A stretch of DNA of 64,000 nucleotides from Methylophaga sp. (lineage in GTDB: Bacteria; Pseudomonadota; Gammaproteobacteria; Nitrosococcales; Methylophagaceae). Under the pieces are notes generated by a model. It worked only from the letters and a program-made list of their open reading frames with translations. It was not told where the DNA came from and made no database searches. The stretch lies in contig JALSLH010000009.1 in the NCBI GenBank assembly GCA_026988435.1, forward strand, positions 1-64,000. The letters are read 5' to 3'. The position numbers were made by a program, and so were the translations under genes. Below are positions 1 through 64,000 of this stretch, piece by piece (position 1 is the stretch's first letter; each line of letters starts with the position of its first letter).

Positions 1-197
1 GGAGTTCAAGATAATAAACATAATCATCATCGGAGAAAAAACATCCTGTCTACGATTTCCTCGCTGGATAATATGATGTGGGTAGTTGGGTAAAATTACC
101 CTTGCTAATCGTGCCATGGTTGGATTGTAGCATAATTAAGTATTGTGTCCCCAGAATTCCCCAGAATTCCTTATCTATTTCGTGGGGATTTGTCAGG
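1..197. other. Non-coding left edge
   Basis: No convincing gene is seen before the NTF2-like ORF. The 62-codon plus-strand ORF here runs into the 3' end of that gene and has no recognisable family. A 10-bp unit, CCAGAATTCC, is directly repeated around 150-172; this is too short to assign a role. Confidence 0.5.
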
Positions 198-572
198 TCA
201 GCCAGCTTGATTTTCTACATGGAAAAGCTTGTTGTAGATGGTCCACTTATTGTTCTCTTTAATTAGAGACAATGTATCTAGAAACGTCATGCCCAAATAA
301 TCATCACGCACTCGGGCGACAGCTGTATTCCCAGCCATTTCAATTGAAAGAATATCAAGCCGAATGAGATCGCCTTTTTCCTTGGGGGATGGTTGCTGGT
401 TTTCAACAAGACTTGCGAAGTCGTTTACTGACATCTGATGGAGACCGTCTTCCATGTACCCAGCGATCAATGCGTTGGCATGAAATGCAGCACGCGCCTT
501 CTCGGCACTTGATTCGTACATACAATCAAAGTATGTACGAATAGTTTTTTCTATTTGATTTTCATCATTCAT
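198..572 (-). CDS. NTF2-like (SnoaL / lumazine-binding-2 type) small protein
   Basis: A 124-residue protein with the look of the NTF2-like superfamily: an N-terminal helix (IEKTIRTYFDCMYESS), a short loop region, then strands ending in NKWTIYNKLFHVE, typical of the Lumazine_bd_2/DUF4440 group. Members are single-domain cone-shaped proteins that may bind small ligands or act as enzymes; the substrate cannot be predicted. There is no signal peptide, so it is probably cytoplasmic. It lies downstream of trxB on the same strand with a short gap, but a functional link is not evident. Family assignment is by pattern and moderately sure. Confidence 0.6.
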   Translation of the reverse strand: MNDENQIEKTIRTYFDCMYESSAEKARAAFHANALIAGYMEDGLHQMSVNDFASLVENQQPSPKEKGDLIRLDILSIEMAGNTAVARVRDDYLGMTFLDTLSLIKENNKWTIYNKLFHVENQAG

Positions 573-621
573 TTGCTAGTGCTAACCTCTGAAAAGGGCA
601 AGTGGGGTTATCAATATGCTC

Positions 622-1593
<972 letters not shown>

Positions 1594-1685
1594 TTATCGG
1601 CAAAGGTCTGTTTGGTAAAGCATAAAACTTGTAAAGCTGTGTTAAAATAACACGCTAAATTATTGGAACAACTGGAAATATCACT

Positions 1686-3983
1686 TTGGCTCAAGCAACA
1701 CGAATTGATTCTAAAGACAAGCAAGAAGTTGTATCGGGCGCAATTAGCTTTCGCTTGCGCGAAGCGGCACTGATTTTGTCTTTAGCTCTGGCAGCCTATT
1801 TATTACTCGCTTTATGGTCTTATCAGCCTACCGATCCCGGTTGGTCTACCACCGGTATGGATGATGTGATAGCAAACCGTGGCGGAATTGTGGGTGCTTG
1901 GCTGGCGGATACCTTGCTTTTTGGTTTTGGCTTTCCTGCCTATTTATCGCCGCTTATGTTGGGGTTTAGTGGCTGGCTGCTGTTTAGTTGGGGCAAAACG
2001 GCTGATCCATCTGACGCATTACATTTTTGGATCATTAAAGCGATTGGCTTAGTGATGGCGTTGGCAGCAGCTAGTGGATTATCTTCCTTAAGCCTAATGG
2101 ATTACGCGCACTATTTACCGATGGGTGCTGGCGGCGTATTAGGTGAGGTTGTAGGTAATGGCTTTACCTCTGTTTTTGGTACTTCTGGCACAACATTATT
2201 ATTATTGGCGGTGTTATTAACAGGCGTAACTTTATTTACAGGCTTGTCATGGTTAATGGTTATTGACCGTTTAGGTGCGTTTGCATTGGCTATTTTTTAT
2301 ACTATTTCATCTTGGGTGCGAGGCCTAAAAGAAGATCTCGCAGCAAAACAAGTGAAACAACGCCGTGAAGATGTTTTTTTAGAACAAAATGAGAAGATAA
2401 AATCACGTGCTAAAGTACGAATTGAACCCGTTATCGAAGAAGTGAAAGTCAGTAAGCGCGAAGAAAAAGAACGGCAAGTGCCCTTATTTGAAACCGCTGA
2501 AGAAGGTGCGATGCCGGCATTAGCTTTGCTTGATGTGCCCGGCGAAAGTGTCAGTGGTTATAGTGAAGATGTGTTGCAAGCTTTATCTCGCCAAGTGGAG
2601 TTGAAGTTAAAAGATTTTGGTGTAGAAGTGCAGGTGGTAGAAGTGCAACCGGGGCCAGTGGTGACACGTTTTGAACTGCAACCCGCACCGGGAATTAAAG
2701 TAAGCCGTATTTCTGGATTAGCTAAAGATTTAGCTCGTGCTTTATCGGTGAGTAGTGTGCGTGTAGTTGAAGTGATTCCCGGAAAGCCAGTTGTTGGTTT
2801 GGAAATCCCTAATGTAAACCGAGATATTGTGCGTTTGCGTGAGATTCTAGGCTCACCAGAATATGAAAACAGTAAGTCGGTATTGATGATGGCACTGGGT
2901 AAAGATATTGCCGGGCGTCCTGTATCGGCTGATTTAGAAAAAATGCCGCATTTGCTGGTGGCGGGTACGACAGGTTCAGGGAAATCTGTAGGTATTAATG
3001 CCATGATTCTAAGCTTGCTTTATAAGGCTACGCCTGAGCAAGTGCGACTCATCATGATCGATCCTAAAATGTTGGAATTGTCAGTGTATGAAGATATTCC
3101 ACATTTATTAACACCTGTTGTTACCGATATGAAAGAAGCGGCTAATGCTTTGCGGTGGTGTGTAGCAGAAATGGAGCGCCGATACCCACTCATGGCGGCA
3201 ATGGGTGTACGTAATATCACGGGCTATAACAAAAAAGTGCAAGAAGCCATTGATCGTGGTGAGCCGATTGTTGATCCCACTGTTGATTTAGTCGATGGTG
3301 AGCCGCCAGAAACGTTGGAGCCTTTGCCCTTTATCGTTGTGGTAATTGACGAGTTGGCCGATATGATGATGGTAGTGGGCAAGCAAGTTGAAGAGCTCAT
3401 TGCTCGCTTGGCACAAAAAGCACGCGCATCAGGTATTCATCTAATATTAGCAACGCAACGTCCTTCAGTGGATGTCATCACCGGTTTAATCAAAGCCAAT
3501 ATTCCTACACGTATTGCCTTTCAAGTATCGTCGCGCATTGATTCACGGACCATCTTAGATCAAATGGGCGCAGAGCAGTTATTAGGGCAGGGTGACATGT
3601 TGTATCTCCCACCGGGCTCGGGCTTGCCTGAACGGGTGCATGGCGCATTTGTTGATGATAACGAAGTGCATGCGGTGGTGAATTTCTTGAAGAAAAATGC
3701 ACAGCCGAATTACCTAGAAGAAATAATTCAGCCACCTGTTGAAGAAGTGAATAGTGATGGATTAGCAGATGCTAGTGATGGCGAACAAGATCCACTTTAT
3801 GACCAAGCTGTGCAGGTTGTTGTTGAGTCGCGCCGTGCCTCTGTTTCAGGAGTGCAAAGACGATTGAAGATAGGCTATAACCGAGCCGCTAGGATTGTTG
3901 AAGCAATGGAAGCGGCAGGTGTTGTGTCTGCCATGCAAGGTAATGGTAGTCGAGAAGTTTTAGCACCACCACCAAGAGATTAA
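1686..3983 (+). CDS. ftsK: DNA translocase FtsK
   Basis: Septum-located DNA pump that clears and resolves chromosome termini at division. The N-terminal 170 residues carry four hydrophobic membrane segments, followed by a short charged linker (about 210-280). The alpha/beta motor has Walker A GTTGSGKS near residue 427 and Walker [12 protein letters not shown] near 549. A C-terminal winged-helix gamma domain (about 700-760) reads KOPS sites. At 765 residues it is a short-linker FtsK. The start is TTG, preceded by CTGGAAA. It is followed by lolA and rarA, a conserved order. Confidence 0.95.
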
Positions 3984-4044
3984 TGCAGTAATTGTTAGTG
4001 AACAGTTGTCACATTAGCAACATTAATAAAAAACGGAAAATTGA

Positions 4045-4704
4045 ATGATAAAACTAATGACACGATCTTTGTTTGCAGGTCTTGCACTTACTTGGTCTTT
4101 TTCAGTAATAGCAACAGAATCTGGAATAGAAAAACTCAATCACTTTGTGCAAACTGTCGCGACCTTTCAAGCAGACTTTAATCAAACCGTATTTGACCCA
4201 AATGGGCAAGTCATGGAGGAAGCAAATGGTACGTTTGCATTAGATCGTCCCGGACGGTTTCGTTGGGACTATCAAGACCCGTATCCACAACAAATTGTGG
4301 CAGATGGGCAACGCATTTGGTTTTATGATGTCGATCTTGAGCAGGTTACAGTCAACTCACAATTAGAAGCGTTAGCTGATACACCGGCAACCTTATTATC
4401 AGGTGAAACAAAGCCAGAAGATAAGTACTTACTTACAGATATTCCATCTGATGACGGCATGTTATGGGTAGATCTTGTTCCTAAAGAGCTTGAATCTAGC
4501 TTTCAAAAAATCATGTTAGCCTTCGATGAAAAAGGCCTTCGCCAAATGATAATGAAAGATAGTTTTGATCAACAAACACGTTTGGTGTTTAACAACGTCG
4601 TTGAAAATCCTAAGTTAGCGGATGATTTATTTGTTTTTACTCCGCCAGAGGGTGTTGACGTGGTGGGCGAGACGGAACTTAATCTTAACGCAGTAGAGCA
4701 GTAA
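4045..4704 (+). CDS. lolA: Outer-membrane lipoprotein carrier protein LolA
   Basis: Periplasmic chaperone that takes lipoproteins from LolCDE to LolB. A signal peptide (about residues 1-23) ends near VIATES. The mature part shows the LolA pattern: ATFQADFNQTVFD, the FRWDYQDPYPQQIVADGQ strand-turn and YDVDLEQVTV. Length of 219 residues is usual. A GGAA-type ribosome site precedes the ATG. It lies 61 bp behind ftsK and is probably co-transcribed with it. Confidence 0.93.
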   Translation: MIKLMTRSLFAGLALTWSFSVIATESGIEKLNHFVQTVATFQADFNQTVFDPNGQVMEEANGTFALDRPGRFRWDYQDPYPQQIVADGQRIWFYDVDLEQVTVNSQLEALADTPATLLSGETKPEDKYLLTDIPSDDGMLWVDLVPKELESSFQKIMLAFDEKGLRQMIMKDSFDQQTRLVFNNVVENPKLADDLFVFTPPEGVDVVGETELNLNAVEQ

Positions 4705-4757
4705 TATTGATAAGTGATAGATCTATAATCATTCAAGCTGAAACATTTTCACTCTCT

Positions 4758-4830
4758 CGTCACTCCCGCATGTTTTTAGCGGGAGTCTTGCTTAGACTCA
4801 GATCCCGGCTAAAAGCTTGCCGGGATGACG
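4758..4830. repeat. REP-like double hairpin, copy A
   Basis: Two adjacent hairpins, CTCCCGC/GCGGGAG and ATCCCGGC/GCCGGGAT, are enclosed by CGTCA...TGACG. The unit is homologous to 46000-46073 in inverted orientation and shares the GTCA(T/C)TCCCGC motif with 58104-58202. It lies between lolA and rarA and may stabilise or terminate the lolA transcript. Confidence 0.8.
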
Positions 4831-4858
4831 AAACGGTAAAAACTGTACTGGTATATAA

Positions 4859-6187
4859 GTGAGTAGCTTATTTGAAAATATTGATGATCTAGCAGGACGG
4901 CCACTTGCAGATCGAATGCGGCCAACATCTCTGGATGATTATATTGGTCAAAAACACTTATTAGCTGAAGGCAAACCGCTTAGACAAGCTATATCATCTG
5001 GCCACCCACATTCAATGATTTTCTGGGGGCCGCCCGGCACAGGTAAAACCACGCTTGGTAAATTAATCGCAGGCTATTGCGATATGGAATTTATCTCGAT
5101 TTCAGCCGTATTAGCCGGTGTTAAAGAAGTGCGGGCCGCTGTAACAAGGGCACAACAATTACAACAGGAACAAGGTAAGCGAACACTATTATTTGTTGAT
5201 GAAGTACATCGCTTTAATAAATCGCAGCAAGATGCTTTTTTACCCTATGTAGAAGATGGCACGTTTACCTTTATTGGTGCGACTACTGAAAATCCCTCAT
5301 TTGAATTGAATAATGCATTGCTATCACGAGCGCGTGTCTATGTATTGCAGTCATTGGGTAGTGAAGACTTACGTCAAATAATAGATCGCGCAATGAATGA
5401 TGATAAATTGGGGGTGGCTGATCGAGGAATTGAACTAGCCGATGAGCTACGCGACCAATTATCGCAAGCCGTTGATGGCGATGGCAGGCGAGCATTAAAT
5501 CTATTAGAAATAGTGATCGACCTTGCCGATAGCAAAGGTCAAAAACAAGTTAAAGAAGATGACTTGGCCGAAGTGTTATCCGGCACATTACGCCGCTTTG
5601 ATAAAGGCGGTGAAGCTTTTTATGATCAGATCTCAGCATTACATAAATCAGTGCGAGGTTCATCGCCAGATGGTGCTTTATATTGGTTATGCCGAATGTT
5701 AGATGGCGGCTGTGATCCCGTTTATCTAATGCGCCGAATAGTGCGCATGGCGAGCGAAGATATCGGTAATGCCGATCCACGAGGTTTACGCATCGCATTA
5801 GATGCATGGGAAAGCTTCGATAAATTAGGCCGACCAGAGGGAGACTTAGCGATTGCCCAAGCGGTAGTATATTTGGCAAGCGCCCCAAAAAGTAATGCTG
5901 TTTACACCGCCTTTAATGCCGCGATGCATGATGTAAAAACACAAGGTTCAGCCGAAGTGCCTATTCACTTACGTAATGCACCGACTAAGCTAATGAAAGA
6001 GTTGGGGTACGGTAAAGAATATCGTTATGCACATGATGAACCCGATGCGTATGCGGCGGGAGAAGATTATTTTCCTGAGGGTATGACGCCTCGGAATTAT
6101 TACCAGCCTGTTAATCGTGGTTTAGAGATTAAGATTGCTGAGAAGTTGGATCGGTTGAAAATGTTGGATCAGCAAGCTAAAAAATAA
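4859..6187 (+). CDS. rarA: Replication-associated recombination protein A (AAA+ ATPase)
   Basis: AAA+ ATPase of the RarA/MgsA/WRNIP1 family that acts at stalled replication forks. Walker A GPPGTGKT (about residues 57-64), Walker B LFVDEVHRF (about 115) and sensor FIGATTENPSFE are all present, and a C-terminal tetramerisation domain follows. At 442 residues it is full length. The start is GTG, with only a weak ribosome site. In many relatives serS follows; here a minus-strand exonuclease gene does. Confidence 0.95.
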   Translation: MSSLFENIDDLAGRPLADRMRPTSLDDYIGQKHLLAEGKPLRQAISSGHPHSMIFWGPPGTGKTTLGKLIAGYCDMEFISISAVLAGVKEVRAAVTRAQQLQQEQGKRTLLFVDEVHRFNKSQQDAFLPYVEDGTFTFIGATTENPSFELNNALLSRARVYVLQSLGSEDLRQIIDRAMNDDKLGVADRGIELADELRDQLSQAVDGDGRRALNLLEIVIDLADSKGQKQVKEDDLAEVLSGTLRRFDKGGEAFYDQISALHKSVRGSSPDGALYWLCRMLDGGCDPVYLMRRIVRMASEDIGNADPRGLRIALDAWESFDKLGRPEGDLAIAQAVVYLASAPKSNAVYTAFNAAMHDVKTQGSAEVPIHLRNAPTKLMKELGYGKEYRYAHDEPDAYAAGEDYFPEGMTPRNYYQPVNRGLEIKIAEKLDRLKMLDQQAKK

Positions 6188-6251
6188 TGCCGTCATTTAC
6201 CCTACAGTTACCTCGTTTCGGTATGTTTTAAGCCGGAATCTATAGCAAAGG

Positions 6252-7097
6252 CTAACGGATATAAGTTGAGAAGTCAGACTCAGATAATATTCTTATTCGC
6301 TGGCCTTTTTTGATCAGCTCTTCAGCTTTACGATGCTTACTACTTTTAGTATGGCCCGCAAGTTTTTCTATATCTTGATCTCCAACAACTAGAATTGTTG
6401 TTTTCTTTGTTACACTTGATGTGACAGTGCAACCACTATTTGTTGCTAGCACTATCATCTCTCGTCTAGGTAAGCATAACGCTCCTGTAAATACGAGTAT
6501 CTCGCCAAAGTGACCACCATCAATGTTTGGCTCAAGCATTTCACTGTTTGAAGATGGAGTAATGGGTCTGTTAGCTCTGCTAACCCACTCGTTTAAACTT
6601 GTACCTGAATGCTCAATGGCTCTCAATATTATAATTCCTGCAACCATTGAATCTTCAAGTGCATCATGGTGTTTAAATTCTATACCAAGAAATTCACTTA
6701 AGTTCTTTAGGCCATAACCACTTTTTGCAAACTGTGGCCATGTTCGTCGAGCTACTTTTGCGGAATCAACCCACTGGGTATTTATTTGTTCAAGGCCATA
6801 TTTCATCGTTACTTTTGATATTGCGCTTTTGTCAAAAGATGAATGACTAATGGTTATTCCCCCTTCTAAAAAGGTCTTAATTTTATCGAATACTTGATTG
6901 AATGTTGGCTTCCCCCGAATATCATCATCTTCTATGCCATGAACCATTGTGTTCATCCAGTCAAAATGAGTTTCTGGATCGATTAAGGATTCCCATTGCT
7001 GGCTAATTTTATCATCGATAAATTGAGTTATACCAATTTGACATATACTGGATAAATCTGAATTTGCAGTTTCTACATCAATCGCAATAAAATTCAT
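6252..7097 (-). CDS. DEDDh 3'-5' exonuclease with C-terminal BRCT domain
   Basis: The first 170 residues form a DnaQ-like exonuclease: motif I DVETAN (about residues 7-12), motif II SHSSFDKSAI (about 99) and motif III HHDALEDS (about 145-152). Residues of about 195-281 look like a BRCT domain (GEILVFTGALCLPRREM, then TTILVVGDQD). Similar two-domain proteins are usually annotated as exonucleases related to Pol III epsilon, but this is not the replicative subunit. A role in DNA repair or RNA trimming is inference. It is separated from rsmJ by 14 bp. Confidence 0.85.
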   Translation of the reverse strand: MNFIAIDVETANSDLSSICQIGITQFIDDKISQQWESLIDPETHFDWMNTMVHGIEDDDIRGKPTFNQVFDKIKTFLEGGITISHSSFDKSAISKVTMKYGLEQINTQWVDSAKVARRTWPQFAKSGYGLKNLSEFLGIEFKHHDALEDSMVAGIIILRAIEHSGTSLNEWVSRANRPITPSSNSEMLEPNIDGGHFGEILVFTGALCLPRREMIVLATNSGCTVTSSVTKKTTILVVGDQDIEKLAGHTKSSKHRKAEELIKKGQRIRILSESDFSTYIR

Positions 7098-7111
7098 TGT
7101 ATTTCCTTATA

Positions 7112-7864
7112 TTAATTTACCAAATAGACATCATAACGCGTATTTTTACTTTCAATACTGGTGGTTGGTTTTTGGTCATCGATAAACGGGGCTAATTTAG
7201 GACGTTTAACTACCACTCTTTTTAATGCTACATCACGAGAGATAGTAAGTAGTTGCTCGCTATCTATATCTGGCCCTGCAAGTTCGTGTAATAATCGCAT
7301 ATCTTTTTTAACTAGGGCTGACTTTTCTCGGCTTGGGTACATGGGATCTAAGTAGATAACGTCTGGATGCTGATGGTTTTCTAGCGTGCTGAAATAGTGA
7401 ATCGCATCTTTGTTGATGAGTGACATTCGGCTTATTACTTGTTGAAGATCTAAATTGTCAGTTGCTCGTTGTAATGCATCATCTAGCAAGCTGGCAATTA
7501 ATGGATTCCGTTCTATTAATGTAATCTTACAGCCTAGGTTTGCTAGCACAAAAGCATCACGTCCAAAACCAGCCGTGGCATCAATAATGGTGGGTGTAGC
7601 ACCTTTTTTCAGGCCAATCGCTTTAGCTAGCGGTTGACCTCGGCCACCACCAAATTGTCTTCGATGGGCATTTTTACCCGCTTCAAAGTCGATAAAGATC
7701 GGGTTGCCTAAATCGGGTGTGCGTATTTCGAAATGCTGTTGGGTGATAACAAGCTGAATTTGATCTGGATTTAAAATGCTAAAGGGGAGGCTGAGTTGCC
7801 TTGCTAATTCGTTTGCTTGTAGTTCTAATGAGGCTGAATCAGTGCTAACGGTGATGTCGCTCAT
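7112..7864 (-). CDS. rsmJ: 16S rRNA (guanine1516-N2)-methyltransferase
   Basis: SAM-dependent methyltransferase for G1516 of 16S rRNA. Characteristic RsmJ stretches are GGGRGQPLAKAIGLKKG, DATAGFGRDAF (SAM motif I), LIERNPLIASLL and the catalytic-loop motif YLDPMYP. Its 250 residues match the family. The start ATG overlaps the stop of the upstream lipoprotein gene by 4 nt (ATGA), so the two are translationally coupled. Confidence 0.92.
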   Translation of the reverse strand: MSDITVSTDSASLELQANELARQLSLPFSILNPDQIQLVITQQHFEIRTPDLGNPIFIDFEAGKNAHRRQFGGGRGQPLAKAIGLKKGATPTIIDATAGFGRDAFVLANLGCKITLIERNPLIASLLDDALQRATDNLDLQQVISRMSLINKDAIHYFSTLENHQHPDVIYLDPMYPSREKSALVKKDMRLLHELAGPDIDSEQLLTISRDVALKRVVVKRPKLAPFIDDQKPTTSIESKNTRYDVYLVN

Positions 7865-8808
7865 TGGCTGATAAATTGTCCGAATGCGCGGCTACCTTTG
7901 CCCGTTTTAATTATGTTTTCGACGTTATAATTATCGGTGTTAATGACTGAGATGGTGCCATCGCCCCAGTTGGTGACATAAACATATTGGCCATCGGGTG
8001 TAATGTCGATGCCTTCGGGTGAGTCCCCAACATCGACTGTGCTAATGATTGATGGGTTCACTGTGTCGATTATTGAAATAGTGCTGTCGTCTTGGTTGGT
8101 AACATAAAGATGTTTGCCATCGGGGCTGACAACGGCGCAATAAGGCCATTCACCGACATTAATGGTGCGGGTGACTTTGGCGGAATTGGTATCAATTACA
8201 CTGACGTTACTAGAACGAACATTGACGCTATAAAGTGTGTTGCCATCAGGTGATAAGGCTAAGCCAAATGGGGCTGACCCAACGTTTATGGTGTGTAAAA
8301 CATTTTGGGTGGCAGTATCGATAATCATAACATTATTGTCGTCACGGTTCGCAACATACAGCCGCTGGCGATTGTCATCAACAATTAGTCCGGCCGGTGA
8401 ATTCCCTACAAAGATAGTGGAAATAATTTTGGCTTGTTTAGGATCGACTACTGATATTTTATGCTGATACCAATCGGCAATATAGACTTTTGAACCATTA
8501 TTATTTGTGGCGATGCCTACGGGACCTGAAGGCGTTGGTATGTGTGATATCACCCTCATTGTTGAAGTATCTAATATGGTGAGATCTTGGCCTTCTGAAT
8601 TTGTAATAAAGGCACGATTATTATTGCTAAGGGCTATACCTACTGGACGATTACCCATTGGGATGGTGTGAATAACTTGCTGGGTTGAAGTATCAATGAC
8701 ACTCATATCATCACTTAGTTGATTGGTGATATAGGCATAAGGCGGATGTTGCTTAGCATTACATGCGGTAAGCAATCCTAAAACAAGAAAAAAGGCGATC
8801 TTTTTCAA
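7861..8808 (-). CDS. YncE-like YVTN beta-propeller lipoprotein
   Basis: About seven repeats of roughly 42 residues carry the YVTN/NHL pattern (GNRPVGIAL, VTNQDDSTISIID, VTNWGDGTISVI), forming a beta-propeller. The ORF opens at 8847, but I place the start at the TTG at 8808. That gives MKKIAFFLVLGLLTAC, a clean lipoprotein signal with lipobox LLTAC, and an AAGG lies just upstream. The TTG falls in the loop of a terminator-like hairpin that follows the SRPBCC gene. Such proteins are extracytoplasmic and often bind ligands, metals or DNA; the substrate is unknown. Confidence 0.75.
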   Translation of the reverse strand: MKKIAFFLVLGLLTACNAKQHPPYAYITNQLSDDMSVIDTSTQQVIHTIPMGNRPVGIALSNNNRAFITNSEGQDLTILDTSTMRVISHIPTPSGPVGIATNNNGSKVYIADWYQHKISVVDPKQAKIISTIFVGNSPAGLIVDDNRQRLYVANRDDNNVMIIDTATQNVLHTINVGSAPFGLALSPDGNTLYSVNVRSSNVSVIDTNSAKVTRTINVGEWPYCAVVSPDGKHLYVTNQDDSTISIIDTVNPSIISTVDVGDSPEGIDITPDGQYVYVTNWGDGTISVINTDNYNVENIIKTGKGSRAFGQFISQ

Positions 8809-8821
8809 GATCGCCTTTTTC
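8787..8821 (-). terminator. Terminator-like hairpin overlapping the YncE-like gene start
   Basis: On the minus strand AAAAAGGCGATCTT, loop GAAA and AAGATCGCCTTTTTT form a strong stem with a T-run, an intrinsic terminator for the SRPBCC gene. The same bases include the probable ribosome site (AAGG) and the TTG start of the beta-propeller lipoprotein. Confidence 0.75.
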
Positions 8822-8900
8822 GGTGAATCAATTAACAATAAAAGCATTGAGGTTGATTGAGTGGTTACTTGCTATTTTGTTGGCAAGGCCGCTTCGTCTC

Positions 8901-9464
8901 TCATTTTTCCAAAACTACTTTTAAGTTTTCTAGACCTGAAGTGATAACAGCTTTAATTGTTTCAACTGCATCTTTATCACTTTGACCTTCTGGAACAGGA
9001 GGGTTATCCATGAATGAACGGTAAAATTTAGATTTCCATTGCACTTCACTGCCACCATCTACGGCCTTAACCGTCATCCACGATTTATATGTCGCAACAG
9101 GTAATGTGAAATAAGGTGTGTCTTTACTATTAAATGTAATTGTTTTTACAACTGACATGCCAGTAATTTTATAGATTAGCATCATTTTTTCATCATCAAC
9201 TTTTTGAAGCTCTTCGGTAATCGTTGGGCTTCCTTCAGAACCTAATGTTAAAACACGTGTTTTTTCATCTTTCATTTCAACACTAGCAACGGCAGGGTGC
9301 CATTTATCAATAGCGCCAAAGTCTTTAACCATTGCCCAGACTTTTTCAGGTGATGCATTAATTGTGATTGTTTCTTTAACTTGTTGGCGACTTGGGCCGT
9401 GTGCTGTTGCTACCATAGGTGCAACCATCAGTGCTGCAATTATAAAATGTAAAAATTTCTTCAT
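8901..9464 (-). CDS. Periplasmic SRPBCC (START-like) protein
   Basis: A signal peptide (MKKFLHFIIAALMVAPMVATA) precedes an SRPBCC fold: ETITINASPEKVWAMVKDFGAIDKWHP is the classic first strand and helices of polyketide-cyclase-like proteins, with a C-terminal amphipathic helix (DAVETIKAVITSGLENLKVVL). The fold makes a hydrophobic ligand pocket; the ligand is unknown. GGAGAGG precedes the ATG. It lies upstream of the YncE-like lipoprotein in the same direction, so both may act on one exported substrate, which is inference. Confidence 0.75.
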   Translation of the reverse strand: MKKFLHFIIAALMVAPMVATAHGPSRQQVKETITINASPEKVWAMVKDFGAIDKWHPAVASVEMKDEKTRVLTLGSEGSPTITEELQKVDDEKMMLIYKITGMSVVKTITFNSKDTPYFTLPVATYKSWMTVKAVDGGSEVQWKSKFYRSFMDNPPVPEGQSDKDAVETIKAVITSGLENLKVVLEK

Positions 9465-9693
9465 TATTCCTCTCCGTTTAGGCGGTAATTAAATTTTGGA
9501 TCCGCACTAACTCAGAGTGCTGATATCGGTAATTAGTTCCCTAATATTTTCTGTCAGGTCACGATTAACTAGAATCTAGTAGGGATACTTTATCGTAACA
9601 AGTCAATATTTTCCACAATCAAATTTGACTTACACTGCTATATTATTGAAAATTGAACCTTTTTTAAATCGTTTTTTTAAGTTGGAGACTATA
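9465..9693. other. Divergent intergenic region (SRPBCC / mlaF)
   Basis: AT-rich non-coding sequence between divergent genes, expected to contain both promoters. A TTGACT lies near 9625, but no well spaced -10 hexamer stands out. No repeat or RNA gene is seen. Confidence 0.4.
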
Positions 9694-10497
9694 GTGCCAC
9701 TGATAAAAATCAGGGATTTGCACTTCTATCGTGGTGATAAGGCCATTTTTGAAGGGGTGAACATAGACATTCACCGCGGGAAAATTACTGCGATCATGGG
9801 GCCAAGTGGTACCGGAAAGACAACTTTGTTGCGCTTAATCGGCGGACAGTTACGTCCAGACAAAGGAACGATTGAAGTTGATGGTCAAGATGTTCACAAG
9901 CTGTCACATAAAGAATTATATGAATTGCGCAAGCGTATGGGCATGCTTTTTCAAAGCGGCGCGCTACTAACTGATATTAATGTATTCGATAATGTGGCAT
10001 TTCCCATTCGTGAGCACACAGACTTACCTGAAAGCATGATCCGTGATTTAGTTTTCATGAAATTACAGGCAGTAGGATTGCGCGGTGCGCGTGATATGAT
10101 GCCGAGTGAGTTATCAGGTGGTATGGCGAGGCGTGTTGCTTTGGCAAGAGCAATGACACTTGATCCAATGATGATTATGTACGATGAACCTTTTACCGGA
10201 CAAGACCCTATTTCAATGGGAACATTGGTCAATTTGATCCATCGAATGAATGATGCGATGAAGCTAACTAGTATTATCGTTTCACATGATGTGGTTGAAA
10301 CCGCTGAAATAGCCGATTCTATTTATTTATTATCAGGTGGAAAGGTGATTGAAAAAGGTTCATCAGTGCAATTGAAAAAATCTTCTTCGCAATGGGTGCA
10401 ACAGTTTATGCAAGGTTTGCCCGATGGCCCGGTGCCTTTCCATTATCCCGGTGTCAGTTTGTCAGACGATTTATTAAACCCAGAGGAAAGAATATGA
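9694..10497 (+). CDS. mlaF: Phospholipid transport ABC ATPase MlaF
   Basis: ATPase of the MlaFEDB complex, which moves phospholipids between inner membrane and periplasmic MlaC to keep outer-membrane asymmetry. Walker A GPSGTGKT (about residues 35-42), signature [14 protein letters not shown] and Walker [14 protein letters not shown] are present. The ORF begins at 9625, but the GTG at 9694 has GGAG seven bases upstream and gives the expected N-terminus [10 protein letters not shown] (267 residues). The stop overlaps mlaE by 4 nt. Confidence 0.93.
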
Positions 10498-11273
10498 TTG
10501 AGACAATTCGACGTCTTGGTCGTTGGGGACTAGGCACATTTGAACGACTTGGACGTGCTCATTTGTTTTTAATGCAAGTATTAGCAGGGATTCCTGGCTT
10601 ATTTCTTAGAGGTTCGCTAGTTGTTCAGCAATTATTTTCAGTAGGCGTATTGTCTTTTGCTTTAATTTTAGTATCAGGCTTGTTTGTAGGAATGGTGTTA
10701 GGGTTACAAGGATATAATACCTTGGTTGATTTTGGCGCTGAAGAATCATTGGGCGTTTTAGTGTCATTATCATTAGTTCGTGAGCTAGGGCCCGTTGTAG
10801 CCGCGTTATTATTTGCAGGACGAGCCGGTTCAGCATTAACAGCTGAAATCGGACTAATGAAAAGCACAGAACAACTATCAGGCATGGAGATGATGGCTGT
10901 TGACCCGATTCGACGTGTTATTTCACCGCGATTTTTAGCGGGTGTTATATCGATGCCATTGCTGGCCGCTATTTTTAGTGCTGTAGGCATTTATGGTGGG
11001 TTTTTAGTAGGACACGGACTGTTAGGTGTGGATGATGGCGCTTTTTGGTCGCAAATGCAGGTTAAAACAGATTGGTATGGCGATGTATTAAATGGTGTTA
11101 TTAAAAGTGTCGTTTTTGGCTTTGTGGTGACATGGATAGCACTATTTGAAGGCTATGATGCCATACCTACATCAGAAGGCGTTGGACGAGCTACGACGCG
11201 CACAGTAGTGCACTCAGCTTTTGCTATTTTAGGGTTGGATTTCGTGCTAACAGCACTCATGTTTGGGGGTTAA
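10494..11273 (+). CDS. mlaE: Phospholipid transport permease MlaE
   Basis: Integral membrane permease of the Mla system (259 residues, five to six hydrophobic segments). The conserved MlaE segment [18 protein letters not shown] is followed by the coupling-helix region [17 protein letters not shown]. The ATG at 10494 overlaps the mlaF stop and is preceded by GAGGAAAG. The TAA stop lies in the first bases of a 119-bp palindromic element, so the normally tight mlaE-mlaD junction is split here. Confidence 0.93.
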
Positions 11274-11389
11274 CAATTCAGCTAACCCTTAAAATTCACC
11301 ATTTCTGCGTTCGAAAATGGTCATTCACCCTTGTGAACTCACATTTTCGGCCTTAAACTGTTAAATTTTAAGGGCTACCTGAACTGTTA
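11271..11389. repeat. 119-bp imperfect palindromic element in the mla operon
   Basis: The ends are inverted repeats: AACAATTCAGCTAACCCT on the left against AACAGTTCAGGTAGCCCT read from the right, both continuing TAAAATT (22 of 25 match). A second nested inverted repeat, CGAAAATG...TTCAC / GTGAA...CATTTTCG, flanks the centre, so nearly the whole unit can fold into one stem. Its left end carries the mlaE stop codon. The compact form suggests a non-autonomous, MITE-like insertion. I do not recognise the family. Confidence 0.75.
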
Positions 11390-11414
11390 CTATTTTATTA
11401 CTGAGGAAGATTAA

Positions 11415-11882
11415 ATGATACAAAACAAAAGTACCGAGATCACAGTAGGAATGTTTGTAGCTGCCGGTCTTGTAGCAATATTTGTATTGGCAATGAAAGT
11501 GAGTAATTTTACTGAGTTTAATGACGATGCCGGTTACAAAGTCATTGCAGAGTTTGAAAATATTGGCGGTTTGAAGGTACGTTCACCTGTGACGATGGCC
11601 GGTGTGCGTGTTGGCCGCGTGTCTAGCATTTCACTTAGTCCTGAGACCTATAATGCAGAAGTAACATTAAGTATTTATGCTGATTTTAATAATATTCCAA
11701 CTGATACGGCTGCCAGTATTTATACTGCTGGTTTGTTAGGAGAACAGTATATTGGCCTTGAAGTCGGTGCTGAGGATGAATTTTTACAAGATGGTGATGT
11801 CATAGATCTGACACAACCAGCATTGGTATTAGAGAAAATGATAAGTCAATTCCTATTTAGTAAAGCTGGAGGCGATGAATAG
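11415..11882 (+). CDS. mlaD: MCE-domain lipid-binding protein MlaD
   Basis: Inner-membrane-anchored MCE protein that forms a hexameric ring on MlaFEB and hands lipids to MlaC. One N-terminal transmembrane segment (about 9-27) leads into a single MCE domain (YKVIAEFENIGGLKVRSPV, then GLLGEQYIGLEVG). Its 155 residues match MlaD. GAGGAAG precedes the ATG. It is displaced from mlaE by the palindromic element. Confidence 0.92.
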   Translation: MIQNKSTEITVGMFVAAGLVAIFVLAMKVSNFTEFNDDAGYKVIAEFENIGGLKVRSPVTMAGVRVGRVSSISLSPETYNAEVTLSIYADFNNIPTDTAASIYTAGLLGEQYIGLEVGAEDEFLQDGDVIDLTQPALVLEKMISQFLFSKAGGDE

Positions 11883-11884
11883 TT

Positions 11885-12520
11885 ATGGCCAATAAAACTA
11901 TTTTTAATAAACTGTTAACAGTGTTAATTCTGCTAGCACTAAGCGTTTTTTATGTGGCTTCCGCTAAGGCCGATGCAACAGACCCTCAATCCTTAATTCA
12001 GAATTCTACGGAAAATATGCTTCAAGCATTGAAAGATAATGAAGTAGAGCTAGAAAAAGATCCTTCTATTATTTTTGGCTTAGTAGAATCTATAATCATG
12101 CCGCATTTTGACTTTAATAAAATGGCTAAATTAGCATTGGGTAGAAATTGGCGTAAAGCCTCGTCGGAGCAGAAAGAACAATTTACCGAAGAATTCCGCA
12201 TATTACTGATTAGGTCATACTCGACAGCAATGCTGGAATACACAGATGAAAAAATAAACTTTCTACCTACGCGTGGTGATTTGAAGAAAAAGAAAGTAAA
12301 AGTTCCGATGGAAATTATTCAGCCTGGTGGTCCGTCAATCCCCATGGCATTATCTATGTATCAGAATAAAGCAGATGTATGGAAGGTTTATGATGTGAAA
12401 ATTGATGGCATTAGTTTAGTGACCAATTATAGATCTACTTTTGCAACGCAGATTCGTAATGAAGGCATGGATAAGTTGATTGAAAGCCTTGTGAAAAAGA
12501 ATGAAAAGGTAAAAATATGA
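11885..12520 (+). CDS. mlaC: Periplasmic phospholipid carrier MlaC
   Basis: Soluble periplasmic shuttle between the outer-membrane MlaA complex and MlaD. A signal peptide (about residues 1-29, ending ASAKADA) is followed by the Tol-Tol-Ttg2 domain pattern MPHFDFNKMAKLALGRNWRKA and FTEEFRILLIRSYSTAM. It is 211 residues long. It starts 2 bp after the mlaD stop and overlaps mlaB by 4 nt. Confidence 0.92.
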   Translation: MANKTIFNKLLTVLILLALSVFYVASAKADATDPQSLIQNSTENMLQALKDNEVELEKDPSIIFGLVESIIMPHFDFNKMAKLALGRNWRKASSEQKEQFTEEFRILLIRSYSTAMLEYTDEKINFLPTRGDLKKKKVKVPMEIIQPGGPSIPMALSMYQNKADVWKVYDVKIDGISLVTNYRSTFATQIRNEGMDKLIESLVKKNEKVKI

Positions 12521-12822
12521 GCGAACCGTATTCCTTAAGTTTTGATTCAAAAGAGAATTTATTTCATGTCGCAGGTGAGCTCACATTCGCAACTGTGAAC
12601 GCATTGCTTGAGCAATCCCCCGCTTTATTTGAGAGCCATCCTAAGTTAAAGATTGATTTTACGGACGTAACACGTAGCGATAGTGCCGGTTTAGCCCTAC
12701 TAATTGATTGGATGAGATTCGCAAAAACAAACAGCAAAGAAATTATGTTTTATAATATTCCGTCTCAAATGTTAGCAATTGCCAATGCTAGTGGTGTAGA
12801 TGAGTTACTACCGGCACAATAA
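12517..12822 (+). CDS. mlaB: STAS-domain protein MlaB
   Basis: Small cytoplasmic STAS protein (101 residues) that binds MlaF and is needed for ABC activity. The STAS core is recognisable (LKIDFTDVTRSDSAGLALL), including the Ser-Ala-Gly stretch, after a divergent N-terminal strand. The start overlaps the mlaC stop, as is usual for this operon. Confidence 0.88.
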   Translation: MSEPYSLSFDSKENLFHVAGELTFATVNALLEQSPALFESHPKLKIDFTDVTRSDSAGLALLIDWMRFAKTNSKEIMFYNIPSQMLAIANASGVDELLPAQ

Positions 12823-12844
12823 CAATTAGAAGTTAGAATATAAA

Positions 12845-13072
12845 ATGAACGCTTTACAAATACAAAAGTTAATTGAAGCAGGCCTGCCTGATGCAACAGT
12901 CGAAGTTTTGGGTGATGATGGTCAGCATTTTGATGCACATGTTGAAAGCCCTTCTTTTGCGGGAAAAACATTGATTGCGCAACATAAAATGGTTTATGCC
13001 ACTTTAGGTGATAGCTTTGAAGGTGCTTTGCATGCACTAGCCTTAAAAACATCTGTGCCCCACACAATTTAG
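12845..13072 (+). CDS. ibaG: BolA-family protein IbaG (YrbA)
   Basis: A 75-residue BolA-like protein with the KH-like fold: the N-terminal helix ALQIQKLIEAGLPDA, a strand VEVLGDDGQHF and the segment AQHKMVYATLGD that bears the conserved invariant His. BolA proteins partner monothiol glutaredoxins in Fe-S trafficking. Its place between mlaB and murA is the typical gammaproteobacterial one and supports IbaG rather than BolA. Confidence 0.88.
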   Translation: MNALQIQKLIEAGLPDATVEVLGDDGQHFDAHVESPSFAGKTLIAQHKMVYATLGDSFEGALHALALKTSVPHTI

Positions 13073-13089
13073 GTGGGCAACAATCGTGA

Positions 13090-14364
<1,275 letters not shown>

Positions 14365-15000
14365 ATGGCTAATTATTTAACACTCGCCTTGTCAAAAGGG
14401 CGTATATACAAAGAAACATTGCCATTACTTAAAGCGGCGGGCATTGAGCCCATTGACGATCCTGAAACCAGCAGAAAGCTGATATTAGAGACAACGCAGC
14501 CTGATGTTAGGTTGATTATTGTGCGTGCATCAGATGTGCCTACTTATGTTGAATATGGTGGTGCCGATATGGGAATTGCGGGTAAAGATGTTTTGCTTGA
14601 GCATCCAAAAGCAGAATTATATGAGCCTGTAGATTTAGAAATTGCACAGTGCAAATTAATGACCGCGGGTCGTGAAAATGATACGGCGCGGGCAGGTCGT
14701 TTAAAAGTGGCTACTAAATTTGTTGAAAGCACGCGTCGATTTTATGCAGAGCAAGGTACACAAGTAGATATTATCAAGCTTTATGGTTCAATGGAACTCG
14801 CCCCTTTAGTGGGCTTGGCGGATCGTATTGTTGATGTGGTCGATACAGGCAATACATTACGTGCTAATGGCCTGGTGCCAATGGAACATATTGCAGATAT
14901 TAGTTCGCGTCTTGTAGTGAACAAAGCTTCAATGAAAATGAAACATGCACGAATTCAACAATTTATTGATGATATTCGCATCGCAATTAAAGCACAATAG
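14365..15000 (+). CDS. hisG: ATP phosphoribosyltransferase, short form
   Basis: First enzyme of histidine synthesis (ATP + PRPP). N-terminal [18 protein letters not shown] and the PRPP-binding stretch [14 protein letters not shown]-like ([15 protein letters not shown]) are present. At 211 residues it lacks the C-terminal regulatory domain, so it is the short HisG that normally needs the HisZ partner for activity and feedback control. No hisZ is in this window. It follows murA without a gap. Confidence 0.94.
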
Positions 15001-15018
15001 AACAGAAAAATAGTTAAT

Positions 15019-16311
15019 ATGAAACAACTGAATACAAATGCTGTAGATTTTTGGCAACAACTAGAAGACTTGCTTGCATGGGAGGCGGTTTCAGATACCG
15101 CTGTAACCGAAACAGTGCGCGATATTCTAACGCAAGTGAAAACACGAGGTGATGCCGCTGTTATTGAGTTTAGTCGCCGTTTTGATCGCGTTAAGGCGGC
15201 AAACTTGGCGGATTTAGAAATCCCGCTATCACAAGCACATGCGACATTAGAAAAGATCCCTACAGAGCAGCGACAAGCCTTAGAAAAAGCCGCCGATCGC
15301 GTTCGTAGTTATCATGAACATCAAAAACAAGATTCGTGGACATATACTGAAGCGGATGGCACGGTTTTAGGTCAGCAGATAACAGCGATAGAACGTGCAG
15401 GATTGTATGTGCCGGGTGGTAAAGCAGCCTATCCGTCATCAGTATTAATGAATGCTATTCCAGCTAAGGTAGCAGGGGTTGATGAACTCATTATGGTGGT
15501 GCCTACGCCTGATGATGAAGTGAATGATTTGGTGCTTGCGGCAGCGGCTATTGCAGGCGTTGATCGCATTTTTGCTATTGGCGGTGCACAGGCTATCGCA
15601 GCCTTAGCTTATGGCACAGAAACCATTCCTCAAGTCGATAAAATTGTTGGCCCGGGCAATATTTATGTGGCTACTGCTAAAGGCATGGTCTTTGGCACGG
15701 TTGGTATTGATATGATTGCAGGACCGTCTGAAATTTTAGTCATTTGTGATGGTAAGACGGATCCGGAATGGATTGCGATGGATTTATTCTCGCAAGCAGA
15801 ACATGATGAAGATGCACAGTCTATTTTAATTTCGGATGATGCCGAGTTCCTTAGTAAGGTAAGTGATGCGATTAAACAATTATTACCAACAATGGAACGC
15901 CAAGAGATCATTAATACATCTTTAACTGAACGCGGCGCATTTATTCTGGTAAAAGATCTTGATGAAGCAGTTGAAGTCTCTAATTTTATTGCACCAGAAC
16001 ATTTAGAATTATCGGTTGAAGATCCCATGACTATGTCTAAAAAAGTTAGACATGCAGGTGCCATATTTATGGGGCGATATACTGCCGAAGCGCTAGGTGA
16101 TTATTGTGCTGGTCCTAATCATGTGCTGCCAACATCGCGCACAGCACGTTTTAGTTCACCATTAGGTGTTTATGATTTTCAAAAACGGTCTAGTTTGATT
16201 CAAGTGTCAGAGCAAGGTGCACAAAGTTTAGGTCAAATTGCTTCTGTTTTAGCACGAGGTGAAAGCCTGACGGCACACGCTCGATCAGCTGAATACCGTC
16301 TAAAGAATTAA
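15019..16311 (+). CDS. hisD: Histidinol dehydrogenase
   Basis: Zinc enzyme making L-histidine from L-histidinol in two NAD-dependent oxidations. Recognisable family stretches are [39 protein letters not shown], and the Zn/catalytic segments [10 protein letters not shown] and FIAPEHLEL. Length of 430 is normal. It lies 18 bp after hisG. Confidence 0.96.
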
Positions 16312-16321
16312 GGATTGCATT

Positions 16322-17377
16322 GTGAGTCGATTTTGGAGCCCTGTTGTACATAATTTAGAGCCTTATGTACCGGGGGAGCAACCCAAAATTGCTGATTTAA
16401 TTAAGCTAAATACCAATGAAAACCCTTATGGGCCATCGCCTAAAGTGCTTGAAACTTTAAAGCAAAGTATTAATGATAACCTTCGCTTATATCCCGACCC
16501 TGACAGTGGCAAGTTAAAACAAACACTTGCTGATTATTATCATGTTGAGACGAAACAAGTCTTTGCCGGAAATGGTTCAGATGAAGTATTAGCACATATT
16601 TTTAATGCCTTATTTCAGCATGAGGCGCCACTTTTATTTCCTGATATTACCTATAGTTTTTATCCGGTATATTGCCAATTATATCAAATAAATTATCAGA
16701 CTGTTTCGCTTACCGAGCAGTTTGAAATTGATATTAATGACTATCAACAGAAAAATGGCGGGATTATTTTCCCCAATCCAAATGCACCGACAAGTCGTTT
16801 GCTCGCACTAGGTGAAATTGAAAGGCTATTACAAAATAATACTGAATCGGTTGTAGTCATTGATGAAGCATATATTGACTTTGGTGGCGAAACAGCAATA
16901 TCGCTCGTTGATAAATATCCAAATTTACTCGTTACCCAAACATTATCAAAGTCACGGTCTTTGGCAAATTTAAGAATCGGTTTTGCTATTGGTCATCGCG
17001 ATCTAATTGAAGCCTTGGTGAGGGTGAAAGATAGCTTTAACTCGTATCCTATGAGCAACTTAGCGGTTAATGCCGGGATTGAAGCCTTTAATGATCAAGA
17101 ATATTTTGAGTTAACAAATAACAAGATCATGACTAGTCGTCAACAGCTAGTTCAGGAGCTAGAAAAGTTTGGTTTTGATGTGTTGCCTTCATCTGCAAAC
17201 TTCGTGTTTGTAACTCACCCACAATTTGATGCTGAAGAACTTTCGGCAGGACTGCGACAGCAAGGTATCATTGTTCGCCATTTCAAACACAAAAGAATTA
17301 ATCAGTTTTTGCGTATCACTATAGGCACAGCAGAGCAAAACCAGCGGTTGATACAGGTGCTGAAAACATTAGTTTAA
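16322..17377 (+). CDS. hisC: Histidinol-phosphate aminotransferase
   Basis: PLP-dependent fold-type I aminotransferase of histidine synthesis. [12 protein letters not shown] is the HisC N-terminal motif, and the PLP lysine lies in [31 protein letters not shown] and the C-terminal FLRITIGT are also typical. It is 351 residues with a GTG start 10 bp after hisD, so translation is probably coupled. Confidence 0.94.
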
Positions 17378-17406
17378 ACAACTTATTTTTCTTCGGATTC
17401 TAAATT

Positions 17407-18108
17407 CTACTCAGTAGCTGTGTCTGTATTTTTGACCAATGGCAACTCTTCTTCTACAGGCTCGGGAATATTAAGCAACTCTCGCAATCGAGCCAAATCT
17501 ACCTCATATTGCGCCGCAGTAAGAGTGTATTCAGCCTGCAAACGTTCAATATGCAATTCATCATTTAAAATCTCATTGCGGGCTGCAGCCAAATTTTCTT
17601 CGACTCCAGAGCTAACTGTTTGACCAGCTAACTCTGCTTCAGCGGCACTTTGTTGTAATTTGTGCAGTTTATTGCGGTTTGCCTCTTGATGTTCTTTTAC
17701 ATCCGCTATTTGTTTTTTTATAAAAGCTAAATCAGTGTCTCTAGCCTTAATCATTACACGGTCATCAGGATAGCGATCCACCAAACTGCGATCATTGATA
17801 ATACGTTCTAGTCTACGCTGTTGCTGCTCAGCCTTAAGCTTTTCTTCTTCTTCTTTAAGATCGGCAATGCGTTGTTCTTCAGCATTTTTTTTCGATAATT
17901 CTTCTAATGTTAATACTCGCTCGATTATACGGTATGATTTGTCATCAAGAATGTCATAGCCCTGTTGTGCAGCGTAAGGCGGCAACACCTTACTTAAGGT
18001 GGAAACACCATTTTTATCAAGAAAACGGTATATTTTCCCTGCATGAGATGGCAAGCTTATTACTGAAAGTAAAAATGACAGTACAATTATGTAGTATTTA
18101 ATTTTCAT
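17407..18108 (-). CDS. DUF4124-type exported coiled-coil protein
   Basis: A signal peptide (about residues 1-23, ending PSHAG) precedes a short DUF4124-like segment (KIYRFLDKNGVSTLSKVLPP). This is followed by a long charged alpha-helical region (about 70-215) of heptad-like Leu/Ala/Glu/Arg character. It is probably a periplasmic structural or adaptor protein. Function unknown. It is convergent with hisC and divergent from the TSUP permease. Confidence 0.65.
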   Translation of the reverse strand: MKIKYYIIVLSFLLSVISLPSHAGKIYRFLDKNGVSTLSKVLPPYAAQQGYDILDDKSYRIIERVLTLEELSKKNAEEQRIADLKEEEEKLKAEQQQRRLERIINDRSLVDRYPDDRVMIKARDTDLAFIKKQIADVKEHQEANRNKLHKLQQSAAEAELAGQTVSSGVEENLAAARNEILNDELHIERLQAEYTLTAAQYEVDLARLRELLNIPEPVEEELPLVKNTDTATE

Positions 18109-18139
18109 AACCTCTATTTTATAAGGAGTTTCCCTAAAG

Positions 18140-18898
18140 TTGAACCTATTTGATCAATTAGTCCTCTTTATAACGGCATTAGTTTCAAATACTTTATCTG
18201 CGTTTAGTGGCGGCGGTGCAGGATTAATTCAATTCCCGATACTTATCTTCTTAGGTTTATCATTTTCTGTTGCACTGGCAACGCATAAGGTAGCGAGTGT
18301 TGCCTTGGGTTTGGGGGCCGCAGCACGATACCTTTCTAGCAGCAAGCTAGAAAGGCAGTTTGTCTTGTTGATGCTATTGTTCGGCCTGCCGGGCGTGGTG
18401 TTAGGTGGTAATCTGATTTTGCAGGTACCTGAAGATATTGCGCAAATAGCATTAGGGATCTTGACAGGAGGTTTAGGCCTTTATTCAATATTTAAACCCA
18501 AATTAGGTCAGGACTATAATCCTAAAAATCGAGCTCGGAAGAATATGATTTTAGGGGGTATTGCATTATTTTTTCTTGGAATATTAAATGGTTCACTGAC
18601 ATCAGGAACGGGTTTGTTTGTGACACTCTGGTTAGTGTTGTGGTTTGGTATGGATTACCAACGTGCCGTAGCGTATACCTTGGTGATGGTAGGTCTGTTT
18701 TGGAATGGGGCTGGCGCTATAACGTTGGGTATTTTAGGTGAGATTTATTGGCAATGGTTGCCCGCATTATTGCTAGGCTCATTATTAGGTGGCTACTTGG
18801 GTTCTCACTTAGTGATAAAGCATGGAAATCGCTGGGTTAAACGTGCTTTTGAGGTGATAACCATTTTGATCTCAATTAAGCTGCTTTGGGTTAGTTAA
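18140..18898 (+). CDS. TSUP (TauE/SafE) family permease
   Basis: Seven to eight hydrophobic segments in 252 residues. The first repeat has the TSUP hallmark [20 protein letters not shown], and a second repeat begins near [18 protein letters not shown]. Family members export or import sulfur oxyanions or small organosulfur compounds; the substrate is unknown. The start is TTG with AAGGAG upstream. The stop overlaps the convergent pyrE stop by 8 bp. Confidence 0.8.
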
Positions 18899-19535
18899 CA
18901 CCATATTGTTGGCGATAAGCTTCAACGGCGGATAAATGTTGTGCTAATGAGGTATCGCTTTGAATAAATTCAAGTAAATCATCAAGACAAATAATGCTAC
19001 ATACGGGGATCTTATGTTCAGCTTCGACTTCTTGAATTGCTGAGCGGCTGTCTAGTCCACGTTCTTGGCGATCTAAGGCGATAATGACACCAGCGGGTGT
19101 GGCTCCTTCATTGTTGATAATTTCTACAGATTCACGCACCGATGTACCAGCAGAAATAACATCATCAATAATTAATACTTTACCAGAGAGTTCGGCACCA
19201 ACAAGTTGTCCTCCCTCACCGTGATCTTTTGCTTCTTTGCGGTTAAAAATATAGGGGACATCACGTTGATGATGATCGGCTAAGGCCACGACGGTAGTTG
19301 ATGCTAAAGGAATTCCTTTATAGGCAGGGCCAAATAACACGTCATAATCTAGTTCAGACTCAGTGATAGCTTGTGCATAAAAGCGTCCTAAACGGGCTAA
19401 ACTTATACCTGTGTTGAACAAACCACTATTAAAGAAATAAGGGCTGATTCGGCCGGATTTTAATGTAAACGAACCAAAGCGAAGCACACCTGTTTCAATG
19501 GCGAATTTGATAAATTGTTGTTGATAGCTTTTCAT
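18891..19535 (-). CDS. pyrE: Orotate phosphoribosyltransferase
   Basis: Makes OMP from orotate and PRPP in pyrimidine synthesis. [16 protein letters not shown] is the PyrE N-terminal motif, YNRKE-like ([13 protein letters not shown]) is the flexible loop, and [13 protein letters not shown] is the PRPP-binding motif. It is 214 residues. Its ATG overlaps the metW stop by 1 nt (TAATG). Confidence 0.95.
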
Positions 19536-20134
19536 TATGTGGTTTTCTTAATTTGATATAGGGCAATTTGACCAAATAGATTGGGCAGTAGTTTTGTGCC
19601 GAGTGTATCTTTATGAGCATGATTAACTATACTTCGATTCAGTATAGATATGCTTTTATCATCACAGAGTTTCTCGAAATCCTGAACAGTGCATAAATGA
19701 ATATTGGGAGTATTAAACCAATCATTTGATAAGGTTCGTGAAACAGGCATATGACCGCCTAAAGCTAATTGCAAACGGCATTGCCAATGACCAAAATTAG
19801 GGAAACCAATAATACCTTGTTTACCAACGCGTGCAATCTCTTCTAATAAAAAATCAGGGCGATTAATGGCTTGTAAGGTCTGTGACAAGATAACAAAATC
19901 AAAACTCTGATCGGCAAACTGGGGTAGGCCTTGATCAAGATCGGCTTGAATAACATTCACCCCAGCATTAATACAATCTGCAAATTTACTATTGTCAATT
20001 TCTAAGCCATAGCCGGTGATATTACGTTGTTGAAGATGCTTAAGTAAGGTACCGTCATCACAACCTAAATCAAGTACGCGAGCACCATCGGGGATCCAAT
20101 CACTGATAACTTGTAAATCGAGGCGCAAACTCAT
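19535..20134 (-). CDS. metW: Methionine biosynthesis protein MetW
   Basis: Class I SAM-methyltransferase-fold protein. [16 protein letters not shown] is the MetW motif I, followed by [12 protein letters not shown] and [11 protein letters not shown]. It works with MetX in homoserine acylation and is almost always adjacent to it. The start overlaps the metX stop by 4 nt. Confidence 0.92.
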
Positions 20135-21282
20135 ACATCACCACAATCAGCGGCAACACGCTGCATATAGGTTTTAAATACTTGTTGATAACGCGGAATG
20201 GGCATCAGAAATGCATCATGACCTTGATGTGCTTCTATTTCTGCATAGACAACCTCTTTATTTTCACTGAGTAGCGCGTTCACAATTTCATGTGAGCGTG
20301 CTGGTGAGAATCGCCAATCACTGGTAAAGGAGATAACTAAACTTTTTGCTTGAATAGAAGCTACAGTTTTTGCAAGATCATCACCAAACTCTTGTGCCGG
20401 ATCAAAATAATCTAATGCTTTAGTCATTAATAGGTAAGTATTGGCGTCAAAACGCTCGACAAAAGATTTACTTTGATAGCGCAGATAACTTTCTATTTGA
20501 AAATCTACGCCATAATCATAGTTGATCGTGTCGTTACGTAATTCGCGCCCAAATTTTTCGTGCATGGCTTCATCAGATAAGTAGGTAATATGTCCAAGCA
20601 TGCGCGCTAAACCAAGACCTTGGCGCGGCAAAGTATTATGCTCAGCATAATGGCCATCATGAAATTCAGGGTCTGATTTAATGGCGGTACGGGCGACTTC
20701 ATTAAAGGCGATATTTTGAGCAGAAAGCTTAGGTGCAGCGGCAATGATTAATACATGACGAAGACGATCTGGCAGGCTAATAGCCCATTGCATTGCTTGC
20801 ATACCGCCCAAACTACCCCCAACTACTGCGGCCCATTGTTGAATGCCTAAGGAATCAGCTAATATCGCTTGGCTTTTTACCCAGTCAGATACAGTAACGA
20901 TAGGAAAGTCTGGGCCATAAGGTTTATTGGTTTCGGGATTAATACTAATGGGGCCTGTTGATCCTTTACAGCCTCCTAAGTTGTTTACACTTACTACATA
21001 AAACTGATTTGTATCAATTGCTTTACCTGGGCCAATTGCGCTATCCCACCACCCTGGCTTTTTATCATCCATACTGTGATACCCCGCCGCATGATGGTCG
21101 CCAGAGAGTGCATGACAAATTAATATAGCATTGGATGCTTGGCTATTAAGTTTGCCATAAGTCTCGTACACAAGGTCGTAACTAGGCAAACTACGACCGC
21201 AGTCTAGTGTTATCGATGCATCAATATGCAATGTCTCAGTCTTAACCAGACCGACAGAATCGATCGGTATTATTTCTGGCAT
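20131..21282 (-). CDS. metX: Homoserine O-acyltransferase MetX
   Basis: Alpha/beta-hydrolase-fold enzyme that activates homoserine for methionine synthesis. The nucleophile elbow [15 protein letters not shown] and the catalytic His in [12 protein letters not shown] are clear. It is 383 residues. Although classically called acetyltransferase, MetX proteins paired with MetW in gammaproteobacteria are often succinyltransferases; the acyl donor cannot be fixed from what I see. Confidence 0.93.
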
Positions 21283-21350
21283 GGGTCGAATAATCCTAAT
21301 TGATTAACAAATCATTATAACGCTAGCGAAAGCACGGATAAATGATTAAT

Positions 21351-21917
21351 TTAACGATAGCCAGCAAGCAAAGGTAATACCAACATTGATAGAACTTGTA
21401 ATCCTAGTAAAACAACTAAAGGTGATAGGTCTAGCCCCCCCATATCCGGAAGCCATCGTCGAACAGGCTGTAATAAGGGGGCATTCATTCTACTAATAAG
21501 CGGTGTAATTGGATTGTACTGATTAGATGCGATCCAACTTAAAATAACCTGAATAATAATGCTAGCGGAAAATAAAGTAATAAATAATGAAAAAACATCG
21601 GCTAAAACTAATCTCGCAAGAACAAAGATATTAGTAATAAATCCCATGTTTATGGAAAAGATAAGGATTATTTTTAATAGTGCTAAAGCAAATAATAATA
21701 CAATCGTTGCTGTATCCCATCGGCCTATAGCAGGTATAAACTTGCGTAAGAATTTTACAGGGATCTGCGTGGCTTTAATAATAAGTTGTACCAATTGATT
21801 ATGATAGTCCCACTGTGCCCATTGCATGATAATACGCAATGCAACGATACCCATATAGATACTGAATATGGTATCAATTAGAAAGGTGAGAGGATTACTA
21901 AAATAACCGCTAGGCAT
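21351..21917 (-). CDS. yggT: YggT family membrane protein
   Basis: A 188-residue protein with two YggT repeats, each a pair of hydrophobic segments with the motif ...RIIMQWAQ... / ...QVILSWIASNQYNPI.... It is implicated in osmotic or division-related functions in some bacteria, without a firm molecular role. It overlaps the proC stop by 8 nt, which matches the conserved proC-yggT order. Confidence 0.88.
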   Translation of the reverse strand: MPSGYFSNPLTFLIDTIFSIYMGIVALRIIMQWAQWDYHNQLVQLIIKATQIPVKFLRKFIPAIGRWDTATIVLLFALALLKIILIFSINMGFITNIFVLARLVLADVFSLFITLFSASIIIQVILSWIASNQYNPITPLISRMNAPLLQPVRRWLPDMGGLDLSPLVVLLGLQVLSMLVLPLLAGYR

Positions 21918-22743
21918 CGTCTTCCCCCAGTTGGTTGGCTAATTCGCGAGAACGTAATGCGGCAGCAACAAGCGCATTTTCAAATAAACTACGCACGCCA
22001 CCATCTTCTAATTCGTGGATGGCGCGTTCTGTTGTACCGCCAGGGGATGTCACTTTTTGGCGAAGCGTGATAGTTGAATCATCACTTTCTAATGCCATTT
22101 TGGCGGCACCAAATGCGGTTTGCAAGCACAATAAACGCGCTGTTTCAGGTGCTAATCCCATCTCAACCGCAGCAAACTCCATCGCTTCCATAACAAGGAA
22201 AAAATAGGCGGGTCCGCTGCCTGAAAGGGCCGTCACGGCATCGATTTGTTCTTCGTTATCAATCCATACGGCTAGGCCTACAGCGCGTAAAATAGATTCT
22301 GCAAGTTCATGTTGCTGTGTGCTAACAGCATCACTGGCACATAATGCGGTTGCGCCTGCTTGAACCATTGCGGGTGTGTTAGGCATGGCCCGCACAATGG
22401 CCGCTTGATCTTGCTCTAACCAGCGGGCAATATCAGCAATGCGGATCCCCGCGGCAATAGAAATAAGTAAGGCGTTATTATTCCAATCAGCGGCTAACTG
22501 TTTGACCACCGCCTGTAATTGTTGGGGCTTAACGGCTAGGATTAAAACATCGCAGTCCTTAGCGGCTTCAATATTGCTGCTATAGGTATGAACAGGATAT
22601 TTGTCCGTAAGTGCTTGCAAGCAAAGCGGCTCGGGATCAGAAATATGAAGGTGGTCCGGATTAAAGCCATCAGCGATAAGTCCGCCAATAAGACTGCGGG
22701 CCATATTGCCGCCGCCGATGAAAGTGATTTTACAGTCGTTCAT
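21910..22743 (-). CDS. proC: Pyrroline-5-carboxylate reductase
   Basis: Last step of proline synthesis (P5C to proline, NAD(P)H). The N-terminal Rossmann motif is FIGGGNMARSLIGGL. ALSGSGPAYFFLVMEAM and VTSPGGTTERAI are family signatures. It is 277 residues. It normally follows yggS closely, but here a 266-bp palindromic element separates the two. Confidence 0.95.
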   Translation of the reverse strand: MNDCKITFIGGGNMARSLIGGLIADGFNPDHLHISDPEPLCLQALTDKYPVHTYSSNIEAAKDCDVLILAVKPQQLQAVVKQLAADWNNNALLISIAAGIRIADIARWLEQDQAAIVRAMPNTPAMVQAGATALCASDAVSTQQHELAESILRAVGLAVWIDNEEQIDAVTALSGSGPAYFFLVMEAMEFAAVEMGLAPETARLLCLQTAFGAAKMALESDDSTITLRQKVTSPGGTTERAIHELEDGGVRSLFENALVAAALRSRELANQLGEDDA

Positions 22744-22774
22744 TATTTAACCTATTCGGTTGATTATCATTATA

Positions 22775-23040
22775 TATACCCAAAATACTTGAGGATGCAG
22801 GTTTCAGCAAGAGAAGAAGCCATTATATTCTAGGCATAAAACGCAGGAATTAGTCGTTCTAATTCTAAGTTTTATAACGACGAAGATAATGGTTTATCCT
22901 CTTGCCCAGCGGGAGCTTAGCACGAATGCCAGCACTGCGTTACAATGCTCGACAAGGACTAGTCATTGCCTTCACATTGCGCCTTGTTCTGACCTTCGTG
23001 CTAAGCTCTGAAATCTGCATCTTCAAGTAATTTGGGTATA
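22775..23040. mobile_element. 266-bp inverted-repeat element, copy 1
   Basis: It starts TATACCCAAAATACTTGA and ends with the inverted equivalent TCAAGTAATTTGGGTATA; the terminal inverted repeats run about 33 bp. Inside are a left hairpin (22807-22905, GCAAGAG...CTCTTGC) and a right hairpin (22913-23008, perfect 14-bp arms GAGCTTAGCACGAA/TTCGTGCTAAGCTC). Copy 2 at 62867-63132 has exactly the same length and about 89% identity by hand count. There is no ORF, so it appears MITE-like and non-autonomous. Its right end encodes the C-terminus of yggS. Confidence 0.88.
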
Positions 23041-23726
23041 TTTGGTTTTCTTTGACCAAATAATGCTGTGCCAATACGTACCATTGTACTGCCTTCTTCG
23101 ATGGCTAAGATCATATCAGCAGACATGCCCATTGATAAAGTATCAATGGTTGGATAACGCTTAGCTAATTGCTCGAAAAGATCGCGCGCTTTTTTAAAGG
23201 CAATACGCTGTTGAGCTTCATCTGCTGTTTTTGTTGGAATAATCATTAATCCACGCAGGACAAGCCGGTCAATTTGGCTGATTTCATGAGCAAAAGAAAA
23301 TAGTTCAACCGGGGTTATTCCGGACTTACTCGATTCATTATCAATATTAACTTGAATGCAAACATTTAAGTCAGGCAGGTTTTCTGGTCGTTGTTTGGCG
23401 AGACGTTGCGCAATTTTTGCGCGATCGAGGCTTTGTACCCATTCGAAATGTGAGGCAATTTCTTTGGTTTTATTGGATTGGATTGGCCCAATGAAATGCC
23501 ACTCAATATCTAAATCAGCCAAAGCAGACATCTTTTTAAGTGCTTCTTGTAAGTAATTCTCGCCGAAGAACCGTTGACCTGCTTGGTTTGCATGGCGAAG
23601 AGCCTCAGCAGGCCATGTTTTGCTAACAGCCAGTAAGCTTACTGAATAGGGTGGTCTTTGAGCCGCATCTTCAGCAAGGTGAATCGTATTTTTAGTAGAG
23701 ATAAGTCTCTTTTTTATATCAGTCAT
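23001..23726 (-). CDS. yggS: PLP homeostasis protein YggS (PLPBP)
   Basis: Single-domain PLP-binding TIM-barrel protein that buffers pyridoxal phosphate. The PLP lysine is in LLAVSKTWPAEAL; FGENYLQEA, WHFIGPIQSNK and LSMGMSADMILAIEEGSTMVRIG are family signatures. YggS proteins usually end soon after the IGTALFG stretch. Here the last 12 residues, IPKLLEDADFRA, and the TAG stop are read from the terminal repeat of the 266-bp element, so the native end was probably replaced by the insertion. Confidence 0.93.
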   Translation of the reverse strand: MTDIKKRLISTKNTIHLAEDAAQRPPYSVSLLAVSKTWPAEALRHANQAGQRFFGENYLQEALKKMSALADLDIEWHFIGPIQSNKTKEIASHFEWVQSLDRAKIAQRLAKQRPENLPDLNVCIQVNIDNESSKSGITPVELFSFAHEISQIDRLVLRGLMIIPTKTADEAQQRIAFKKARDLFEQLAKRYPTIDTLSMGMSADMILAIEEGSTMVRIGTALFGQRKPNIPKLLEDADFRA

Positions 23727-23815
23727 GTTGCAAGCCTGTTGTTAGCGCGCTACCTTTACGTAAGAATAAACGAAAAACAAGAAAAAATAAGAAAAAATAA
23801 AGAGTAGAGGATAGG

Positions 23816-24853
23816 ATGGATATTACTGAATTACTAACGTTTAGTGCAAAAAATAAAGCATCAGATTTACATATTTCGGCAGGTGAACCGCCGATGATTC
23901 GTGTAGACGGCGATATTAGGCGGATCAATATTCCACCACTAGAACATAAAGATATACACAGTATGGTGTATGACATTATGAATGATAAACAGCGCAAAGA
24001 TTATGAAGAATTTTTTGAAACGGATTTCTCATTTGAGATTCCTGGTCTTGCGCGTTTTAGGGTGAATGCCTTTAATCAGAATCGAGGTGCTGGTGCGGTA
24101 TTTAGAACGATTCCATCTGAAGTACTTACTTTAGAAGATTTGGGTGCGCCCGCTATATTTAAGGATATTTCAGATAATCCGCGCGGTATTGTATTGGTAA
24201 CAGGGCCAACGGGGTCAGGTAAATCAACTACTTTAGCGGCAATGATCGATTACAAAAATGACAAAGATAATGAACATATCTTAACCATTGAAGATCCGAT
24301 TGAATTTGTGCACAAAAGCAAAAAATGTTTAGTTAATCAGCGAGAAGTTCATCGAGATACTTTGGGATTTAGTGAAGCTTTGCGGTCGGCTTTACGGCAA
24401 GATCCTGACATCATATTGGTAGGTGAGTTACGTGATTTAGAAACCATTGAATTAGCATTAACTGCGGCAGAAACAGGCCATTTAGTTTTTGGTACTCTGC
24501 ATACGTCTTCAGCGGCAAAAACAATTGATAGGATTATTGACGTATTTCCAGCCGCCGAAAAAGCAATGGTGCGATCAATGCTTTCTGAATCATTGCGTGC
24601 CGTTATTTCACAAACATTAATGAAACGTGTTGGTGGCGGTCGTATTGCCGCACACGAAATTATGATCGGAACACCTGCCATTCGTAACTTGATTCGTGAA
24701 GATAAAGTACCGCAAATGTACAGTGCGATTCAAACGGGTGGAGCAATTGGTATGCAGACATTAGATCAATGTCTACAAGATCTAGTAAGACGGAAACAAG
24801 TCAGTAAAACCGATGCGTTACCGTTAGCAGTTAATAAAGATTTATTCCGATAG
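23816..24853 (+). CDS. pilT: Type IV pilus retraction ATPase PilT
   Basis: Hexameric ATPase for pilus retraction and twitching. Walker A TGPTGSGKST, the Asp box, Walker B ILVGELRDLETIELAL and the His box GHLVFGTLHT are present, as is the PilT-specific AIRNLIREDK near the C-terminus. It is 345 residues. It is divergent from yggS, as in pseudomonads, and followed after 9 bp by pilU. Confidence 0.96.
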   Translation: MDITELLTFSAKNKASDLHISAGEPPMIRVDGDIRRINIPPLEHKDIHSMVYDIMNDKQRKDYEEFFETDFSFEIPGLARFRVNAFNQNRGAGAVFRTIPSEVLTLEDLGAPAIFKDISDNPRGIVLVTGPTGSGKSTTLAAMIDYKNDKDNEHILTIEDPIEFVHKSKKCLVNQREVHRDTLGFSEALRSALRQDPDIILVGELRDLETIELALTAAETGHLVFGTLHTSSAAKTIDRIIDVFPAAEKAMVRSMLSESLRAVISQTLMKRVGGGRIAAHEIMIGTPAIRNLIREDKVPQMYSAIQTGGAIGMQTLDQCLQDLVRRKQVSKTDALPLAVNKDLFR

Positions 24854-24862
24854 GAGCGCACA

Positions 24863-26002
24863 ATGGATATCGTAACGATTCTTAAGGCCGCGGTGAAGCA
24901 TGAAGCTTCAGATATATACATCACAGCAGGTCGACCAGTAAGTTTAAAAGTAAATGGGCGGTTAGCCACCATATCGCAAGACGTGTTATCGGAAGATGAT
25001 GCACGTGAATTAGTCATTGGTACGATGACTGATGACCAAAAAAGAGGTTTTGATCGCGATAAAGAATGTAACTATGCTATTAGTGCAGCAGGTGCCGGAC
25101 GTTTTCGTGTGAGTGCATTATATCAGCGCAATAAAATTGCAATGGTAATGCGACGAATAAAAGACGAAATCCCTAAATTTGCTGAACTTAATCTTCCAGA
25201 AATAATTGAAGAACTGGCGATGACCCAGCGGGGATTGGTTATTTTTGTGGGCGCAACAGGTTCGGGTAAATCTACATCGCTGGCGGCGATGATTGGTTAT
25301 CGCAATCAGAATAGTACAGGCCATATTTTAACGATAGAAGATCCGATTGAATTTGACCATGATCATGGTGGTTGCGTAGTGACACAGCGTGAAGTGGGGA
25401 TTGACACAGATTCATATGAAATAGCATTGAAGAATTCATTACGCCAAGCCCCCGACGTTATTATGATTGGTGAGATCCGCTCTCAAGATACGATGGAATA
25501 TGGAATCGTTTTTGCGGAAACAGGACATTTATGTTTATCAACATTACATGCAAATAACGCTAACCAAGCAATGGATCGTATTATCAACTTCTTCCCGGAA
25601 GAACGACACAAACAGCTATTCTTAGATTTGTCATTAAATCTGAAAGCGGTTGTGGCACAACGATTAATTCCCAAAAAAGACGGCAGTGGTCGCGTAGCAG
25701 CCGTAGAAATACTGATTAATACGCCATTGATTGGCGATCTGATAGAAAAAGGTAATATCGCTGAGATTAAAGATGTGATGAAACGATCTGGTGAGTTAGG
25801 AATGCAAACCTTTGATCAGGCCGTTTATGACTTATATATGGCGGGTGAAATCACCTACGACGAAGCCATAAAAAATTCAGACTCAGAGAACGAAGTTCGC
25901 TTAATGATTAAATTAGGCTCTTCAAAGATTAGTGTCGCTAGTGATACCGGTAGCATGGCACTTGAACCGGAGCAAAATGATTCAAATCATATATTAGGGT
26001 AG
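24863..26002 (+). CDS. pilU: PilT-dependent retraction ATPase PilU
   Basis: Paralogue of PilT that assists forceful retraction. Walker A GATGSGKSTSLAAMIGY, Walker B VIMIGEIRSQDTMEYGI and His box GHLCLSTLHANN are present. The 379-residue length with an extra C-terminal tail is typical of PilU. Probably one transcript with pilT. Confidence 0.94.
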   Translation: MDIVTILKAAVKHEASDIYITAGRPVSLKVNGRLATISQDVLSEDDARELVIGTMTDDQKRGFDRDKECNYAISAAGAGRFRVSALYQRNKIAMVMRRIKDEIPKFAELNLPEIIEELAMTQRGLVIFVGATGSGKSTSLAAMIGYRNQNSTGHILTIEDPIEFDHDHGGCVVTQREVGIDTDSYEIALKNSLRQAPDVIMIGEIRSQDTMEYGIVFAETGHLCLSTLHANNANQAMDRIINFFPEERHKQLFLDLSLNLKAVVAQRLIPKKDGSGRVAAVEILINTPLIGDLIEKGNIAEIKDVMKRSGELGMQTFDQAVYDLYMAGEITYDEAIKNSDSENEVRLMIKLGSSKISVASDTGSMALEPEQNDSNHILG

Positions 26003-26126
26003 AAATATAGAAAACAAGGTAAGTTTTAGGTAGGAATTGTTTAAAAGCAGTGCTATTATATGTTCGTTCAATTATATTTGTCTTTTTTGTGTTGATAAAT
26101 TTTGTAAATATTTTAAGGAATTAGAA

Positions 26127-26981
26127 ATGAAAACATCGATTAAATTAGCAATGGCAGTCTTGTTTGCCAGCTTATTATCAGGCTGTGCAGGCCAAAAACA
26201 ACTTATGTCAGGAAACGATGCCTTATGTGCCGCTGCCGGAGCTTTATTCGGTGGAGCAACTATGGCTGTTGTTGCAGATGGCGGCAGTAGCGAAGCTGCA
26301 CTAGGCGGTGCAGTAGTAGGTGCGGCACTAGGAATGATTCTATGTTCAGATGAAGAAGAAGTGATGGCTGCACCAATGGTAGAAGAAGTAGCCGCTTGTT
26401 CAACTACACCTCCTCCAGGTGCTTTACTTGATGCTCAAGGTTGTGCATTTGATACAGATGGTGATGGCGTTGTCGATGGCGTCGACCTTTGCCGAGGCAC
26501 ACCTTCTGGTGTAGCTGTTGACCGTGTAGGTTGCCCACTAGATACTGACCGTGATGGTGTAGCTGACTACCAAGACTTATGTCCTAAAACACCATTAGGT
26601 ACAGTTGTTGATACGGATGGTTGTCCTTTAGAGGGTCAGAAATTACTTTCTTTAACTGGTGTTAACTTTGCAACAAATAGTGCAGTATTAACAACAAGTG
26701 CTAAATCAGTGTTAGAGGAAGCTGTTGAGCTTCTTAAAGCAACAGATAATGTTATCGAAGTGCGTGTTGAAGGCCACACAGATAGTCGTGGTGCAGCAGC
26801 CTATAACCAAGCATTGTCACAACGCCGTGCAGAATCAGTAGTGGCTTACTTGGTTTCTCGTGGAGTGAACGGAAGTAGCTTAGTACCAGTTGGTATGGGT
26901 GAAGGTACTCCTGTTGCGAGCAATGACACAGAAGAAGGTCGTGCGGCTAACCGTCGTGTTGACTTCTATGTAAATCAATAA
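26127..26981 (+). CDS. OmpA-family lipoprotein with thrombospondin type 3 repeats
   Basis: A lipoprotein signal (LLSGCAG) is followed by a glycine-zipper segment (ALGGAVVGAALG). Two or three calcium-binding TSP3 repeats follow (DTDGDGVVDGVDLC, DTDRDGVADYQDLCP), and then a C-terminal OmpA peptidoglycan-binding domain (EVRVEGHTDSRGAAAYNQAL, AANRRVDFYV). I start at 26127 because AAGGAA lies before that ATG and the preceding ORF stretch is not signal-like. It probably tethers the outer membrane to the cell wall. Confidence 0.88.
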   Translation: MKTSIKLAMAVLFASLLSGCAGQKQLMSGNDALCAAAGALFGGATMAVVADGGSSEAALGGAVVGAALGMILCSDEEEVMAAPMVEEVAACSTTPPPGALLDAQGCAFDTDGDGVVDGVDLCRGTPSGVAVDRVGCPLDTDRDGVADYQDLCPKTPLGTVVDTDGCPLEGQKLLSLTGVNFATNSAVLTTSAKSVLEEAVELLKATDNVIEVRVEGHTDSRGAAAYNQALSQRRAESVVAYLVSRGVNGSSLVPVGMGEGTPVASNDTEEGRAANRRVDFYVNQ

Positions 26982-27003
26982 GCTTCACAACTAGTTTGAT
27001 TCT

Positions 27004-27031
27004 AAAAGGCCCTGAAAAGGGCCTTTTTTTT
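27004..27031 (+). terminator. Intrinsic terminator after the OmpA-like gene
   Basis: AAAAGGCCC, loop TGAAAA and GGGCCTTTT followed by a run of Ts lie 22 bp after the stop codon. This is a textbook rho-independent terminator. Confidence 0.92.
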
Positions 27032-27069
27032 GCCTGTAATTAATAACAAACTAAAACGCGGAGAATACT

Positions 27070-27549
27070 ATGGAAAATGAATATAAATGTGCCACCCATC
27101 CACATGAATTATTAATGATGAATTTATCGTTCTTCCACCTCTTATTACCCCTTGCGGCATTAGCTACGGGCTATATAGCACCTATACTCTCTTTAGCATT
27201 AATAGCTTCTATTGGTACCCTGCTGTGGATAGCAAAAAAAGCAAAAATACACTGCTGCACCGCTTCAAAAGATACGCCGCTGGTAAAAGCACATTGGAAA
27301 AAGGCATGGGATCGTAGTAAGCTTTTGTTTATTGGTTATGCCATTTCAGTGAGCATACTTGGTTTAGGTTGGTTCTTCGCCACGTCACAATCCGATCCTA
27401 ATATGGAAGATATATTATTAGTAGTCTTTAGCTGGATTGCTATCATCCCTTTAGTTTTTATTGTTTTTGCTTTGTTTGTTTTTTCAACGGTCTCATCTGC
27501 CCGAGCTAAGCGTGGTGAGTTTCCTAAAGTGAAGGGAAACATAACTTAA
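27070..27549 (+). CDS. Small multi-pass membrane protein, unknown function
   Basis: A 159-residue protein with four predicted hydrophobic segments (about 15-35, 38-55, 88-105, 118-142), a CATHPHELLMMN N-terminus, a CC pair near residue 64 and a basic C-terminal tail. I do not recognise the family. CGCGGAG just upstream of the ATG is a plausible ribosome site. It stands alone between the OmpA-like terminator and tRNA-Arg. Confidence 0.7.
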   Translation: MENEYKCATHPHELLMMNLSFFHLLLPLAALATGYIAPILSLALIASIGTLLWIAKKAKIHCCTASKDTPLVKAHWKKAWDRSKLLFIGYAISVSILGLGWFFATSQSDPNMEDILLVVFSWIAIIPLVFIVFALFVFSTVSSARAKRGEFPKVKGNIT

Positions 27550-27733
27550 CTCTATTAAAATTAAGTTACAGGCTGTCTAGAGAGGTAAAATAATCTAGGA
27601 TGCTAGGAAGAGCTTAAAGCAGATTTAGCTGGTATAAACAAAGTCGGTTAATTGAATGTACTCATAACCTAATGACACAAGAAGGCAGGTGCTATTCTTA
27701 TGGATTTTCAGATGAAGGGGATAATGAGTGTAA

Positions 27734-27810
27734 TGGTGCGCCTGACAGGAATCGAACCTGTGACCCCCAGTTTCGGAAACTGGTACTCTATCCAACTGAG
27801 CTACAGGCGC
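27734..27810 (-). tRNA. tRNA-Arg (anticodon CCG)
   Basis: Read on the minus strand, a 77-nt cloverleaf starts GCGCCTG and ends CAGGCGC-A-CCA, with the CCA encoded. The D arm has GCTC...GAGT, the anticodon stem-loop is CCAGT-TTCCGAA-ACTGG giving anticodon CCG, and the T arm contains GGTTCGATTCC. It decodes CGG. Confidence 0.96.
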
Positions 27811-27818
27811 ACATTTAA

Positions 27819-30317
27819 CTATTTAGGGCTAACTTTCTCTAGCTTCCAAATTTCATTATTGTATTCTTCCATCGTGCGATCAGTGGAGAATTTACCGCTG
27901 GTAGCTGTGTTCATGATGCTCATGGCTGTCCAACGCTCTTGATCTTGGTAGGCAAGGCCAGCTAGGTGTTGAGCATCAATATAGCTACGGAAGTCAGCAA
28001 TGGTCATCCATGGATCATTATGACTAGTGAATGCATTAATGATGTTGTCAAAACGATTAGGTTCAAATTGATTAAAATGTCCGCCTTCGAGTAAATCTAC
28101 TACACGTTTGAGGTCGCGATCTTTTGCGATAATGGCGCGTGGGTTATAGCCAACACGTTCTTTTTCGACTTCATCTTCAGTTAAACCGAATAGGAAGAAG
28201 TTTTCATCGCCGGCTTCTTCACGGATCTCGATATTAGCACCATCCAGCGTACCGATAGTAACGGCACCATTCATCATGAACTTCATGTTCCCTGTACCTG
28301 AGGCTTCTTTACCTGCGGTAGAAACTTGCTCAGACAGGTCGGCAGCAGGACAAATAACCTCCATTGCTGATACTTGATAGTTAGGTAAGAAGACAACTTT
28401 TAGTCTATCGCCCACATCAGGGTCATTATTCACTACATTAGCCACATTATTAATCAATTTGATAATGTCTTTTGCCATGGCATAACCAGGAGCGGCTTTA
28501 CCACCAAAAAGAACACAACGCTTAACGATACCTTTAGTATCACCGCGTTTGATACGATCATAAAGATGAATAACGTGTAATACGTTAAGCAGCTGGCGTT
28601 TGTATTCATGAATACGTTTTACTTGAATATCAAACATCGCATCGGTATCAAATGTAACGCCACAACTTTGTTTTACTAAGTCTGCAAGACGTGTTTTATT
28701 TGCTTTTTTTACATCATTCCATTTTCTTTGGAATGCCGTGCTATTTGCAAACGGAGTGAGTTTCTTAAGCTGATCAAGATCGGTAACCCATTGTTCACCA
28801 ATAGTTTCGCTTACTAATTCTGTTAGAGCAGGGTTGCACCATGCCATCCAACGGCGCTGTGTTACGCCATTGGTTTTATTGTTGAATTTGTTTGGCCATA
28901 GTTGATAAAAGTTATTAAATAAACCTTTTTGTAACAATTCTGAATGCAGAGCGGCAACGCCGTTCACAGAAAAACTACCGACAATGGCAAGGTGAGCCAT
29001 ACGAACTTGTTGTTGTCCACCTTCTTCAATGATTGACATGCTAGCAAGGCGTGCTTTATCGCCAGGCCATTTACGTGCCACTTCGCTTAGGAAGCGTGCA
29101 TTGATTTCATAAATAATTTCTAGAACACGTGGGAGCAGTCTTCCAAACATATGTACAGGCCAGCGTTCAAGTGCTTCTGGTAATAAGGTATGATTTGTAT
29201 AGGCCATTGTTTTTGTCACAATAGTCCATGCTTTATCCCAGCCCATATTATGCTCATCCATTAATAGGCGCATTAATTCAGCTACGCCAACAGTTGGGTG
29301 CGTATCGTTGAGTTGGAAACAATTTTTCTCAGCAAAGTCGTCAAAATTTTCACCGTTATTAGTGATCCAATGATTGAGAATATCTTGCAAACTTGCAGAA
29401 GCTAAGAAATACTGTTGACGAAGGCGAAGCTCTTTACCATTTTCACTGGCATCATTTGGGTAAAGTACCATGCTGATGTTTTCAGCTGCATTTTTACTCG
29501 CTACTGCTTCGGTATATGAACCGGCATTAAAATCTTCTAGATTAAATTCATCGGTGGCTTCTGATTTCCACAAACGTAATTTATTGACGGTGCCATTTTG
29601 ATAACCTGGAATAGGCAAGTCATACGGCACAGCCAAAATATCATTGCTATCAACCCAATGTACAGACATATTGCCGGCCACATTTTTACGAAACTCAGTG
29701 TGGCCACCAAACTTGATACGCTGAGTGTATTCAGGGCGCTCTAGTTCCCACGGGTTACCATCTCGTAACCAGTGATCAGGGCTTTCCATTTGATTACCAT
29801 TTTCAATGCTCTGTTGAAACATGCCATATTCATAGCGAATGCCATAACCTGTAACAGGTAATTGTAATGTCGCACAACTATCAATAAAACAAGCAGCTAG
29901 ACGGCCTAAGCCACCGTTACCTAAACCGGCATCATGTTCAAGTTCAGTGAGTTCTTCAAAGTCTAAACCGAGCTCAACCATTGCTTTTGTAACCGTTTCA
30001 CTTAAGCCAAGATTAAGTGCCGCATTACCCATTGCGCGACCCATCAAGAACTCCATAGACATGTAATAAGCTTGTTTACACTTACTTTCGGAATATGCCA
30101 TTTTGGTTTTCTTCATGCGTTCAAATAAACGATCACGAAGTGTCAAAGCTAGTGACGTGTAGAGGTAGTGTCCAGATGCGCACCCTTTATCTTGTGCAAG
30201 ATGGTTACCGTAGTAACTTTTAAAGTCTTGTTCTAGCGATTTTTCATCCATACCCAATTCAGGGGTGTTATTAAGTTCAGGGTTAGGATTAACAGTACAG
30301 GCATAACGAGGGCTCAT
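27819..30317 (-). CDS. glgP: Glycogen/alpha-glucan phosphorylase
   Basis: PLP-dependent enzyme releasing glucose-1-phosphate from glycogen. The PLP lysine motif EASGTGNMKFMMNGA, the early GNGGLGRLAACF and the NDTHPTVGVAELMR segment are all intact. It is 832 residues, full length. No other glycogen genes (glgA, glgB, glgC) lie beside it, so it is a solitary locus next to the tRNA gene. Confidence 0.96.
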   Translation of the reverse strand: MSPRYACTVNPNPELNNTPELGMDEKSLEQDFKSYYGNHLAQDKGCASGHYLYTSLALTLRDRLFERMKKTKMAYSESKCKQAYYMSMEFLMGRAMGNAALNLGLSETVTKAMVELGLDFEELTELEHDAGLGNGGLGRLAACFIDSCATLQLPVTGYGIRYEYGMFQQSIENGNQMESPDHWLRDGNPWELERPEYTQRIKFGGHTEFRKNVAGNMSVHWVDSNDILAVPYDLPIPGYQNGTVNKLRLWKSEATDEFNLEDFNAGSYTEAVASKNAAENISMVLYPNDASENGKELRLRQQYFLASASLQDILNHWITNNGENFDDFAEKNCFQLNDTHPTVGVAELMRLLMDEHNMGWDKAWTIVTKTMAYTNHTLLPEALERWPVHMFGRLLPRVLEIIYEINARFLSEVARKWPGDKARLASMSIIEEGGQQQVRMAHLAIVGSFSVNGVAALHSELLQKGLFNNFYQLWPNKFNNKTNGVTQRRWMAWCNPALTELVSETIGEQWVTDLDQLKKLTPFANSTAFQRKWNDVKKANKTRLADLVKQSCGVTFDTDAMFDIQVKRIHEYKRQLLNVLHVIHLYDRIKRGDTKGIVKRCVLFGGKAAPGYAMAKDIIKLINNVANVVNNDPDVGDRLKVVFLPNYQVSAMEVICPAADLSEQVSTAGKEASGTGNMKFMMNGAVTIGTLDGANIEIREEAGDENFFLFGLTEDEVEKERVGYNPRAIIAKDRDLKRVVDLLEGGHFNQFEPNRFDNIINAFTSHNDPWMTIADFRSYIDAQHLAGLAYQDQERWTAMSIMNTATSGKFSTDRTMEEYNNEIWKLEKVSPK

Positions 30318-30427
30318 GCAAATGGGTCCTTAAAAATATTGAAGCTTTTGCTTGATAATTATTTTTGCCTTGTCATGACAAAAAATACTTTTCGAGCAAA
30401 TGCCTCTTGTTAGTAGGTAGTGGTGCT

Positions 30428-30964
30428 TTAATCAGGGTAGATGGCAATAAAACCATCACGATTTGGCATCGTCACTTGGGGCAGATTCTTTTCAGAAAGA
30501 TCTAATTCGGCATCTATTATACCATCTTGACTCAAGATATAGGCGCTCAATGCATAAACTTCATCTGCAGACAATGAGAATGGGCGGTCTATAGGCATCG
30601 CGCGTCGAATGTAATCAAATAATGTCGTAGCATAAGGCCAATAACTATTGACTGTTTTCTCAGGATATTCACTGGCAAGTGAGCCGACCTCACCCATCAG
30701 CGGATCGGCAGTGCCACCGATGCCTTCTGGCCCATGACAAGCGGCACATTGTAATGCAAATATTTTGGCCCCTTGTGCGGCATTACCACTGCCTTCAGGT
30801 AAATTTTTGCCATCAGGTGAAATTGTTAAATTCCATTCTGATTGTGAACTGATCTCAGTGGCAGGTTTACCTAAAGGTTGATAATTTGTCTCGGCATAGC
30901 AAGCTGATATGCTGAGTAAAAATGCGGTGCTAATAATAAGGTTAGAAGTCATAGCCGTAGACAT
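30428..30964 (-). CDS. Monohaem cytochrome c, partner of the SoxC-like dehydrogenase
   Basis: An exported 178-residue protein (N-terminal hydrophobic signal ending near ACYAE) with one haem site, CAACHGPEG. A probable axial Met lies in RRAMPIDRPFSLS, followed by the class I cytochrome helix ADEVYALSAYILSQDG. It overlaps the end of the SoxC-like gene by 23 bp, so it almost certainly accepts its electrons. It is shorter than the dihaem SoxD and is closer in plan to SorB. Confidence 0.82.
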   Translation of the reverse strand: MSTAMTSNLIISTAFLLSISACYAETNYQPLGKPATEISSQSEWNLTISPDGKNLPEGSGNAAQGAKIFALQCAACHGPEGIGGTADPLMGEVGSLASEYPEKTVNSYWPYATTLFDYIRRAMPIDRPFSLSADEVYALSAYILSQDGIIDAELDLSEKNLPQVTMPNRDGFIAIYPD

Positions 30965-32213
30965 GATTGATATCTCCCTCTTCAGTTATTTCCCAGCTTA
31001 CGATGGCGTTGTAATGGAAAAAGCCATGTTTACCACGGTTTTTGATTAATGTGTCGCGATCAGGTTGAACATATCCTGTTTCATCAGTCGCTCTGCTTTG
31101 TAAAATGGCATATTCACCTTGCCATTTCCATGGTAGACAGAAGCGGGTGAAGGCTTTATCTAATACTGGGCCTTGTAATTCAGCATCAACCCATGTGTCA
31201 CCGCCATCAGCAGATATCTCAACGCGGGTTATTTTGCCTCGACCAGACCATGCAAGCCCCGAGATTTGATAGACCCCGGGATTATCAGGCAGCATCATCC
31301 CCAATGATGGCGACGTAATTAATGACTTCGCTTCATTCACAAATGTAAATTGACGTGCAGTGCCATCAGGCATTAATTCGGTATATTGTGAGGTTTCATC
31401 ACGCGACATAGCAGGCTGATCGGTTAAGCGTAGTTGACGGAGCCATTTAACATTTAAAATACCTTCCCATCCGGGTAACACCAAGCGCATCGGATAGCCA
31501 TTTTCAGGTCGAATGCGCTCGCCATTTTGGTATAAAGCAAGGATGGCATCATCTAATAGCTTCTCAAGTGGAATACTAATATTGAGTGAAGAGCCATCAG
31601 CACCTTCCGCAATCACCCATTTAGCACTAGATTGAATCCCTGCCTCTTCGAGTAATAACTTAACAGGAACACCGGACCATTCAGCATTTGAAACTAGACC
31701 GTGCGCATAGCCAGCACGTGATTGAATAGGATTGTTCTTCCACCCACTATTACTGTTGCCACCGCATTCAATAAAACAGGTGCGCGATACCATGGGGTAA
31801 CGCATTAAACTTTTAACATTAAAGCTTAACGGTTTGTCGACCATGCCATCAATTAGTAAAATGTGTTTTGCTGGATCTATATCAGGTACGCCATTATGGT
31901 GACGTTCGTAATGTAGCCCATTGGGGGTGATTGTCCCCTGTAATTCATGCAGCGGTGTCCACGACACGCCATTTCCCGGTGCCGCAGGGTTAGCTGAAAT
32001 CCATCGAATGACGCTTTGCTCATATTCTGAAGGCTGACCGTAGTTAGAAAATTCAGCACCGGGCACACGCATGGATTCGGGTAAATTTTCAGGGAAACCC
32101 AACTCTTCTGAATGGGTTAACACCGGCAAGCTGAATGCGCCTCCTGCTAAAGCGCCACCTAATGCGGCCTTTTTTAAAAATTTACGGCGGCTTTGTGTGT
32201 GGGAGTCATTCAT
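30942..32213 (-). CDS. soxC: SoxC/SorA-family molybdenum sulfite dehydrogenase
   Basis: Sulfite-oxidase-fold molybdoenzyme exported by Tat (SRRKFLKKAALGG). The molybdenum-ligand cysteine lies in RTCFIECGGNSNSGW. The Moco domain is followed by the C-terminal dimerisation domain (KITRVEISADGGDTWVDAEL). The 423-residue length and the CGGNS form point to SoxC rather than plant-type sulfite oxidase. No soxABXYZ genes are present here, so it may oxidise free sulfite rather than act in a full Sox complex. Confidence 0.82.
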   Translation of the reverse strand: MNDSHTQSRRKFLKKAALGGALAGGAFSLPVLTHSEELGFPENLPESMRVPGAEFSNYGQPSEYEQSVIRWISANPAAPGNGVSWTPLHELQGTITPNGLHYERHHNGVPDIDPAKHILLIDGMVDKPLSFNVKSLMRYPMVSRTCFIECGGNSNSGWKNNPIQSRAGYAHGLVSNAEWSGVPVKLLLEEAGIQSSAKWVIAEGADGSSLNISIPLEKLLDDAILALYQNGERIRPENGYPMRLVLPGWEGILNVKWLRQLRLTDQPAMSRDETSQYTELMPDGTARQFTFVNEAKSLITSPSLGMMLPDNPGVYQISGLAWSGRGKITRVEISADGGDTWVDAELQGPVLDKAFTRFCLPWKWQGEYAILQSRATDETGYVQPDRDTLIKNRGKHGFFHYNAIVSWEITEEGDINHVYGYDF

Positions 32214-32226
32214 ACGTTAACCTCGT

Positions 32227-32829
32227 TTAGGTTTCAGGAAGATACCAGATATCTAATTGGGCGATAGCCTGCTCTTTGCCCGTTTTTTTTAATGATGAGA
32301 ATAATTGGGCACCCGCATTTAGATTTAGTTTTTTTAGCTTAGACTCGACGGAATGTAAACTGGCCATTGCTGCACCATGTTTCAATTTATCTGATTTGGT
32401 AAGCAAAATATGGACGGGCAAATTAGCATTGTTAGCCCATTTCACCATTTGCAAATCAAATTCTTTTAAGGGATGGCGAATATCCATCATTAACATTAAA
32501 CCTTTTAATGCTTGTCTTGTTTCGAGATATTTCCCTAAGGTTTGCTGCCACCTGATTTTCATTTTTTCAGGCACTTTTGCATAACCATAACCGGGCAAAT
32601 CAACTAATGCGCGATCATCATCAAGCGCAAAAAAGTTAATCATTTGGGTTCGGCCTGGGGTTTTACTTATACGAGCTAATGACTTTTGATCAGTGATGGT
32701 ATTAATGGCACTTGATTTACCTGCATTAGAACGACCTGCAAAAGCAACCTCTATTCCTGTGTCATCAGGCAATTCAGATAACTGGGTGGCGCTAATTGTA
32801 TAGTGTGCTTGGCGGTAAATATTTGACAT
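32227..32829 (-). CDS. engB: Ribosome biogenesis GTPase EngB (YsxC/YihA)
   Basis: Essential GTPase for large-subunit assembly. G1 is GRSNAGKSSAINTI, G3 is DLPGYGYAKVP and G4 is LLTKSDKL. It is 200 residues. It is divergent from the cytochrome c4 gene, a usual gammaproteobacterial arrangement. Confidence 0.94.
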   Translation of the reverse strand: MSNIYRQAHYTISATQLSELPDDTGIEVAFAGRSNAGKSSAINTITDQKSLARISKTPGRTQMINFFALDDDRALVDLPGYGYAKVPEKMKIRWQQTLGKYLETRQALKGLMLMMDIRHPLKEFDLQMVKWANNANLPVHILLTKSDKLKHGAAMASLHSVESKLKKLNLNAGAQLFSSLKKTGKEQAIAQLDIWYLPET

Positions 32830-32940
32830 AAATTGTTAACTGCTCTTGATTTAAGATGATTTCTAAAGGTGCAAAAATGCCCTAATAAGAGTAGCATATC
32901 ACCAAGTTTATTTATTGGTATTCAAATTCAGGAAGCAACA

Positions 32941-33549
32941 ATGAAAAAAATTATAATGGTCTCAGCAGTATATTTAGCTTTAGTTTCAGCTATGCCCGTA
33001 ATCGCAGCAGGTGATGCATCTGCAGGAAAAGCTAAGGCGGCAGTTTGCGCAGCTTGTCATGGTGCAGATGGTAATAGCCCTGCAAACATGTTTCCTAAGT
33101 TAGCCGGACAAGGTGAAGCGTATTTAATTAAACAAATGACTGAATTTAAAAATGAAACTCGTAAAAATGCGGTCATGGCACCGATGGTAGCGGCGCTATC
33201 TGAACAAGATATGGCGGATTTAGCGGCTTATTATTCAAGTAATAAGGTGACGGAAGGTGGTGTAGCTGAAGATTTAGTCGAAGCAGGACAGGCTATTTAC
33301 CAAGGCGGTAATAAAGAAAGTGGCGTACCAGCGTGTATGGCATGTCATGGCCCAACCGGCGCAGGAATGCCAGCAGCAAAATGGCCTGCACTATCAGGTC
33401 AGCATGCCGCTTATCTTGAAGCGCAACTTAAAGCGTTTGCCAGTGGCGCACGTAGCAATGATCCCAGCAGCATGATGCGAGATATTGCATCAAAAATGAC
33501 AGAAGATGAAATTAAAGCGGTTTCTGCTTACGCTTCTGGTTTACATTAA
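32941..33549 (+). CDS. Dihaem cytochrome c4
   Basis: Periplasmic electron carrier with a signal peptide (ending PVIAAGDA) and two homologous cytochrome halves, haem sites CAACHG and CMACHG, each with a downstream Met (FPKLAGQ...MAPMV and SSMMRD). The ORF begins at 32869, but the ATG at 32941 has AGGAAG upstream and a proper signal sequence. It is 202 residues. It may receive electrons from SoxC or the bc1 complex; that is inference. Confidence 0.92.
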   Translation: MKKIIMVSAVYLALVSAMPVIAAGDASAGKAKAAVCAACHGADGNSPANMFPKLAGQGEAYLIKQMTEFKNETRKNAVMAPMVAALSEQDMADLAAYYSSNKVTEGGVAEDLVEAGQAIYQGGNKESGVPACMACHGPTGAGMPAAKWPALSGQHAAYLEAQLKAFASGARSNDPSSMMRDIASKMTEDEIKAVSAYASGLH

Positions 33550-33564
33550 TATTTAAAATTTTAT

Positions 33565-33599
33565 AAAAGCCGTATGACGCTATGTCATACGGCTTTTTT
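33565..33599 (+). terminator. Intrinsic terminator after cytochrome c4
   Basis: AAAAGCCGTATGAC and GTCATACGGCTTTTT form a 14-bp stem with a T-run 15 bp past the stop, separating the cytochrome gene from resB. Confidence 0.92.
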
Positions 33600-33649
33600 A
33601 TTAATTGGCATTATATTGGATGCTAATTTCAATTGGTTTAACATAATTT

Positions 33650-35671
33650 ATGTCCGACGATAGTAGATCACTCACCCGCCACCACACAATAGGCCAACGC
33701 TTATTTCAGTTCTTAGGATCCATGGATCTGGCTATTACCTTGTTATTGGCTTTAGCTGTTGCTTCGATTATCGGTACGGTGTTACAGCAAAATCAGCCCT
33801 ATACTGACTATTTGATTAAATTTGGTCCATTCTGGTTTGATGTCTTTGAATCAGCGGGATTGTATGATGTTTATGGTGCTTCTTGGTTTCTTGCCATTTT
33901 GACGCTGTTAGTTACTTCAACTTCTGTTTGTTTGATTCGCAATACACCTTCGATGATTAAAGATATGCGTAATCTCCGAACGCATGTGCAATCAAAATCA
34001 TTGCGAGCGATGCATCATCAAAAGCAGTGGTCTGTTGATGCTGATGCGGAAAAGAGTGCCACTATTTTAGAGACTACACTTTCCAATTTAGGCTTTCGAA
34101 CCAAACAAACCGTTAAGTCTGATGAGATATTAGTTTCAGCGATGCGAGGAGGGATGAACCGATTGGGTTATATCTTGACCCATTTGGCGATTATTATTAT
34201 TTGTGTTGGCGGTCTGATCGATAGTAATCCGGCATTAAAATTTGCAGTGTGGACAGAAAAAGTTAAGGTTCACGATTTTGCAACTAAAACCATATCACCG
34301 AAAAGCTATTTAGCGACGGGAACAAAAGCATTTCGGGCAAGCATGATTATTGCTGAAGGTCGATCGTCTGGTACAGCACTCATCGCTATGAAAGGCGGTG
34401 CTTTATTTCAGCGCTTACCTTTTTCAATTGAAGTAAAAGATTTCCGCATGGAGCATTACAAGACAGGACAACCAAAATCGTATGAAACAGACTTGGTGAT
34501 ACGTGATGATTCGTCTGAACCATTAGAGACTACAATCTCCGTTAACCATCCTTTATTTTACAAAGGCTACACCATCTACCAATCCAGCTTTGAAGATGGG
34601 GGATCAGTTTTGACGCTTAATATTTGGCCTTTAAATAGTTCTGCAGGCAGCCCACCCGTTGAATTTGAAACAAATGTTTTTAAGAACAGTGATATTTCTT
34701 GGGGAGAACAAAATCTAGGTTTAGAAGTCTTATCATTCCGTTTGTTTAATATTAACCCTGATCCAACTGATGACGATCCTAATAGACAGAGGAATTTTGG
34801 CCCTAGTTTTGATTATAAATTACGCAAAGATACGGGCGAAGCATTGGAATACACAAACTATATGCTGCCTATAAAACGTAATGGACGTGAATATTATTTA
34901 AGTGGTGTGCGATCAAGCGTTGCTGAACCCTTTGGTTATCTTTATTTGCCAGTTGATATAGATGGCGGCTTGACACACTTTAGTCATTTTTTACAACGCT
35001 TACATGATGAAAATATTGTAAATGATATTGCTCATACAATGATGACTGAAACATTAGCTGAAATAAATAATCAAGATAAAAAATTAGAACAAAGTCTGCA
35101 AGAAACCTTAACGATGTTAGTGACGATGTTTGTCGAAGGTGGCTTTGCATCAGTAGGTGAGTTTATAGAAACCACCCTACCTGAAGCCGAAAAAGAAACA
35201 TTAGGACCTGCTTATTTAAGCATGCTAAGAGAAATGTTATCACGCATTTATCTTGGCGGAACGTTGTATAAATATGAAACAGATGATCCAGAAAAAAATG
35301 CTAAAATTCAGCAGGCGGAGTTGTTGTTTTTTCAAGATGCAGTGGATGCGGTGAGTAGTTTATCTCAGTATGGTTCCCCCTTCTTTTTAGAACTATCAGA
35401 TTATGAACATGTTGAAGCGAGTGGTCTACAAGTAACACATTCACCAGGACAGCCTATTGTTTACCTAGGTTGTGCTTTTTTAATTATGGGTGTATTCCTT
35501 TTATTTTATTTGCCACAACGTCGCTTTTGGGCAATAGTAAAAGCAAGCAGCAATGGAACGGATGTCCGATTAGCGGGGATGAGCAATCGAAACCCACGTG
35601 AGTTTGATATGTTCTTTGAGCAGATTGCAGAGCAGTTAAAAGTAGCAACGGGGAACTCTGAGCCTAAATAA
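33650..35671 (+). CDS. resB: System II cytochrome c biogenesis protein ResB (Ccs1)
   Basis: Membrane protein of the System II haem ligation machinery. Three N-terminal hydrophobic segments (about residues 20-45, 75-95, 170-190) flank a large periplasmic domain, and a last segment lies near 605-625. The start FLGSMDLAITLLLALAVASIIGTVLQQ is the ResB signature. Length of 673 is usual. It is directly followed by its partner ccsA. Confidence 0.92.
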   Translation: MSDDSRSLTRHHTIGQRLFQFLGSMDLAITLLLALAVASIIGTVLQQNQPYTDYLIKFGPFWFDVFESAGLYDVYGASWFLAILTLLVTSTSVCLIRNTPSMIKDMRNLRTHVQSKSLRAMHHQKQWSVDADAEKSATILETTLSNLGFRTKQTVKSDEILVSAMRGGMNRLGYILTHLAIIIICVGGLIDSNPALKFAVWTEKVKVHDFATKTISPKSYLATGTKAFRASMIIAEGRSSGTALIAMKGGALFQRLPFSIEVKDFRMEHYKTGQPKSYETDLVIRDDSSEPLETTISVNHPLFYKGYTIYQSSFEDGGSVLTLNIWPLNSSAGSPPVEFETNVFKNSDISWGEQNLGLEVLSFRLFNINPDPTDDDPNRQRNFGPSFDYKLRKDTGEALEYTNYMLPIKRNGREYYLSGVRSSVAEPFGYLYLPVDIDGGLTHFSHFLQRLHDENIVNDIAHTMMTETLAEINNQDKKLEQSLQETLTMLVTMFVEGGFASVGEFIETTLPEAEKETLGPAYLSMLREMLSRIYLGGTLYKYETDDPEKNAKIQQAELLFFQDAVDAVSSLSQYGSPFFLELSDYEHVEASGLQVTHSPGQPIVYLGCAFLIMGVFLLFYLPQRRFWAIVKASSNGTDVRLAGMSNRNPREFDMFFEQIAEQLKVATGNSEPK

Positions 35672-35703
35672 GGTTCATAGAACTGTAACGAAGAGAAGAG
35701 ATT

Positions 35704-36861
35704 ATGACGAATAGCGTAAGCACAATGTATACAAACACAAGCACACCTATGACACAGTGGTCATGGCGCGGTTTAATGGCGCTAGCAGCTGTAGCATTGT
35801 TAGTTCTGTACTCGAGCGTGTTTGATAGTTATGAAATAGGTATTGTTGTTCTAACAGCGGTAGGCTTATCATTTCTAGGTCAAAACTGGTCAGGTTTCCG
35901 CCGACACCTTGTTGCTGTTGCAGTGATAAGCTTTTTTGCAATATGGTTGTATGGGCAAAATCTTGCCGCAGGCGAATCAAATTTCTTCTTAAAATATTTA
36001 ATAGCAAGTCAATCTGCTTTTATGTGGATGAGCGCCTTATTTGTGATGGCGACATTTGCCTATTTTGCCGGTCTGTTTGGGCGATCACCTTTTACTGAAA
36101 AAGTAGCATCGGCACTGACATGGTCGGCGGTTACTATGGGCTTAGTCGGTTTGATGGTGCGTTGGCGTGAATCCTATCTTATTAGCCCAGATGTAGGTCA
36201 TATCCCGGTTAGTAATTTATATGAAGTCTTTATTCTGTTCGCAATTATCACTGCACTATTATATTTGTATTATGAGCGCCGCTATCAAACACGTAGCTTA
36301 GGGGGCTTTGTATTATTAATTATCAGTGCCGCAGTTGTTTTTCAGCTTTGGTACACTTTTGGAAAAGGGGCTAATGAAATTCAGCCACTGGTTCCAGCTT
36401 TGCAAAGTTATTGGATGAAGATCCACGTGCCTGCCAATTTTATTGGTTATGGTTCATTTTCAATGGCGGCAATGGTGGGGGTGGCTTATTTATTAAAATC
36501 ATCCCAGCTAAGCAATAATCGACAAGGGATATTTGCCACGGCATTACCTGATTTAGCGGTAATGGATGATCTAATGTATAAAGCTATTGCTTTGGGCTTT
36601 GCATTTTTCACACTGGCAACGATATTAGGCGCCTTATGGGCGGCTGAAGCATGGGGTGGTTATTGGTCTTGGGATCCGAAAGAAACATGGGCATTAATCG
36701 TTTGGCTAAATTATGCCGCTTGGTTACATATGCGAATGAGTAAAGGCTGGAGTGGTAATCCGATGGCTTGGTGGGCAGTAATTGGTTTATTTGTCACTCT
36801 ATTTGCCTTCTTGGGTGTGAATATGTTTTTGTCTGGCTTGCATTCATACGGTGAATTATAA
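35704..36861 (+). CDS. ccsA: System II haem handling protein CcsA (CcsB/ResC)
   Basis: Polytopic membrane protein that exports haem and presents it for attachment to apocytochromes. The haem-binding WWD-type motif is clear: EAWGGYWSWDPKETWALIVW, with flanking His residues (MKIHVPANF, WLHMRM). It is 385 residues. With ResB it makes the CcsBA synthase needed for the c-type cytochromes encoded nearby. Confidence 0.93.
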   Translation: MTNSVSTMYTNTSTPMTQWSWRGLMALAAVALLVLYSSVFDSYEIGIVVLTAVGLSFLGQNWSGFRRHLVAVAVISFFAIWLYGQNLAAGESNFFLKYLIASQSAFMWMSALFVMATFAYFAGLFGRSPFTEKVASALTWSAVTMGLVGLMVRWRESYLISPDVGHIPVSNLYEVFILFAIITALLYLYYERRYQTRSLGGFVLLIISAAVVFQLWYTFGKGANEIQPLVPALQSYWMKIHVPANFIGYGSFSMAAMVGVAYLLKSSQLSNNRQGIFATALPDLAVMDDLMYKAIALGFAFFTLATILGALWAAEAWGGYWSWDPKETWALIVWLNYAAWLHMRMSKGWSGNPMAWWAVIGLFVTLFAFLGVNMFLSGLHSYGEL

Positions 36862-36890
36862 ATTTGTAAATTGTTAAGAATTAAGGAAAA

Positions 36891-37523
36891 ATGATGAAAA
36901 AAATGATGAAAGCAGCATTATTATTAGGTGCGACTTTATTACCGATTAGTGCGATGGCGATGCCGGAAGCATTTATCGCGGGTGTACATTACAAATCAAC
37001 AGCTCAGTTGCTTGCTACAAGCACTGAAGATAAGGTTGAGGTAATAGAAATGTTTTCGTATGCTTGCCCGCACTGTTATCACTTAGATCCATTAGTGGAA
37101 GAGTGGAAACAAACATTGCCGGAAAATGTTGTGTTTATAGCTGTTCCTGCTATTTTTCGTGATAGCTGGTTAGAGTTGGCTAAACTTTTTTATACAGCAC
37201 AAGCCACGGGTGATTTAGAAAAACTACATCCACTCATCTTCAAAGCAATTCATGAAGAAAAACGCCGAATGGTTACAGAAGACGATATGCTTGATTTTGT
37301 TGCTGACCAAGGTATTGACCGAGACAGTTTTGAAAAAATGATGAATTCATTTGCAGTAAAAGGAAAAGTCAAAAAGGCATTAATTATGAGCCAAATATCT
37401 GGTATCACAGGTGTACCAGCGATGATTGTAAATGGAAAATATATTAGTGACGCACCGATGGCGGGAGGTCAGCCAAACTTATTAGACGCGGTTGATTTTT
37501 TAGTTCTAAAAGAATCAGAGTAA
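36891..37523 (+). CDS. dsbA: Thiol:disulfide interchange protein DsbA
   Basis: Periplasmic oxidase with a signal peptide (about residues 1-23), active site CPHC in FSYACPHCYHLDP and the cis-proline loop GITGVPAMIVNG. It is 210 residues. Its position behind resB-ccsA fits the need to handle cysteines of apocytochromes, though it probably serves general disulfide formation. Confidence 0.94.
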   Translation: MMKKMMKAALLLGATLLPISAMAMPEAFIAGVHYKSTAQLLATSTEDKVEVIEMFSYACPHCYHLDPLVEEWKQTLPENVVFIAVPAIFRDSWLELAKLFYTAQATGDLEKLHPLIFKAIHEEKRRMVTEDDMLDFVADQGIDRDSFEKMMNSFAVKGKVKKALIMSQISGITGVPAMIVNGKYISDAPMAGGQPNLLDAVDFLVLKESE

Positions 37524-37531
37524 ACTTAACG

Positions 37532-37568
37532 AGACTAAGGAGCGAGAGTTGTTCTCGCTCCTTAGTCT
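37532..37568. terminator. Bidirectional terminator between dsbA and the diguanylate cyclase
   Basis: A perfect 16-bp inverted repeat, AGACTAAGGAGCGAGA / TCTCGCTCCTTAGTCT with a 5-nt loop, lies between two convergent genes and includes the stop codon of the diguanylate cyclase. T-runs are weak. Confidence 0.75.
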
Positions 37569-39178
37569 GCTATGCAACGGTTTCGACCGCCCTCTTTAGC
37601 GCGATATAAAGCTGCATCAGCGCGCTTAAACACTTCTTCAATCGTATCATTAGGCCTGAATGTGGCAAGGCCGGCAGACGCCGTTATAGGTACGGGTTTA
37701 TGTTCGTAATGGAACTTTGAGTTTTGGAGCTTTTCGCGAATTTTGTTTGCTAAGCTAAGTGCATCTTCCAATCGAGTTTCAGGGAATATTCCTACAAACT
37801 CTTCACCACCAAAACGGGCAATAAAATCAGCATTGCGCGTTTCTTGTTTAAATAGTCGAGCAACCGTTTTCAACACTTTATCACCTGCAGCATGACCATA
37901 GGTATCATTTACGCGTTTAAAAAAGTCGATATCCCACATTACCAAGCTAAGTGGTTTTTGATAACGCTGCCAGCGAACAAACTCTTTTTCGAGATCTTCA
38001 TCTAATGCTTGGCGATTCCAAATTCCAGTTAAGGCATCTTTTAGTGCTAATTCTCTAGACTTAACCGCAGATTCACGCAAAAGCACACTTTCATCTTCCA
38101 TGTTTTTTAAACGGTTATTAAGTTCGCGAATTTGTTTTTGTGATTGCTCAAATTGAGCACGATCAGATTGCTGATGATTTTCAAAATGTTGGTTTAGCGC
38201 GTCTAAACGATCACTCACGGTTGATTTTAATTGCTCAAGATCATCTGCTTGTTCGACGTGACCGCGGAGACCTTGCACCTCATCTTCCATTGCTTGATTA
38301 ATCGCATGACGTTCTTCAAATGCTTTAACATCATTATCATTTGTTTCTCTAATATGTTCATCAAGTGATTGTAATTTAGAGGTGAGCGCTTCGAGAAATT
38401 CTTGATATTCTAATTTTTCATTAACAGCCTGCGAGCCAATTGAACTCACAATTTCGGCTATATTATTGATAATGGTTGGTAACTGTTCATCTGTAACGCC
38501 ATCTTCCAGTTCATGGCGTATTTTTGTTGCTTGTTTACTTAGCTCGGTGGGGAGAGAGAAGCGTTCTAATAATTCCATAAGAACAAGGTTATTAGGCACG
38601 CCGATTTCACTGTCATTATCGTGCGAGGTATTGTCGATATCCTTCGTTTCATCAACTTCGTTATTGTCATCAGATGGTTTGTCTCGTTTAAAAAAATCGA
38701 GTCCAAAGCCTTTAGATGATTTATTAGAAACTGAATTAGTTATACAGCTATCAAGCAATGTTAAAACTTGAGGAATAAGTTGAGAAACCTTTTTCTCAGC
38801 CGTGTTCAGTTGTTTTATTAATGATTTTGATTCGGATTTAAATTGCTTGGGTATTTTTAGTGAAGTGAGTAGTTCCGCTAGAATCTTTGCGGCTACGGGA
38901 CCATCACTAATATCGGCATCCATCTGAGCAATAGCTCGCTCCATCTTTTCTAGAATAAGCTCGATATCATGATGATTTTTATTACCTTTAAGCGTGTTAC
39001 GTAACGATTTAAGTTGTGTATCGAGGACAGGATCGATACCGTCAGCGGCAAGCGCAAGCCGGCCTAAACTACGTTGTAGTAATTCATCGTAACGTTGCTG
39101 CTCTTCAAGTTCAGCTAATGATTTGTAATACTTCTTTTTCCATTCTTCTAATTGTTGAATAGTACTGTCATCTGCCAT
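37562..39178 (-). CDS. Diguanylate cyclase with long N-terminal coiled coil
   Basis: The C-terminal GGDEF domain (about residues 375-535) has the active GGEEF motif and, five residues before it, an inhibitory RxxD site (RNAD), so it should make c-di-GMP with product feedback. Residues 1-370 are helical, with predicted coiled coil around 255-365 and no transmembrane segment. The sensor input is unknown. A PilZ effector is encoded at 54567, but nothing ties the two together directly. Confidence 0.9.
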   Translation of the reverse strand: MADDSTIQQLEEWKKKYYKSLAELEEQQRYDELLQRSLGRLALAADGIDPVLDTQLKSLRNTLKGNKNHHDIELILEKMERAIAQMDADISDGPVAAKILAELLTSLKIPKQFKSESKSLIKQLNTAEKKVSQLIPQVLTLLDSCITNSVSNKSSKGFGLDFFKRDKPSDDNNEVDETKDIDNTSHDNDSEIGVPNNLVLMELLERFSLPTELSKQATKIRHELEDGVTDEQLPTIINNIAEIVSSIGSQAVNEKLEYQEFLEALTSKLQSLDEHIRETNDNDVKAFEERHAINQAMEDEVQGLRGHVEQADDLEQLKSTVSDRLDALNQHFENHQQSDRAQFEQSQKQIRELNNRLKNMEDESVLLRESAVKSRELALKDALTGIWNRQALDEDLEKEFVRWQRYQKPLSLVMWDIDFFKRVNDTYGHAAGDKVLKTVARLFKQETRNADFIARFGGEEFVGIFPETRLEDALSLANKIREKLQNSKFHYEHKPVPITASAGLATFRPNDTIEEVFKRADAALYRAKEGGRNRCIAD

Positions 39179-39258
39179 GACGTTGTTGATCCTTGTCCAA
39201 ATTTAAACAGAAGATAAAATAGCATTCTTTTAGGGATAAAACTTTGAACCCATACCCA

Positions 39259-39295
39259 TGTTACTTCAATCGGTATGATTTAGAGTGAAGTAACA
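39259..39295. repeat. Inverted repeat TGTTACTTCA / TGAAGTAACA
   Basis: Perfect 10-bp arms spaced by 17 bp lie between mltF and the diguanylate cyclase gene. There is no T-run, so it could be an operator or a weak hairpin; the role is unknown. Confidence 0.5.
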
Positions 39296-39331
39296 CGAGT
39301 ACATTCCAATTAAGGCGAACTGTCACCGCAT

Positions 39332-40735
39332 TTATAATGCGCCAGGTAATATTGTATTCTCTTTTTCTGCATCGGCATTTACTTCATTGTTCGCTTGTTG
39401 CTGCAATAAAATATCGTGGTATCGTCGAATATTCTGAATATAATGAACAGGCTCGCCCCCTCGTGCATAACCATGCTTAGTTTTTTCATACCATTTTCGT
39501 TTGCTTAACAAAGCTAAATGTGCCTTTACATCTGGCCATAAATCAGGATTACCACCGTCGGCTTGGGTGAGCTTGCGTGCATCTTCCACGTGACCAAGCC
39601 CGATGTTGTATGCTGCTAGTGCAATCCATGTACGATCTGGTTCGTTAATACGCTCGGGCAGTCGTTTTTTTATAGAGACTAGATATGCTGCTCCACCTTC
39701 GATACTTTGAGCGGGATCTTCTCTATCGGAAACTTTCATTAGCTTTGCTGTACTTTGGGTCAGCATCATCAATCCTTTTACGCCAGTTGGTGAAACCGCA
39801 TGTCGATCCCAATGTGATTCTTGATACGATATTGCGGCTAATAAGCGCCAGTCAATACCGTATTTCTCACCCGCCTGTTGGAACATAGTTTGATATTTGG
39901 GGAGGCGAGTCAGAATTCGACGTTCTATAGCGCGTGTATCAAGATAATCAAAATGCCGAATATGACCATAATATTTTTCTTTTAAACGGCTTAAATCACC
40001 AGACTCATCCATTTGATCAAAAAATGTTGCCATCTCATTTGCGAGGCTACCATCTTCTGAAAAAGGCATCGCCCAAGCAAGTGGTTGCGGATCAGAAAGA
40101 TTAAAGGCAACGCGCAGTTCAGGGAACTTGATTTGATTTGCTGCCACTTCGTTTGAATCGGCAACGGTATAGTCAATCAACTCTAACTGTACAAGCTCTA
40201 ATAAACCACTGCTATCAAGCTCAGTGTTTTCTGTCCATGTCAGCGAGGGGATTTCTTGTTGATGTGATTTGAGTTTCTCAACATGACTACTGGCAGCCAC
40301 CACCTCTAATTGGCCTTCATTCAAATCAGTTAGGTTTTTTGGTTTTTTATTACCTAAGCGGTAAACAAGTTGTTGTATTACTTTATCGTAGGATGGACCA
40401 AAACGAATATTATCTTGTCGATCAGGTGTGATGGTTAGTCCAGCAGCAGCAATATCTGCTTTTCCTTCCTCAATAAGGTGAAGCATATCACCCAAATTAT
40501 CGGGCACAATGATTTTAAGTTTTACGTTCAGTTGCTCGGAAAACTTCTTAACTAGTTCATATTCAAAACCAGCAAGCTCCCCATTTTTTGCATCTTTCAC
40601 ATAATAAGTTGTAGGACCATAACGTGTGAGTACGCGTAATTCACCGCGCTCACGGATTTCTTCTAGATGTGGGACCGCTTCACCACAAGCAACAAGAAAG
40701 CCTAAGAAAATAAGTAGTAAACTAATAAACTTCAA
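39332..40735 (-). CDS. mltF: Membrane-bound lytic murein transglycosylase F
   Basis: An outer-membrane lipoprotein (signal with lipobox LVAC) with an N-terminal solute-binding-like regulatory domain (about residues 25-250; GELRVLTRYGPTTYY). The C-terminal SLT catalytic domain (about 270-420) has the catalytic Glu in AISYQESHWD. It cleaves peptidoglycan non-hydrolytically. The 467-residue length is typical. Confidence 0.93.
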   Translation of the reverse strand: MKFISLLLIFLGFLVACGEAVPHLEEIRERGELRVLTRYGPTTYYVKDAKNGELAGFEYELVKKFSEQLNVKLKIIVPDNLGDMLHLIEEGKADIAAAGLTITPDRQDNIRFGPSYDKVIQQLVYRLGNKKPKNLTDLNEGQLEVVAASSHVEKLKSHQQEIPSLTWTENTELDSSGLLELVQLELIDYTVADSNEVAANQIKFPELRVAFNLSDPQPLAWAMPFSEDGSLANEMATFFDQMDESGDLSRLKEKYYGHIRHFDYLDTRAIERRILTRLPKYQTMFQQAGEKYGIDWRLLAAISYQESHWDRHAVSPTGVKGLMMLTQSTAKLMKVSDREDPAQSIEGGAAYLVSIKKRLPERINEPDRTWIALAAYNIGLGHVEDARKLTQADGGNPDLWPDVKAHLALLSKRKWYEKTKHGYARGGEPVHYIQNIRRYHDILLQQQANNEVNADAEKENTILPGAL

Positions 40736-40854
40736 ACAGGGCTCCTCAAAGTATTTGAATAATGATTATGCCTTATATTGACTGTTTTGAATGGTTTTAG
40801 TTTTAGAACGGGTAGATCGCATTGTTTTTATTGGAATTTTTCCTAGATAGATTA

Positions 40855-41017
40855 TATACCCGTGACCAATGAACTTGCAGATTTCTAGTCCCCATCCTGA
40901 TTGCGCTAGCGGTGTTATATTCTTGAGCAATAGAGCGACTATTACATCAATAATATGCCTTGCTATCACAACCATTATGCGCACTATAAACATGCATGTT
41001 CAATGATAACGGGTATA
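40855..41017. mobile_element. 163-bp element with termini related to the 266-bp elements
   Basis: It begins TATACCCGTGACCAATGAAC and ends with the complement of TATACCCGTTATCATTGAAC; about 27 of 34 terminal bases match. The TATACCC start and the TGAA..TGCA stretch recur at similar spacing in the 266-bp elements. The interior differs and has no ORF. It sits in the divergent mltF/trhP promoter region. Family membership is inference. Confidence 0.65.
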
Positions 41018-41054
41018 ATTGTCTCTTTTACTATATTTTCAATATATAAATTAG

Positions 41055-42404
41055 ATGAATACACCTGAGTTACTTTTACCTGCTGGTAGTTTGCAACACA
41101 TGCGTTATGCTTATGCCTTTGGTGCAGATGCTGTTTATGCTGGCCAACCTCGATATAGCCTGCGAGTACGCAATAATGATTTCCATAAACTACCCGTTCT
41201 GGCACAGGGCATTGAAGAAGCGCATGCACTAGGAAAGCAATTTTTTGTAGCTAGCAATTTGATGCCACATAATGTCAAAATCAAAACCTATATGGCAGAT
41301 ATGGAGCCAGTTATCGCGATGAAACCAGATGCATTAATCATGGCGGATCCTGGTTTGATTATGATGGTACGTGAACGCTGGCCAGAGATGCCTATTCATT
41401 TGTCTGTTCAAGCGAATACGGTGAATTATCAGGCAGTAAAATTTTGGCAATCAGTTGGGGTAACTAGGGTGATCTTGTCTCGTGAATTATCACTAGATGA
41501 GATTGAGGAGATTCGCCAACAATGTCCAGAAATGGAGATAGAAGTCTTTGTTCATGGTGCGCTTTGTATCGCTTATTCAGGCCGCTGTTTATTATCGGGC
41601 TATTTTAATCATCGTGATCCCAATCAAGGTTCATGCACCAACTCATGTCGTTGGGATTATAAAACCCATGCCAGTGATGGCAATGATGATTCACCACAAA
41701 AAATTGATTTTAAGGCTTTTGATGCAATGAATCAGGGAAGTGGGTTATCGGATTGTGGTAGCCAAGAACGACATCCACTAGCGGATAATATCTATTTAAT
41801 TGAAGAAGGTAATCGCCCCGGTGAGTTGATGCCTATTTTTGAAGATGAACATGGTACCTATATCATGAATTCAAAGGATCTTCGTGCCATTCAACATATA
41901 GAACGTTTAGTGAATATTGGCGTGGATTCACTAAAAATAGAAGGGCGAACTAAATCAATTTATTATGTGGCCCGCACAGCACAACTCTATCGCCGAGCAA
42001 TAGATGATGCCATGGCAGGCAGACAGTTTGATCCAACATTAATTGGTAAGCTAGATAATCTAGCAAATCGAGGTTATACCGATGGCTTTTATCAGCGCCA
42101 CCCGACACAAGAACAACAAAATTATATAGTGGGTTATTCAAGCAGTGATCGTCAACAATATGTGGGTGAAGTAGTCGGCTTTGACACTGAATCACAATGC
42201 TTGATGATTGATGTTAAAAATAAATTCTCTATTGGTGATAAGCTTGAACTGATTCTGCCAGAGGGTAATATTGAATTAACACTGGAAACATTATTCAATA
42301 ACGATAATGAAAATATTGATGTGGCGCCAGGTAGTGGACATCAAGTAAAAATACCCTTCGTAGGCAAGGTGTCACAACAAGGATTATTGGCAAAACATTT
42401 ATAA
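41055..42404 (+). CDS. trhP: tRNA hydroxylation protein TrhP (YegQ), peptidase U32 family
   Basis: Close in pattern to E. coli YegQ: PELLLPAGSLQHMRYAYAFG, DAVYAGQPRYSLRVRN, ILSRELSLDEIEEIRQQCP and the cysteine-rich CIAYSGRCLLSGY with CTNSCRW. U32 proteins of this type are Fe-S enzymes; TrhP is needed for the prephenate-dependent hydroxylation of U34 in some tRNAs. It is 449 residues. Despite the family name it is not expected to be a peptidase. Confidence 0.9.
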   Translation: MNTPELLLPAGSLQHMRYAYAFGADAVYAGQPRYSLRVRNNDFHKLPVLAQGIEEAHALGKQFFVASNLMPHNVKIKTYMADMEPVIAMKPDALIMADPGLIMMVRERWPEMPIHLSVQANTVNYQAVKFWQSVGVTRVILSRELSLDEIEEIRQQCPEMEIEVFVHGALCIAYSGRCLLSGYFNHRDPNQGSCTNSCRWDYKTHASDGNDDSPQKIDFKAFDAMNQGSGLSDCGSQERHPLADNIYLIEEGNRPGELMPIFEDEHGTYIMNSKDLRAIQHIERLVNIGVDSLKIEGRTKSIYYVARTAQLYRRAIDDAMAGRQFDPTLIGKLDNLANRGYTDGFYQRHPTQEQQNYIVGYSSSDRQQYVGEVVGFDTESQCLMIDVKNKFSIGDKLELILPEGNIELTLETLFNNDNENIDVAPGSGHQVKIPFVGKVSQQGLLAKHL

Positions 42405-42414
42405 CATCCAGCCA

Positions 42415-42429
42415 CCCCCCCCCCCCCCC
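42415..42429. repeat. C15 homopolymer tract upstream of the PEP-CTERM-like gene
   Basis: Fifteen consecutive Cs, followed by AGAATTGGGGG, lie about 75 bp before the start of the next gene and 34 bp before a TATAAT at 42463. Such tracts are prone to slippage. Confidence 0.85.
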
Positions 42430-42462
42430 AGAATTGGGGGTAGAAGACTTTGTCTTGGCGAG

Positions 42463-42468
42463 TATAAT
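42463..42468 (+). promoter_or_regulatory. Candidate -10 box for the PEP-CTERM-like gene
   Basis: A perfect TATAAT lies 36 bp before the ATG. No good -35 hexamer is seen at the right spacing; GTAGAA is the nearest, so the upstream C-tract may affect promoter use. Confidence 0.4.
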
Positions 42469-42503
42469 TGTGATGTAGTTAACAATTAATAGGAGAAAAA
42501 TAT

Positions 42504-43094
42504 ATGTTTAAAAAATCAATAATGGCATTGGCCTTACTGACAACAGCCAATTTGGCCAATGCATCTAGTTTTGTAGTCGATCAACATAATGACTCGGCGA
42601 CTCCTTTTCAAGGATACACCAGTGCATCTGGTTTTGCTGGCCAGTCATTTTCACCGACAGCTAACACCTTAGACCATATTGAATTACAATTAAATGCACA
42701 AACTTCTACAGAGGCTGTAGTACATGTAGATCTTTATGATGTGGTTGGGGGGACAAACTTAGGGACAAGTAATAGTCTCTCATTTACTGGGCCGACTATT
42801 GAGCTTGCACACTTTGAGTTTTCTTTAATCGATATTAGCGCCTATTCATCATTGTTTATACAAGTTGTTGCTGAATCAGGGACCTTTGGAGCCTTTTTAG
42901 CAGGTGGATTTGGTGCTAATAGTTATCTTGGTGGTCAGGCATACGCTCATACGATCGCTGCAACCGGTTTCCGGGTAGACGATGATTTATGGTTTAGAAC
43001 TGGTGTTTCTGAAGTGCCTGTGCCAGCAGCTCTTGTGATGTTTGCACCCGCACTTTTTGGCTTTTTGGGTTTTAGACGTAAAGCACGAGCTTAA
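42504..43094 (+). CDS. Exported PEP-CTERM/VPLPA-type protein
   Basis: A signal peptide (ending NLANASSF) is followed by a beta-rich, Ser/Thr/Gly-rich domain (FAGQSFSPTANTLDHIELQL). The C-terminus has the sorting pattern EVPVPAALVMFAPALFGFLGF followed by RRKARA, i.e. VPxPAA, a hydrophobic helix and a basic tail. This is the exosortase-substrate class, often linked to exopolysaccharide. No exosortase gene is in this window. AGGAG lies before the ATG. The precise role is unknown. Confidence 0.82.
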   Translation: MFKKSIMALALLTTANLANASSFVVDQHNDSATPFQGYTSASGFAGQSFSPTANTLDHIELQLNAQTSTEAVVHVDLYDVVGGTNLGTSNSLSFTGPTIELAHFEFSLIDISAYSSLFIQVVAESGTFGAFLAGGFGANSYLGGQAYAHTIAATGFRVDDDLWFRTGVSEVPVPAALVMFAPALFGFLGFRRKARA

Positions 43095-43109
43095 TTAACT
43101 AGTTGGTAG

Positions 43110-43144
43110 AAAAGCAGCTTCTATAATTGGAAGCTGCTTTTTTT
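43110..43144. terminator. Bidirectional terminator between the PEP-CTERM-like gene and hpnC
   Basis: AAAAGCAGCTTC, loop TATAATTG and GAAGCTGCTTTTTTT form a strong hairpin with a T-run on the plus strand and an A-rich opposite side. It includes the last codons and stop of hpnC. Confidence 0.9.
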
Positions 43145-44026
43145 GTATTTTTTTAAATACAATGTTTTGAAATAACTAATAAGTACTAATTTTAGTAGTG
43201 ATAACTTGCTGAGCCGTGGCCGACTTAATAGTGCATTGTCATCCTGCAACATTAATTTATTTAATGTTGTAATACCCGCCAAGGTCATAGCTCTTACTTC
43301 CCAGCCCATTCGGCCTGATAGATGTGAACCTAGTTCTGCACCATAGGCCATAATTAGCTCAGTGCGTTGGTATAGACTGCGAATGAGTGGGGCAATTTTC
43401 TGACTATCGGGGTTAATTAAATCACTGTCTTTTAATCCTGCCGCTGTCAGTTCGTCTTGTGGAATATAGATACGATCAGATTCAGTGTAATCTTGTACGA
43501 TATCTTGATAGAAGTTAATCAACTGTAATGCTGTGCAAACGGCATCTGATTGTTTAAGTTGTTCATCGCTGGTTTGGCCGACCAAGTGTAATAATAAGCG
43601 GCCGACTGGATTGGCTGAACGTTTACAATAATCCAATACCTCATCAAAATTAGCATAACGACTTTTAATTACATCTTGTTTAAAGGCATCAAGCAAATCT
43701 TCAAATAGTTTAATCGGTAATTGGTATTGAAGAATGACATCGGCTAAGGCAATAAAGATGGGGTTATCACCTTGATAGTGTTTTTCCTTAATAGCCAGAA
43801 GTGCAATATTGAATTCTTCTAATTGTTCTAGCCGTTGTTGTTGTGATGCATCACCTTCATCGGCAAAATTATCGGCTGTTCTAGCAAAGGCGTAAATAAC
43901 ACTAATAGGTCGTCGTAATTTTTTAGGTAGAAGTACCGATGCCACAGGAAAATTTTCATAATGACTTTTGGCCAGTCTTTGGCAAAATTGATAAGCGTGC
44001 TCTAACTCTAACTTAGGCTCAGACAT
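43121..44026 (-). CDS. hpnC: Hydroxysqualene synthase HpnC (squalene/phytoene synthase family)
   Basis: Trans-isoprenyl diphosphate synthase-fold enzyme. The N-terminus (FCQRLAKSHYENFPVAS, LPKKLRRPISVIYAFARTAD) is the HpnC form, with DxxxD-type motifs in RTADNFADEGD and FYQDIVQDYTESDRIYIP. HpnC converts presqualene diphosphate to hydroxysqualene on the way to hopanoids. HpnD, HpnE and squalene-hopene cyclase are not in the window, so use in a hopanoid pathway remains unproven. It overlaps rmuC by 8 nt. Confidence 0.85.
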   Translation of the reverse strand: MSEPKLELEHAYQFCQRLAKSHYENFPVASVLLPKKLRRPISVIYAFARTADNFADEGDASQQQRLEQLEEFNIALLAIKEKHYQGDNPIFIALADVILQYQLPIKLFEDLLDAFKQDVIKSRYANFDEVLDYCKRSANPVGRLLLHLVGQTSDEQLKQSDAVCTALQLINFYQDIVQDYTESDRIYIPQDELTAAGLKDSDLINPDSQKIAPLIRSLYQRTELIMAYGAELGSHLSGRMGWEVRAMTLAGITTLNKLMLQDDNALLSRPRLSKLSLLKLVLISYFKTLYLKKYKKSSFQL

Positions 44027-45314
44027 CTGACTCTTCTTTTACATTGCGTATTTGAGTGTCTATTTCAGGGATAGAATCGATTTCCTCTTTTGCTCTGATC
44101 CCCATGTCCAGAAAACGTTTACCACTTGGGATGACGTGTCGCTCTAAGGAGCCAACTGTTTTATTAAAACTATCTACAGTAGTGTTTAAGCTGGTGCCAA
44201 GTTTGGCTAAATGGCTGGTAAAAACATTTAAACGTTTATAGAGGCTTTCGCCCAACTCTCGAATCTCGATTGCATTATCAGCTAAGGCTTGTTGTTTCCA
44301 GCCATAAGATATCGTTCTCAGTAGCGCGATGAAATTGGTCGGCGTCGCTAAGATAATATTTTGTTGAATGGCATCTTCAAGTAGCTTTGGATCAAGTTCT
44401 AAAGCAGCCGAGAGAAAATGTTCTCCAGGAATAAAGAGCACTACAAATTCGGGCGATTGTGAAAATTCAGCCCAATAGTTTTTTGAAGCTAACTCTTTTA
44501 CCCGTTGGCGGATAATTTGAGCGTGGCGTTTTAATTCTTTTGTACGCACCGCATTTTCAGTTGCTTGCATCGCCGATAAATACGCATCCAGCGGCGTTTT
44601 TGCATCGACAATAATTTCTCGATTTTCTGGTAAACGAACAATCATATCAGGGCGAATACTGCCCGATTCAGTTACCGTATGTGTTTGTTCAAAAAAGTCA
44701 CAATGTGCCACCATGCCACTGAGTTCCGCTAGGCGACGTAAGGTCATTTCGCCCCATTGACCTCGCACTTCAGGGCGACGCAGTGCCTGCACTAAGTTTT
44801 GTGTTTCTTGTTGTAAACTTTGCTGACCTTGTGACATTTGTTCGATAGTGCTGCGAAGGTTGCCGTATGATTCTTTACGCTCTTTTTCGATTTCGTGAAT
44901 TTGTTTAGATGTATTTAACAAAGCATCATTAATCGGTTTAATTAATTGCTCAATTGCTTTTTCACGGCTTTGTAATTCAGCGTTAGCCTCACTTTGATGG
45001 CGTTTGAGATTTTCTTCAGCTAATTTCAAGAAGCTATTATTATTGCGGCTTAATGCTTCGTTTGATAATTGATTAAAGGTATTGGCAAGCTGACTATGAG
45101 TGAGATCAATAATTTCATCAAAACGGTCAATGGCTTGTTTTTCCAGTGATAATTTCATAGCGAGCTCAGTATTTGCTGTTGCCAACTTCCTAATTTTTCG
45201 TCCACGAATAAAAAATACAATGAGTGCACCGATTAAGGCGCTGGCAATTAATAAAATAATCAGTCCGTTTTGTTGTTGGGCGAACTGTTGAATTGAGGTG
45301 AAATCTAAATCCAT
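44019..45314 (-). CDS. rmuC: DNA recombination protein RmuC homologue
   Basis: An N-terminal transmembrane segment (about residues 17-36) is followed by a long coiled coil (about 45-190). The RmuC nuclease-like domain (REVRGQWGEMTLRRLAELSGM region, IRPDMIVRLPENREIIVDAK, FVVLFIPGEHFLSAALE) has a PD-(D/E)XK-like core. It limits inversions between short repeats in E. coli. It is 431 residues and overlaps both neighbouring genes by 8-10 nt. Confidence 0.92.
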   Translation of the reverse strand: MDLDFTSIQQFAQQQNGLIILLIASALIGALIVFFIRGRKIRKLATANTELAMKLSLEKQAIDRFDEIIDLTHSQLANTFNQLSNEALSRNNNSFLKLAEENLKRHQSEANAELQSREKAIEQLIKPINDALLNTSKQIHEIEKERKESYGNLRSTIEQMSQGQQSLQQETQNLVQALRRPEVRGQWGEMTLRRLAELSGMVAHCDFFEQTHTVTESGSIRPDMIVRLPENREIIVDAKTPLDAYLSAMQATENAVRTKELKRHAQIIRQRVKELASKNYWAEFSQSPEFVVLFIPGEHFLSAALELDPKLLEDAIQQNIILATPTNFIALLRTISYGWKQQALADNAIEIRELGESLYKRLNVFTSHLAKLGTSLNTTVDSFNKTVGSLERHVIPSGKRFLDMGIRAKEEIDSIPEIDTQIRNVKEESDV

Positions 45315-45958
45315 TGCAATATATCACGCGGGTGGTTAATGCTGGCATCGGCATGCCATTTCTCTGGTCGATCTTGCTCACTTAAATAACCGTAAAGTGC
45401 CGCAACTGTTCGCATATGGGCATTTTTTCCTGCCTCAATATCTCGGGCGGCATCGCCGATATAAATACATTGTTTAGGCGAAAGATTGATCACTTTACAA
45501 GCATGCAACATGGGCGCGGGATGAGGCTTGCTATGCGGGGTGGTGTCAGCACTAACAACGCAGGCAGCGCGATGAGTGAGGTTCAGTTTATCGACTAACG
45601 GATCGGTTAAGAAAGCCGGTTTATTAGTGATAATACCCCACGTGATCTCAGCCTGTTCTAGGGCTGTTAGAACCTCTTCCATGCCTTCAAAAAGGCATGT
45701 TTCTCTGGCGATATTATCTTGATACAGTTGTAAGAATCGCTGTTGAAGAGATGGGTAATCATCATGATTAGTTGAAATATCGAACCCCAAACCTAATAAA
45801 CCAGCACTACCGTGGCTGGCGACGGGACGAATCATGTCATAAGGCAGCGCTTCAAGTCCTTCTTGTTCCATTAAGCGAGTGAGTGCGAAGGCGAGATCAG
45901 GCGCGGTATCAACGAGGGTGCCATCAAGATCAAATAAAATAGCAGAAAATGGTTGCAT
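45305..45958 (-). CDS. mupP: HAD phosphatase, MupP/Gph-like
   Basis: HAD-IA hydrolase: motif I FDLDGTLVDTAPD, motif II TNKPAF, motif III/IV KPHPAPMLHAC and YIGDAARDIEAG. By sequence it could be phosphoglycolate phosphatase (Gph). Its position downstream of ubiG and near mtaD/mtnA matches the pseudomonad MupP locus (MurNAc-6-P phosphatase in wall recycling), so I favour MupP. The start at 45958 is preceded by GGAT; an alternative ATG lies at 45970. Confidence 0.75.
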   Translation of the reverse strand: MQPFSAILFDLDGTLVDTAPDLAFALTRLMEQEGLEALPYDMIRPVASHGSAGLLGLGFDISTNHDDYPSLQQRFLQLYQDNIARETCLFEGMEEVLTALEQAEITWGIITNKPAFLTDPLVDKLNLTHRAACVVSADTTPHSKPHPAPMLHACKVINLSPKQCIYIGDAARDIEAGKNAHMRTVAALYGYLSEQDRPEKWHADASINHPRDILQWI

Positions 45959-45999
45959 ATTTTTATCCATAATACTTCAAAGTAAGGAGCTTACGGCTT

Positions 46000-46073
46000 C
46001 GTCATTCCGGCAGGCTGTTAGCCGGAATCTGAATATAAACAAGACTCCCGCTAAGCGCATGCGGGAGTGACGG
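46000..46073. repeat. REP-like double hairpin, copy B
   Basis: Hairpins ATTCCGGC/GCCGGAAT and CTCCCGC/GCGGGAG lie within CGTCA...TGACG. Read in reverse, it aligns along its whole length with copy A at 4758-4830. It sits between ubiG and the HAD phosphatase gene. Confidence 0.82.
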
Positions 46074-46116
46074 TGTTTTTGCATAGCCCCTAAATTTATT
46101 CCAGACATATTTGTCA

Positions 46117-46827
46117 TTAATCTAAAGCTTTGCGGCAATACATTAAATAATTCACTTTTACATCATCGCCTAATTTAAATGCCTTGCTGATGGGGTTATA
46201 GGTCATCCCCGTAATGTCTTGCACATCTAAACCGGCTTGACGACACCAAGCCGCCATTTCAGAGGGGCGAATAAAACGTTTGTAGTCATGCGTGCCTTTA
46301 GGCAACATTTTCATAATATATTCGGCGCCGAGCACAGCCAGTAAATAGGCTTTAGGGTGACGATTTAAAGTTGAAAAAAACAGATCGCCACCGGGCTTAA
46401 CTAGATCTGAACAAGCTTGAATAATGGAAACGGGATCAGGCACATGCTCCAACATTTCCATGCAAGTAACCACATCATATTGGCCCGTAGATTGCTCTGC
46501 TTTTTGTTCGGCCGTTATTTGTTGGTAATCAATAATTAATTCTGCTTCTAGTGCGTGTAATTTAGCAATATCTAGTGGCATCTTACCCATATCAATACCG
46601 GTTACATGAGCGCCACTTTTGGCGAGCGCTTCTGATAAAATTCCACCACCACAGCCGACATCAATAACGTGTTTATCATTAAGCTGACAACGTTGTTCGA
46701 TATAGCCTAAACGAATGGGATTCAGGTCATGTAGTGGTTTCGATTCGCCTTCAGTATCCCACCAACTGGTCGCTAAAGCCTCAAATTTAGCTACTTCTGC
46801 AGGATCGACGTTTGCTTGTGTTGTCAT
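46117..46827 (-). CDS. ubiG: Ubiquinone biosynthesis O-methyltransferase
   Basis: SAM-dependent enzyme doing both O-methylations in ubiquinone synthesis. [23 protein letters not shown] is split here by [13 protein letters not shown] and [11 protein letters not shown]; motif I is [16 protein letters not shown], and [14 protein letters not shown] is UbiG-specific. It is 236 residues. The start overlaps the mtaD stop by 4 nt. Confidence 0.95.
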
Positions 46828-48146
46828 GAATCTGTCTGCCTTATTTTAGCTGCCCAATCTTGGGTGTTTTGGATTATCTTTGTTTGGTTTAGAGTTGTTA
46901 ATTGTCGATCTTTTAAGAGTTGTTTGCCATCGACCCACACATCAGTCACTTGATTTCGCCCCGTGGCATAAACCAATTGAGAAACTACGTCATAACAAGG
47001 CTGAGATTCAATATCACTGAAATCAACGGCGATAATATCGGCTGATTTTCCTTTTTCAAGTGAGCCGGTTTTATTTTCTAGGCCGAGCGCTTTAGCACCA
47101 TTAATCGTAGCCATTTCCAAGGCTTCATGTGCAGGAATCGCACTGGCATCTTGTGCCACAGCTTTAGCAAGTAACGCCGCTTGGCGAATTTCACCAAACA
47201 TATCTAAGTCATTATTTGATGCCGCACCATCAGTGCCTAGCGTGATATTAATGCCTTGTTGATCTAATTTGGCAACTGGGCAAAAACCACTGGCTAGTTT
47301 TAAGTTTGATTCAGGGCAATGAGCAATATGAACGCCGGCATCAGCACACCAAGCAATTTCTTGTTCAGTAAGTTGTGTCATGTGTACGGCAATAAGACGA
47401 GGAGACAAAAGACCAAGCGCTTTTAATCGCTCTAAAGGCCTAACGCCTATTTGTTCGACACTTTGTGTTGTTTCGCCAGCCGTTTCATGAATATGCATCG
47501 TGATAGGCACATCGAGCTCTTCGGCATTCATGATGATTCTTTCTAAAGCATTGTCAGATACGGTGTAAGGCGCGTGTGGAGCATAGTGCGTTGTAATGCG
47601 TGAATGATGACGGTAATGGTCGTGTAATTGCTGACCTTTGTGCAAATATTCTTCAACATTAGCAGCCCAAGCACTGGGGAAATCAATCACAATCATGCCA
47701 AGACTGGCCCGGATACCACTTTGATCGACTACACGTGCCGTCGCCTCTGGGAAAAAATACATATCATTAAAACAGGTCGTTCCACCCCGAATCATCTCAG
47801 CAATGGCTAGTTCTGAACCGGCCTCAACAAAGGCATCACTGACCCATTGTTTTTCAGCAGGCCAAATGTGGTCATTCAGCCATGTCATCAGCGGTAAATC
47901 ATCGGCAAGGCCGCGTAATAACGACATCGCCGCATGAGTATGATTATTAATAAGCCCGGGCATAATGCAATGATCATCGAATGTTTGTGTGGTGGTTGCC
48001 GTATATTTTACCTTCACTTTATCTTGAGGAAGCAAGGCTAGAATTTGCCCATCTTCTATTACCACAGAATGATGTTCTAAAACGGATTGCTTCGCATCAA
48101 CTGGAACTATCCAACGTGCATGTATAATAAGATCAACGTGTATCAT
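46824..48146 (-). CDS. mtaD: 5-methylthioadenosine/S-adenosylhomocysteine deaminase (TRZ/ATZ family)
   Basis: Amidohydrolase with metal ligands in [13 protein letters not shown], the conserved [16 protein letters not shown] and the Asp in [15 protein letters not shown]. It is 440 residues. In related bacteria, as in pseudomonads, it deaminates MTA to methylthioinosine for salvage. Its placement beside ubiG and divergent mtnA is conserved and supports that role. Confidence 0.88.
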
Positions 48147-48182
48147 GGTTATGGATTATACCTGTTAATAATAGGAAAAAGT

Positions 48183-49214
48183 ATGGATTCAATTCAACCG
48201 ATAGATTGGCGCGATAATACGCTTTTTTTATTGGATCAGAGAGTGTTGCCGAATCAACAAAACTGGGTGCAATATCAACACGCAGCTGATATTGCCAATG
48301 CCATTTCCAATATGGTTGTGCGTGGTGCACCTGCTATTGGAATTACTGCTGCTTATGCTGTTGTGCTGGCGGCGAGGGATGCATGGAATAATAAAGGTAA
48401 AGGGTGGAAAAAGGCCATGGTTGAACCTTTAGCATTATTAGCCAAATCTCGTCCCACGGCTGTGAATTTGCATTGGGCAATTGAACGGATGACCATCTGC
48501 TATCTCGATTTAGACAATGAACAATCACCCGAAAGTGCATTGCTACTAGAAGCAAAACACATTCATAATGAAGATGTTACGGCTAATCATAAGATGGGGA
48601 AATTGGGTGCAGATCTGATTGATGATAACAGCATGGTGATCACACACTGCAATGCCGGCGCATTAGCGACGGGCGGTTTTGGCACGGCATTGGGCGTGAT
48701 CCGGCAAGGGTTTGTTGAGGGTAAAATAAAACATGTTTATGCAGATGAAACCCGACCTTGGTTGCAGGGTGCACGATTAACAGCGTGGGAATTGCAACAA
48801 GATAATATTCCTGTGACATTGCAAGCTGATGGTGCGGCGGCGGCATTAATGGCGACAGGTGTTGTGGACTGGATCATTGTCGGAGCAGATCGCATCACTG
48901 CCAATGGCGATGTTGCCAATAAAATTGGTACTTATATGCTAGCAATCTTAGCGAAATATCATAATGTGAAAATGATGGTGGTTGCGCCGACATCTACAAT
49001 AGATTGGGAATTACATGATGGTGATGAAATTCCAATTGAACAGCGTTCAGAGCAAGAAGTCACTGAAATTAATGGTCATCAAATTGCCCCTGAAGGTGTA
49101 CCAGCACTGAACCCTGCATTTGATGTGACGCCAGCTAGTTTAATTGATGCCATTGTCACCGAAGCTGGTGTAGTATTATCACCATCATTAAAAAACATGA
49201 GGACATTAAAATGA
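48183..49214 (+). CDS. mtnA: Methylthioribose-1-phosphate isomerase
   Basis: Isomerises MTR-1-P to MTRu-1-P in methionine salvage. Signatures are VVRGAPAIGITAAY, ETRPWLQGARLTAWEL and VGADRITANGDVANKIGTY. The ORF opens at 48087, but the ATG at 48183 has AGGAAA upstream and gives MDSIQPIDW, the usual 343-residue form. It is divergent from mtaD. Confidence 0.95.
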   Translation: MDSIQPIDWRDNTLFLLDQRVLPNQQNWVQYQHAADIANAISNMVVRGAPAIGITAAYAVVLAARDAWNNKGKGWKKAMVEPLALLAKSRPTAVNLHWAIERMTICYLDLDNEQSPESALLLEAKHIHNEDVTANHKMGKLGADLIDDNSMVITHCNAGALATGGFGTALGVIRQGFVEGKIKHVYADETRPWLQGARLTAWELQQDNIPVTLQADGAAAALMATGVVDWIIVGADRITANGDVANKIGTYMLAILAKYHNVKMMVVAPTSTIDWELHDGDEIPIEQRSEQEVTEINGHQIAPEGVPALNPAFDVTPASLIDAIVTEAGVVLSPSLKNMRTLK

Positions 49215-49885
49215 CAAAAACAGCATTAGTTACCGGCAGTAACCGTGGTATCGGACTAGAAATGTGCACGCAATTAAAACAGCGTGGTTTTAAAGTTATC
49301 GCTACCTGCCGAAAAGCATCGCCAGCATTGAATGATTTAGGTGTTGAAGTGATTGAAAATGTCGAAGTTAGCGATCCTAAAAGTTTGGCAACATTAGTAG
49401 ATACATTAGCAGGGCGACAAATTGACTGGCTCATTAATAATGCCGGCATCGCCGATGGTATTGCTATGGATGAGCTTAATGAGCAGACCATTGCCAGTTG
49501 CAAACGTATGTATGAAGTGAACAGCTTAGGGCCATTATTGACAACGCAAGCCTTAGTCGGCAATTTAACTGAAGGCAGCAAGGTCGGTATTATCACTAGC
49601 AGAATGGGTTCGATCGATGATAATGATTCGGGTGGTAGCTACGGTTATCGTATGTCGAAAGCAGCAGTCAATGCCGCAGGTAAATCATTGTCTATTGATT
49701 TAAAACCTAAAGGTATCGCCGTTGCGATTTTGCATCCGGGTTGGGTAAGAACTGATATGACAGGACATAATGGTTTAATTGATACCGATGAATCTGCATC
49801 GGGCTTATTACAGCGTATGGAAGAGTTAACGCTAGAAACGAGCGGGTCATTTTGGCATACCAATGGTGACTTGCTACCTTGGTAA
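49211..49885 (+). CDS. Short-chain dehydrogenase/reductase
   Basis: Classical SDR: cofactor motif TGSNRGIGLEM, NNAG in WLINNAGIADG, catalytic Ser in IITSRMGS and Tyr-Lys in YGYRMSKAAVN. It is 224 residues, similar in size to C-factor-like SDRs. It overlaps the mtnA stop by 4 nt, so the two are co-translated. The substrate is unknown. Confidence 0.85.
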   Translation: MTKTALVTGSNRGIGLEMCTQLKQRGFKVIATCRKASPALNDLGVEVIENVEVSDPKSLATLVDTLAGRQIDWLINNAGIADGIAMDELNEQTIASCKRMYEVNSLGPLLTTQALVGNLTEGSKVGIITSRMGSIDDNDSGGSYGYRMSKAAVNAAGKSLSIDLKPKGIAVAILHPGWVRTDMTGHNGLIDTDESASGLLQRMEELTLETSGSFWHTNGDLLPW

Positions 49886-50784
49886 GTTATCCTAAACTAT
49901 CGAAAGAACAGCAGATTACATTGCCCGAACTGATTCGCGCAACACCCTTGCCATCGCTTTATGATGATAGCACCCATCAGCTATGGGACTGCGAGACTAA
50001 ACAAGGTGATCTGATATTAAAAGTTTGCAATAAGAGGAATGTGAAGCAGTCAAGCTTTTGGCAAGGCATGAACACTTTGTTTGCTGTTGATTTGACAAAG
50101 CAATTGGGTGAATTTCAATCGGTCTATACTAAAGTAGCTAAATTTGGTTTGCTAAACATTCCTGACTATATTGCTTCAAGTTCTATTGCAGAAAAAGGTC
50201 CAGCATTTATTGCCTGTAAAAAACTGGCGGGTTCGATGGTGATGCCTACAGATATCAATAAGGGGATGGTAAGACAACTAGCCGGACATATTGCCGTGTT
50301 GCATCAACATCAGCAAAAGAGTTGGGGGCAAATCAGTCATCCTAAATTTGATGCAATACAGTGGCCAAGTCGTTTGCAAAACAGTTTAATTCAGTTGGCA
50401 AAAGATAATCATGCTATTCCAATTAAGTTATTAGATGAAGTCGTGGAGCAAGCAGGAAAGATAAAGGTGGAGAATTTTGTGCCAGTGATGGTTGATTTAC
50501 GTTGGGATCAATTTTTACAACAAGATGGAATAATAAATGCACTGGTAGATTTAGATGCCTTTGTTTTTGCTCCTAGAGAACTAGAATGGGTTCTATTAGA
50601 GTATTTACTCGATCAACAGCAAATGAGTGAGTTTTGTAAAGCGTACCAACAAATAGTAACAGCTCCTGATTTATCTCAGGTAAGAAAACCGTACCGTTTA
50701 TTATTATTTCTAATGAATGTATTAGGTGCAAAGAGTATTGAACAATGGATGTTGTCGCCCGAATTATGTGATAATCATCAGTGA
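49879..50784 (+). CDS. APH/choline-kinase-fold protein of unknown substrate
   Basis: The kinase-like layout is visible: a strand with lysine (DLILKVCNK), an alpha-E-like helix with LAGHIAVLHQHQ, a degenerate catalytic loop VDLRWDQFLQQ (Asp kept, usual Asn replaced by Gln) and the metal Asp in ALVDLDAFVFAPRELEW. It is 301 residues. The start is a TTG overlapping the SDR stop and is uncertain. Being downstream of mtnA, a sugar or small-molecule kinase role is possible, but it may also be a pseudokinase. Confidence 0.5.
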   Translation: MVSYPKLSKEQQITLPELIRATPLPSLYDDSTHQLWDCETKQGDLILKVCNKRNVKQSSFWQGMNTLFAVDLTKQLGEFQSVYTKVAKFGLLNIPDYIASSSIAEKGPAFIACKKLAGSMVMPTDINKGMVRQLAGHIAVLHQHQQKSWGQISHPKFDAIQWPSRLQNSLIQLAKDNHAIPIKLLDEVVEQAGKIKVENFVPVMVDLRWDQFLQQDGIINALVDLDAFVFAPRELEWVLLEYLLDQQQMSEFCKAYQQIVTAPDLSQVRKPYRLLLFLMNVLGAKSIEQWMLSPELCDNHQ

Positions 50785-50827
50785 CAGGGCTTTTTTTAGT
50801 GCTAAGAAAAATAAGGAGTATCTTTGT

Positions 50828-51331
50828 ATGTCTATTTTCTCATGGTTATTTGGAAAAAAGGATGAGGTACAGCAGGAAACGATTATAGAGCCGACTACGG
50901 GCAATAATCCAATACGATTTCGTCCTGAATTGGTTGAAAAGTTAATTAATGATCATCGTGAAATTGTCGTTATTTACAGTGAAATGAATGATCTATTTGC
51001 TAAAAAAGATTATGGTCAAATTGGGCTTAAGGTTAATGAATTTAAAAGGAAACTACAGGGACATGTTATTGTCGAAAACGTCCAGTTTTATACCTATCTT
51101 GAAAATAAACTCCGTCACGACCCAACAAATCTAGAATTTATTCGTGATGTACGTAAGGAAATGAATGGTATCGCGCATGCGGTCGTTCAATTTGCACGCA
51201 AATATGAAAAAGTTGGATTTAGCGCCCAAGTCATTGAAGAGTTTTCCAAGGATCTAGCCGGAATAGGTGACGTCTTGACCCAGCGAGTAGAAATGGAAGA
51301 ATCACAACTTTATAGTTTGTATGAGCAATAA
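50828..51331 (+). CDS. Hemerythrin-like HHE domain protein
   Basis: A 167-residue four-helix protein. Candidate ligands are His in LINDHREIV, His/Glu in LQGHVIVENVQFY, His in GIAHAVVQF and the Glu pair in RVEMEESQLY. The order fits a bacterial hemerythrin/regulator-of-sigma-D-like HHE fold. The start at 50828 has AAGGAG upstream; the earlier ORF opening is non-native. A di-iron O2- or NO-sensing role is inference. Confidence 0.7.
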   Translation: MSIFSWLFGKKDEVQQETIIEPTTGNNPIRFRPELVEKLINDHREIVVIYSEMNDLFAKKDYGQIGLKVNEFKRKLQGHVIVENVQFYTYLENKLRHDPTNLEFIRDVRKEMNGIAHAVVQFARKYEKVGFSAQVIEEFSKDLAGIGDVLTQRVEMEESQLYSLYEQ

Positions 51332-51333
51332 AA

Positions 51334-51951
51334 CTAGTATTGTCGATAACGTTTTTGCCAGCTGATAAACCCTATTATCGCTAAAACAAAATATAAACTG
51401 AACATAACCACGGTGGCATAAAAGCCATTTTGAACATACAACACAATAGCCGCGGAGTTGATAACAATCCAGTAAAGCCAATTTTGTAGTACTTTTTTAG
51501 CCATCAACCAAGTGTTCATCACTGAAAACACCGTGACCCCAGCATCGAGATAGGGGCTTTTTGATAGTTGATAATAACTAAGATAGATACCTACCGCAAT
51601 GGTTAAAAAAGCACCCAAAATTATAAATTCTATTTGTGACAGTAACGACCAGCTGGTGATGGCTAAATTATCTTCTACATTGCCGTGTTTTTTCCAAAGC
51701 AGATAACCATAGACTGCCATGCCCATATAATAGAAATTGAGCAGGGCTTGCATGGGAAGTTGGCCTTCCCAAAATAGAATGGTGTAGATGACTGTGCTGA
51801 CAAAGGCAAAAGGCCAGCACCATTGTGATTCGCGTGCGGCCAAAATGACATAGGCAATGCCAAGGGCAGCTGCAAAGCTCTCCCAGCCAGACATGGCTGA
51901 GAGGGCATTGATAATAGTATTAAACAAATCAGAGTTAAACATCGACCACAT
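51334..51951 (-). CDS. pnuT: PnuC-family permease, probable thiamine transporter PnuT
   Basis: About seven hydrophobic segments in 205 residues with PnuC features (GWESFAAALGIAYVILAARES, QWCWPFAFVSTVIYTILFWEG, NFYYMGMAVYGYLLW). PnuC proteins move nicotinamide riboside, but relatives under TPP riboswitch control carry thiamine (PnuT). Here it is the last gene behind a TPP riboswitch, a TonB receptor and a thiamine-binding protein, so thiamine is the likely substrate. It overlaps the previous gene by 17 nt. Confidence 0.82.
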   Translation of the reverse strand: MWSMFNSDLFNTIINALSAMSGWESFAAALGIAYVILAARESQWCWPFAFVSTVIYTILFWEGQLPMQALLNFYYMGMAVYGYLLWKKHGNVEDNLAITSWSLLSQIEFIILGAFLTIAVGIYLSYYQLSKSPYLDAGVTVFSVMNTWLMAKKVLQNWLYWIVINSAAIVLYVQNGFYATVVMFSLYFVLAIIGFISWQKRYRQY

Positions 51952-52195
51952 CAGCGCGATCGCTACCCACCATTTTCAAGACAAAGACCGATTCAGGTAT
52001 AGCATCGAATACAGCTTCGATTTCATCATCTAAACAATCCATCACATCGTGGTATTCACCGAATACTTGGGTGCTTAGGCTGTTTCTTTTAACGATAAGA
52101 TTCGGGTTGTTCTCTAGCTTAAGAATAAACGTCAAAATGGGTTCAACGTAATTTTCATTTAATGGGTATAGGCTTATATCTACTGAAATTCTCAT
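51935..52195 (-). CDS. YkoF/MTH1187-like thiamine-binding protein
   Basis: An 86-residue protein of the ferredoxin-like YkoF/DUF77 type: MRISVDISLYPLNENYVEPI is the typical first strand and turn, followed by a second strand/helix with EYHDVMDCLDDEI and a closing strand SVFVLKM. Related domains bind thiamine or its HMP part. Position between the TonB receptor and the PnuC-like permease supports a thiamine role. There is no signal peptide. Confidence 0.75.
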   Translation of the reverse strand: MRISVDISLYPLNENYVEPILTFILKLENNPNLIVKRNSLSTQVFGEYHDVMDCLDDEIEAVFDAIPESVFVLKMVGSDRADVVDV

Positions 52196-52252
52196 GGATT
52201 GTCCTTTTTTAATCTGCCCCCCCTAGCAAGGGAAGGATAATAAGTTGAATGA

Positions 52253-54337
52253 TCAATAATCGTAGCTTACAGATAAGCCGATAATACGCGGCTCGCCTTT
52301 TTGAACATAAGTTTCCGTTGTGTAACCATTGCCCGGGTTATTACCAAAGCTGCCAAATCCACGAACGGCATACTCTTTATCAAATAGATTTCTACCCCAT
52401 AGATTAATTCTCCATGACTTTATTGCGTATTCAATGCTGGCATTGACTAAGGCATAAGAATTTGATTTAGCATTGTGGCGGTTAGAAAAATAAAATTCAT
52501 CTTTACCTTCGATATTAGCTCGTGCTGTCCAGTTTTGACCAATATAGACTTCTGTACCCGCTGCAAATTGGTAATTAGGTGCGTGGGCTTGCCGACGACC
52601 ATTTACATCAAGAGAACCTGGTTTTGGATTGTCAAATTCATCGAATGTGGCACGTAATAAACCGACATTGGCAAATAAACGCCAATCTGAATTCACTAGC
52701 CAATCGACCTCTGCTTCTAGACCGATATTTTTACCTTTAGCCGCATTGCTTAAATAATCAACAAACTCGGTACTGAGATCAGGACGAACCGTTAATAGTG
52801 AACTTTTAACTTGCTGGTCTTTACGCTTGGCATAAAAGACAGATAGGTTTGTTTTTAACGCACCATCAAGCCAGAGAGATTTTATTCCTGCTTCTAAGTT
52901 CCACAGATATTCTGTATCAAAATCACGCGCATTGGTGGGCAATGTGCCATCAGTATTTACGCCACCGGCTTTATAGCCACGCGATAAACTGGTGTAAAGC
53001 ATTTGGTCATTATTAACCTGATAATTGAAACCTAGTTTTCCACCATAAAGTGTTTCATCAGAATCAATATTAAGGTTTTCAGAATCTTTATAATCTGCAT
53101 TCCAATACTCAATACGTAAGCCAGTAATCATCGTTAACTTATCTGATAAACCAGTATCTAACTGACCAAATAAGGCGGTGTTTTTAGTGTCGTATGAGCT
53201 AGTGAATACTGATGATAAATAGGTGTAATTACGCTCTAAGTCTTCATCTTGTTGTGCATGGTATACACCCACCAACCAGTCTGTAGAATTATTAAAAATA
53301 CGACCCTCTTTATTAGAGAGCAAGCGGAACTCAATAGAATTATTATCTCGGTCACGCTTATATTCATCAAATGAGCTATATGGAAAAAGGCTTGCATCAA
53401 ATTGACCATTGTATGACCAATCTTCATCATAGCTATACTCAAGATCAGATTTAGAATGGGTCGCTATACTTTCAAGTCGAATAGCGGTTGAAATATCCCA
53501 ATCAGTCCGCAGTGAGAAGGCATTGGTCTTTTGTGCATCTGTGCCCGGTTCGTCTGATAGTGTGTTTCTGCTATTGTCGAAGGTAAAGGCATCGTATCTA
53601 TTATCTATATTAAGGTGAAGATATTTTAAGGATACCGTTAAGTTATCAGAGGCTAGCCACTTTAAGCTGGTTCTAATGGTTGTTTCATCACGATTATTGG
53701 TGTTGTCACGATGAAGGTATTTATTTTTAATGTAACCATCAGATTTATTGCTGTGTAATGCGATACGTCCTAAAAGTGTGTTATCGATAAGTGGACCACC
53801 CACAGCAAGACCAATACTACGCGTGTCATATTTTGCAAGTGTTGATTCAAAATGAATATCAAGATCATTGGTGGGCTCTTTGCTTTGTAGGTTAATTACA
53901 CCTGCAAGAGCATTGGCACCAAAACGTGTACCTTGAGGGCCACGTAAAATTTCAATATGGTCAATATCAAATAAGGTTGCTGAGCCACCACTGCGGCTAA
54001 AATCCATATCATCAATGATCAGACCAACCGAAGGGTTGAGTGGCGATTTAAATTGGCTGCGTTCGCCCATACCACGAATTTGAAAATAATGTGCACGTGA
54101 GCCACCATTAGACATATTTACATTGGGTGCCATATTTAATACATCTTCAATATGTTGGGCTGAACGTGCCTGAATAGCATCTTCGTCAATACGAGTAATG
54201 CTGGTAGGTGTTTTTTGAATTTCAGACGGACGGAAGTCTGAATTAACGACAATGGGCTCAAATGTGGCCGTATCATTTGCAAATGCATTTGCTGAAAGTA
54301 ATGCTGCAAGAACAGCAGGTATAGATTTTAACTTCAT
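52253..54337 (-). CDS. TonB-dependent outer-membrane receptor, probable thiamine receptor
   Basis: A signal peptide (ending NAFAND) is followed by a plug domain (about residues 30-150; TPTSITRIDEDAIQA, IRGMGERSQ, EILRGPQGTRFGANALAG) and a 22-strand-type barrel ending in an aromatic residue (GLSVSYDY). It is 694 residues. The plug resembles the large iron-siderophore type, but the gene lies behind a TPP riboswitch and ahead of thiamine-binding and PnuC genes, which argues for thiamine or a precursor (Omr1-like). Confidence 0.85.
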   Translation of the reverse strand: MKLKSIPAVLAALLSANAFANDTATFEPIVVNSDFRPSEIQKTPTSITRIDEDAIQARSAQHIEDVLNMAPNVNMSNGGSRAHYFQIRGMGERSQFKSPLNPSVGLIIDDMDFSRSGGSATLFDIDHIEILRGPQGTRFGANALAGVINLQSKEPTNDLDIHFESTLAKYDTRSIGLAVGGPLIDNTLLGRIALHSNKSDGYIKNKYLHRDNTNNRDETTIRTSLKWLASDNLTVSLKYLHLNIDNRYDAFTFDNSRNTLSDEPGTDAQKTNAFSLRTDWDISTAIRLESIATHSKSDLEYSYDEDWSYNGQFDASLFPYSSFDEYKRDRDNNSIEFRLLSNKEGRIFNNSTDWLVGVYHAQQDEDLERNYTYLSSVFTSSYDTKNTALFGQLDTGLSDKLTMITGLRIEYWNADYKDSENLNIDSDETLYGGKLGFNYQVNNDQMLYTSLSRGYKAGGVNTDGTLPTNARDFDTEYLWNLEAGIKSLWLDGALKTNLSVFYAKRKDQQVKSSLLTVRPDLSTEFVDYLSNAAKGKNIGLEAEVDWLVNSDWRLFANVGLLRATFDEFDNPKPGSLDVNGRRQAHAPNYQFAAGTEVYIGQNWTARANIEGKDEFYFSNRHNAKSNSYALVNASIEYAIKSWRINLWGRNLFDKEYAVRGFGSFGNNPGNGYTTETYVQKGEPRIIGLSVSYDY

Positions 54338-54342
54338 GAGTA

Positions 54343-54365
54343 TCCTTTTTAATATATAAAAAGGA
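54343..54365 (-). promoter_or_regulatory. Hairpin sequestering the receptor ribosome binding site
   Basis: On the minus strand TCCTTTTTA, loop TATAT and TAAAAAGGA form a perfect 9-bp stem covering the AAAAAGGA ribosome site just before the receptor ATG. Its 5' side overlaps CCTGTCC, which can instead pair with GGACAGG at the 3' end of the riboswitch. Confidence 0.7.
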
Positions 54366-54410
54366 CAGGGGATAACGTGTTAGCGCTTGTAAAGGAGCAT
54401 GTATGTTTCA

Positions 54411-54507
54411 CCGCCTGTCCCTACGCCAGTATTAACTGGATCAGGTTCATAGGGTTCTTTCTTAATTAGAAAGTCTCAGGCAACTTTATATTGGCGCCAC
54501 CCCTAGG
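54411..54507 (-). promoter_or_regulatory. TPP riboswitch (THI element)
   Basis: Read on the minus strand, the conserved thi-box parts occur in order: TAGGGGTG, TGCCTGAGA, ACCCTATGAACCTGATC, GTTAATACTGGCGTAGGGA. P1 can close through GCCT/AGGC. It lies about 75 nt upstream of the TonB receptor start and is expected to switch the whole operon off when thiamine pyrophosphate is plentiful. Confidence 0.95.
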
Positions 54508-54509
54508 CT

Positions 54510-54538
54510 TGAATTTGATGTGAATCTTATCAAATTCA
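54510..54538. repeat. Inverted repeat TGAATTTGAT / ATCAAATTCA
   Basis: Ten-bp perfect arms spaced by 9 bp lie between the PilZ gene stop and the TPP riboswitch. It could be the PilZ transcript end or an operator at the receptor promoter; there is no T-run. Confidence 0.45.
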
Positions 54539-54566
54539 GGTGAAATTATACGGTAAAGAGGTGTTT

Positions 54567-54920
54567 TTAGCTAGCTAAACTTGTGGTGTCGGTGAAAACT
54601 TGGATCCAGTTTTCATGTGTTTCAGAGAACTCTACAGATATATGAAATAAATCAGCATTCTTTTTATCAAACTTACACCGAACTATTTTGCCCTCTGCAA
54701 TGAGAGGCTCAATATTTTCTTCATAGGTATCAAGTACAATTTTAATGTGATCGTCTAATTTGGCAGCATAGTCGGTGGTGATATAAATACCATTACTACA
54801 CAGGTTCTGACTAGTACCTTGGTGTGTTAAGTCGTCGTTATTATCAATTGTAAATGTGATCAATGTTTCTATCGGGATCCGTATACAGTGACGTCTTTCG
54901 TCGACATTATTTTCAGACAT
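54567..54920 (-). CDS. PilZ-domain protein
   Basis: A 117-residue single PilZ domain with the c-di-GMP signature: RRHCIRIPIE (RxxxR-type switch) and SQNLCSNGIYI as the second motif, with the usual Asp replaced (N-x-C-S-N-G). It may bind c-di-GMP weakly or signal through partners. The degenerate second motif leaves binding uncertain. Confidence 0.78.
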   Translation of the reverse strand: MSENNVDERRHCIRIPIETLITFTIDNNDDLTHQGTSQNLCSNGIYITTDYAAKLDDHIKIVLDTYEENIEPLIAEGKIVRCKFDKKNADLFHISVEFSETHENWIQVFTDTTSLAS

Positions 54921-55011
54921 TGTAAAATTCTCTAAAATTCTTTTGATCGTCTATTCACACTACGCAACTATAAAAATATCAACAAGGAACTAATCGACTA
55001 TTTTTGAGAAA

Positions 55012-55329
55012 CTATTTTATGCTTGCTCGGCACTGGGGGCAGACGCGAAGTTGGCTGTTTAATCGCTTGGTCGGTACTTTATTTCCGGTGTTGTCATAAC
55101 AGCTTGGGCAGAAAAAACCTTTTTGATCAGAAAAAATATAACAACCAGATTTTATTTCCGGTTTGGAATGAGCAGAATTCGGTGGTGTTTCTTTGGTGAG
55201 TTGCTCTGCAAAAACGGTGATATTGTCTAATTCTTTTGAGATAGAATTTAATAAATCTGTATGTTTATCATCGTTTGAAAGTTTTTCTAAAAGCAGTTTT
55301 ACTTGCTCAACTGAAGCAAAAATAGTCAT
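55012..55329 (-). CDS. Zinc-ribbon-containing small protein
   Basis: A 105-residue protein. The N-terminal half is helical (VEQVKLLLEKLSNDDKHTDLL). The C-terminal half has two CxxC knuckles (CPSCYDNTG and CPQCRA) typical of a zinc ribbon. I do not recognise a named family. It lies 10 bp downstream of cysB on the same strand. Confidence 0.65.
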   Translation of the reverse strand: MTIFASVEQVKLLLEKLSNDDKHTDLLNSISKELDNITVFAEQLTKETPPNSAHSKPEIKSGCYIFSDQKGFFCPSCYDNTGNKVPTKRLNSQLRVCPQCRASIK

Positions 55330-55338
55330 GGGCTCTTC

Positions 55339-56256
55339 CTAAGAGATGGCATGTTCAACCACTTTTTGTGTTAATTGTGGTGCTAAGAATTCAATAAAGG
55401 CATAGCTATAGCCACGAAGATAGCTGCCGCGTTTTATGCCTAAATGTGTGGTGCTGGCTTTGAATAAATGATTGGCATTGAGGGCTTTTAGCGGTGCATC
55501 CTTGGTTTCATCAAATGCCATGCTGGCAATAATACCAATGCCTAGTCCAACTTCAACATAGGTTTTTATTACATCAGCATCGGTTGCCGTGAACACAACA
55601 TTAGGATGTAAACCACGTTTGATAAAGGCTTGATCTTGTTGCTCGCGACCTGTGAACCCCATTACATAGGTCAATATTGGGTATTGAGAAATTGACTCAA
55701 GCGTGAGCTTTTTCTCTAATAATAAGGGGTGGTCAGGAGTGACAACAATTGATCTATTCCAATCATAGCAAGGTAGAATGGCTAAAGAGTCAAATTTAGA
55801 TAAACCTTCGGTTGCAATGGCAATATCGACGCGGCCAGTGGCGACCATTTCAGCAATTTCAGTCGGTGTGCCTTGCACCATATTTAAATGAACATTGGGA
55901 TAATGCTCAGAGAACTTTTTGATCGCTTTGGGAAGAGCGTAGCGTGCTTGTGTATGTGTTGTGGCAATAGAGAGCGTTCCTAGTTGATCATTTTTACTAT
56001 CCGCGGCAAGCTGGCGAATATTCTCAACATCAAGCAAAACACGATCGGCCATCTCAACAACACTCTTACCAACAGCCGTTAAACCTGTAAGGCGCTTGCC
56101 ATGGCGTTCAAATATTTGTAATCCCAATTCATCTTCGAGCTGTTGTACTTGATTGCTTACCCCAGGTTGTGAGGCATGCAACGCGTTGGCGGCGGCAGAA
56201 ACACTCAAACCACGACGAGAAATTTCACGTACATATTTTAATTGTTGTAACTTCAT
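55339..56256 (-). CDS. cysB: LysR-type regulator CysB
   Basis: CysB/Cbl-type transcription factor controlling sulfur assimilation. The N-terminal winged HTH is MKLQQLKYVREISRRGLSVS and ALHASQPGVSNQVQQLEDEL. The effector domain carries the CysB-type stretches TTHTQARYALP, VVTPDHPLL and LGIGIIASMAFD. It is 305 residues (the family is 310-325). It is divergent from the TSUP-tusA-cysH operon it probably activates. Confidence 0.92.
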   Translation of the reverse strand: MKLQQLKYVREISRRGLSVSAAANALHASQPGVSNQVQQLEDELGLQIFERHGKRLTGLTAVGKSVVEMADRVLLDVENIRQLAADSKNDQLGTLSIATTHTQARYALPKAIKKFSEHYPNVHLNMVQGTPTEIAEMVATGRVDIAIATEGLSKFDSLAILPCYDWNRSIVVTPDHPLLLEKKLTLESISQYPILTYVMGFTGREQQDQAFIKRGLHPNVVFTATDADVIKTYVEVGLGIGIIASMAFDETKDAPLKALNANHLFKASTTHLGIKRGSYLRGYSYAFIEFLAPQLTQKVVEHAIS

Positions 56257-56270
56257 ATCCTGCCCTCGAT

Positions 56271-56284
56271 ATCGTATATACGAT
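56271..56284. promoter_or_regulatory. Perfect palindrome in the cysB promoter region
   Basis: ATCGTATATACGAT lies 15 bp before the cysB start, in the divergent region shared with the TSUP-cysH operon. It has the size of a LysR-type half-site pair and could serve autoregulation. Role inferred. Confidence 0.4.
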
Positions 56285-56378
56285 TTAATTATAACAATAG
56301 TTAATAATATTCATTGATAGAATATAATTAACTGATAAAATTGTCACCTTTTTAGAATATTAAAAGATAATAATTAAC

Positions 56379-57179
56379 GTGGAATGGGGATATACATTAG
56401 CAGGGTTATTTGTCGGCATCATGGTCGGAATGACCGGTGTGGGCGGCGGATCGCTGATGACACCTATCTTGATTTTTGGTTTCTCAGTACAGCCCGCAAT
56501 CGCCGTAGGAACGGATCTATTATTCGCAGCAATAACAAAGTCGGGCGGTATCTGGGCGTATTGGCGTCATGGTGTAATTAACTGGACGGTTGTAAAACGA
56601 CTTGCAACAGGTAGTGTTCCTGCATCATTGCTCACGTTATATTTTTTAAATAAAACAGGGGTGAGTGAGGGGCAACATAGTGAACTCATCACCTCCGCAT
56701 TAGGTGTGGCATTAATTTTAACGTCTAGCGCCTTATTATTAAAAGGCACGATTACTAATATTTTACATGCGCGAGCGGGTCACCCAGTGGTCAGTGCTTT
56801 ATATCGTGTGCGTCAAGATGAAAGCCATAAAGCGGTAGCTACGGTTGCAACTGGCGCCTTTTTAGGTGTAATGGTCACCATGTCATCAGTAGGGGCGGGG
56901 GCCTTGGGTGCGGTGACTTTGTTATTTCTATACCCTAAGATGAAGGGCGTGGAGATTGTCGCCACTGATATTGCACATGCTGTGCCGTTAACAGCGATTG
57001 CAGGCTTGGGGCATTCAGCCGTGGGCACGGTAGATTGGTCTTTATTATCATTTTTAGTGATAGGGTCATTGCCTGGCATTTATATTGGGAGCCATTTGGG
57101 TGTGAAAATTCCTGATACAGTGATGAGGCCATTATTAGCCGTATTATTATTAGGTGTGGGTGTGAAATGTCTGATCTGA
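56379..57179 (+). CDS. TSUP (TauE/SafE) family permease of the cys operon
   Basis: Eight or so hydrophobic segments in 266 residues. The TSUP repeat signatures are LFVGIMVGMTGVGGGSLMTP and FLGVMVTMSSVGAGALGAV. The start is GTG. It overlaps the TusA-like gene by 13 bp, which is coupled in turn to cysH. The context suggests transport of sulfate or another sulfur anion for assimilation. Confidence 0.85.
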   Translation: MEWGYTLAGLFVGIMVGMTGVGGGSLMTPILIFGFSVQPAIAVGTDLLFAAITKSGGIWAYWRHGVINWTVVKRLATGSVPASLLTLYFLNKTGVSEGQHSELITSALGVALILTSSALLLKGTITNILHARAGHPVVSALYRVRQDESHKAVATVATGAFLGVMVTMSSVGAGALGAVTLLFLYPKMKGVEIVATDIAHAVPLTAIAGLGHSAVGTVDWSLLSFLVIGSLPGIYIGSHLGVKIPDTVMRPLLAVLLLGVGVKCLI

Positions 57180-57400
57180 TTGAAACGCTGAACTTAACTT
57201 TATACGGTTGCCCATTGCATTATATTAAAGCAAGGGAAGCCCTTAGCGACATGGCGATTGGCCAAGAAATTGAACTTGAAGTTAATAATGGTGATGCTGT
57301 TGATGAAGTATTAACTAGCCTACGTCACGATGGCCAACTGTGTGAAGTTACGTCAGAACAAACACTGACATCAACGATTAAAGTAGTGAAACAATCATGA
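57167..57400 (+). CDS. TusA-like sulfur carrier with altered CPxP motif
   Basis: A 77-residue IF3-C-like fold: LNLTLYGCPLHYIKAREAL, IGQEIELEVNNGDAVDEV, and a final strand. TusA proteins have CPxP; here it is CPLH, with the catalytic Cys kept and the second Pro replaced by His. It overlaps both TSUP and cysH genes, so it is firmly part of the assimilation operon. It may accept or donate sulfur there; that is unproven. Confidence 0.75.
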   Translation: MSDLIETLNLTLYGCPLHYIKAREALSDMAIGQEIELEVNNGDAVDEVLTSLRHDGQLCEVTSEQTLTSTIKVVKQS

Positions 57401-58101
57401 CTGAAATTAATGAAAAACTAGCGGTTAAGATAGAAGCAGTAAAAAAGGTATTGAACGATATTGTTGCGGGATATGATCCTGCAACCTTGGCATCGAGCTA
57501 TGGTGCTGAAGATATGGTGCTGATGGATTTGATTTGTAAACACGCACCTAAAATTGAAATCTTTACGCTTGATACGGGGCGCTTGCCAAAAGAAACCTAT
57601 GATGTGATGCAGCAAGCTAAATCACATTATAATGTGGATGTTCAAGTGTATTTCCCTGATGCTACGGATGTGGAAGAGTATGTGACAAATAATGGGCCTA
57701 ATGCTTTTTATGAGAGCGTTGACTTACGCAAACAGTGTTGTGGTATCCGTAAAGTGAAGCCCTTGAAACGTGCTTTAGATGGCAAAAAAGCGTGGCTGAC
57801 TGGTATGCGACGTTCACAAGCAGTGACGCGCAGTGAATTGCCTGTTTCTGAATATGATGAAACATTTGGTTTACAGAAGTTTAGCCCACTGACCGATTGG
57901 TCAAATGGTGATGTTTGGGCCTATATAAAAGCCTTCGATGTGCCTTATAATAAATTACATGATCGCGGCGTTGCCAGTATTGGCTGTGCTCCGTGTACAC
58001 GAGCAATAACTGCCGGTGAAGATATTCGTGCAGGTCGCTGGTGGTGGGAAAATCCAGAATCAAAAGAGTGTGGGCTTCATGTGAAAGCCTCAAAGATTTA
58101 A
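57397..58101 (+). CDS. cysH: Assimilatory adenylyl-sulfate reductase (CysH, Fe-S type)
   Basis: PP-loop-family reductase making sulfite. LASSYGAEDMVLMDL is the N-terminal nucleotide loop, and the C-terminal ECGLH contains the catalytic Cys. Two cysteine pairs, CCGIRKV and CAPCTRA, mark the [4Fe-4S] type that reduces APS rather than PAPS. It is 234 residues. The start overlaps the TusA-like gene by 4 nt. Confidence 0.93.
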   Translation: MTEINEKLAVKIEAVKKVLNDIVAGYDPATLASSYGAEDMVLMDLICKHAPKIEIFTLDTGRLPKETYDVMQQAKSHYNVDVQVYFPDATDVEEYVTNNGPNAFYESVDLRKQCCGIRKVKPLKRALDGKKAWLTGMRRSQAVTRSELPVSEYDETFGLQKFSPLTDWSNGDVWAYIKAFDVPYNKLHDRGVASIGCAPCTRAITAGEDIRAGRWWWENPESKECGLHVKASKI

Positions 58102-58103
58102 AA

Positions 58104-58202
58104 TGTCATTCCCGCCTATTTTAGGCGGGAATCCATAAAGCTTAACAAGATTCCCGATAAGCTTGTACTCAGCTCGACTGGGTAAGAATTCGGGAATGAC
58201 GG
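58104..58202. repeat. REP-like double hairpin, copy C
   Basis: The first hairpin is ATTCCCGCC/GGCGGGAAT. The second has ATTCCCGA/TCGGGAAT arms enclosing a longer insert, and TGTCA...TGACG closes the unit. It is the same class as the repeats at 4758 and 46000 but with a distinct, longer second arm. It lies between cysH and cysD. Confidence 0.8.
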
Positions 58203-58223
58203 AATTTATTTTAGAGTAGAAAT

Positions 58224-59123
58224 ATGACTAAAAAACTAACCCATCTGCAACAATTAGAAGCAGAAAGTATTCATATCATGCGTGAAGTAGCCGCGGAATT
58301 TGATAATCCAGTGATGCTCTATTCCGTAGGCAAAGATTCAGCTGTAATGTTGCATCTGGCGATGAAAGCATTTGCACCCGGCAAGCCGCCTTTTCCACTA
58401 TTGCATGTAGATACTACGTGGAAGTTTAAAGAGATGATCGCCTTTCGTGATCAACGAGTAAAAGACCTAGGTTTAGAATTGTTGGTGCATAGCAATCAGG
58501 AGGGCATTGATGAAGGCATTAACCCTTTCGATCATGCCCGTTATACCGATATTATGAAAACAGATGGGTTGAAACAAGCCTTAGATAAATATGGTTTTGA
58601 TGCCGCTTTTGGTGGCGCACGGCGTGATGAAGAAAAATCTCGAGCCAAAGAACGTGTTTATTCGTTTCGAGATAAAAACCATCGCTGGGATCCTAAACAA
58701 CAACGCCCAGAATTATGGAACACCTATAACAGTAAGGTAAATCAAGGCGAAAGCATCCGTGTATTCCCATTATCAAATTGGACTGAGCTTGATATTTGGC
58801 AATATATTCACCTAGAAGGTATTCCCATTGTGCCTTTATATTACGCGGCAGAACGCCCTGTTGTTGAACGCAATGGTTTGAAGATTATGGTTGATGATGA
58901 CCGTATGCGTTTGAATGAAGGCGAAGTGCCAAAAATGGAAAAAGTACGGTTTAGAACATTGGGTTGTTATCCACTAACAGGTGCAGTGGATTCGAATGCC
59001 GAAACGTTGCCAGAAATCATTCAAGAAATGTTATTGACTACCACATCTGAACGCCAAGGTCGCGCGATTGATCATGATGAGTCAGGTTCGATGGAGAAGA
59101 AAAAACAAGAGGGCTACTTCTAA
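58224..59123 (+). CDS. cysD: Sulfate adenylyltransferase subunit 2
   Basis: Catalytic PP-loop subunit of ATP sulfurylase (sulfate + ATP to APS). The PP-loop is in [35 protein letters not shown] and [15 protein letters not shown] are conserved. It is 299 residues. The stop shares one base with the cysN start. Confidence 0.96.
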
Positions 59124-60565
59124 TGACTACAGATAATTATCAAGTAGATAATCTAATAGCCACCGATATTGATGCCTATTTAAAGCAGCATGAAAACAAA
59201 GAAATATTACGTTTCTTAACCTGCGGTAATGTCGATGATGGAAAAAGCACGCTAATTGGTCGTCTGCTTTATGATTCAAAAATGATCTATGAAGATCAAT
59301 TAGAATCAATCACCAAAGACAGTGTGAAATCAGGCACAACAGGCGAGACTGTAGATTTAGCGTTGCTGGTGGATGGTTTGCAAGCCGAGCGAGAACAAGG
59401 CATCACTATTGATGTTGCCTACCGTTATTTCTCAACGACGAAACGCAAATTTATCATTGCTGATACGCCGGGGCATGAACAATACACCCGTAATATGGCA
59501 ACAGGTGCATCAAACTGCCAGCTTGCCGTTATTTTGATTGATGCACGTTATGGCGTGCAAACGCAAACACGTCGGCATAGCTTTATCGCTAATTTATTGG
59601 GCATTAAACATATTATTGTAGCCATTAATAAAATGGATATTAAAGACTATAGTGAACAGGTGTATAACGATATTCGCAAAGAATACACCGAATTTGCCCG
59701 CGAACTAGAAATGGACGATGTGCACTTTGTGCCATTATCCGCTTTAGTGGGTGATAATGTGGTTAACAAAAGTGAAAACATGCCTTGGTACCAAGGTGAA
59801 ACATTAATGTACTTATTAGAAAATATCGAGCTGTCACAAGATATCAATGTCGATGCCGTACGCTTCCCGGTGCAATATGTAAATCGACCTAACCTAGATT
59901 TTCGTGGCTATTGTGGCACACTTGCATCAGGAGTTTTAAAACCGGGTGACGAGATCACAGTATTGCCATCAGGCGTTGAAAGCAAAGTAAAATCCCTAGT
60001 CACCTATGATGGTGATTTAGAGGAAGCCATTCCCAGTGAAGCGATCACCGTGACATTAGAAGATGAAATAGATGTCAGCCGTGGCGATATGATTGTGCAT
60101 CGTAATAATCAGCCACATGTAGGCAGTCATTTCAAAGCCACCGTAGTATGGATGACCGAAAAACCATTGATCAGTGGCAAACAATATAACTTTAAAGTAG
60201 GTGTGAGTGAAAGCACCGGTATTTTGACCAATCTGGATAGCCAAATTGACGTCAACACACTAGCCGAAAATGAAGCCAGTGAATTGAAGTTAAATGAAAT
60301 TGGTCAATGCGAATTTTCATTGGGCAAACCAGTAGTGTTTGATGCCTATAAACGCAACCGAAGCACCGGCTCATTTATTATCATCGATCGCCTAACCAAC
60401 GTCACCATCGGCGCAGGCATGATCACCGAAGCGGTATCCGGCTCACAAGCGCAACAAGTGATTAGCCTAGAACATATTTCTGAGTTTGAAATAGAATTAA
60501 ATGCCTTGATACGAAAACACTTCCCACATTGGGATGCTAAGGATTTGGGTGGTTTGTTGAAATAG
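59123..60565 (+). CDS. cysN: Sulfate adenylyltransferase subunit 1 (GTPase)
   Basis: Regulatory GTPase that drives ATP sulfurylase. G1 is [17 protein letters not shown]3 is [17 protein letters not shown] and G4 is NKMD. An EF-Tu-like C-terminal half follows. At 480 residues it ends without a fused CysC (APS kinase), which fits an APS-type CysH. Confidence 0.95.
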
Positions 60566-60622
60566 ATTGTAACCTTTCGTTTTGAAAATGGTGATGCCAA
60601 AATTATAAATTATAAATTATGA
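60566..60622 (+). pseudogene. HigB toxin remnant (C-terminal codons only)
   Basis: Immediately after the cysN stop, in frame without a start codon, the sequence reads IVTFRFENGDAKIINYKL then TGA. This resembles the C-terminal strand pair of RelE/HigB toxins (..CFRF.dG.a.dVeIvDYH). A HigA-type antitoxin gene follows, as expected for a decayed higBA locus. The match is short, so confidence is moderate. Confidence 0.55.
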
Positions 60623-60643
60623 AGATTACCACTAGGAGATATT

Positions 60644-60931
60644 ATGAGAATGCATAATTCCCCTCATCCCGGTGAAGTCATAAAAGGTTTATGGCTAGAG
60701 CCGATGAATTTAAGTATTACTGATACGTCTAAAGCGCTAGGCATAAGCAGAAAAACGCTGTCAAAAATCATCAATGGCAAAGGCAGTATCACCCCAGAAA
60801 TGGCAGTGAGATTATCTATTGCACTAGGTGCAAGCCCCGAAAGCTGGATGGGGCACCAAGTTGCCTACGATCTTTGGCAGGTTGAACAACATAAAAGTGA
60901 GTTGGATGTACAATCATTAATGGTGGCTTAA
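60644..60931 (+). CDS. higA: HigA-family XRE antitoxin/regulator
   Basis: A 95-residue helix-turn-helix protein with the HigA opening HNSPHPGEVIKGLWLEPMNLS and HTH ISRKTLSKIINGKGSITPEMAVRL. GGAG stands before the ATG. Its toxin partner is reduced to a fragment upstream. It is followed after 3 bp by the NYN-domain gene, with which it is surely co-transcribed. Confidence 0.85.
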   Translation: MRMHNSPHPGEVIKGLWLEPMNLSITDTSKALGISRKTLSKIINGKGSITPEMAVRLSIALGASPESWMGHQVAYDLWQVEQHKSELDVQSLMVA

Positions 60932-60934
60932 GGT

Positions 60935-61672
60935 ATGAATAACGGAAAGAGAATTGCTCTTCTTATTGATTGTGATAACGTAAGCCCTAAATCAATTGAT
61001 GGTGTTTTAAATGAGCTTGCAAACTATGGAATAGTTAATATCCGTAAGGCTTATGGTGATTGGAAAAGCCCTCGGCTTCAAGGGTGGGAAGAGAGGCTAC
61101 ATCCTTTTGCTATTAATCCAGTTCAACAGTTTGCTTATACAACAGGTAAAAATGCAACAGATTCTGCCATGATTATTGATGCAATGGATTTGTTATACAC
61201 ACATGACTTAGATGGCTTTGCTTTAATGACAAGCGACAGTGATTTTACGCCATTGGTTATGCGGCTTTTATCGAGTGGGCTTAAAGTCTATGGCTTTGGT
61301 GAGCAAAAAACACCTTCACCATTTATTAATGCTTGTTCGCAATTTATTTTTATTGAAAAACTAATTGAGGCTGAACCTACATCAGAAGATAAAGAGGCTA
61401 CTAATTCTAGTAAAAATAAATTTTCTAAGAGTGAGTTGAGGATGGATACAGCCTTGGTTAGGCTGTTAAGAACGGCAGTTGAGCAAACGGTTGAAGATGA
61501 TGGCTGGTCTCCCCTAGGAGGCGTTGGTACATATATTTCCAATAACTCATCATTTTCACCTATAAATTATGGCTATAAGAAACTGAGTGAAATTGTTAAA
61601 GCAAGTGAATTATTTAAAGTAACGATGAGAAACACCACATCAATGTACATAAAGGACTCTAGGAATAAGTAA
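60935..61672 (+). CDS. NYN (PIN-like) domain protein with C-terminal OST-HTH/LOTUS domain
   Basis: The N-terminal NYN nuclease-like domain (about residues 1-150) has acidic residues in LLIDCDNVSP, TDSAMIIDAMDLLY and MTSDSDFTPLV, the LabA/MARF1 pattern. The C-terminal 75 residues (LRTAVEQTVEDDGWSPLG to SMYIKDS) look like a LOTUS RNA-binding domain. It probably acts on RNA. It starts 3 bp after the HigA-like gene. Confidence 0.85.
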   Translation: MNNGKRIALLIDCDNVSPKSIDGVLNELANYGIVNIRKAYGDWKSPRLQGWEERLHPFAINPVQQFAYTTGKNATDSAMIIDAMDLLYTHDLDGFALMTSDSDFTPLVMRLLSSGLKVYGFGEQKTPSPFINACSQFIFIEKLIEAEPTSEDKEATNSSKNKFSKSELRMDTALVRLLRTAVEQTVEDDGWSPLGGVGTYISNNSSFSPINYGYKKLSEIVKASELFKVTMRNTTSMYIKDSRNK

Positions 61673-61677
61673 TTCCG

Positions 61678-61839
61678 ATGAAACTTAATGTAGTCATTCT
61701 CTATTCAGCAGGCCACCTTGGCAGTGCAATGATTATGAATAAGCTTCTCAGAGTGCCAGAAATTAATATTGTCGGTGTGGTGAAAGCGCAGCCTTTGAAG
61801 TTATCTCAAAAGGTTGGTCACGAATTAAACGATATTTAA
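61678..61839 (+). pseudogene. Truncated formyltransferase-like gene fragment
   Basis: A 53-codon ORF absent from the supplied track, MKLNVVILYSAGHLGSAM then IMNKLLRVPEINIVGVV. It resembles the N-terminal Rossmann strand and helix of formyl transferase domain proteins. A stop at 61837 ends it. Another frame continues for about 20 codons (GWRLLLWQ) before a stop, suggesting frameshift plus deletion. The family guess is tentative. Confidence 0.45.
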
Positions 61840-61891
61840 TTAAGCTCGGCTGGCGGTTACTGTTGTGGCAAGGTTGTGCTCAGATCTGAGG

Positions 61892-62395
61892 TTAAATTAT
61901 TATGTTTTGCCACTGATCTAATTTTTGTTTAAATGTTATCGAGGCATGAGCAGGACTGGTAGAGGGTAATCGTATTTGACTAAATTGTTTAAACCGATCA
62001 TCTAAGGTCGGCATGACATGTTGTTTAAACACTTGTTCAGCCTTGCCACCGTTAAAGAATATTTGATCAATCTTTGAGTGCTGTTGTAAGAAGGTATTAA
62101 AGTCATTGGCAACCATGCTGTTAGTTTCAATATTACTATCTAAACTGCCTTGTCGTTGGCAGGCTTTGAGTGCATCCCATACGGCAACATTATTTTTCAT
62201 TAACTGTTGGCAACGTAGCTGATAACTACTACCTTTTTCTATATTAAATAAAGCTGACATAATCGGCCAAAATGCATTGCGTGGGTGCGCATAATATTGC
62301 TGTTGTTGTAACGATTTTACGCTGGGCATTGAGCCGAGAATTAGAATTTCTGCATTTTTATTGGCAATAGGCGGAAAGCCAATTTCAACAGCCAT
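61892..62395 (-). CDS. DNA-deoxyinosine glycosylase (UDG family 6, HDG)
   Basis: Uracil-DNA-glycosylase-fold enzyme of the hypoxanthine-DNA glycosylase type: LILGSMPSVKSLQ (motif 1), YYAHPRNAFWPIM, and the C-terminal LPSTSPAHA motif. It is 167 residues. It would remove deaminated adenine from DNA. It lies 1 bp downstream of the DUF3465 gene. Confidence 0.85.
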   Translation of the reverse strand: MAVEIGFPPIANKNAEILILGSMPSVKSLQQQQYYAHPRNAFWPIMSALFNIEKGSSYQLRCQQLMKNNVAVWDALKACQRQGSLDSNIETNSMVANDFNTFLQQHSKIDQIFFNGGKAEQVFKQHVMPTLDDRFKQFSQIRLPSTSPAHASITFKQKLDQWQNIII

Positions 62396-62396
62396 T

Positions 62397-62840
62397 TTAT
62401 TGATAACGATTACCGTTATGTTCTATCCAGCCATCAATATGTCGTTTGGCAGGATCGTGGTGTGTCCAATGAATAACCCCACCTTTTTCATTCCACTCAT
62501 ATTCGCCATAAACAGTGATAATATCGCCTTTTTGAAGCTCATCGATTCTAGGGGCAAGGTCAATATTATGGGCGATTAGAATTGTTTCGCCACCTGATAG
62601 TTTAATCAAAAAACGCTGATGCCTACTGCCCTTTAAATCATCTTTTAACACTCTGAAAACTTGAGCGGTTAAATTAATTTGAACGTCGCTTTGGCGTTGC
62701 TCAATAAGTTGTTCAATATTAACGGGTTGTTCAGCGCCGGAATAAGCTTGTTCGGGCGAAAATTGACTGGCGTAATAACCTAAAACAATAAAGCCAATAA
62801 TAAGTCCGATACGCTGTTTCTGGCGAGATGTTAATGACAT
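62397..62840 (-). CDS. DUF3465 family protein
   Basis: An N-terminal transmembrane or signal segment (about residues 11-27) is followed by an OB-like beta-rich domain: VFRVLKDDLKGSRHQRFLI, GDIITVYGEYEWN, and the DUF3465 hallmark GGVIHWTHHDPAKRHIDGWI. It is 147 residues. Function unknown, probably periplasmic nucleic-acid or ligand binding by fold. The 266-bp element begins 26 bp upstream of its start. Confidence 0.82.
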   Translation of the reverse strand: MSLTSRQKQRIGLIIGFIVLGYYASQFSPEQAYSGAEQPVNIEQLIEQRQSDVQINLTAQVFRVLKDDLKGSRHQRFLIKLSGGETILIAHNIDLAPRIDELQKGDIITVYGEYEWNEKGGVIHWTHHDPAKRHIDGWIEHNGNRYQ

Positions 62841-62866
62841 AGGAATAGTATTAAAAAATAAAATTA

Positions 62867-63132
62867 TATACCCAAAATACTTGAAGATGCTGGTTTCAGC
62901 AAGAGAAGAAGCTGCACTATTCTAGGCATAAACCCGCAGAATTAGTCGTTCTAATTTAAGGTTTTATAACGACGAAGAGTGCGGCTTATCCTCTTGCCCT
63001 ACGGGAGCTTAGCACGAATGCCAGCGCCGCGTTGCAATGCTTGACAAGGACTAGTCATTGCCTTCACATTGCGCCTTGCTCTGACCTTCGTGCTAAGCTC
63101 TGAAACCTGCATCTTCAAGTAATTTGGGTATA
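62867..63132. mobile_element. 266-bp inverted-repeat element, copy 2
   Basis: Same ends (TATACCCAAAATACTTGA ... GGGTATA), same length and same two-hairpin plan as copy 1. The left hairpin has GCTGCACT paired with AGTGCGGC where copy 1 has GCCATTAT with ATAATGGT, so pairing is kept by changes on both sides. It fills most of the gap between the DUF3465 and cysI genes. No ORF and no clear target-site duplication beyond TA-rich flanks. Confidence 0.88.
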
Positions 63133-63188
63133 TCTTACGTTTATCAAAGCTTATCTGCAATTCTTATGTAGTTCAAAGAAGAAGATAA

Positions 63189-63213
63189 TTTATATACTAT
63201 AATAGTATATAAA
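63189..63213. promoter_or_regulatory. Perfect palindrome upstream of cysI
   Basis: TTTATATACTAT-A-ATAGTATATAAA has 12-bp perfect arms and lies about 80 bp before the cysI start, with TATAAT-like boxes at 63255-63263 between them. Position and AT-rich symmetry suit an activator site such as CysB. Inference only. Confidence 0.45.
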
Positions 63214-63291
63214 TATAGTTATTTATAATTTCCTGTTATAAGGAGTGATCGCTTATAATATAATACTCGATTAGACAATTTAAGAAACTTT

Positions 63292-64000
63292 ATGTATCAG
63301 TACGATAACTATGATCAGGCGATGGTGGATCAACGGGTAGCGCAATACCGTGACCAAACACGTCGTTTTTTAGCGGGTGAATTAACAGAGGAACAGTTCA
63401 GGCCTTTGCGGTTGATGAATGGTCTTTATGTTCAGATCCATGCGCCAATGTTGCGTGTAGCTATTCCTTATGGGCTTATGTCATCAAGACAAGTACGTAA
63501 AATTGCTGATATCTCTCGTCGTTATGATAAGGGCTATGTTCACTTTACTACGCGTACAAACTTTCAGCTAAACTGGCCAGCACTAGAAACTGTGCCTGAT
63601 ATTTTAGCTGAGTTAGCCTCAGTGCAAATGCATGCGATTCAAAGTAGTGGTAACTGTATTCGTAATACAACGTCTGATCAATTAGCTGGAATTAATGCCA
63701 ATGAAATCGAAGATCCGCGTCCGTGGTGTGAGATTATTCGTCAGTGGTCTACATTTCATCCCGAGTTTGCCTATTTGCCACGTAAGTTTAAGATAGCCGT
63801 TATTGGTGGAAAAGAAGACCGTGCGGCTACAAAATTACATGATATTGGTTTACATCTAGTCAAAAATAATGAAGGTGAAGTGGGTTTTGAGGTGTTAGTC
63901 GGTGGTGGTTTAGGTCGCACACCCATCTTAGGCCAACAGATTCGTCCATTCTTAGAAAAGAAAGATTTACTGTCTTATTTAGAAGCTATTTTGCGTGTTT
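63292..64000 (+). CDS. cysI: Nitrite/sulfite reductase haemoprotein, probable CysI (partial)
   Basis: The ORF runs open to the window edge (236 codons seen) and so is missing from the ORF track. DQRVAQYRDQTRRFLAGEL, GLYVQIHAPMLRVAIPYG, FTTRTNFQLNWP and AIQSSGNCIRNTTSDQ are characteristic of the N-terminal half of assimilatory sirohaem sulfite reductases of the pseudomonad type. The sirohaem/Fe-S cysteines lie beyond the window. It completes the sulfate-to-sulfide route started by cysDN and cysH. Confidence 0.9.
   Translation, partial: MYQYDNYDQAMVDQRVAQYRDQTRRFLAGELTEEQFRPLRLMNGLYVQIHAPMLRVAIPYGLMSSRQVRKIADISRRYDKGYVHFTTRTNFQLNWPALETVPDILAELASVQMHAIQSSGNCIRNTTSDQLAGINANEIEDPRPWCEIIRQWSTFHPEFAYLPRKFKIAVIGGKEDRAATKLHDIGLHLVKNNEGEVGFEVLVGGGLGRTPILGQQIRPFLEKKDLLSYLEAILRV

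Follow-up and report, generated by a model that had tools for sequence, protein, structure and literature searches.

A palindromic IS630-type MITE family of Methylophaga whose hairpin arms change together, probably in the main by arm-to-arm copying

REPINs depend on a single-stranded-DNA (Y1-type) transposase and carry conserved 16-mers. Unlike them, the elements described here are associated with a DDE transposase of the IS630 family and with duplication of TA, although compensatory changes have been noted earlier in REPIN hairpins as well (PMC3116915). A closer counterpart is RUP of Streptococcus pneumoniae, a MITE of IS630-Spn1, which shares with our elements a short non-coding sequence, inverted ends that match an IS630-family IS, a TA target and a mostly intergenic location (PMC2229807, PMC3049150). 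However, RUP is 107 bp long and has one simple fold, whereas the copies studied here span 165–365 bp, fold into a three-way junction with two hairpins, carry optional loop insertions and show at least two end dialects. The ERIC (or IRU) sequences of enterobacteria also have TA at their termini and as a duplication, a long palindromic fold and a location within operons (PMC2759123, PMC2229807), but they measure 127 bp and differ from our elements in sequence, and a search of plasmids, phages and E. coli genomes gave no match to the family. ERIC was described without a known mobilizing IS, whereas a candidate IS630 is available here. The remaining parallel is template switching at quasipalindromes, in which one arm serves as template for the other. 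This is established in E. coli, where imperfect palindromes are made more perfect (PMC7202029), and multibase compensatory change by this route has been put forward as a way in which RNA stems arise and are maintained (PMC8794818). Those papers dealt with reporter genes and RNA genes rather than with palindromes that form, as here, the arms of a mobile element present in many copies, and the open-access literature searched held no direct precedent for template switching in MITEs. IS630-type MITEs are a kind already known, while this family from a little-studied genus, its three-way fold and the quantified co-evolution of its arms appear to be undescribed in the literature searched.

The window, a stretch of 64,000 nucleotides from a Methylophaga sp. 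contig (JALSLH010000009.1, assembly GCA_026988435.1), contains two copies of exactly 266 bp that differ at 28 positions (Table 1). The outer TA at each end is attributed to target duplication, which leaves an element proper of 262 bp (TACCC...GGGTA). The terminal inverted repeats are about 31–33 bp long, with 3 and 2 mismatches over 33 bp, and both copies have a 14-bp perfect arm in the right hairpin (GAGCTTAGCACGAA / TTCGTGCTAAGCTC). Between copy 1 and copy 2, four consecutive pairs of the left stem are swapped (A-T to G-C, T-A to C-G, T-A to A-T and A-T to C-G), and the adjoining C-G pair is turned into a T-G wobble. A sequence-only reading of the window had described the equal length, about 28 differences, the terminal repeats, the right-hairpin arms and the replaced left-stem pairs, all of which were borne out when the copies were compared. 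Relative to shuffled sequence, the folds have z scores of −12.5 (copy 1) and −12.2 (copy 2). The two are not sisters: in the tree of copies, copy 1 falls in a young cluster of 14 copies, and copy 2 is older, stands alone and lies closer to the base of type B. Copy 1 has its ends and its length in common with 13 other copies, at 98–99% identity.

Table 1. Positions in the window of the two MITE copies, their parts and the gene that copy 1 enters.
Feature	Position	Strand	Remark
MITE copy 1, type A ends, TA duplication included	22775..23040	+	element proper 22777-23038
Target-site duplication TA, left, copy 1	22775..22776		putative, from the GGGTATATACCC junctions of abutting elements and the G018 empty site
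Target-site duplication TA, right, copy 1	23039..23040		putative, basis as for left TA
Left terminal inverted repeat, copy 1, TATACCCAAAATACTTGAGGATGCAG...	22775..22805	+
Right terminal inverted repeat, copy 1	23010..23040	-
Left hairpin, copy 1 (outer stem and inner tip hairpin)	22807..22905	+
CATTA, 5' side of covarying block, copy 1	22821..22825	+
TAAT, 3' side of covarying block, copy 1	22887..22890	+
Right hairpin, copy 1	22912..23009	+
MITE copy 2, type A ends, older lineage, TA duplication included	62867..63132	+
Left terminal inverted repeat, copy 2	62867..62897	+
Right terminal inverted repeat, copy 2	63102..63132	-
Left hairpin, copy 2	62899..62997	+
TGCAC, 5' side of covarying block, copy 2	62913..62917	+
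GTGC, 3' side of covarying block, copy 2	62979..62982	+
Right hairpin, copy 2	63004..63101	+
YggS-type PLP-binding protein gene (PF01168)	23001..23726	-	last 11 residues and stop from MITE copy 1

About 40 sizeable copies of the family were found in the window's own genome (a 2.57-Mb assembly of 2,565,519 bases in 95 contigs), and diverged copies occur in relatives. The own genome has 16 full-length type-A copies, 14 of which are at least 97.7% identical to copy 1, and about 20 type-B copies, in which the core is the same as in type A and the ends are different (TATACCCGTGACCATTCAATCTGCAG); fragments are present too. Non-coding, repeated and bounded by 31-bp terminal repeats, the copies qualify as MITEs. 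Matches were recovered from 12 of 59 related genomes, the own genome counted, with long diverged copies in G018, G008, G028, G031 and G033. Among named genomes, a search with the core pattern matched only the MAGs Methylophaga sp. NORP53 and NORP33. End-specific patterns matched 39 and 81 times, their reversed controls 0 times. The genomes compared are MAGs or other assemblies without reads.

With few exceptions, full copies start with TATACCC and finish with GGGTATA, and the terminal inverted repeats read TATACCC…TGCAG. Where elements abut one another (L009, L010, L013, L024, L131 and others) the junction is GGGTATATACCC, which indicates a TA duplication around TACCC...GGGTA, since duplication of TATA would give GGGTATACCC. 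An empty site detected by BLAST in the relative G018 agrees with this, at a locus too diverged for an exact call. Proteins with the PF13358 domain in the same genus are flanked by the same kind of ends. G018 contains a complete 1,111-bp IS630-family element with TATACCC ends, TATACCCGTGATCATTGAAACTGCAG and TATACCCGTAATCCTTCAATTTGCAG, whose protein scores 221.3 bits against NF033545 (NCBIfam cut-off 100); the transposase matches PF13358 at 124.6 bits and is of the DDE type, as in IS630. The ends of the G018 element (TATACCCGTRATC...TGCAG) are close to those of type-B MITEs, and the right end of an IS630 in G008 (TATACCTAAAATACTTGAAGATGCAG) is identical to the type-A MITE end at 25 of 26 bases. 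Further end variants were found on transposase genes in G000, G022, G008 and G001. Looking next to solitary ends of the own genome for an autonomous element recovered only other MITEs or partial ends, and the transposases came from a family search. The transposase copies in that genome are fragmentary or carry stop codons, which counts against IS630 mobilization; because even the best of them has stops, either the elements no longer move or the assembly lacks an intact copy. Judged by sequence, the elements have probably been moved by an IS630-family transposase whose gene is found in sister species; a transposase with TATACCC termini, which the sequence-only reading had proposed to look for, is present in the relatives.

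The predicted fold is a three-way junction formed by the terminal-repeat stem, the left hairpin and the right hairpin. Pairing was scored in a strand-neutral register of 104 opposed positions that covers the terminal stem, the left hairpin (element positions 33–131) and the right hairpin (138–235). Across 29 representative copies, both sides had changed at 48 of the 104 pairs, with all helices involved, and the covariation score was 0.272, compared to 0.104 for shuffled partners and 0.04–0.06 for slid partners; a chance origin is ruled out by these controls. In helix 1, the terminal repeats, 92.8% of cells were paired and 19 of 31 pairs had changed on both sides. Non-standard ends (in L039, L139, L143, L144, L149 and L152) also covary. 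Changes were counted on a tree of 52 partly recombining copies, midpoint-rooted and with parsimony states, and compared with the numbers expected for random placement of changes on paired sites. Double changes from one Watson-Crick pair to another on a single branch numbered 57 (3.9 expected) and pair-restoring changes 97 (26 expected), whereas pair-breaking changes were 141 against an expected 324. The covariation is real and extends across all helices: preservation of the fold by paired changes, first seen in the two window copies, holds in dozens of extra copies, where covariation is present rather than lost.

We favour the reading, at a probability of about 0.6, that these are non-autonomous IS630-type MITEs whose arms change together mainly by intramolecular template switching. 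An IS630-family transposase would bind the TATACCC...TGCAG ends and insert the element at a TA, which is duplicated in the process, as the ends, the junctions and the relatives suggest. During DNA replication or repair, one arm of the imperfect palindrome would be templated from the other, and a mutation in one arm, or a block imported by recombination, would be either erased or copied into the opposite arm; the sequence would drift while the fold stayed. The family with its ends and neighbours, the covariation, the surplus of restorations and one copy with a rewritten arm are shown by the data, and we infer three parts of this reading, namely template switching as the route, the transposase as the mover and the lack of large selection on a single RNA strand. 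Arm copying is taken as the main cause because template switching is known in E. coli and has been proposed for the maintenance of stems. Paired changes in REPINs (PMC3116915) and the perfecting of quasipalindromes (PMC7202029, PMC8794818) were already known, so the earlier description of a preserved fold as unexpected for a dead MITE was too strong.

Three clusters consist of young copies, in which there has been little time for selection to act on any one insertion. They contain 25 restorations where 7.8 were expected, a number reached in 0 of 2,000 simulations, and 53 breaks where 103 were expected. Within the near-identical 14-copy cluster, L013 differs from the other members at three positions, and all three changes restore pairs. 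Two of them rewrite ATGCC to AGGTC (ACGAATGCC to ACGAAGGTC), producing an arm that is the exact complement of the copy's own opposite arm, GACCTTCGT, and that is absent from every other fetched copy; the change is confined to this arm, the other being as before. L013 is the sole clear multi-base case, and it is one copy in one assembly without reads. At type-B positions 154–156/225–227, 11 copies have the mismatched AAC/GCT, with resolved states AGC/GCT in 6 copies, AAC/GTT in 1 and CGC/GCG in 1, and half-changed states CGC/GCT, AAC/GCG and CGC/ACT. The A.C mismatch has become G-C in 9 copies and A-T in 1. In this natural multi-copy system, arms that are mutated, half-corrected or corrected can be viewed next to one another. 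In the 1.1-kb IS the two terminal repeats lie far apart and differ at 5 of 26 bases, those of the MITEs usually at 0–2, a comparison with one independent complete IS630 (n = 1). The deficit of broken pairs could also reflect purging or structural selection; it leaves room for selection too, and structural selection may contribute besides arm copying.

Selection for folded single strands would be rather unlikely as the main cause. The hairpins would then work as RNA (protection of mRNA 3' ends, an RNase site or a terminator) or as single-stranded DNA in transposition, and compensatory changes would follow one another. The number of breaks, about half of that expected, is in line with such selection, and ERIC and NEMIS repeats do act in mRNA processing (PMC2229807). 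Were RNA under selection, the transcribed strand should show more G.T than A.C departures, but the overall ratio in the 52-copy tree was 39:42 (p = 0.82), and the orientation of elements relative to co-directional neighbours, tallied by eye, was 23:14 (p = 0.19). With no overall G.T excess and no significant bias in orientation, the data do not point to a single conserved RNA strand. In 20 of 28 copies, the minus strand has the slightly better fold (p = 0.04). Rfam gave no match at gathering score at the two window loci, no terminator-like site was found in copy 1, and among the 57 double changes there are 25 double transversions, for which no wobble path exists. When the hairpins were considered separately, however, single changes from Watson-Crick pairs had G.T:A.C ratios of 22:6 in the left hairpin and 6:21 in the right, or 15:6 and 3:15 with each pair counted once (Fisher p = 0.001), for a split chosen after seeing the data and among related copies. 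Both transition types contribute to the asymmetry, which weakens to p = 0.02–0.04 when the count is restricted to the outer arms. That each hairpin has a wobble bias on its 5'-proximal strand speaks for selection on folded strands and is not predicted by strand-symmetric arm copying, yet no single transcript would give opposite preferences in the two hairpins.

The existence of types A and B, with a common core and ends that differ on both sides, brings in chimerism combined with transposase selection, whereby the terminal repeats change in pairs to keep both ends matched to one transposase, and recombination exchanges whole blocks between subfamilies. Several end dialects among the IS630 copies of the genus agree with this, as does L140, a copy near a contig end with only the right arm of another type. 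We consider it quite unlikely as the principal explanation: the internal hairpins, to which the transposase need not bind, covary too and hold 28 of the 57 double changes, and the L013 arm is not derivable from another sampled copy. That inversion of a stem-loop or strand exchange merely mimicked paired substitutions is highly improbable. Near-perfect arms would make an inversion subtle, but L013 is altered in one arm only and loop orientation is the same in all copies aligned. For the window pair, a single inversion, which the sequence-only reading had named as a possible origin of its paired substitutions, was not found and is rejected, as the block CATTAT...ATAATG is identical to itself on inversion and the loops keep their orientation. 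Among the causes put forward in that reading, copying within arms is favoured by the young-copy restorations, the tree counts and the type-B states, whereas a structured RNA on one strand is not, given the wobble and orientation ratios and the Rfam result.

Covariation between the arms of a stem serves as the standard proof that an RNA fold is functional. In this family, mobile DNA without sign of a single functional RNA strand covaries strongly in every helix, apparently by arm copying, which calls for caution in structure searches that use covariation alone.

The wobble biases of the left and right hairpins run in opposite directions, which would agree with each hairpin mattering on the strand that places it 5'-proximal. 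Each element end might have its own working single-stranded hairpin, kept on the inward-reading strand (plus for the left, minus for the right), although we regard this as unlikely. If true, the element would act alike whichever side is considered, be it as a symmetric RNA buffer for transcription that enters from flanking genes, or through a strand-specific DNA hairpin used for transposition.

Copy 1 is inserted in a TA immediately ahead of the stop codon of the YggS-type gene. With the element, the protein ends in ...KPNIPKLLEDADFRA before the stop; with the flanks joined, it ends in ...KPNI, 11 residues shorter.

The IS630 transposase copy in the assembly containing the window (C65:143-1154) has stop codons within it, and the cluster of type-A MITEs, the end variant to which MITE copy 1 belongs, is young. 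The source of the last burst of MITE movement in this genome is therefore missing or dead. Across the whole MITE family, the wobble bias of the two hairpins is a mirror image: the left hairpin tolerates G.T on the plus strand, and the right hairpin does so on the minus strand.

The YggS-type gene takes its final 11 codons and stop from MITE copy 1 (window 23001-23040), through which the protein end changes from ...KPNI to ...KPNIPKLLEDADFRA. The related genome G008 has its own copy of the element adjoining yggS (L140, contig C61:76139-76404), close to the site of window copy 1 but slightly offset from it. In L140 the left stem is broken, since a type-A 5' arm is combined with a type-B-like 3' arm (a contig end lies close by).

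Optional insertions of ~48-50 bp were observed in the hairpin loops of copies L032-L037, L097, L098 and L015, in the left or right hairpin alone or in both together, giving element forms of 314-316 bp and 363-364 bp. The two loop insertions have short inverted similarity to each other (GCTCCTGC/GCAGGAGC and CATCCATG/CATGGATG).

Some tiny elements, 46-55 bp long, are little more than a pair of terminal repeats placed head to head, and similar ones are present in the related genomes G018 and G008. They are either the smallest units that can move or products of palindrome deletion. The TATACCC... ends are also used by other MITE families with unrelated interiors, some of which contain CGTCATTCCCG-type palindromes.

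Tiny elements and other-family MITEs by genome (own, the assembly containing the window; G027, a related genome)
Feature	Genome	Location
Tiny head-to-head element	Own	C5:71126-71171
Tiny head-to-head element	Own	C17:14001-14055
Tiny head-to-head element	Own	C32:57315-57367
Tiny head-to-head element	Own	C40:5993-6038
Tiny head-to-head element	Own	C42:11579-11624
Other-family MITE, TATACCC... ends	Own	C40:40857-41019
Other-family MITE, TATACCC... ends	Own	C32:4041-4202
Other-family MITE, TATACCC... ends	Own	C73:112-420
Other-family MITE, TATACCC... ends	Own	C17:56026-56175
Other-family MITEs, TATACCC... ends	G027	L155-L157

Follow-up and report, generated by a model that had tools for sequence, protein, structure and literature searches.

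A probable TPP riboswitch-controlled thiamine uptake locus of a Methylophagaceae bacterium and a neighbouring candidate thiamine kinase

Dependence on vitamin B1 structures marine communities. Thiamine auxotrophs are scored by known genes, and a genome bearing ThiL with no recognised route to TMP would be misread. The window analysed is a stretch of 64,000 nucleotides, part of contig C9 of a 2.57-Mb Methylophagaceae genome that is ~95% complete and 5.9% contaminated, values because of which absences in the genome are not certain. An earlier note on this DNA had proposed that a TPP riboswitch is followed by a TonB-dependent receptor, a YkoF-like gene and a PnuC-family permease, and family or covariance models match each of these. 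The switch and all three genes are on the minus strand, which that note left unstated; the genes lie inside its range of 51334-54507, but the riboswitch begins 7 nt beyond it. The features are as follows.

54400..54514, minus strand: TPP riboswitch aptamer, RF00059 (covariance model)
54342..54366, minus strand: predicted hairpin CCUUUUU/AAAAAGG over the Shine-Dalgarno AAGGA of the receptor gene (fold prediction)
52253..54337, minus strand: TonB-dependent receptor, 694 aa, probable thiamine receptor with an Omr1/OMthi-like role (PF07715, PF00593)
51935..52195, minus strand: YkoF/Thiamine_BP-fold protein, 86 aa, single domain (PF07615)
51334..51951, minus strand: PnuC/PnuT-family permease, probable PnuT-type thiamine facilitator (PF04973)
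49879..50784, plus strand: TKL, 301 aa, APH-fold protein, proposed thiamine kinase (AF2 model, Foldseek, conservation)

The aptamer matches RF00059 at full length (model positions 1-105) with 71.6 bits (gathering score 54.3), lies ahead of probable thiamine genes, and is the single TPP switch found in a search of the whole genome. Once the aptamer has formed, the predicted stable hairpin masks the Shine-Dalgarno sequence of the receptor gene, which suggests translational OFF control; since the free minimum-energy fold masks this sequence likewise, the switching mechanism is put forward as a suggestion. A TPP switch ahead of a TonB-dependent receptor is also found in a gammaproteobacterium at Shewanella SO_2715, where the comparison concerns switch and receptor: that receptor has a TPP riboswitch (PMC2659441) and is listed for thiamin (PMC3400609). 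In many Methylophagaceae loci a cysB-family regulator gene precedes the riboswitch; in the window it occupies 55339-56256 (minus strand). Two Sulfurovum/Campylobacterales loci carry another TPP riboswitch a short way downstream (L096 6939-7088 and L102 6843-6992), preceding a 628-aa gene that is thiC-like by eye.

A survey of the gene trio across genomes, as the earlier note had proposed, finds it widespread in Methylophagaceae and present also in Methylophilaceae, Thiomicrospirales/Thiotrichales and Campylobacterota. Of 63 genomes examined in the order, 49 have a relative of the small YkoF-like protein. For 46 of the 49 copies a TPP switch lies 2.1-2.3 kb upstream, and the remaining three are near contig ends; the switch is present as well in 13 of 15 diverse loci scanned. 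The permease gene adjoins the small gene in all 30 loci fetched, the window's own included. A profile of the small protein run against GTDB species genomes yielded 407 places, and among the best 80, the named loci that were examined, the permease is adjacent in 79 and the receptor in 75. The taxa at these loci include Methylophaga, Methylophilus, Methylotenera, Thiomicrorhabdus, Cocleimonas, Sulfurovum and other Campylobacterota. The order and spacing of the trio, identical in dozens of genomes, are not due to chance.

The receptor contains a Plug domain (PF07715, E 2.8e-18) and a barrel (PF00593, E 4.4e-34), and its N-terminus resembles a signal peptide by eye. The receptor gene of Methylophaga muralis (L076 2350-4523) is matched as two separate segments and probably contains a frameshift. 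The permease and YkoF-like genes overlap, as had been claimed, their ORFs sharing 17 nt; a start at the second ATG (51942) would reduce this to 8 nt. The permease matches PF04973 with E 4.1e-49, its solved homologue is PnuC (4qtn, E 3.5e-7), and it passes the cut-off of the NCBIfam PnuC equivalog TIGR01528 (76.9 vs 42.45 bits). These matches would suit a nicotinamide riboside (PnuC) transporter with incidental TPP control. However, the TPP switch, a thiamine-fold partner and thiamine-kinase-like partners are conserved across many lineages, and at two loci, L094 and L108, the small protein and permease genes are joined to ThiBPQ-like thiamine ABC genes, so that nicotinamide riboside transport is very improbable. 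As read from gene context, the permease is probably specific for thiamine and not for nicotinamide riboside.

The small protein scores 27.1 bits with the YkoF family (PF07615, cut-off 21), and its AF2 model (pLDDT 89.8) has a beta-alpha-beta-beta-alpha-beta fold that matches the structures of MJ1052, SP2199 and TM0486, at 1.7 A from the last, and superposes at 1.7 A over 75 columns on YkoF with bound thiamin (1sbr). Bacillus YkoF, of the YkoEDC thiamine/HMP ABC system, shares with it the fold and the SLYP and ST..G motifs but differs in having an ABC transporter instead of a Pnu permease as partner, in sequence (16-22% identity), and in a tandem two-domain layout that is absent here. Because it consists of one domain of 86 aa, the protein is named YkoF-like and not YkoF. 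This name, given in the earlier note, holds at the level of fold, although the single-domain Thiamine_BP/UPF0045 structures (MJ1052, TM0486) are equally close. The latter group (TM0486, MJ1052, MTH1187) resembles the small protein in its single domain of about 90-100 aa and provides the best fold matches; it differs in gene setting, and the small protein falls under the cut-off of its family PF01910 (16.7 vs 24.9 bits).

No signal peptide is visible in the small protein, as the earlier reading also had it, and it is probably a cytoplasmic thiamine-binding protein. Beside the permease it would presumably serve as a carrier or buffer, and it may have a gating role. It travels with the permease and not with the receptor: L094 and L108 retain the pair as described above, whereas in the genomes G004 and G006 switch and receptor stand before a thiD-like gene and further thiamine biosynthesis genes (by eye), with no YkoF-permease pair. 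As the small protein is almost always paired with a facilitator-type permease, one may ask whether binding in the cytoplasm can help a vitamin to be taken up passively.

Several loci depart from the simple arrangement of the small gene. A SAM-dependent methyltransferase gene lies inside the trio operon of L105, L106 and L107, flanked in the first two by two copies of the small-protein gene, and L098 also has two copies, separated by a gene-sized gap. At L111 2300-2557 (Saprospiraceae) the small protein occurs with no receptor or permease nearby, either as a stand-alone copy or by contamination.

Family searches of the window's genome detected neither ThiC nor ThiE, and TPK was not detected either (no PF04263 match), for which reason thiamine pyrophosphokinase was rejected as the trapping enzyme. 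ThiL, the TMP kinase, is present 13 kb away on the same contig. The bacterium probably depends on imported thiamine, because ThiC, ThiE and TPK go undetected and there is a single TPP switch. Within the order, trio genomes that also have ThiC mostly carry two TPP switches, one ahead of each, and trio genomes that lack ThiC carry one. The trio is found in 15 of 16 genomes without ThiC and ThiC in 13 of 14 genomes without the trio, a trade-off that by itself is not significant (Fisher P 0.09), with just one genome lacking both.

In the absence of ThiE, the TMP required by ThiL would come from imported thiamine via a thiamine kinase, or would itself be imported. The second possibility belongs to a reading in which the operon imports another vitamer (HMP, TMP or a degradation product) and the small protein is of the HMP-binding kind. 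The retention of ThiL would agree with this, as would the related receptors of G004 and G006, which precede thiD-like, thiO-like and thiG-like genes (named by eye), and the listing of YkoF as a B1/HMP-binding protein (PMC10881298). HMP, however, would not be usable by the window's bacterium, since no ThiE is detected in its genome, and the ThiK-like kinases encoded within the operon at other loci, described below, point to unphosphorylated thiamine. The PnuT of Shewanella woodyi reportedly does not take phosphorylated thiamine, and import of another vitamer is altogether a doubtful, rather improbable account. Import of thiamine itself calls for a kinase, and no recognised thiamine kinase is found in the window's genome. 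PF01636 picks out four other APH-type proteins there, which are AmgK-like, homoserine kinase-like, fructosamine-kinase-like (by eye) and RIO kinase-like (by eye); a known ThiK among these was rejected, each having another likely identity.

The candidate that we propose for this step, TKL, is encoded next to the operon. Its gene converges on the permease gene, is not under the riboswitch, and here stands in a row mtnA-SDR-TKL. Profile scans gave no family match for TKL itself, and because its profile matched nothing among PDB sequences its fold is taken from prediction. The AF2 model (pLDDT 96.5, pTM 0.93) gives 335 Foldseek matches with E <= 0.001, among them fructosamine-3-kinase (E 3.9e-11), homoserine kinase and APH. 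PF01636 matches 33 of 43 TKL relatives (best 1.7e-13), though not the window's TKL. Residues K48, D206, Q211, D224 and D226 are invariant in 56 sequences; the catalytic Lys and Asp and the metal-binding residues are kept, and the usual Asn is replaced by the invariant Q211. The reaction proposed for TKL is that of ThiK/YcfN, of the APH superfamily. Unlike ThiK, TKL has the catalytic loop MxDxRWDQ in place of HxDLNPxN, and since it does not match the ThiK equivalog TIGR02721 or any other ThiK model it is proposed to act like ThiK and is not filed as ThiK. Alignment with ThiK-like kinases by hhalign gives E 0.0044 with a probability of only 7.8. A distant TKL relative (L130 3944-4792, E 1.7e-17) lies beside ABC-transporter-like genes (by eye) in a genome with no detected small protein.

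Within the order, every one of the 49 genomes with the trio has a TKL homologue, as do 3 of the 14 others, one of these being a fragment. They are near to and convergent with the permease gene in 66 of the 80 named loci (the best 80 of 407), including L089 and L090, where TKL is ~4 kb from the permease gene; a further tally, with two contigs represented twice, places TKL within 2.5 kb of the permease gene and convergent with it in 67 of 89 loci. At 11 further loci a ThiK-like kinase gene comes immediately after the permease gene in the same orientation, within the operon, and no TKL lies within 2.5 kb. These kinases are closest to the thiamine kinase YcfN/ThiK and to GntI, and those scanned match TIGR02721 with E 1e-12 to 2e-25, all below the model cut-off. 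The slot of TKL is filled by ThiK-like genes in Campylobacterota and other gammaproteobacteria. Eight loci have neither kinase nearby: three Methylophagaceae genomes (G007, G010, G016) carry TKL elsewhere, two loci have it ~4 kb away, L108 has a ThiK-like gene beyond ThiBPQ, and neither kinase was seen at the loci L092 and L094. Among 274 genomes drawn evenly from the class, 7 have TKL (E < 1e-10), 12 the small protein and 6 both, and in all six the TKL and permease genes are convergent and close. The co-occurrence in this draw has P = 1e-8, or P = 1e-4 with the Methylophagaceae left out, values that overstate the significance because the tests ignore kinship. Quick trees of TKL and of the permease both nest Methylophilaceae among Methylophagaceae, with deeper branches poorly supported, and suggest that the permease-TKL block moved as one unit.

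The trio could nonetheless be a thiamine system and TKL an unrelated neighbour, the kinase of another pathway such as methionine salvage with mtnA. TKL is in the riboswitch operon in none of the 67 loci, sits with mtnA in Methylophagaceae, and keeps that place in G004 and G006, both of which lack the YkoF-permease pair. These facts count against a joint function, but at the loci of Methylophilaceae, Thiomicrorhabdus and Thiotrichales, where TKL is next to the permease gene, the flank that was fetched contains no match to mtnA. The class-wide co-occurrence, the replacement of TKL by ThiK-like kinases, and the matching trees, as if permease and TKL were co-transferred, also argue against an unrelated TKL, which moreover would leave the thiamine-to-TMP step unfilled. 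We therefore regard an unrelated TKL as unlikely. The specific role of a methionine-salvage kinase was rejected, as the mtnA link fails outside Methylophagaceae in the fetched flanks.

It thus appears that the uptake operon of the earlier note stands as regards TPP-controlled import of thiamine or a close vitamer from the outer to the inner membrane, but that its three parts are probably incomplete, a fourth, the APH-fold kinase beside the permease, lying outside its coordinates. Computation shows the parts and how they are conserved, together with the riboswitch, a kinase fold whose APH-type active site is intact, and a genome that apparently lacks ThiC, ThiE, TPK and a recognised ThiK. The explanation that we favour, and consider likely, is a module for thiamine uptake and trapping made of receptor, binding protein, facilitator and kinase, with TKL as a diverged thiamine kinase. 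At low intracellular TPP the riboswitch would permit operon expression; thiamine, or a vitamer close to it, would reach the periplasm through the TonB-dependent receptor, and the PnuT-like permease would let it equilibrate into the cytoplasm, where the small YkoF-fold protein would bind it beside the permease. TKL, or the ThiK-like enzyme in other lineages, would then phosphorylate thiamine to TMP, preventing its exit, and ThiL would make TPP from TMP and close the loop. In this scheme we infer which ligand each protein has, that the small protein works in the cytoplasm, and that TKL phosphorylates thiamine. That TKL represents a new, unannotated thiamine kinase family supplying the missing thiamine-to-TMP step in thiamine-importing methylotrophs and sulfur oxidisers, and that the YkoF-like protein is a cytoplasmic carrier handing thiamine to a passive facilitator, is a bolder proposition whose chances we consider even. 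A literature search covering part of the field did not meet the proposal of TKL as a thiamine kinase. The candidate would close the gap between imported thiamine and ThiL, and receptor, binding protein, permease and kinase would together form a set for calling thiamine importers.

The system is a variant of the Bacteroidetes OMthi-PnuT-Tnr3 scheme, whose OMthi-pnuT-tnr3 genes are TPP-regulated and give deletion phenotypes on low thiamine (PMC5613172). Both have a TPP riboswitch, a TonB-dependent receptor, a Pnu-family permease and, here as a proposal, a thiamine-phosphorylating enzyme encoded alongside; the small protein and the kinase differ. Unlike the Bacteroidetes operon, the locus has an extra single-domain YkoF-like gene between receptor and permease, and no TPK/Tnr3 was found in the genome; its APH-fold candidate kinase, if correctly assigned, would act in two steps with ThiL, and is convergently transcribed and not under the switch.

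Between TKL and the permease gene lies a hemerythrin/Rsd-like gene (PF01814; 50726-51331, plus strand, likely start near 50828), which resembles a recent insertion because the window's own copy was the sole match among the loci searched. In comparison with Methylophaga sp. NORP33 (L075), identity is 97% for the small protein and 94% for the permease but drops to 57% for the receptor and 56% for TKL; the window's receptor is instead 78-79% identical to those of L035 and L036. These mosaic identities suggest receptor exchange at the locus.
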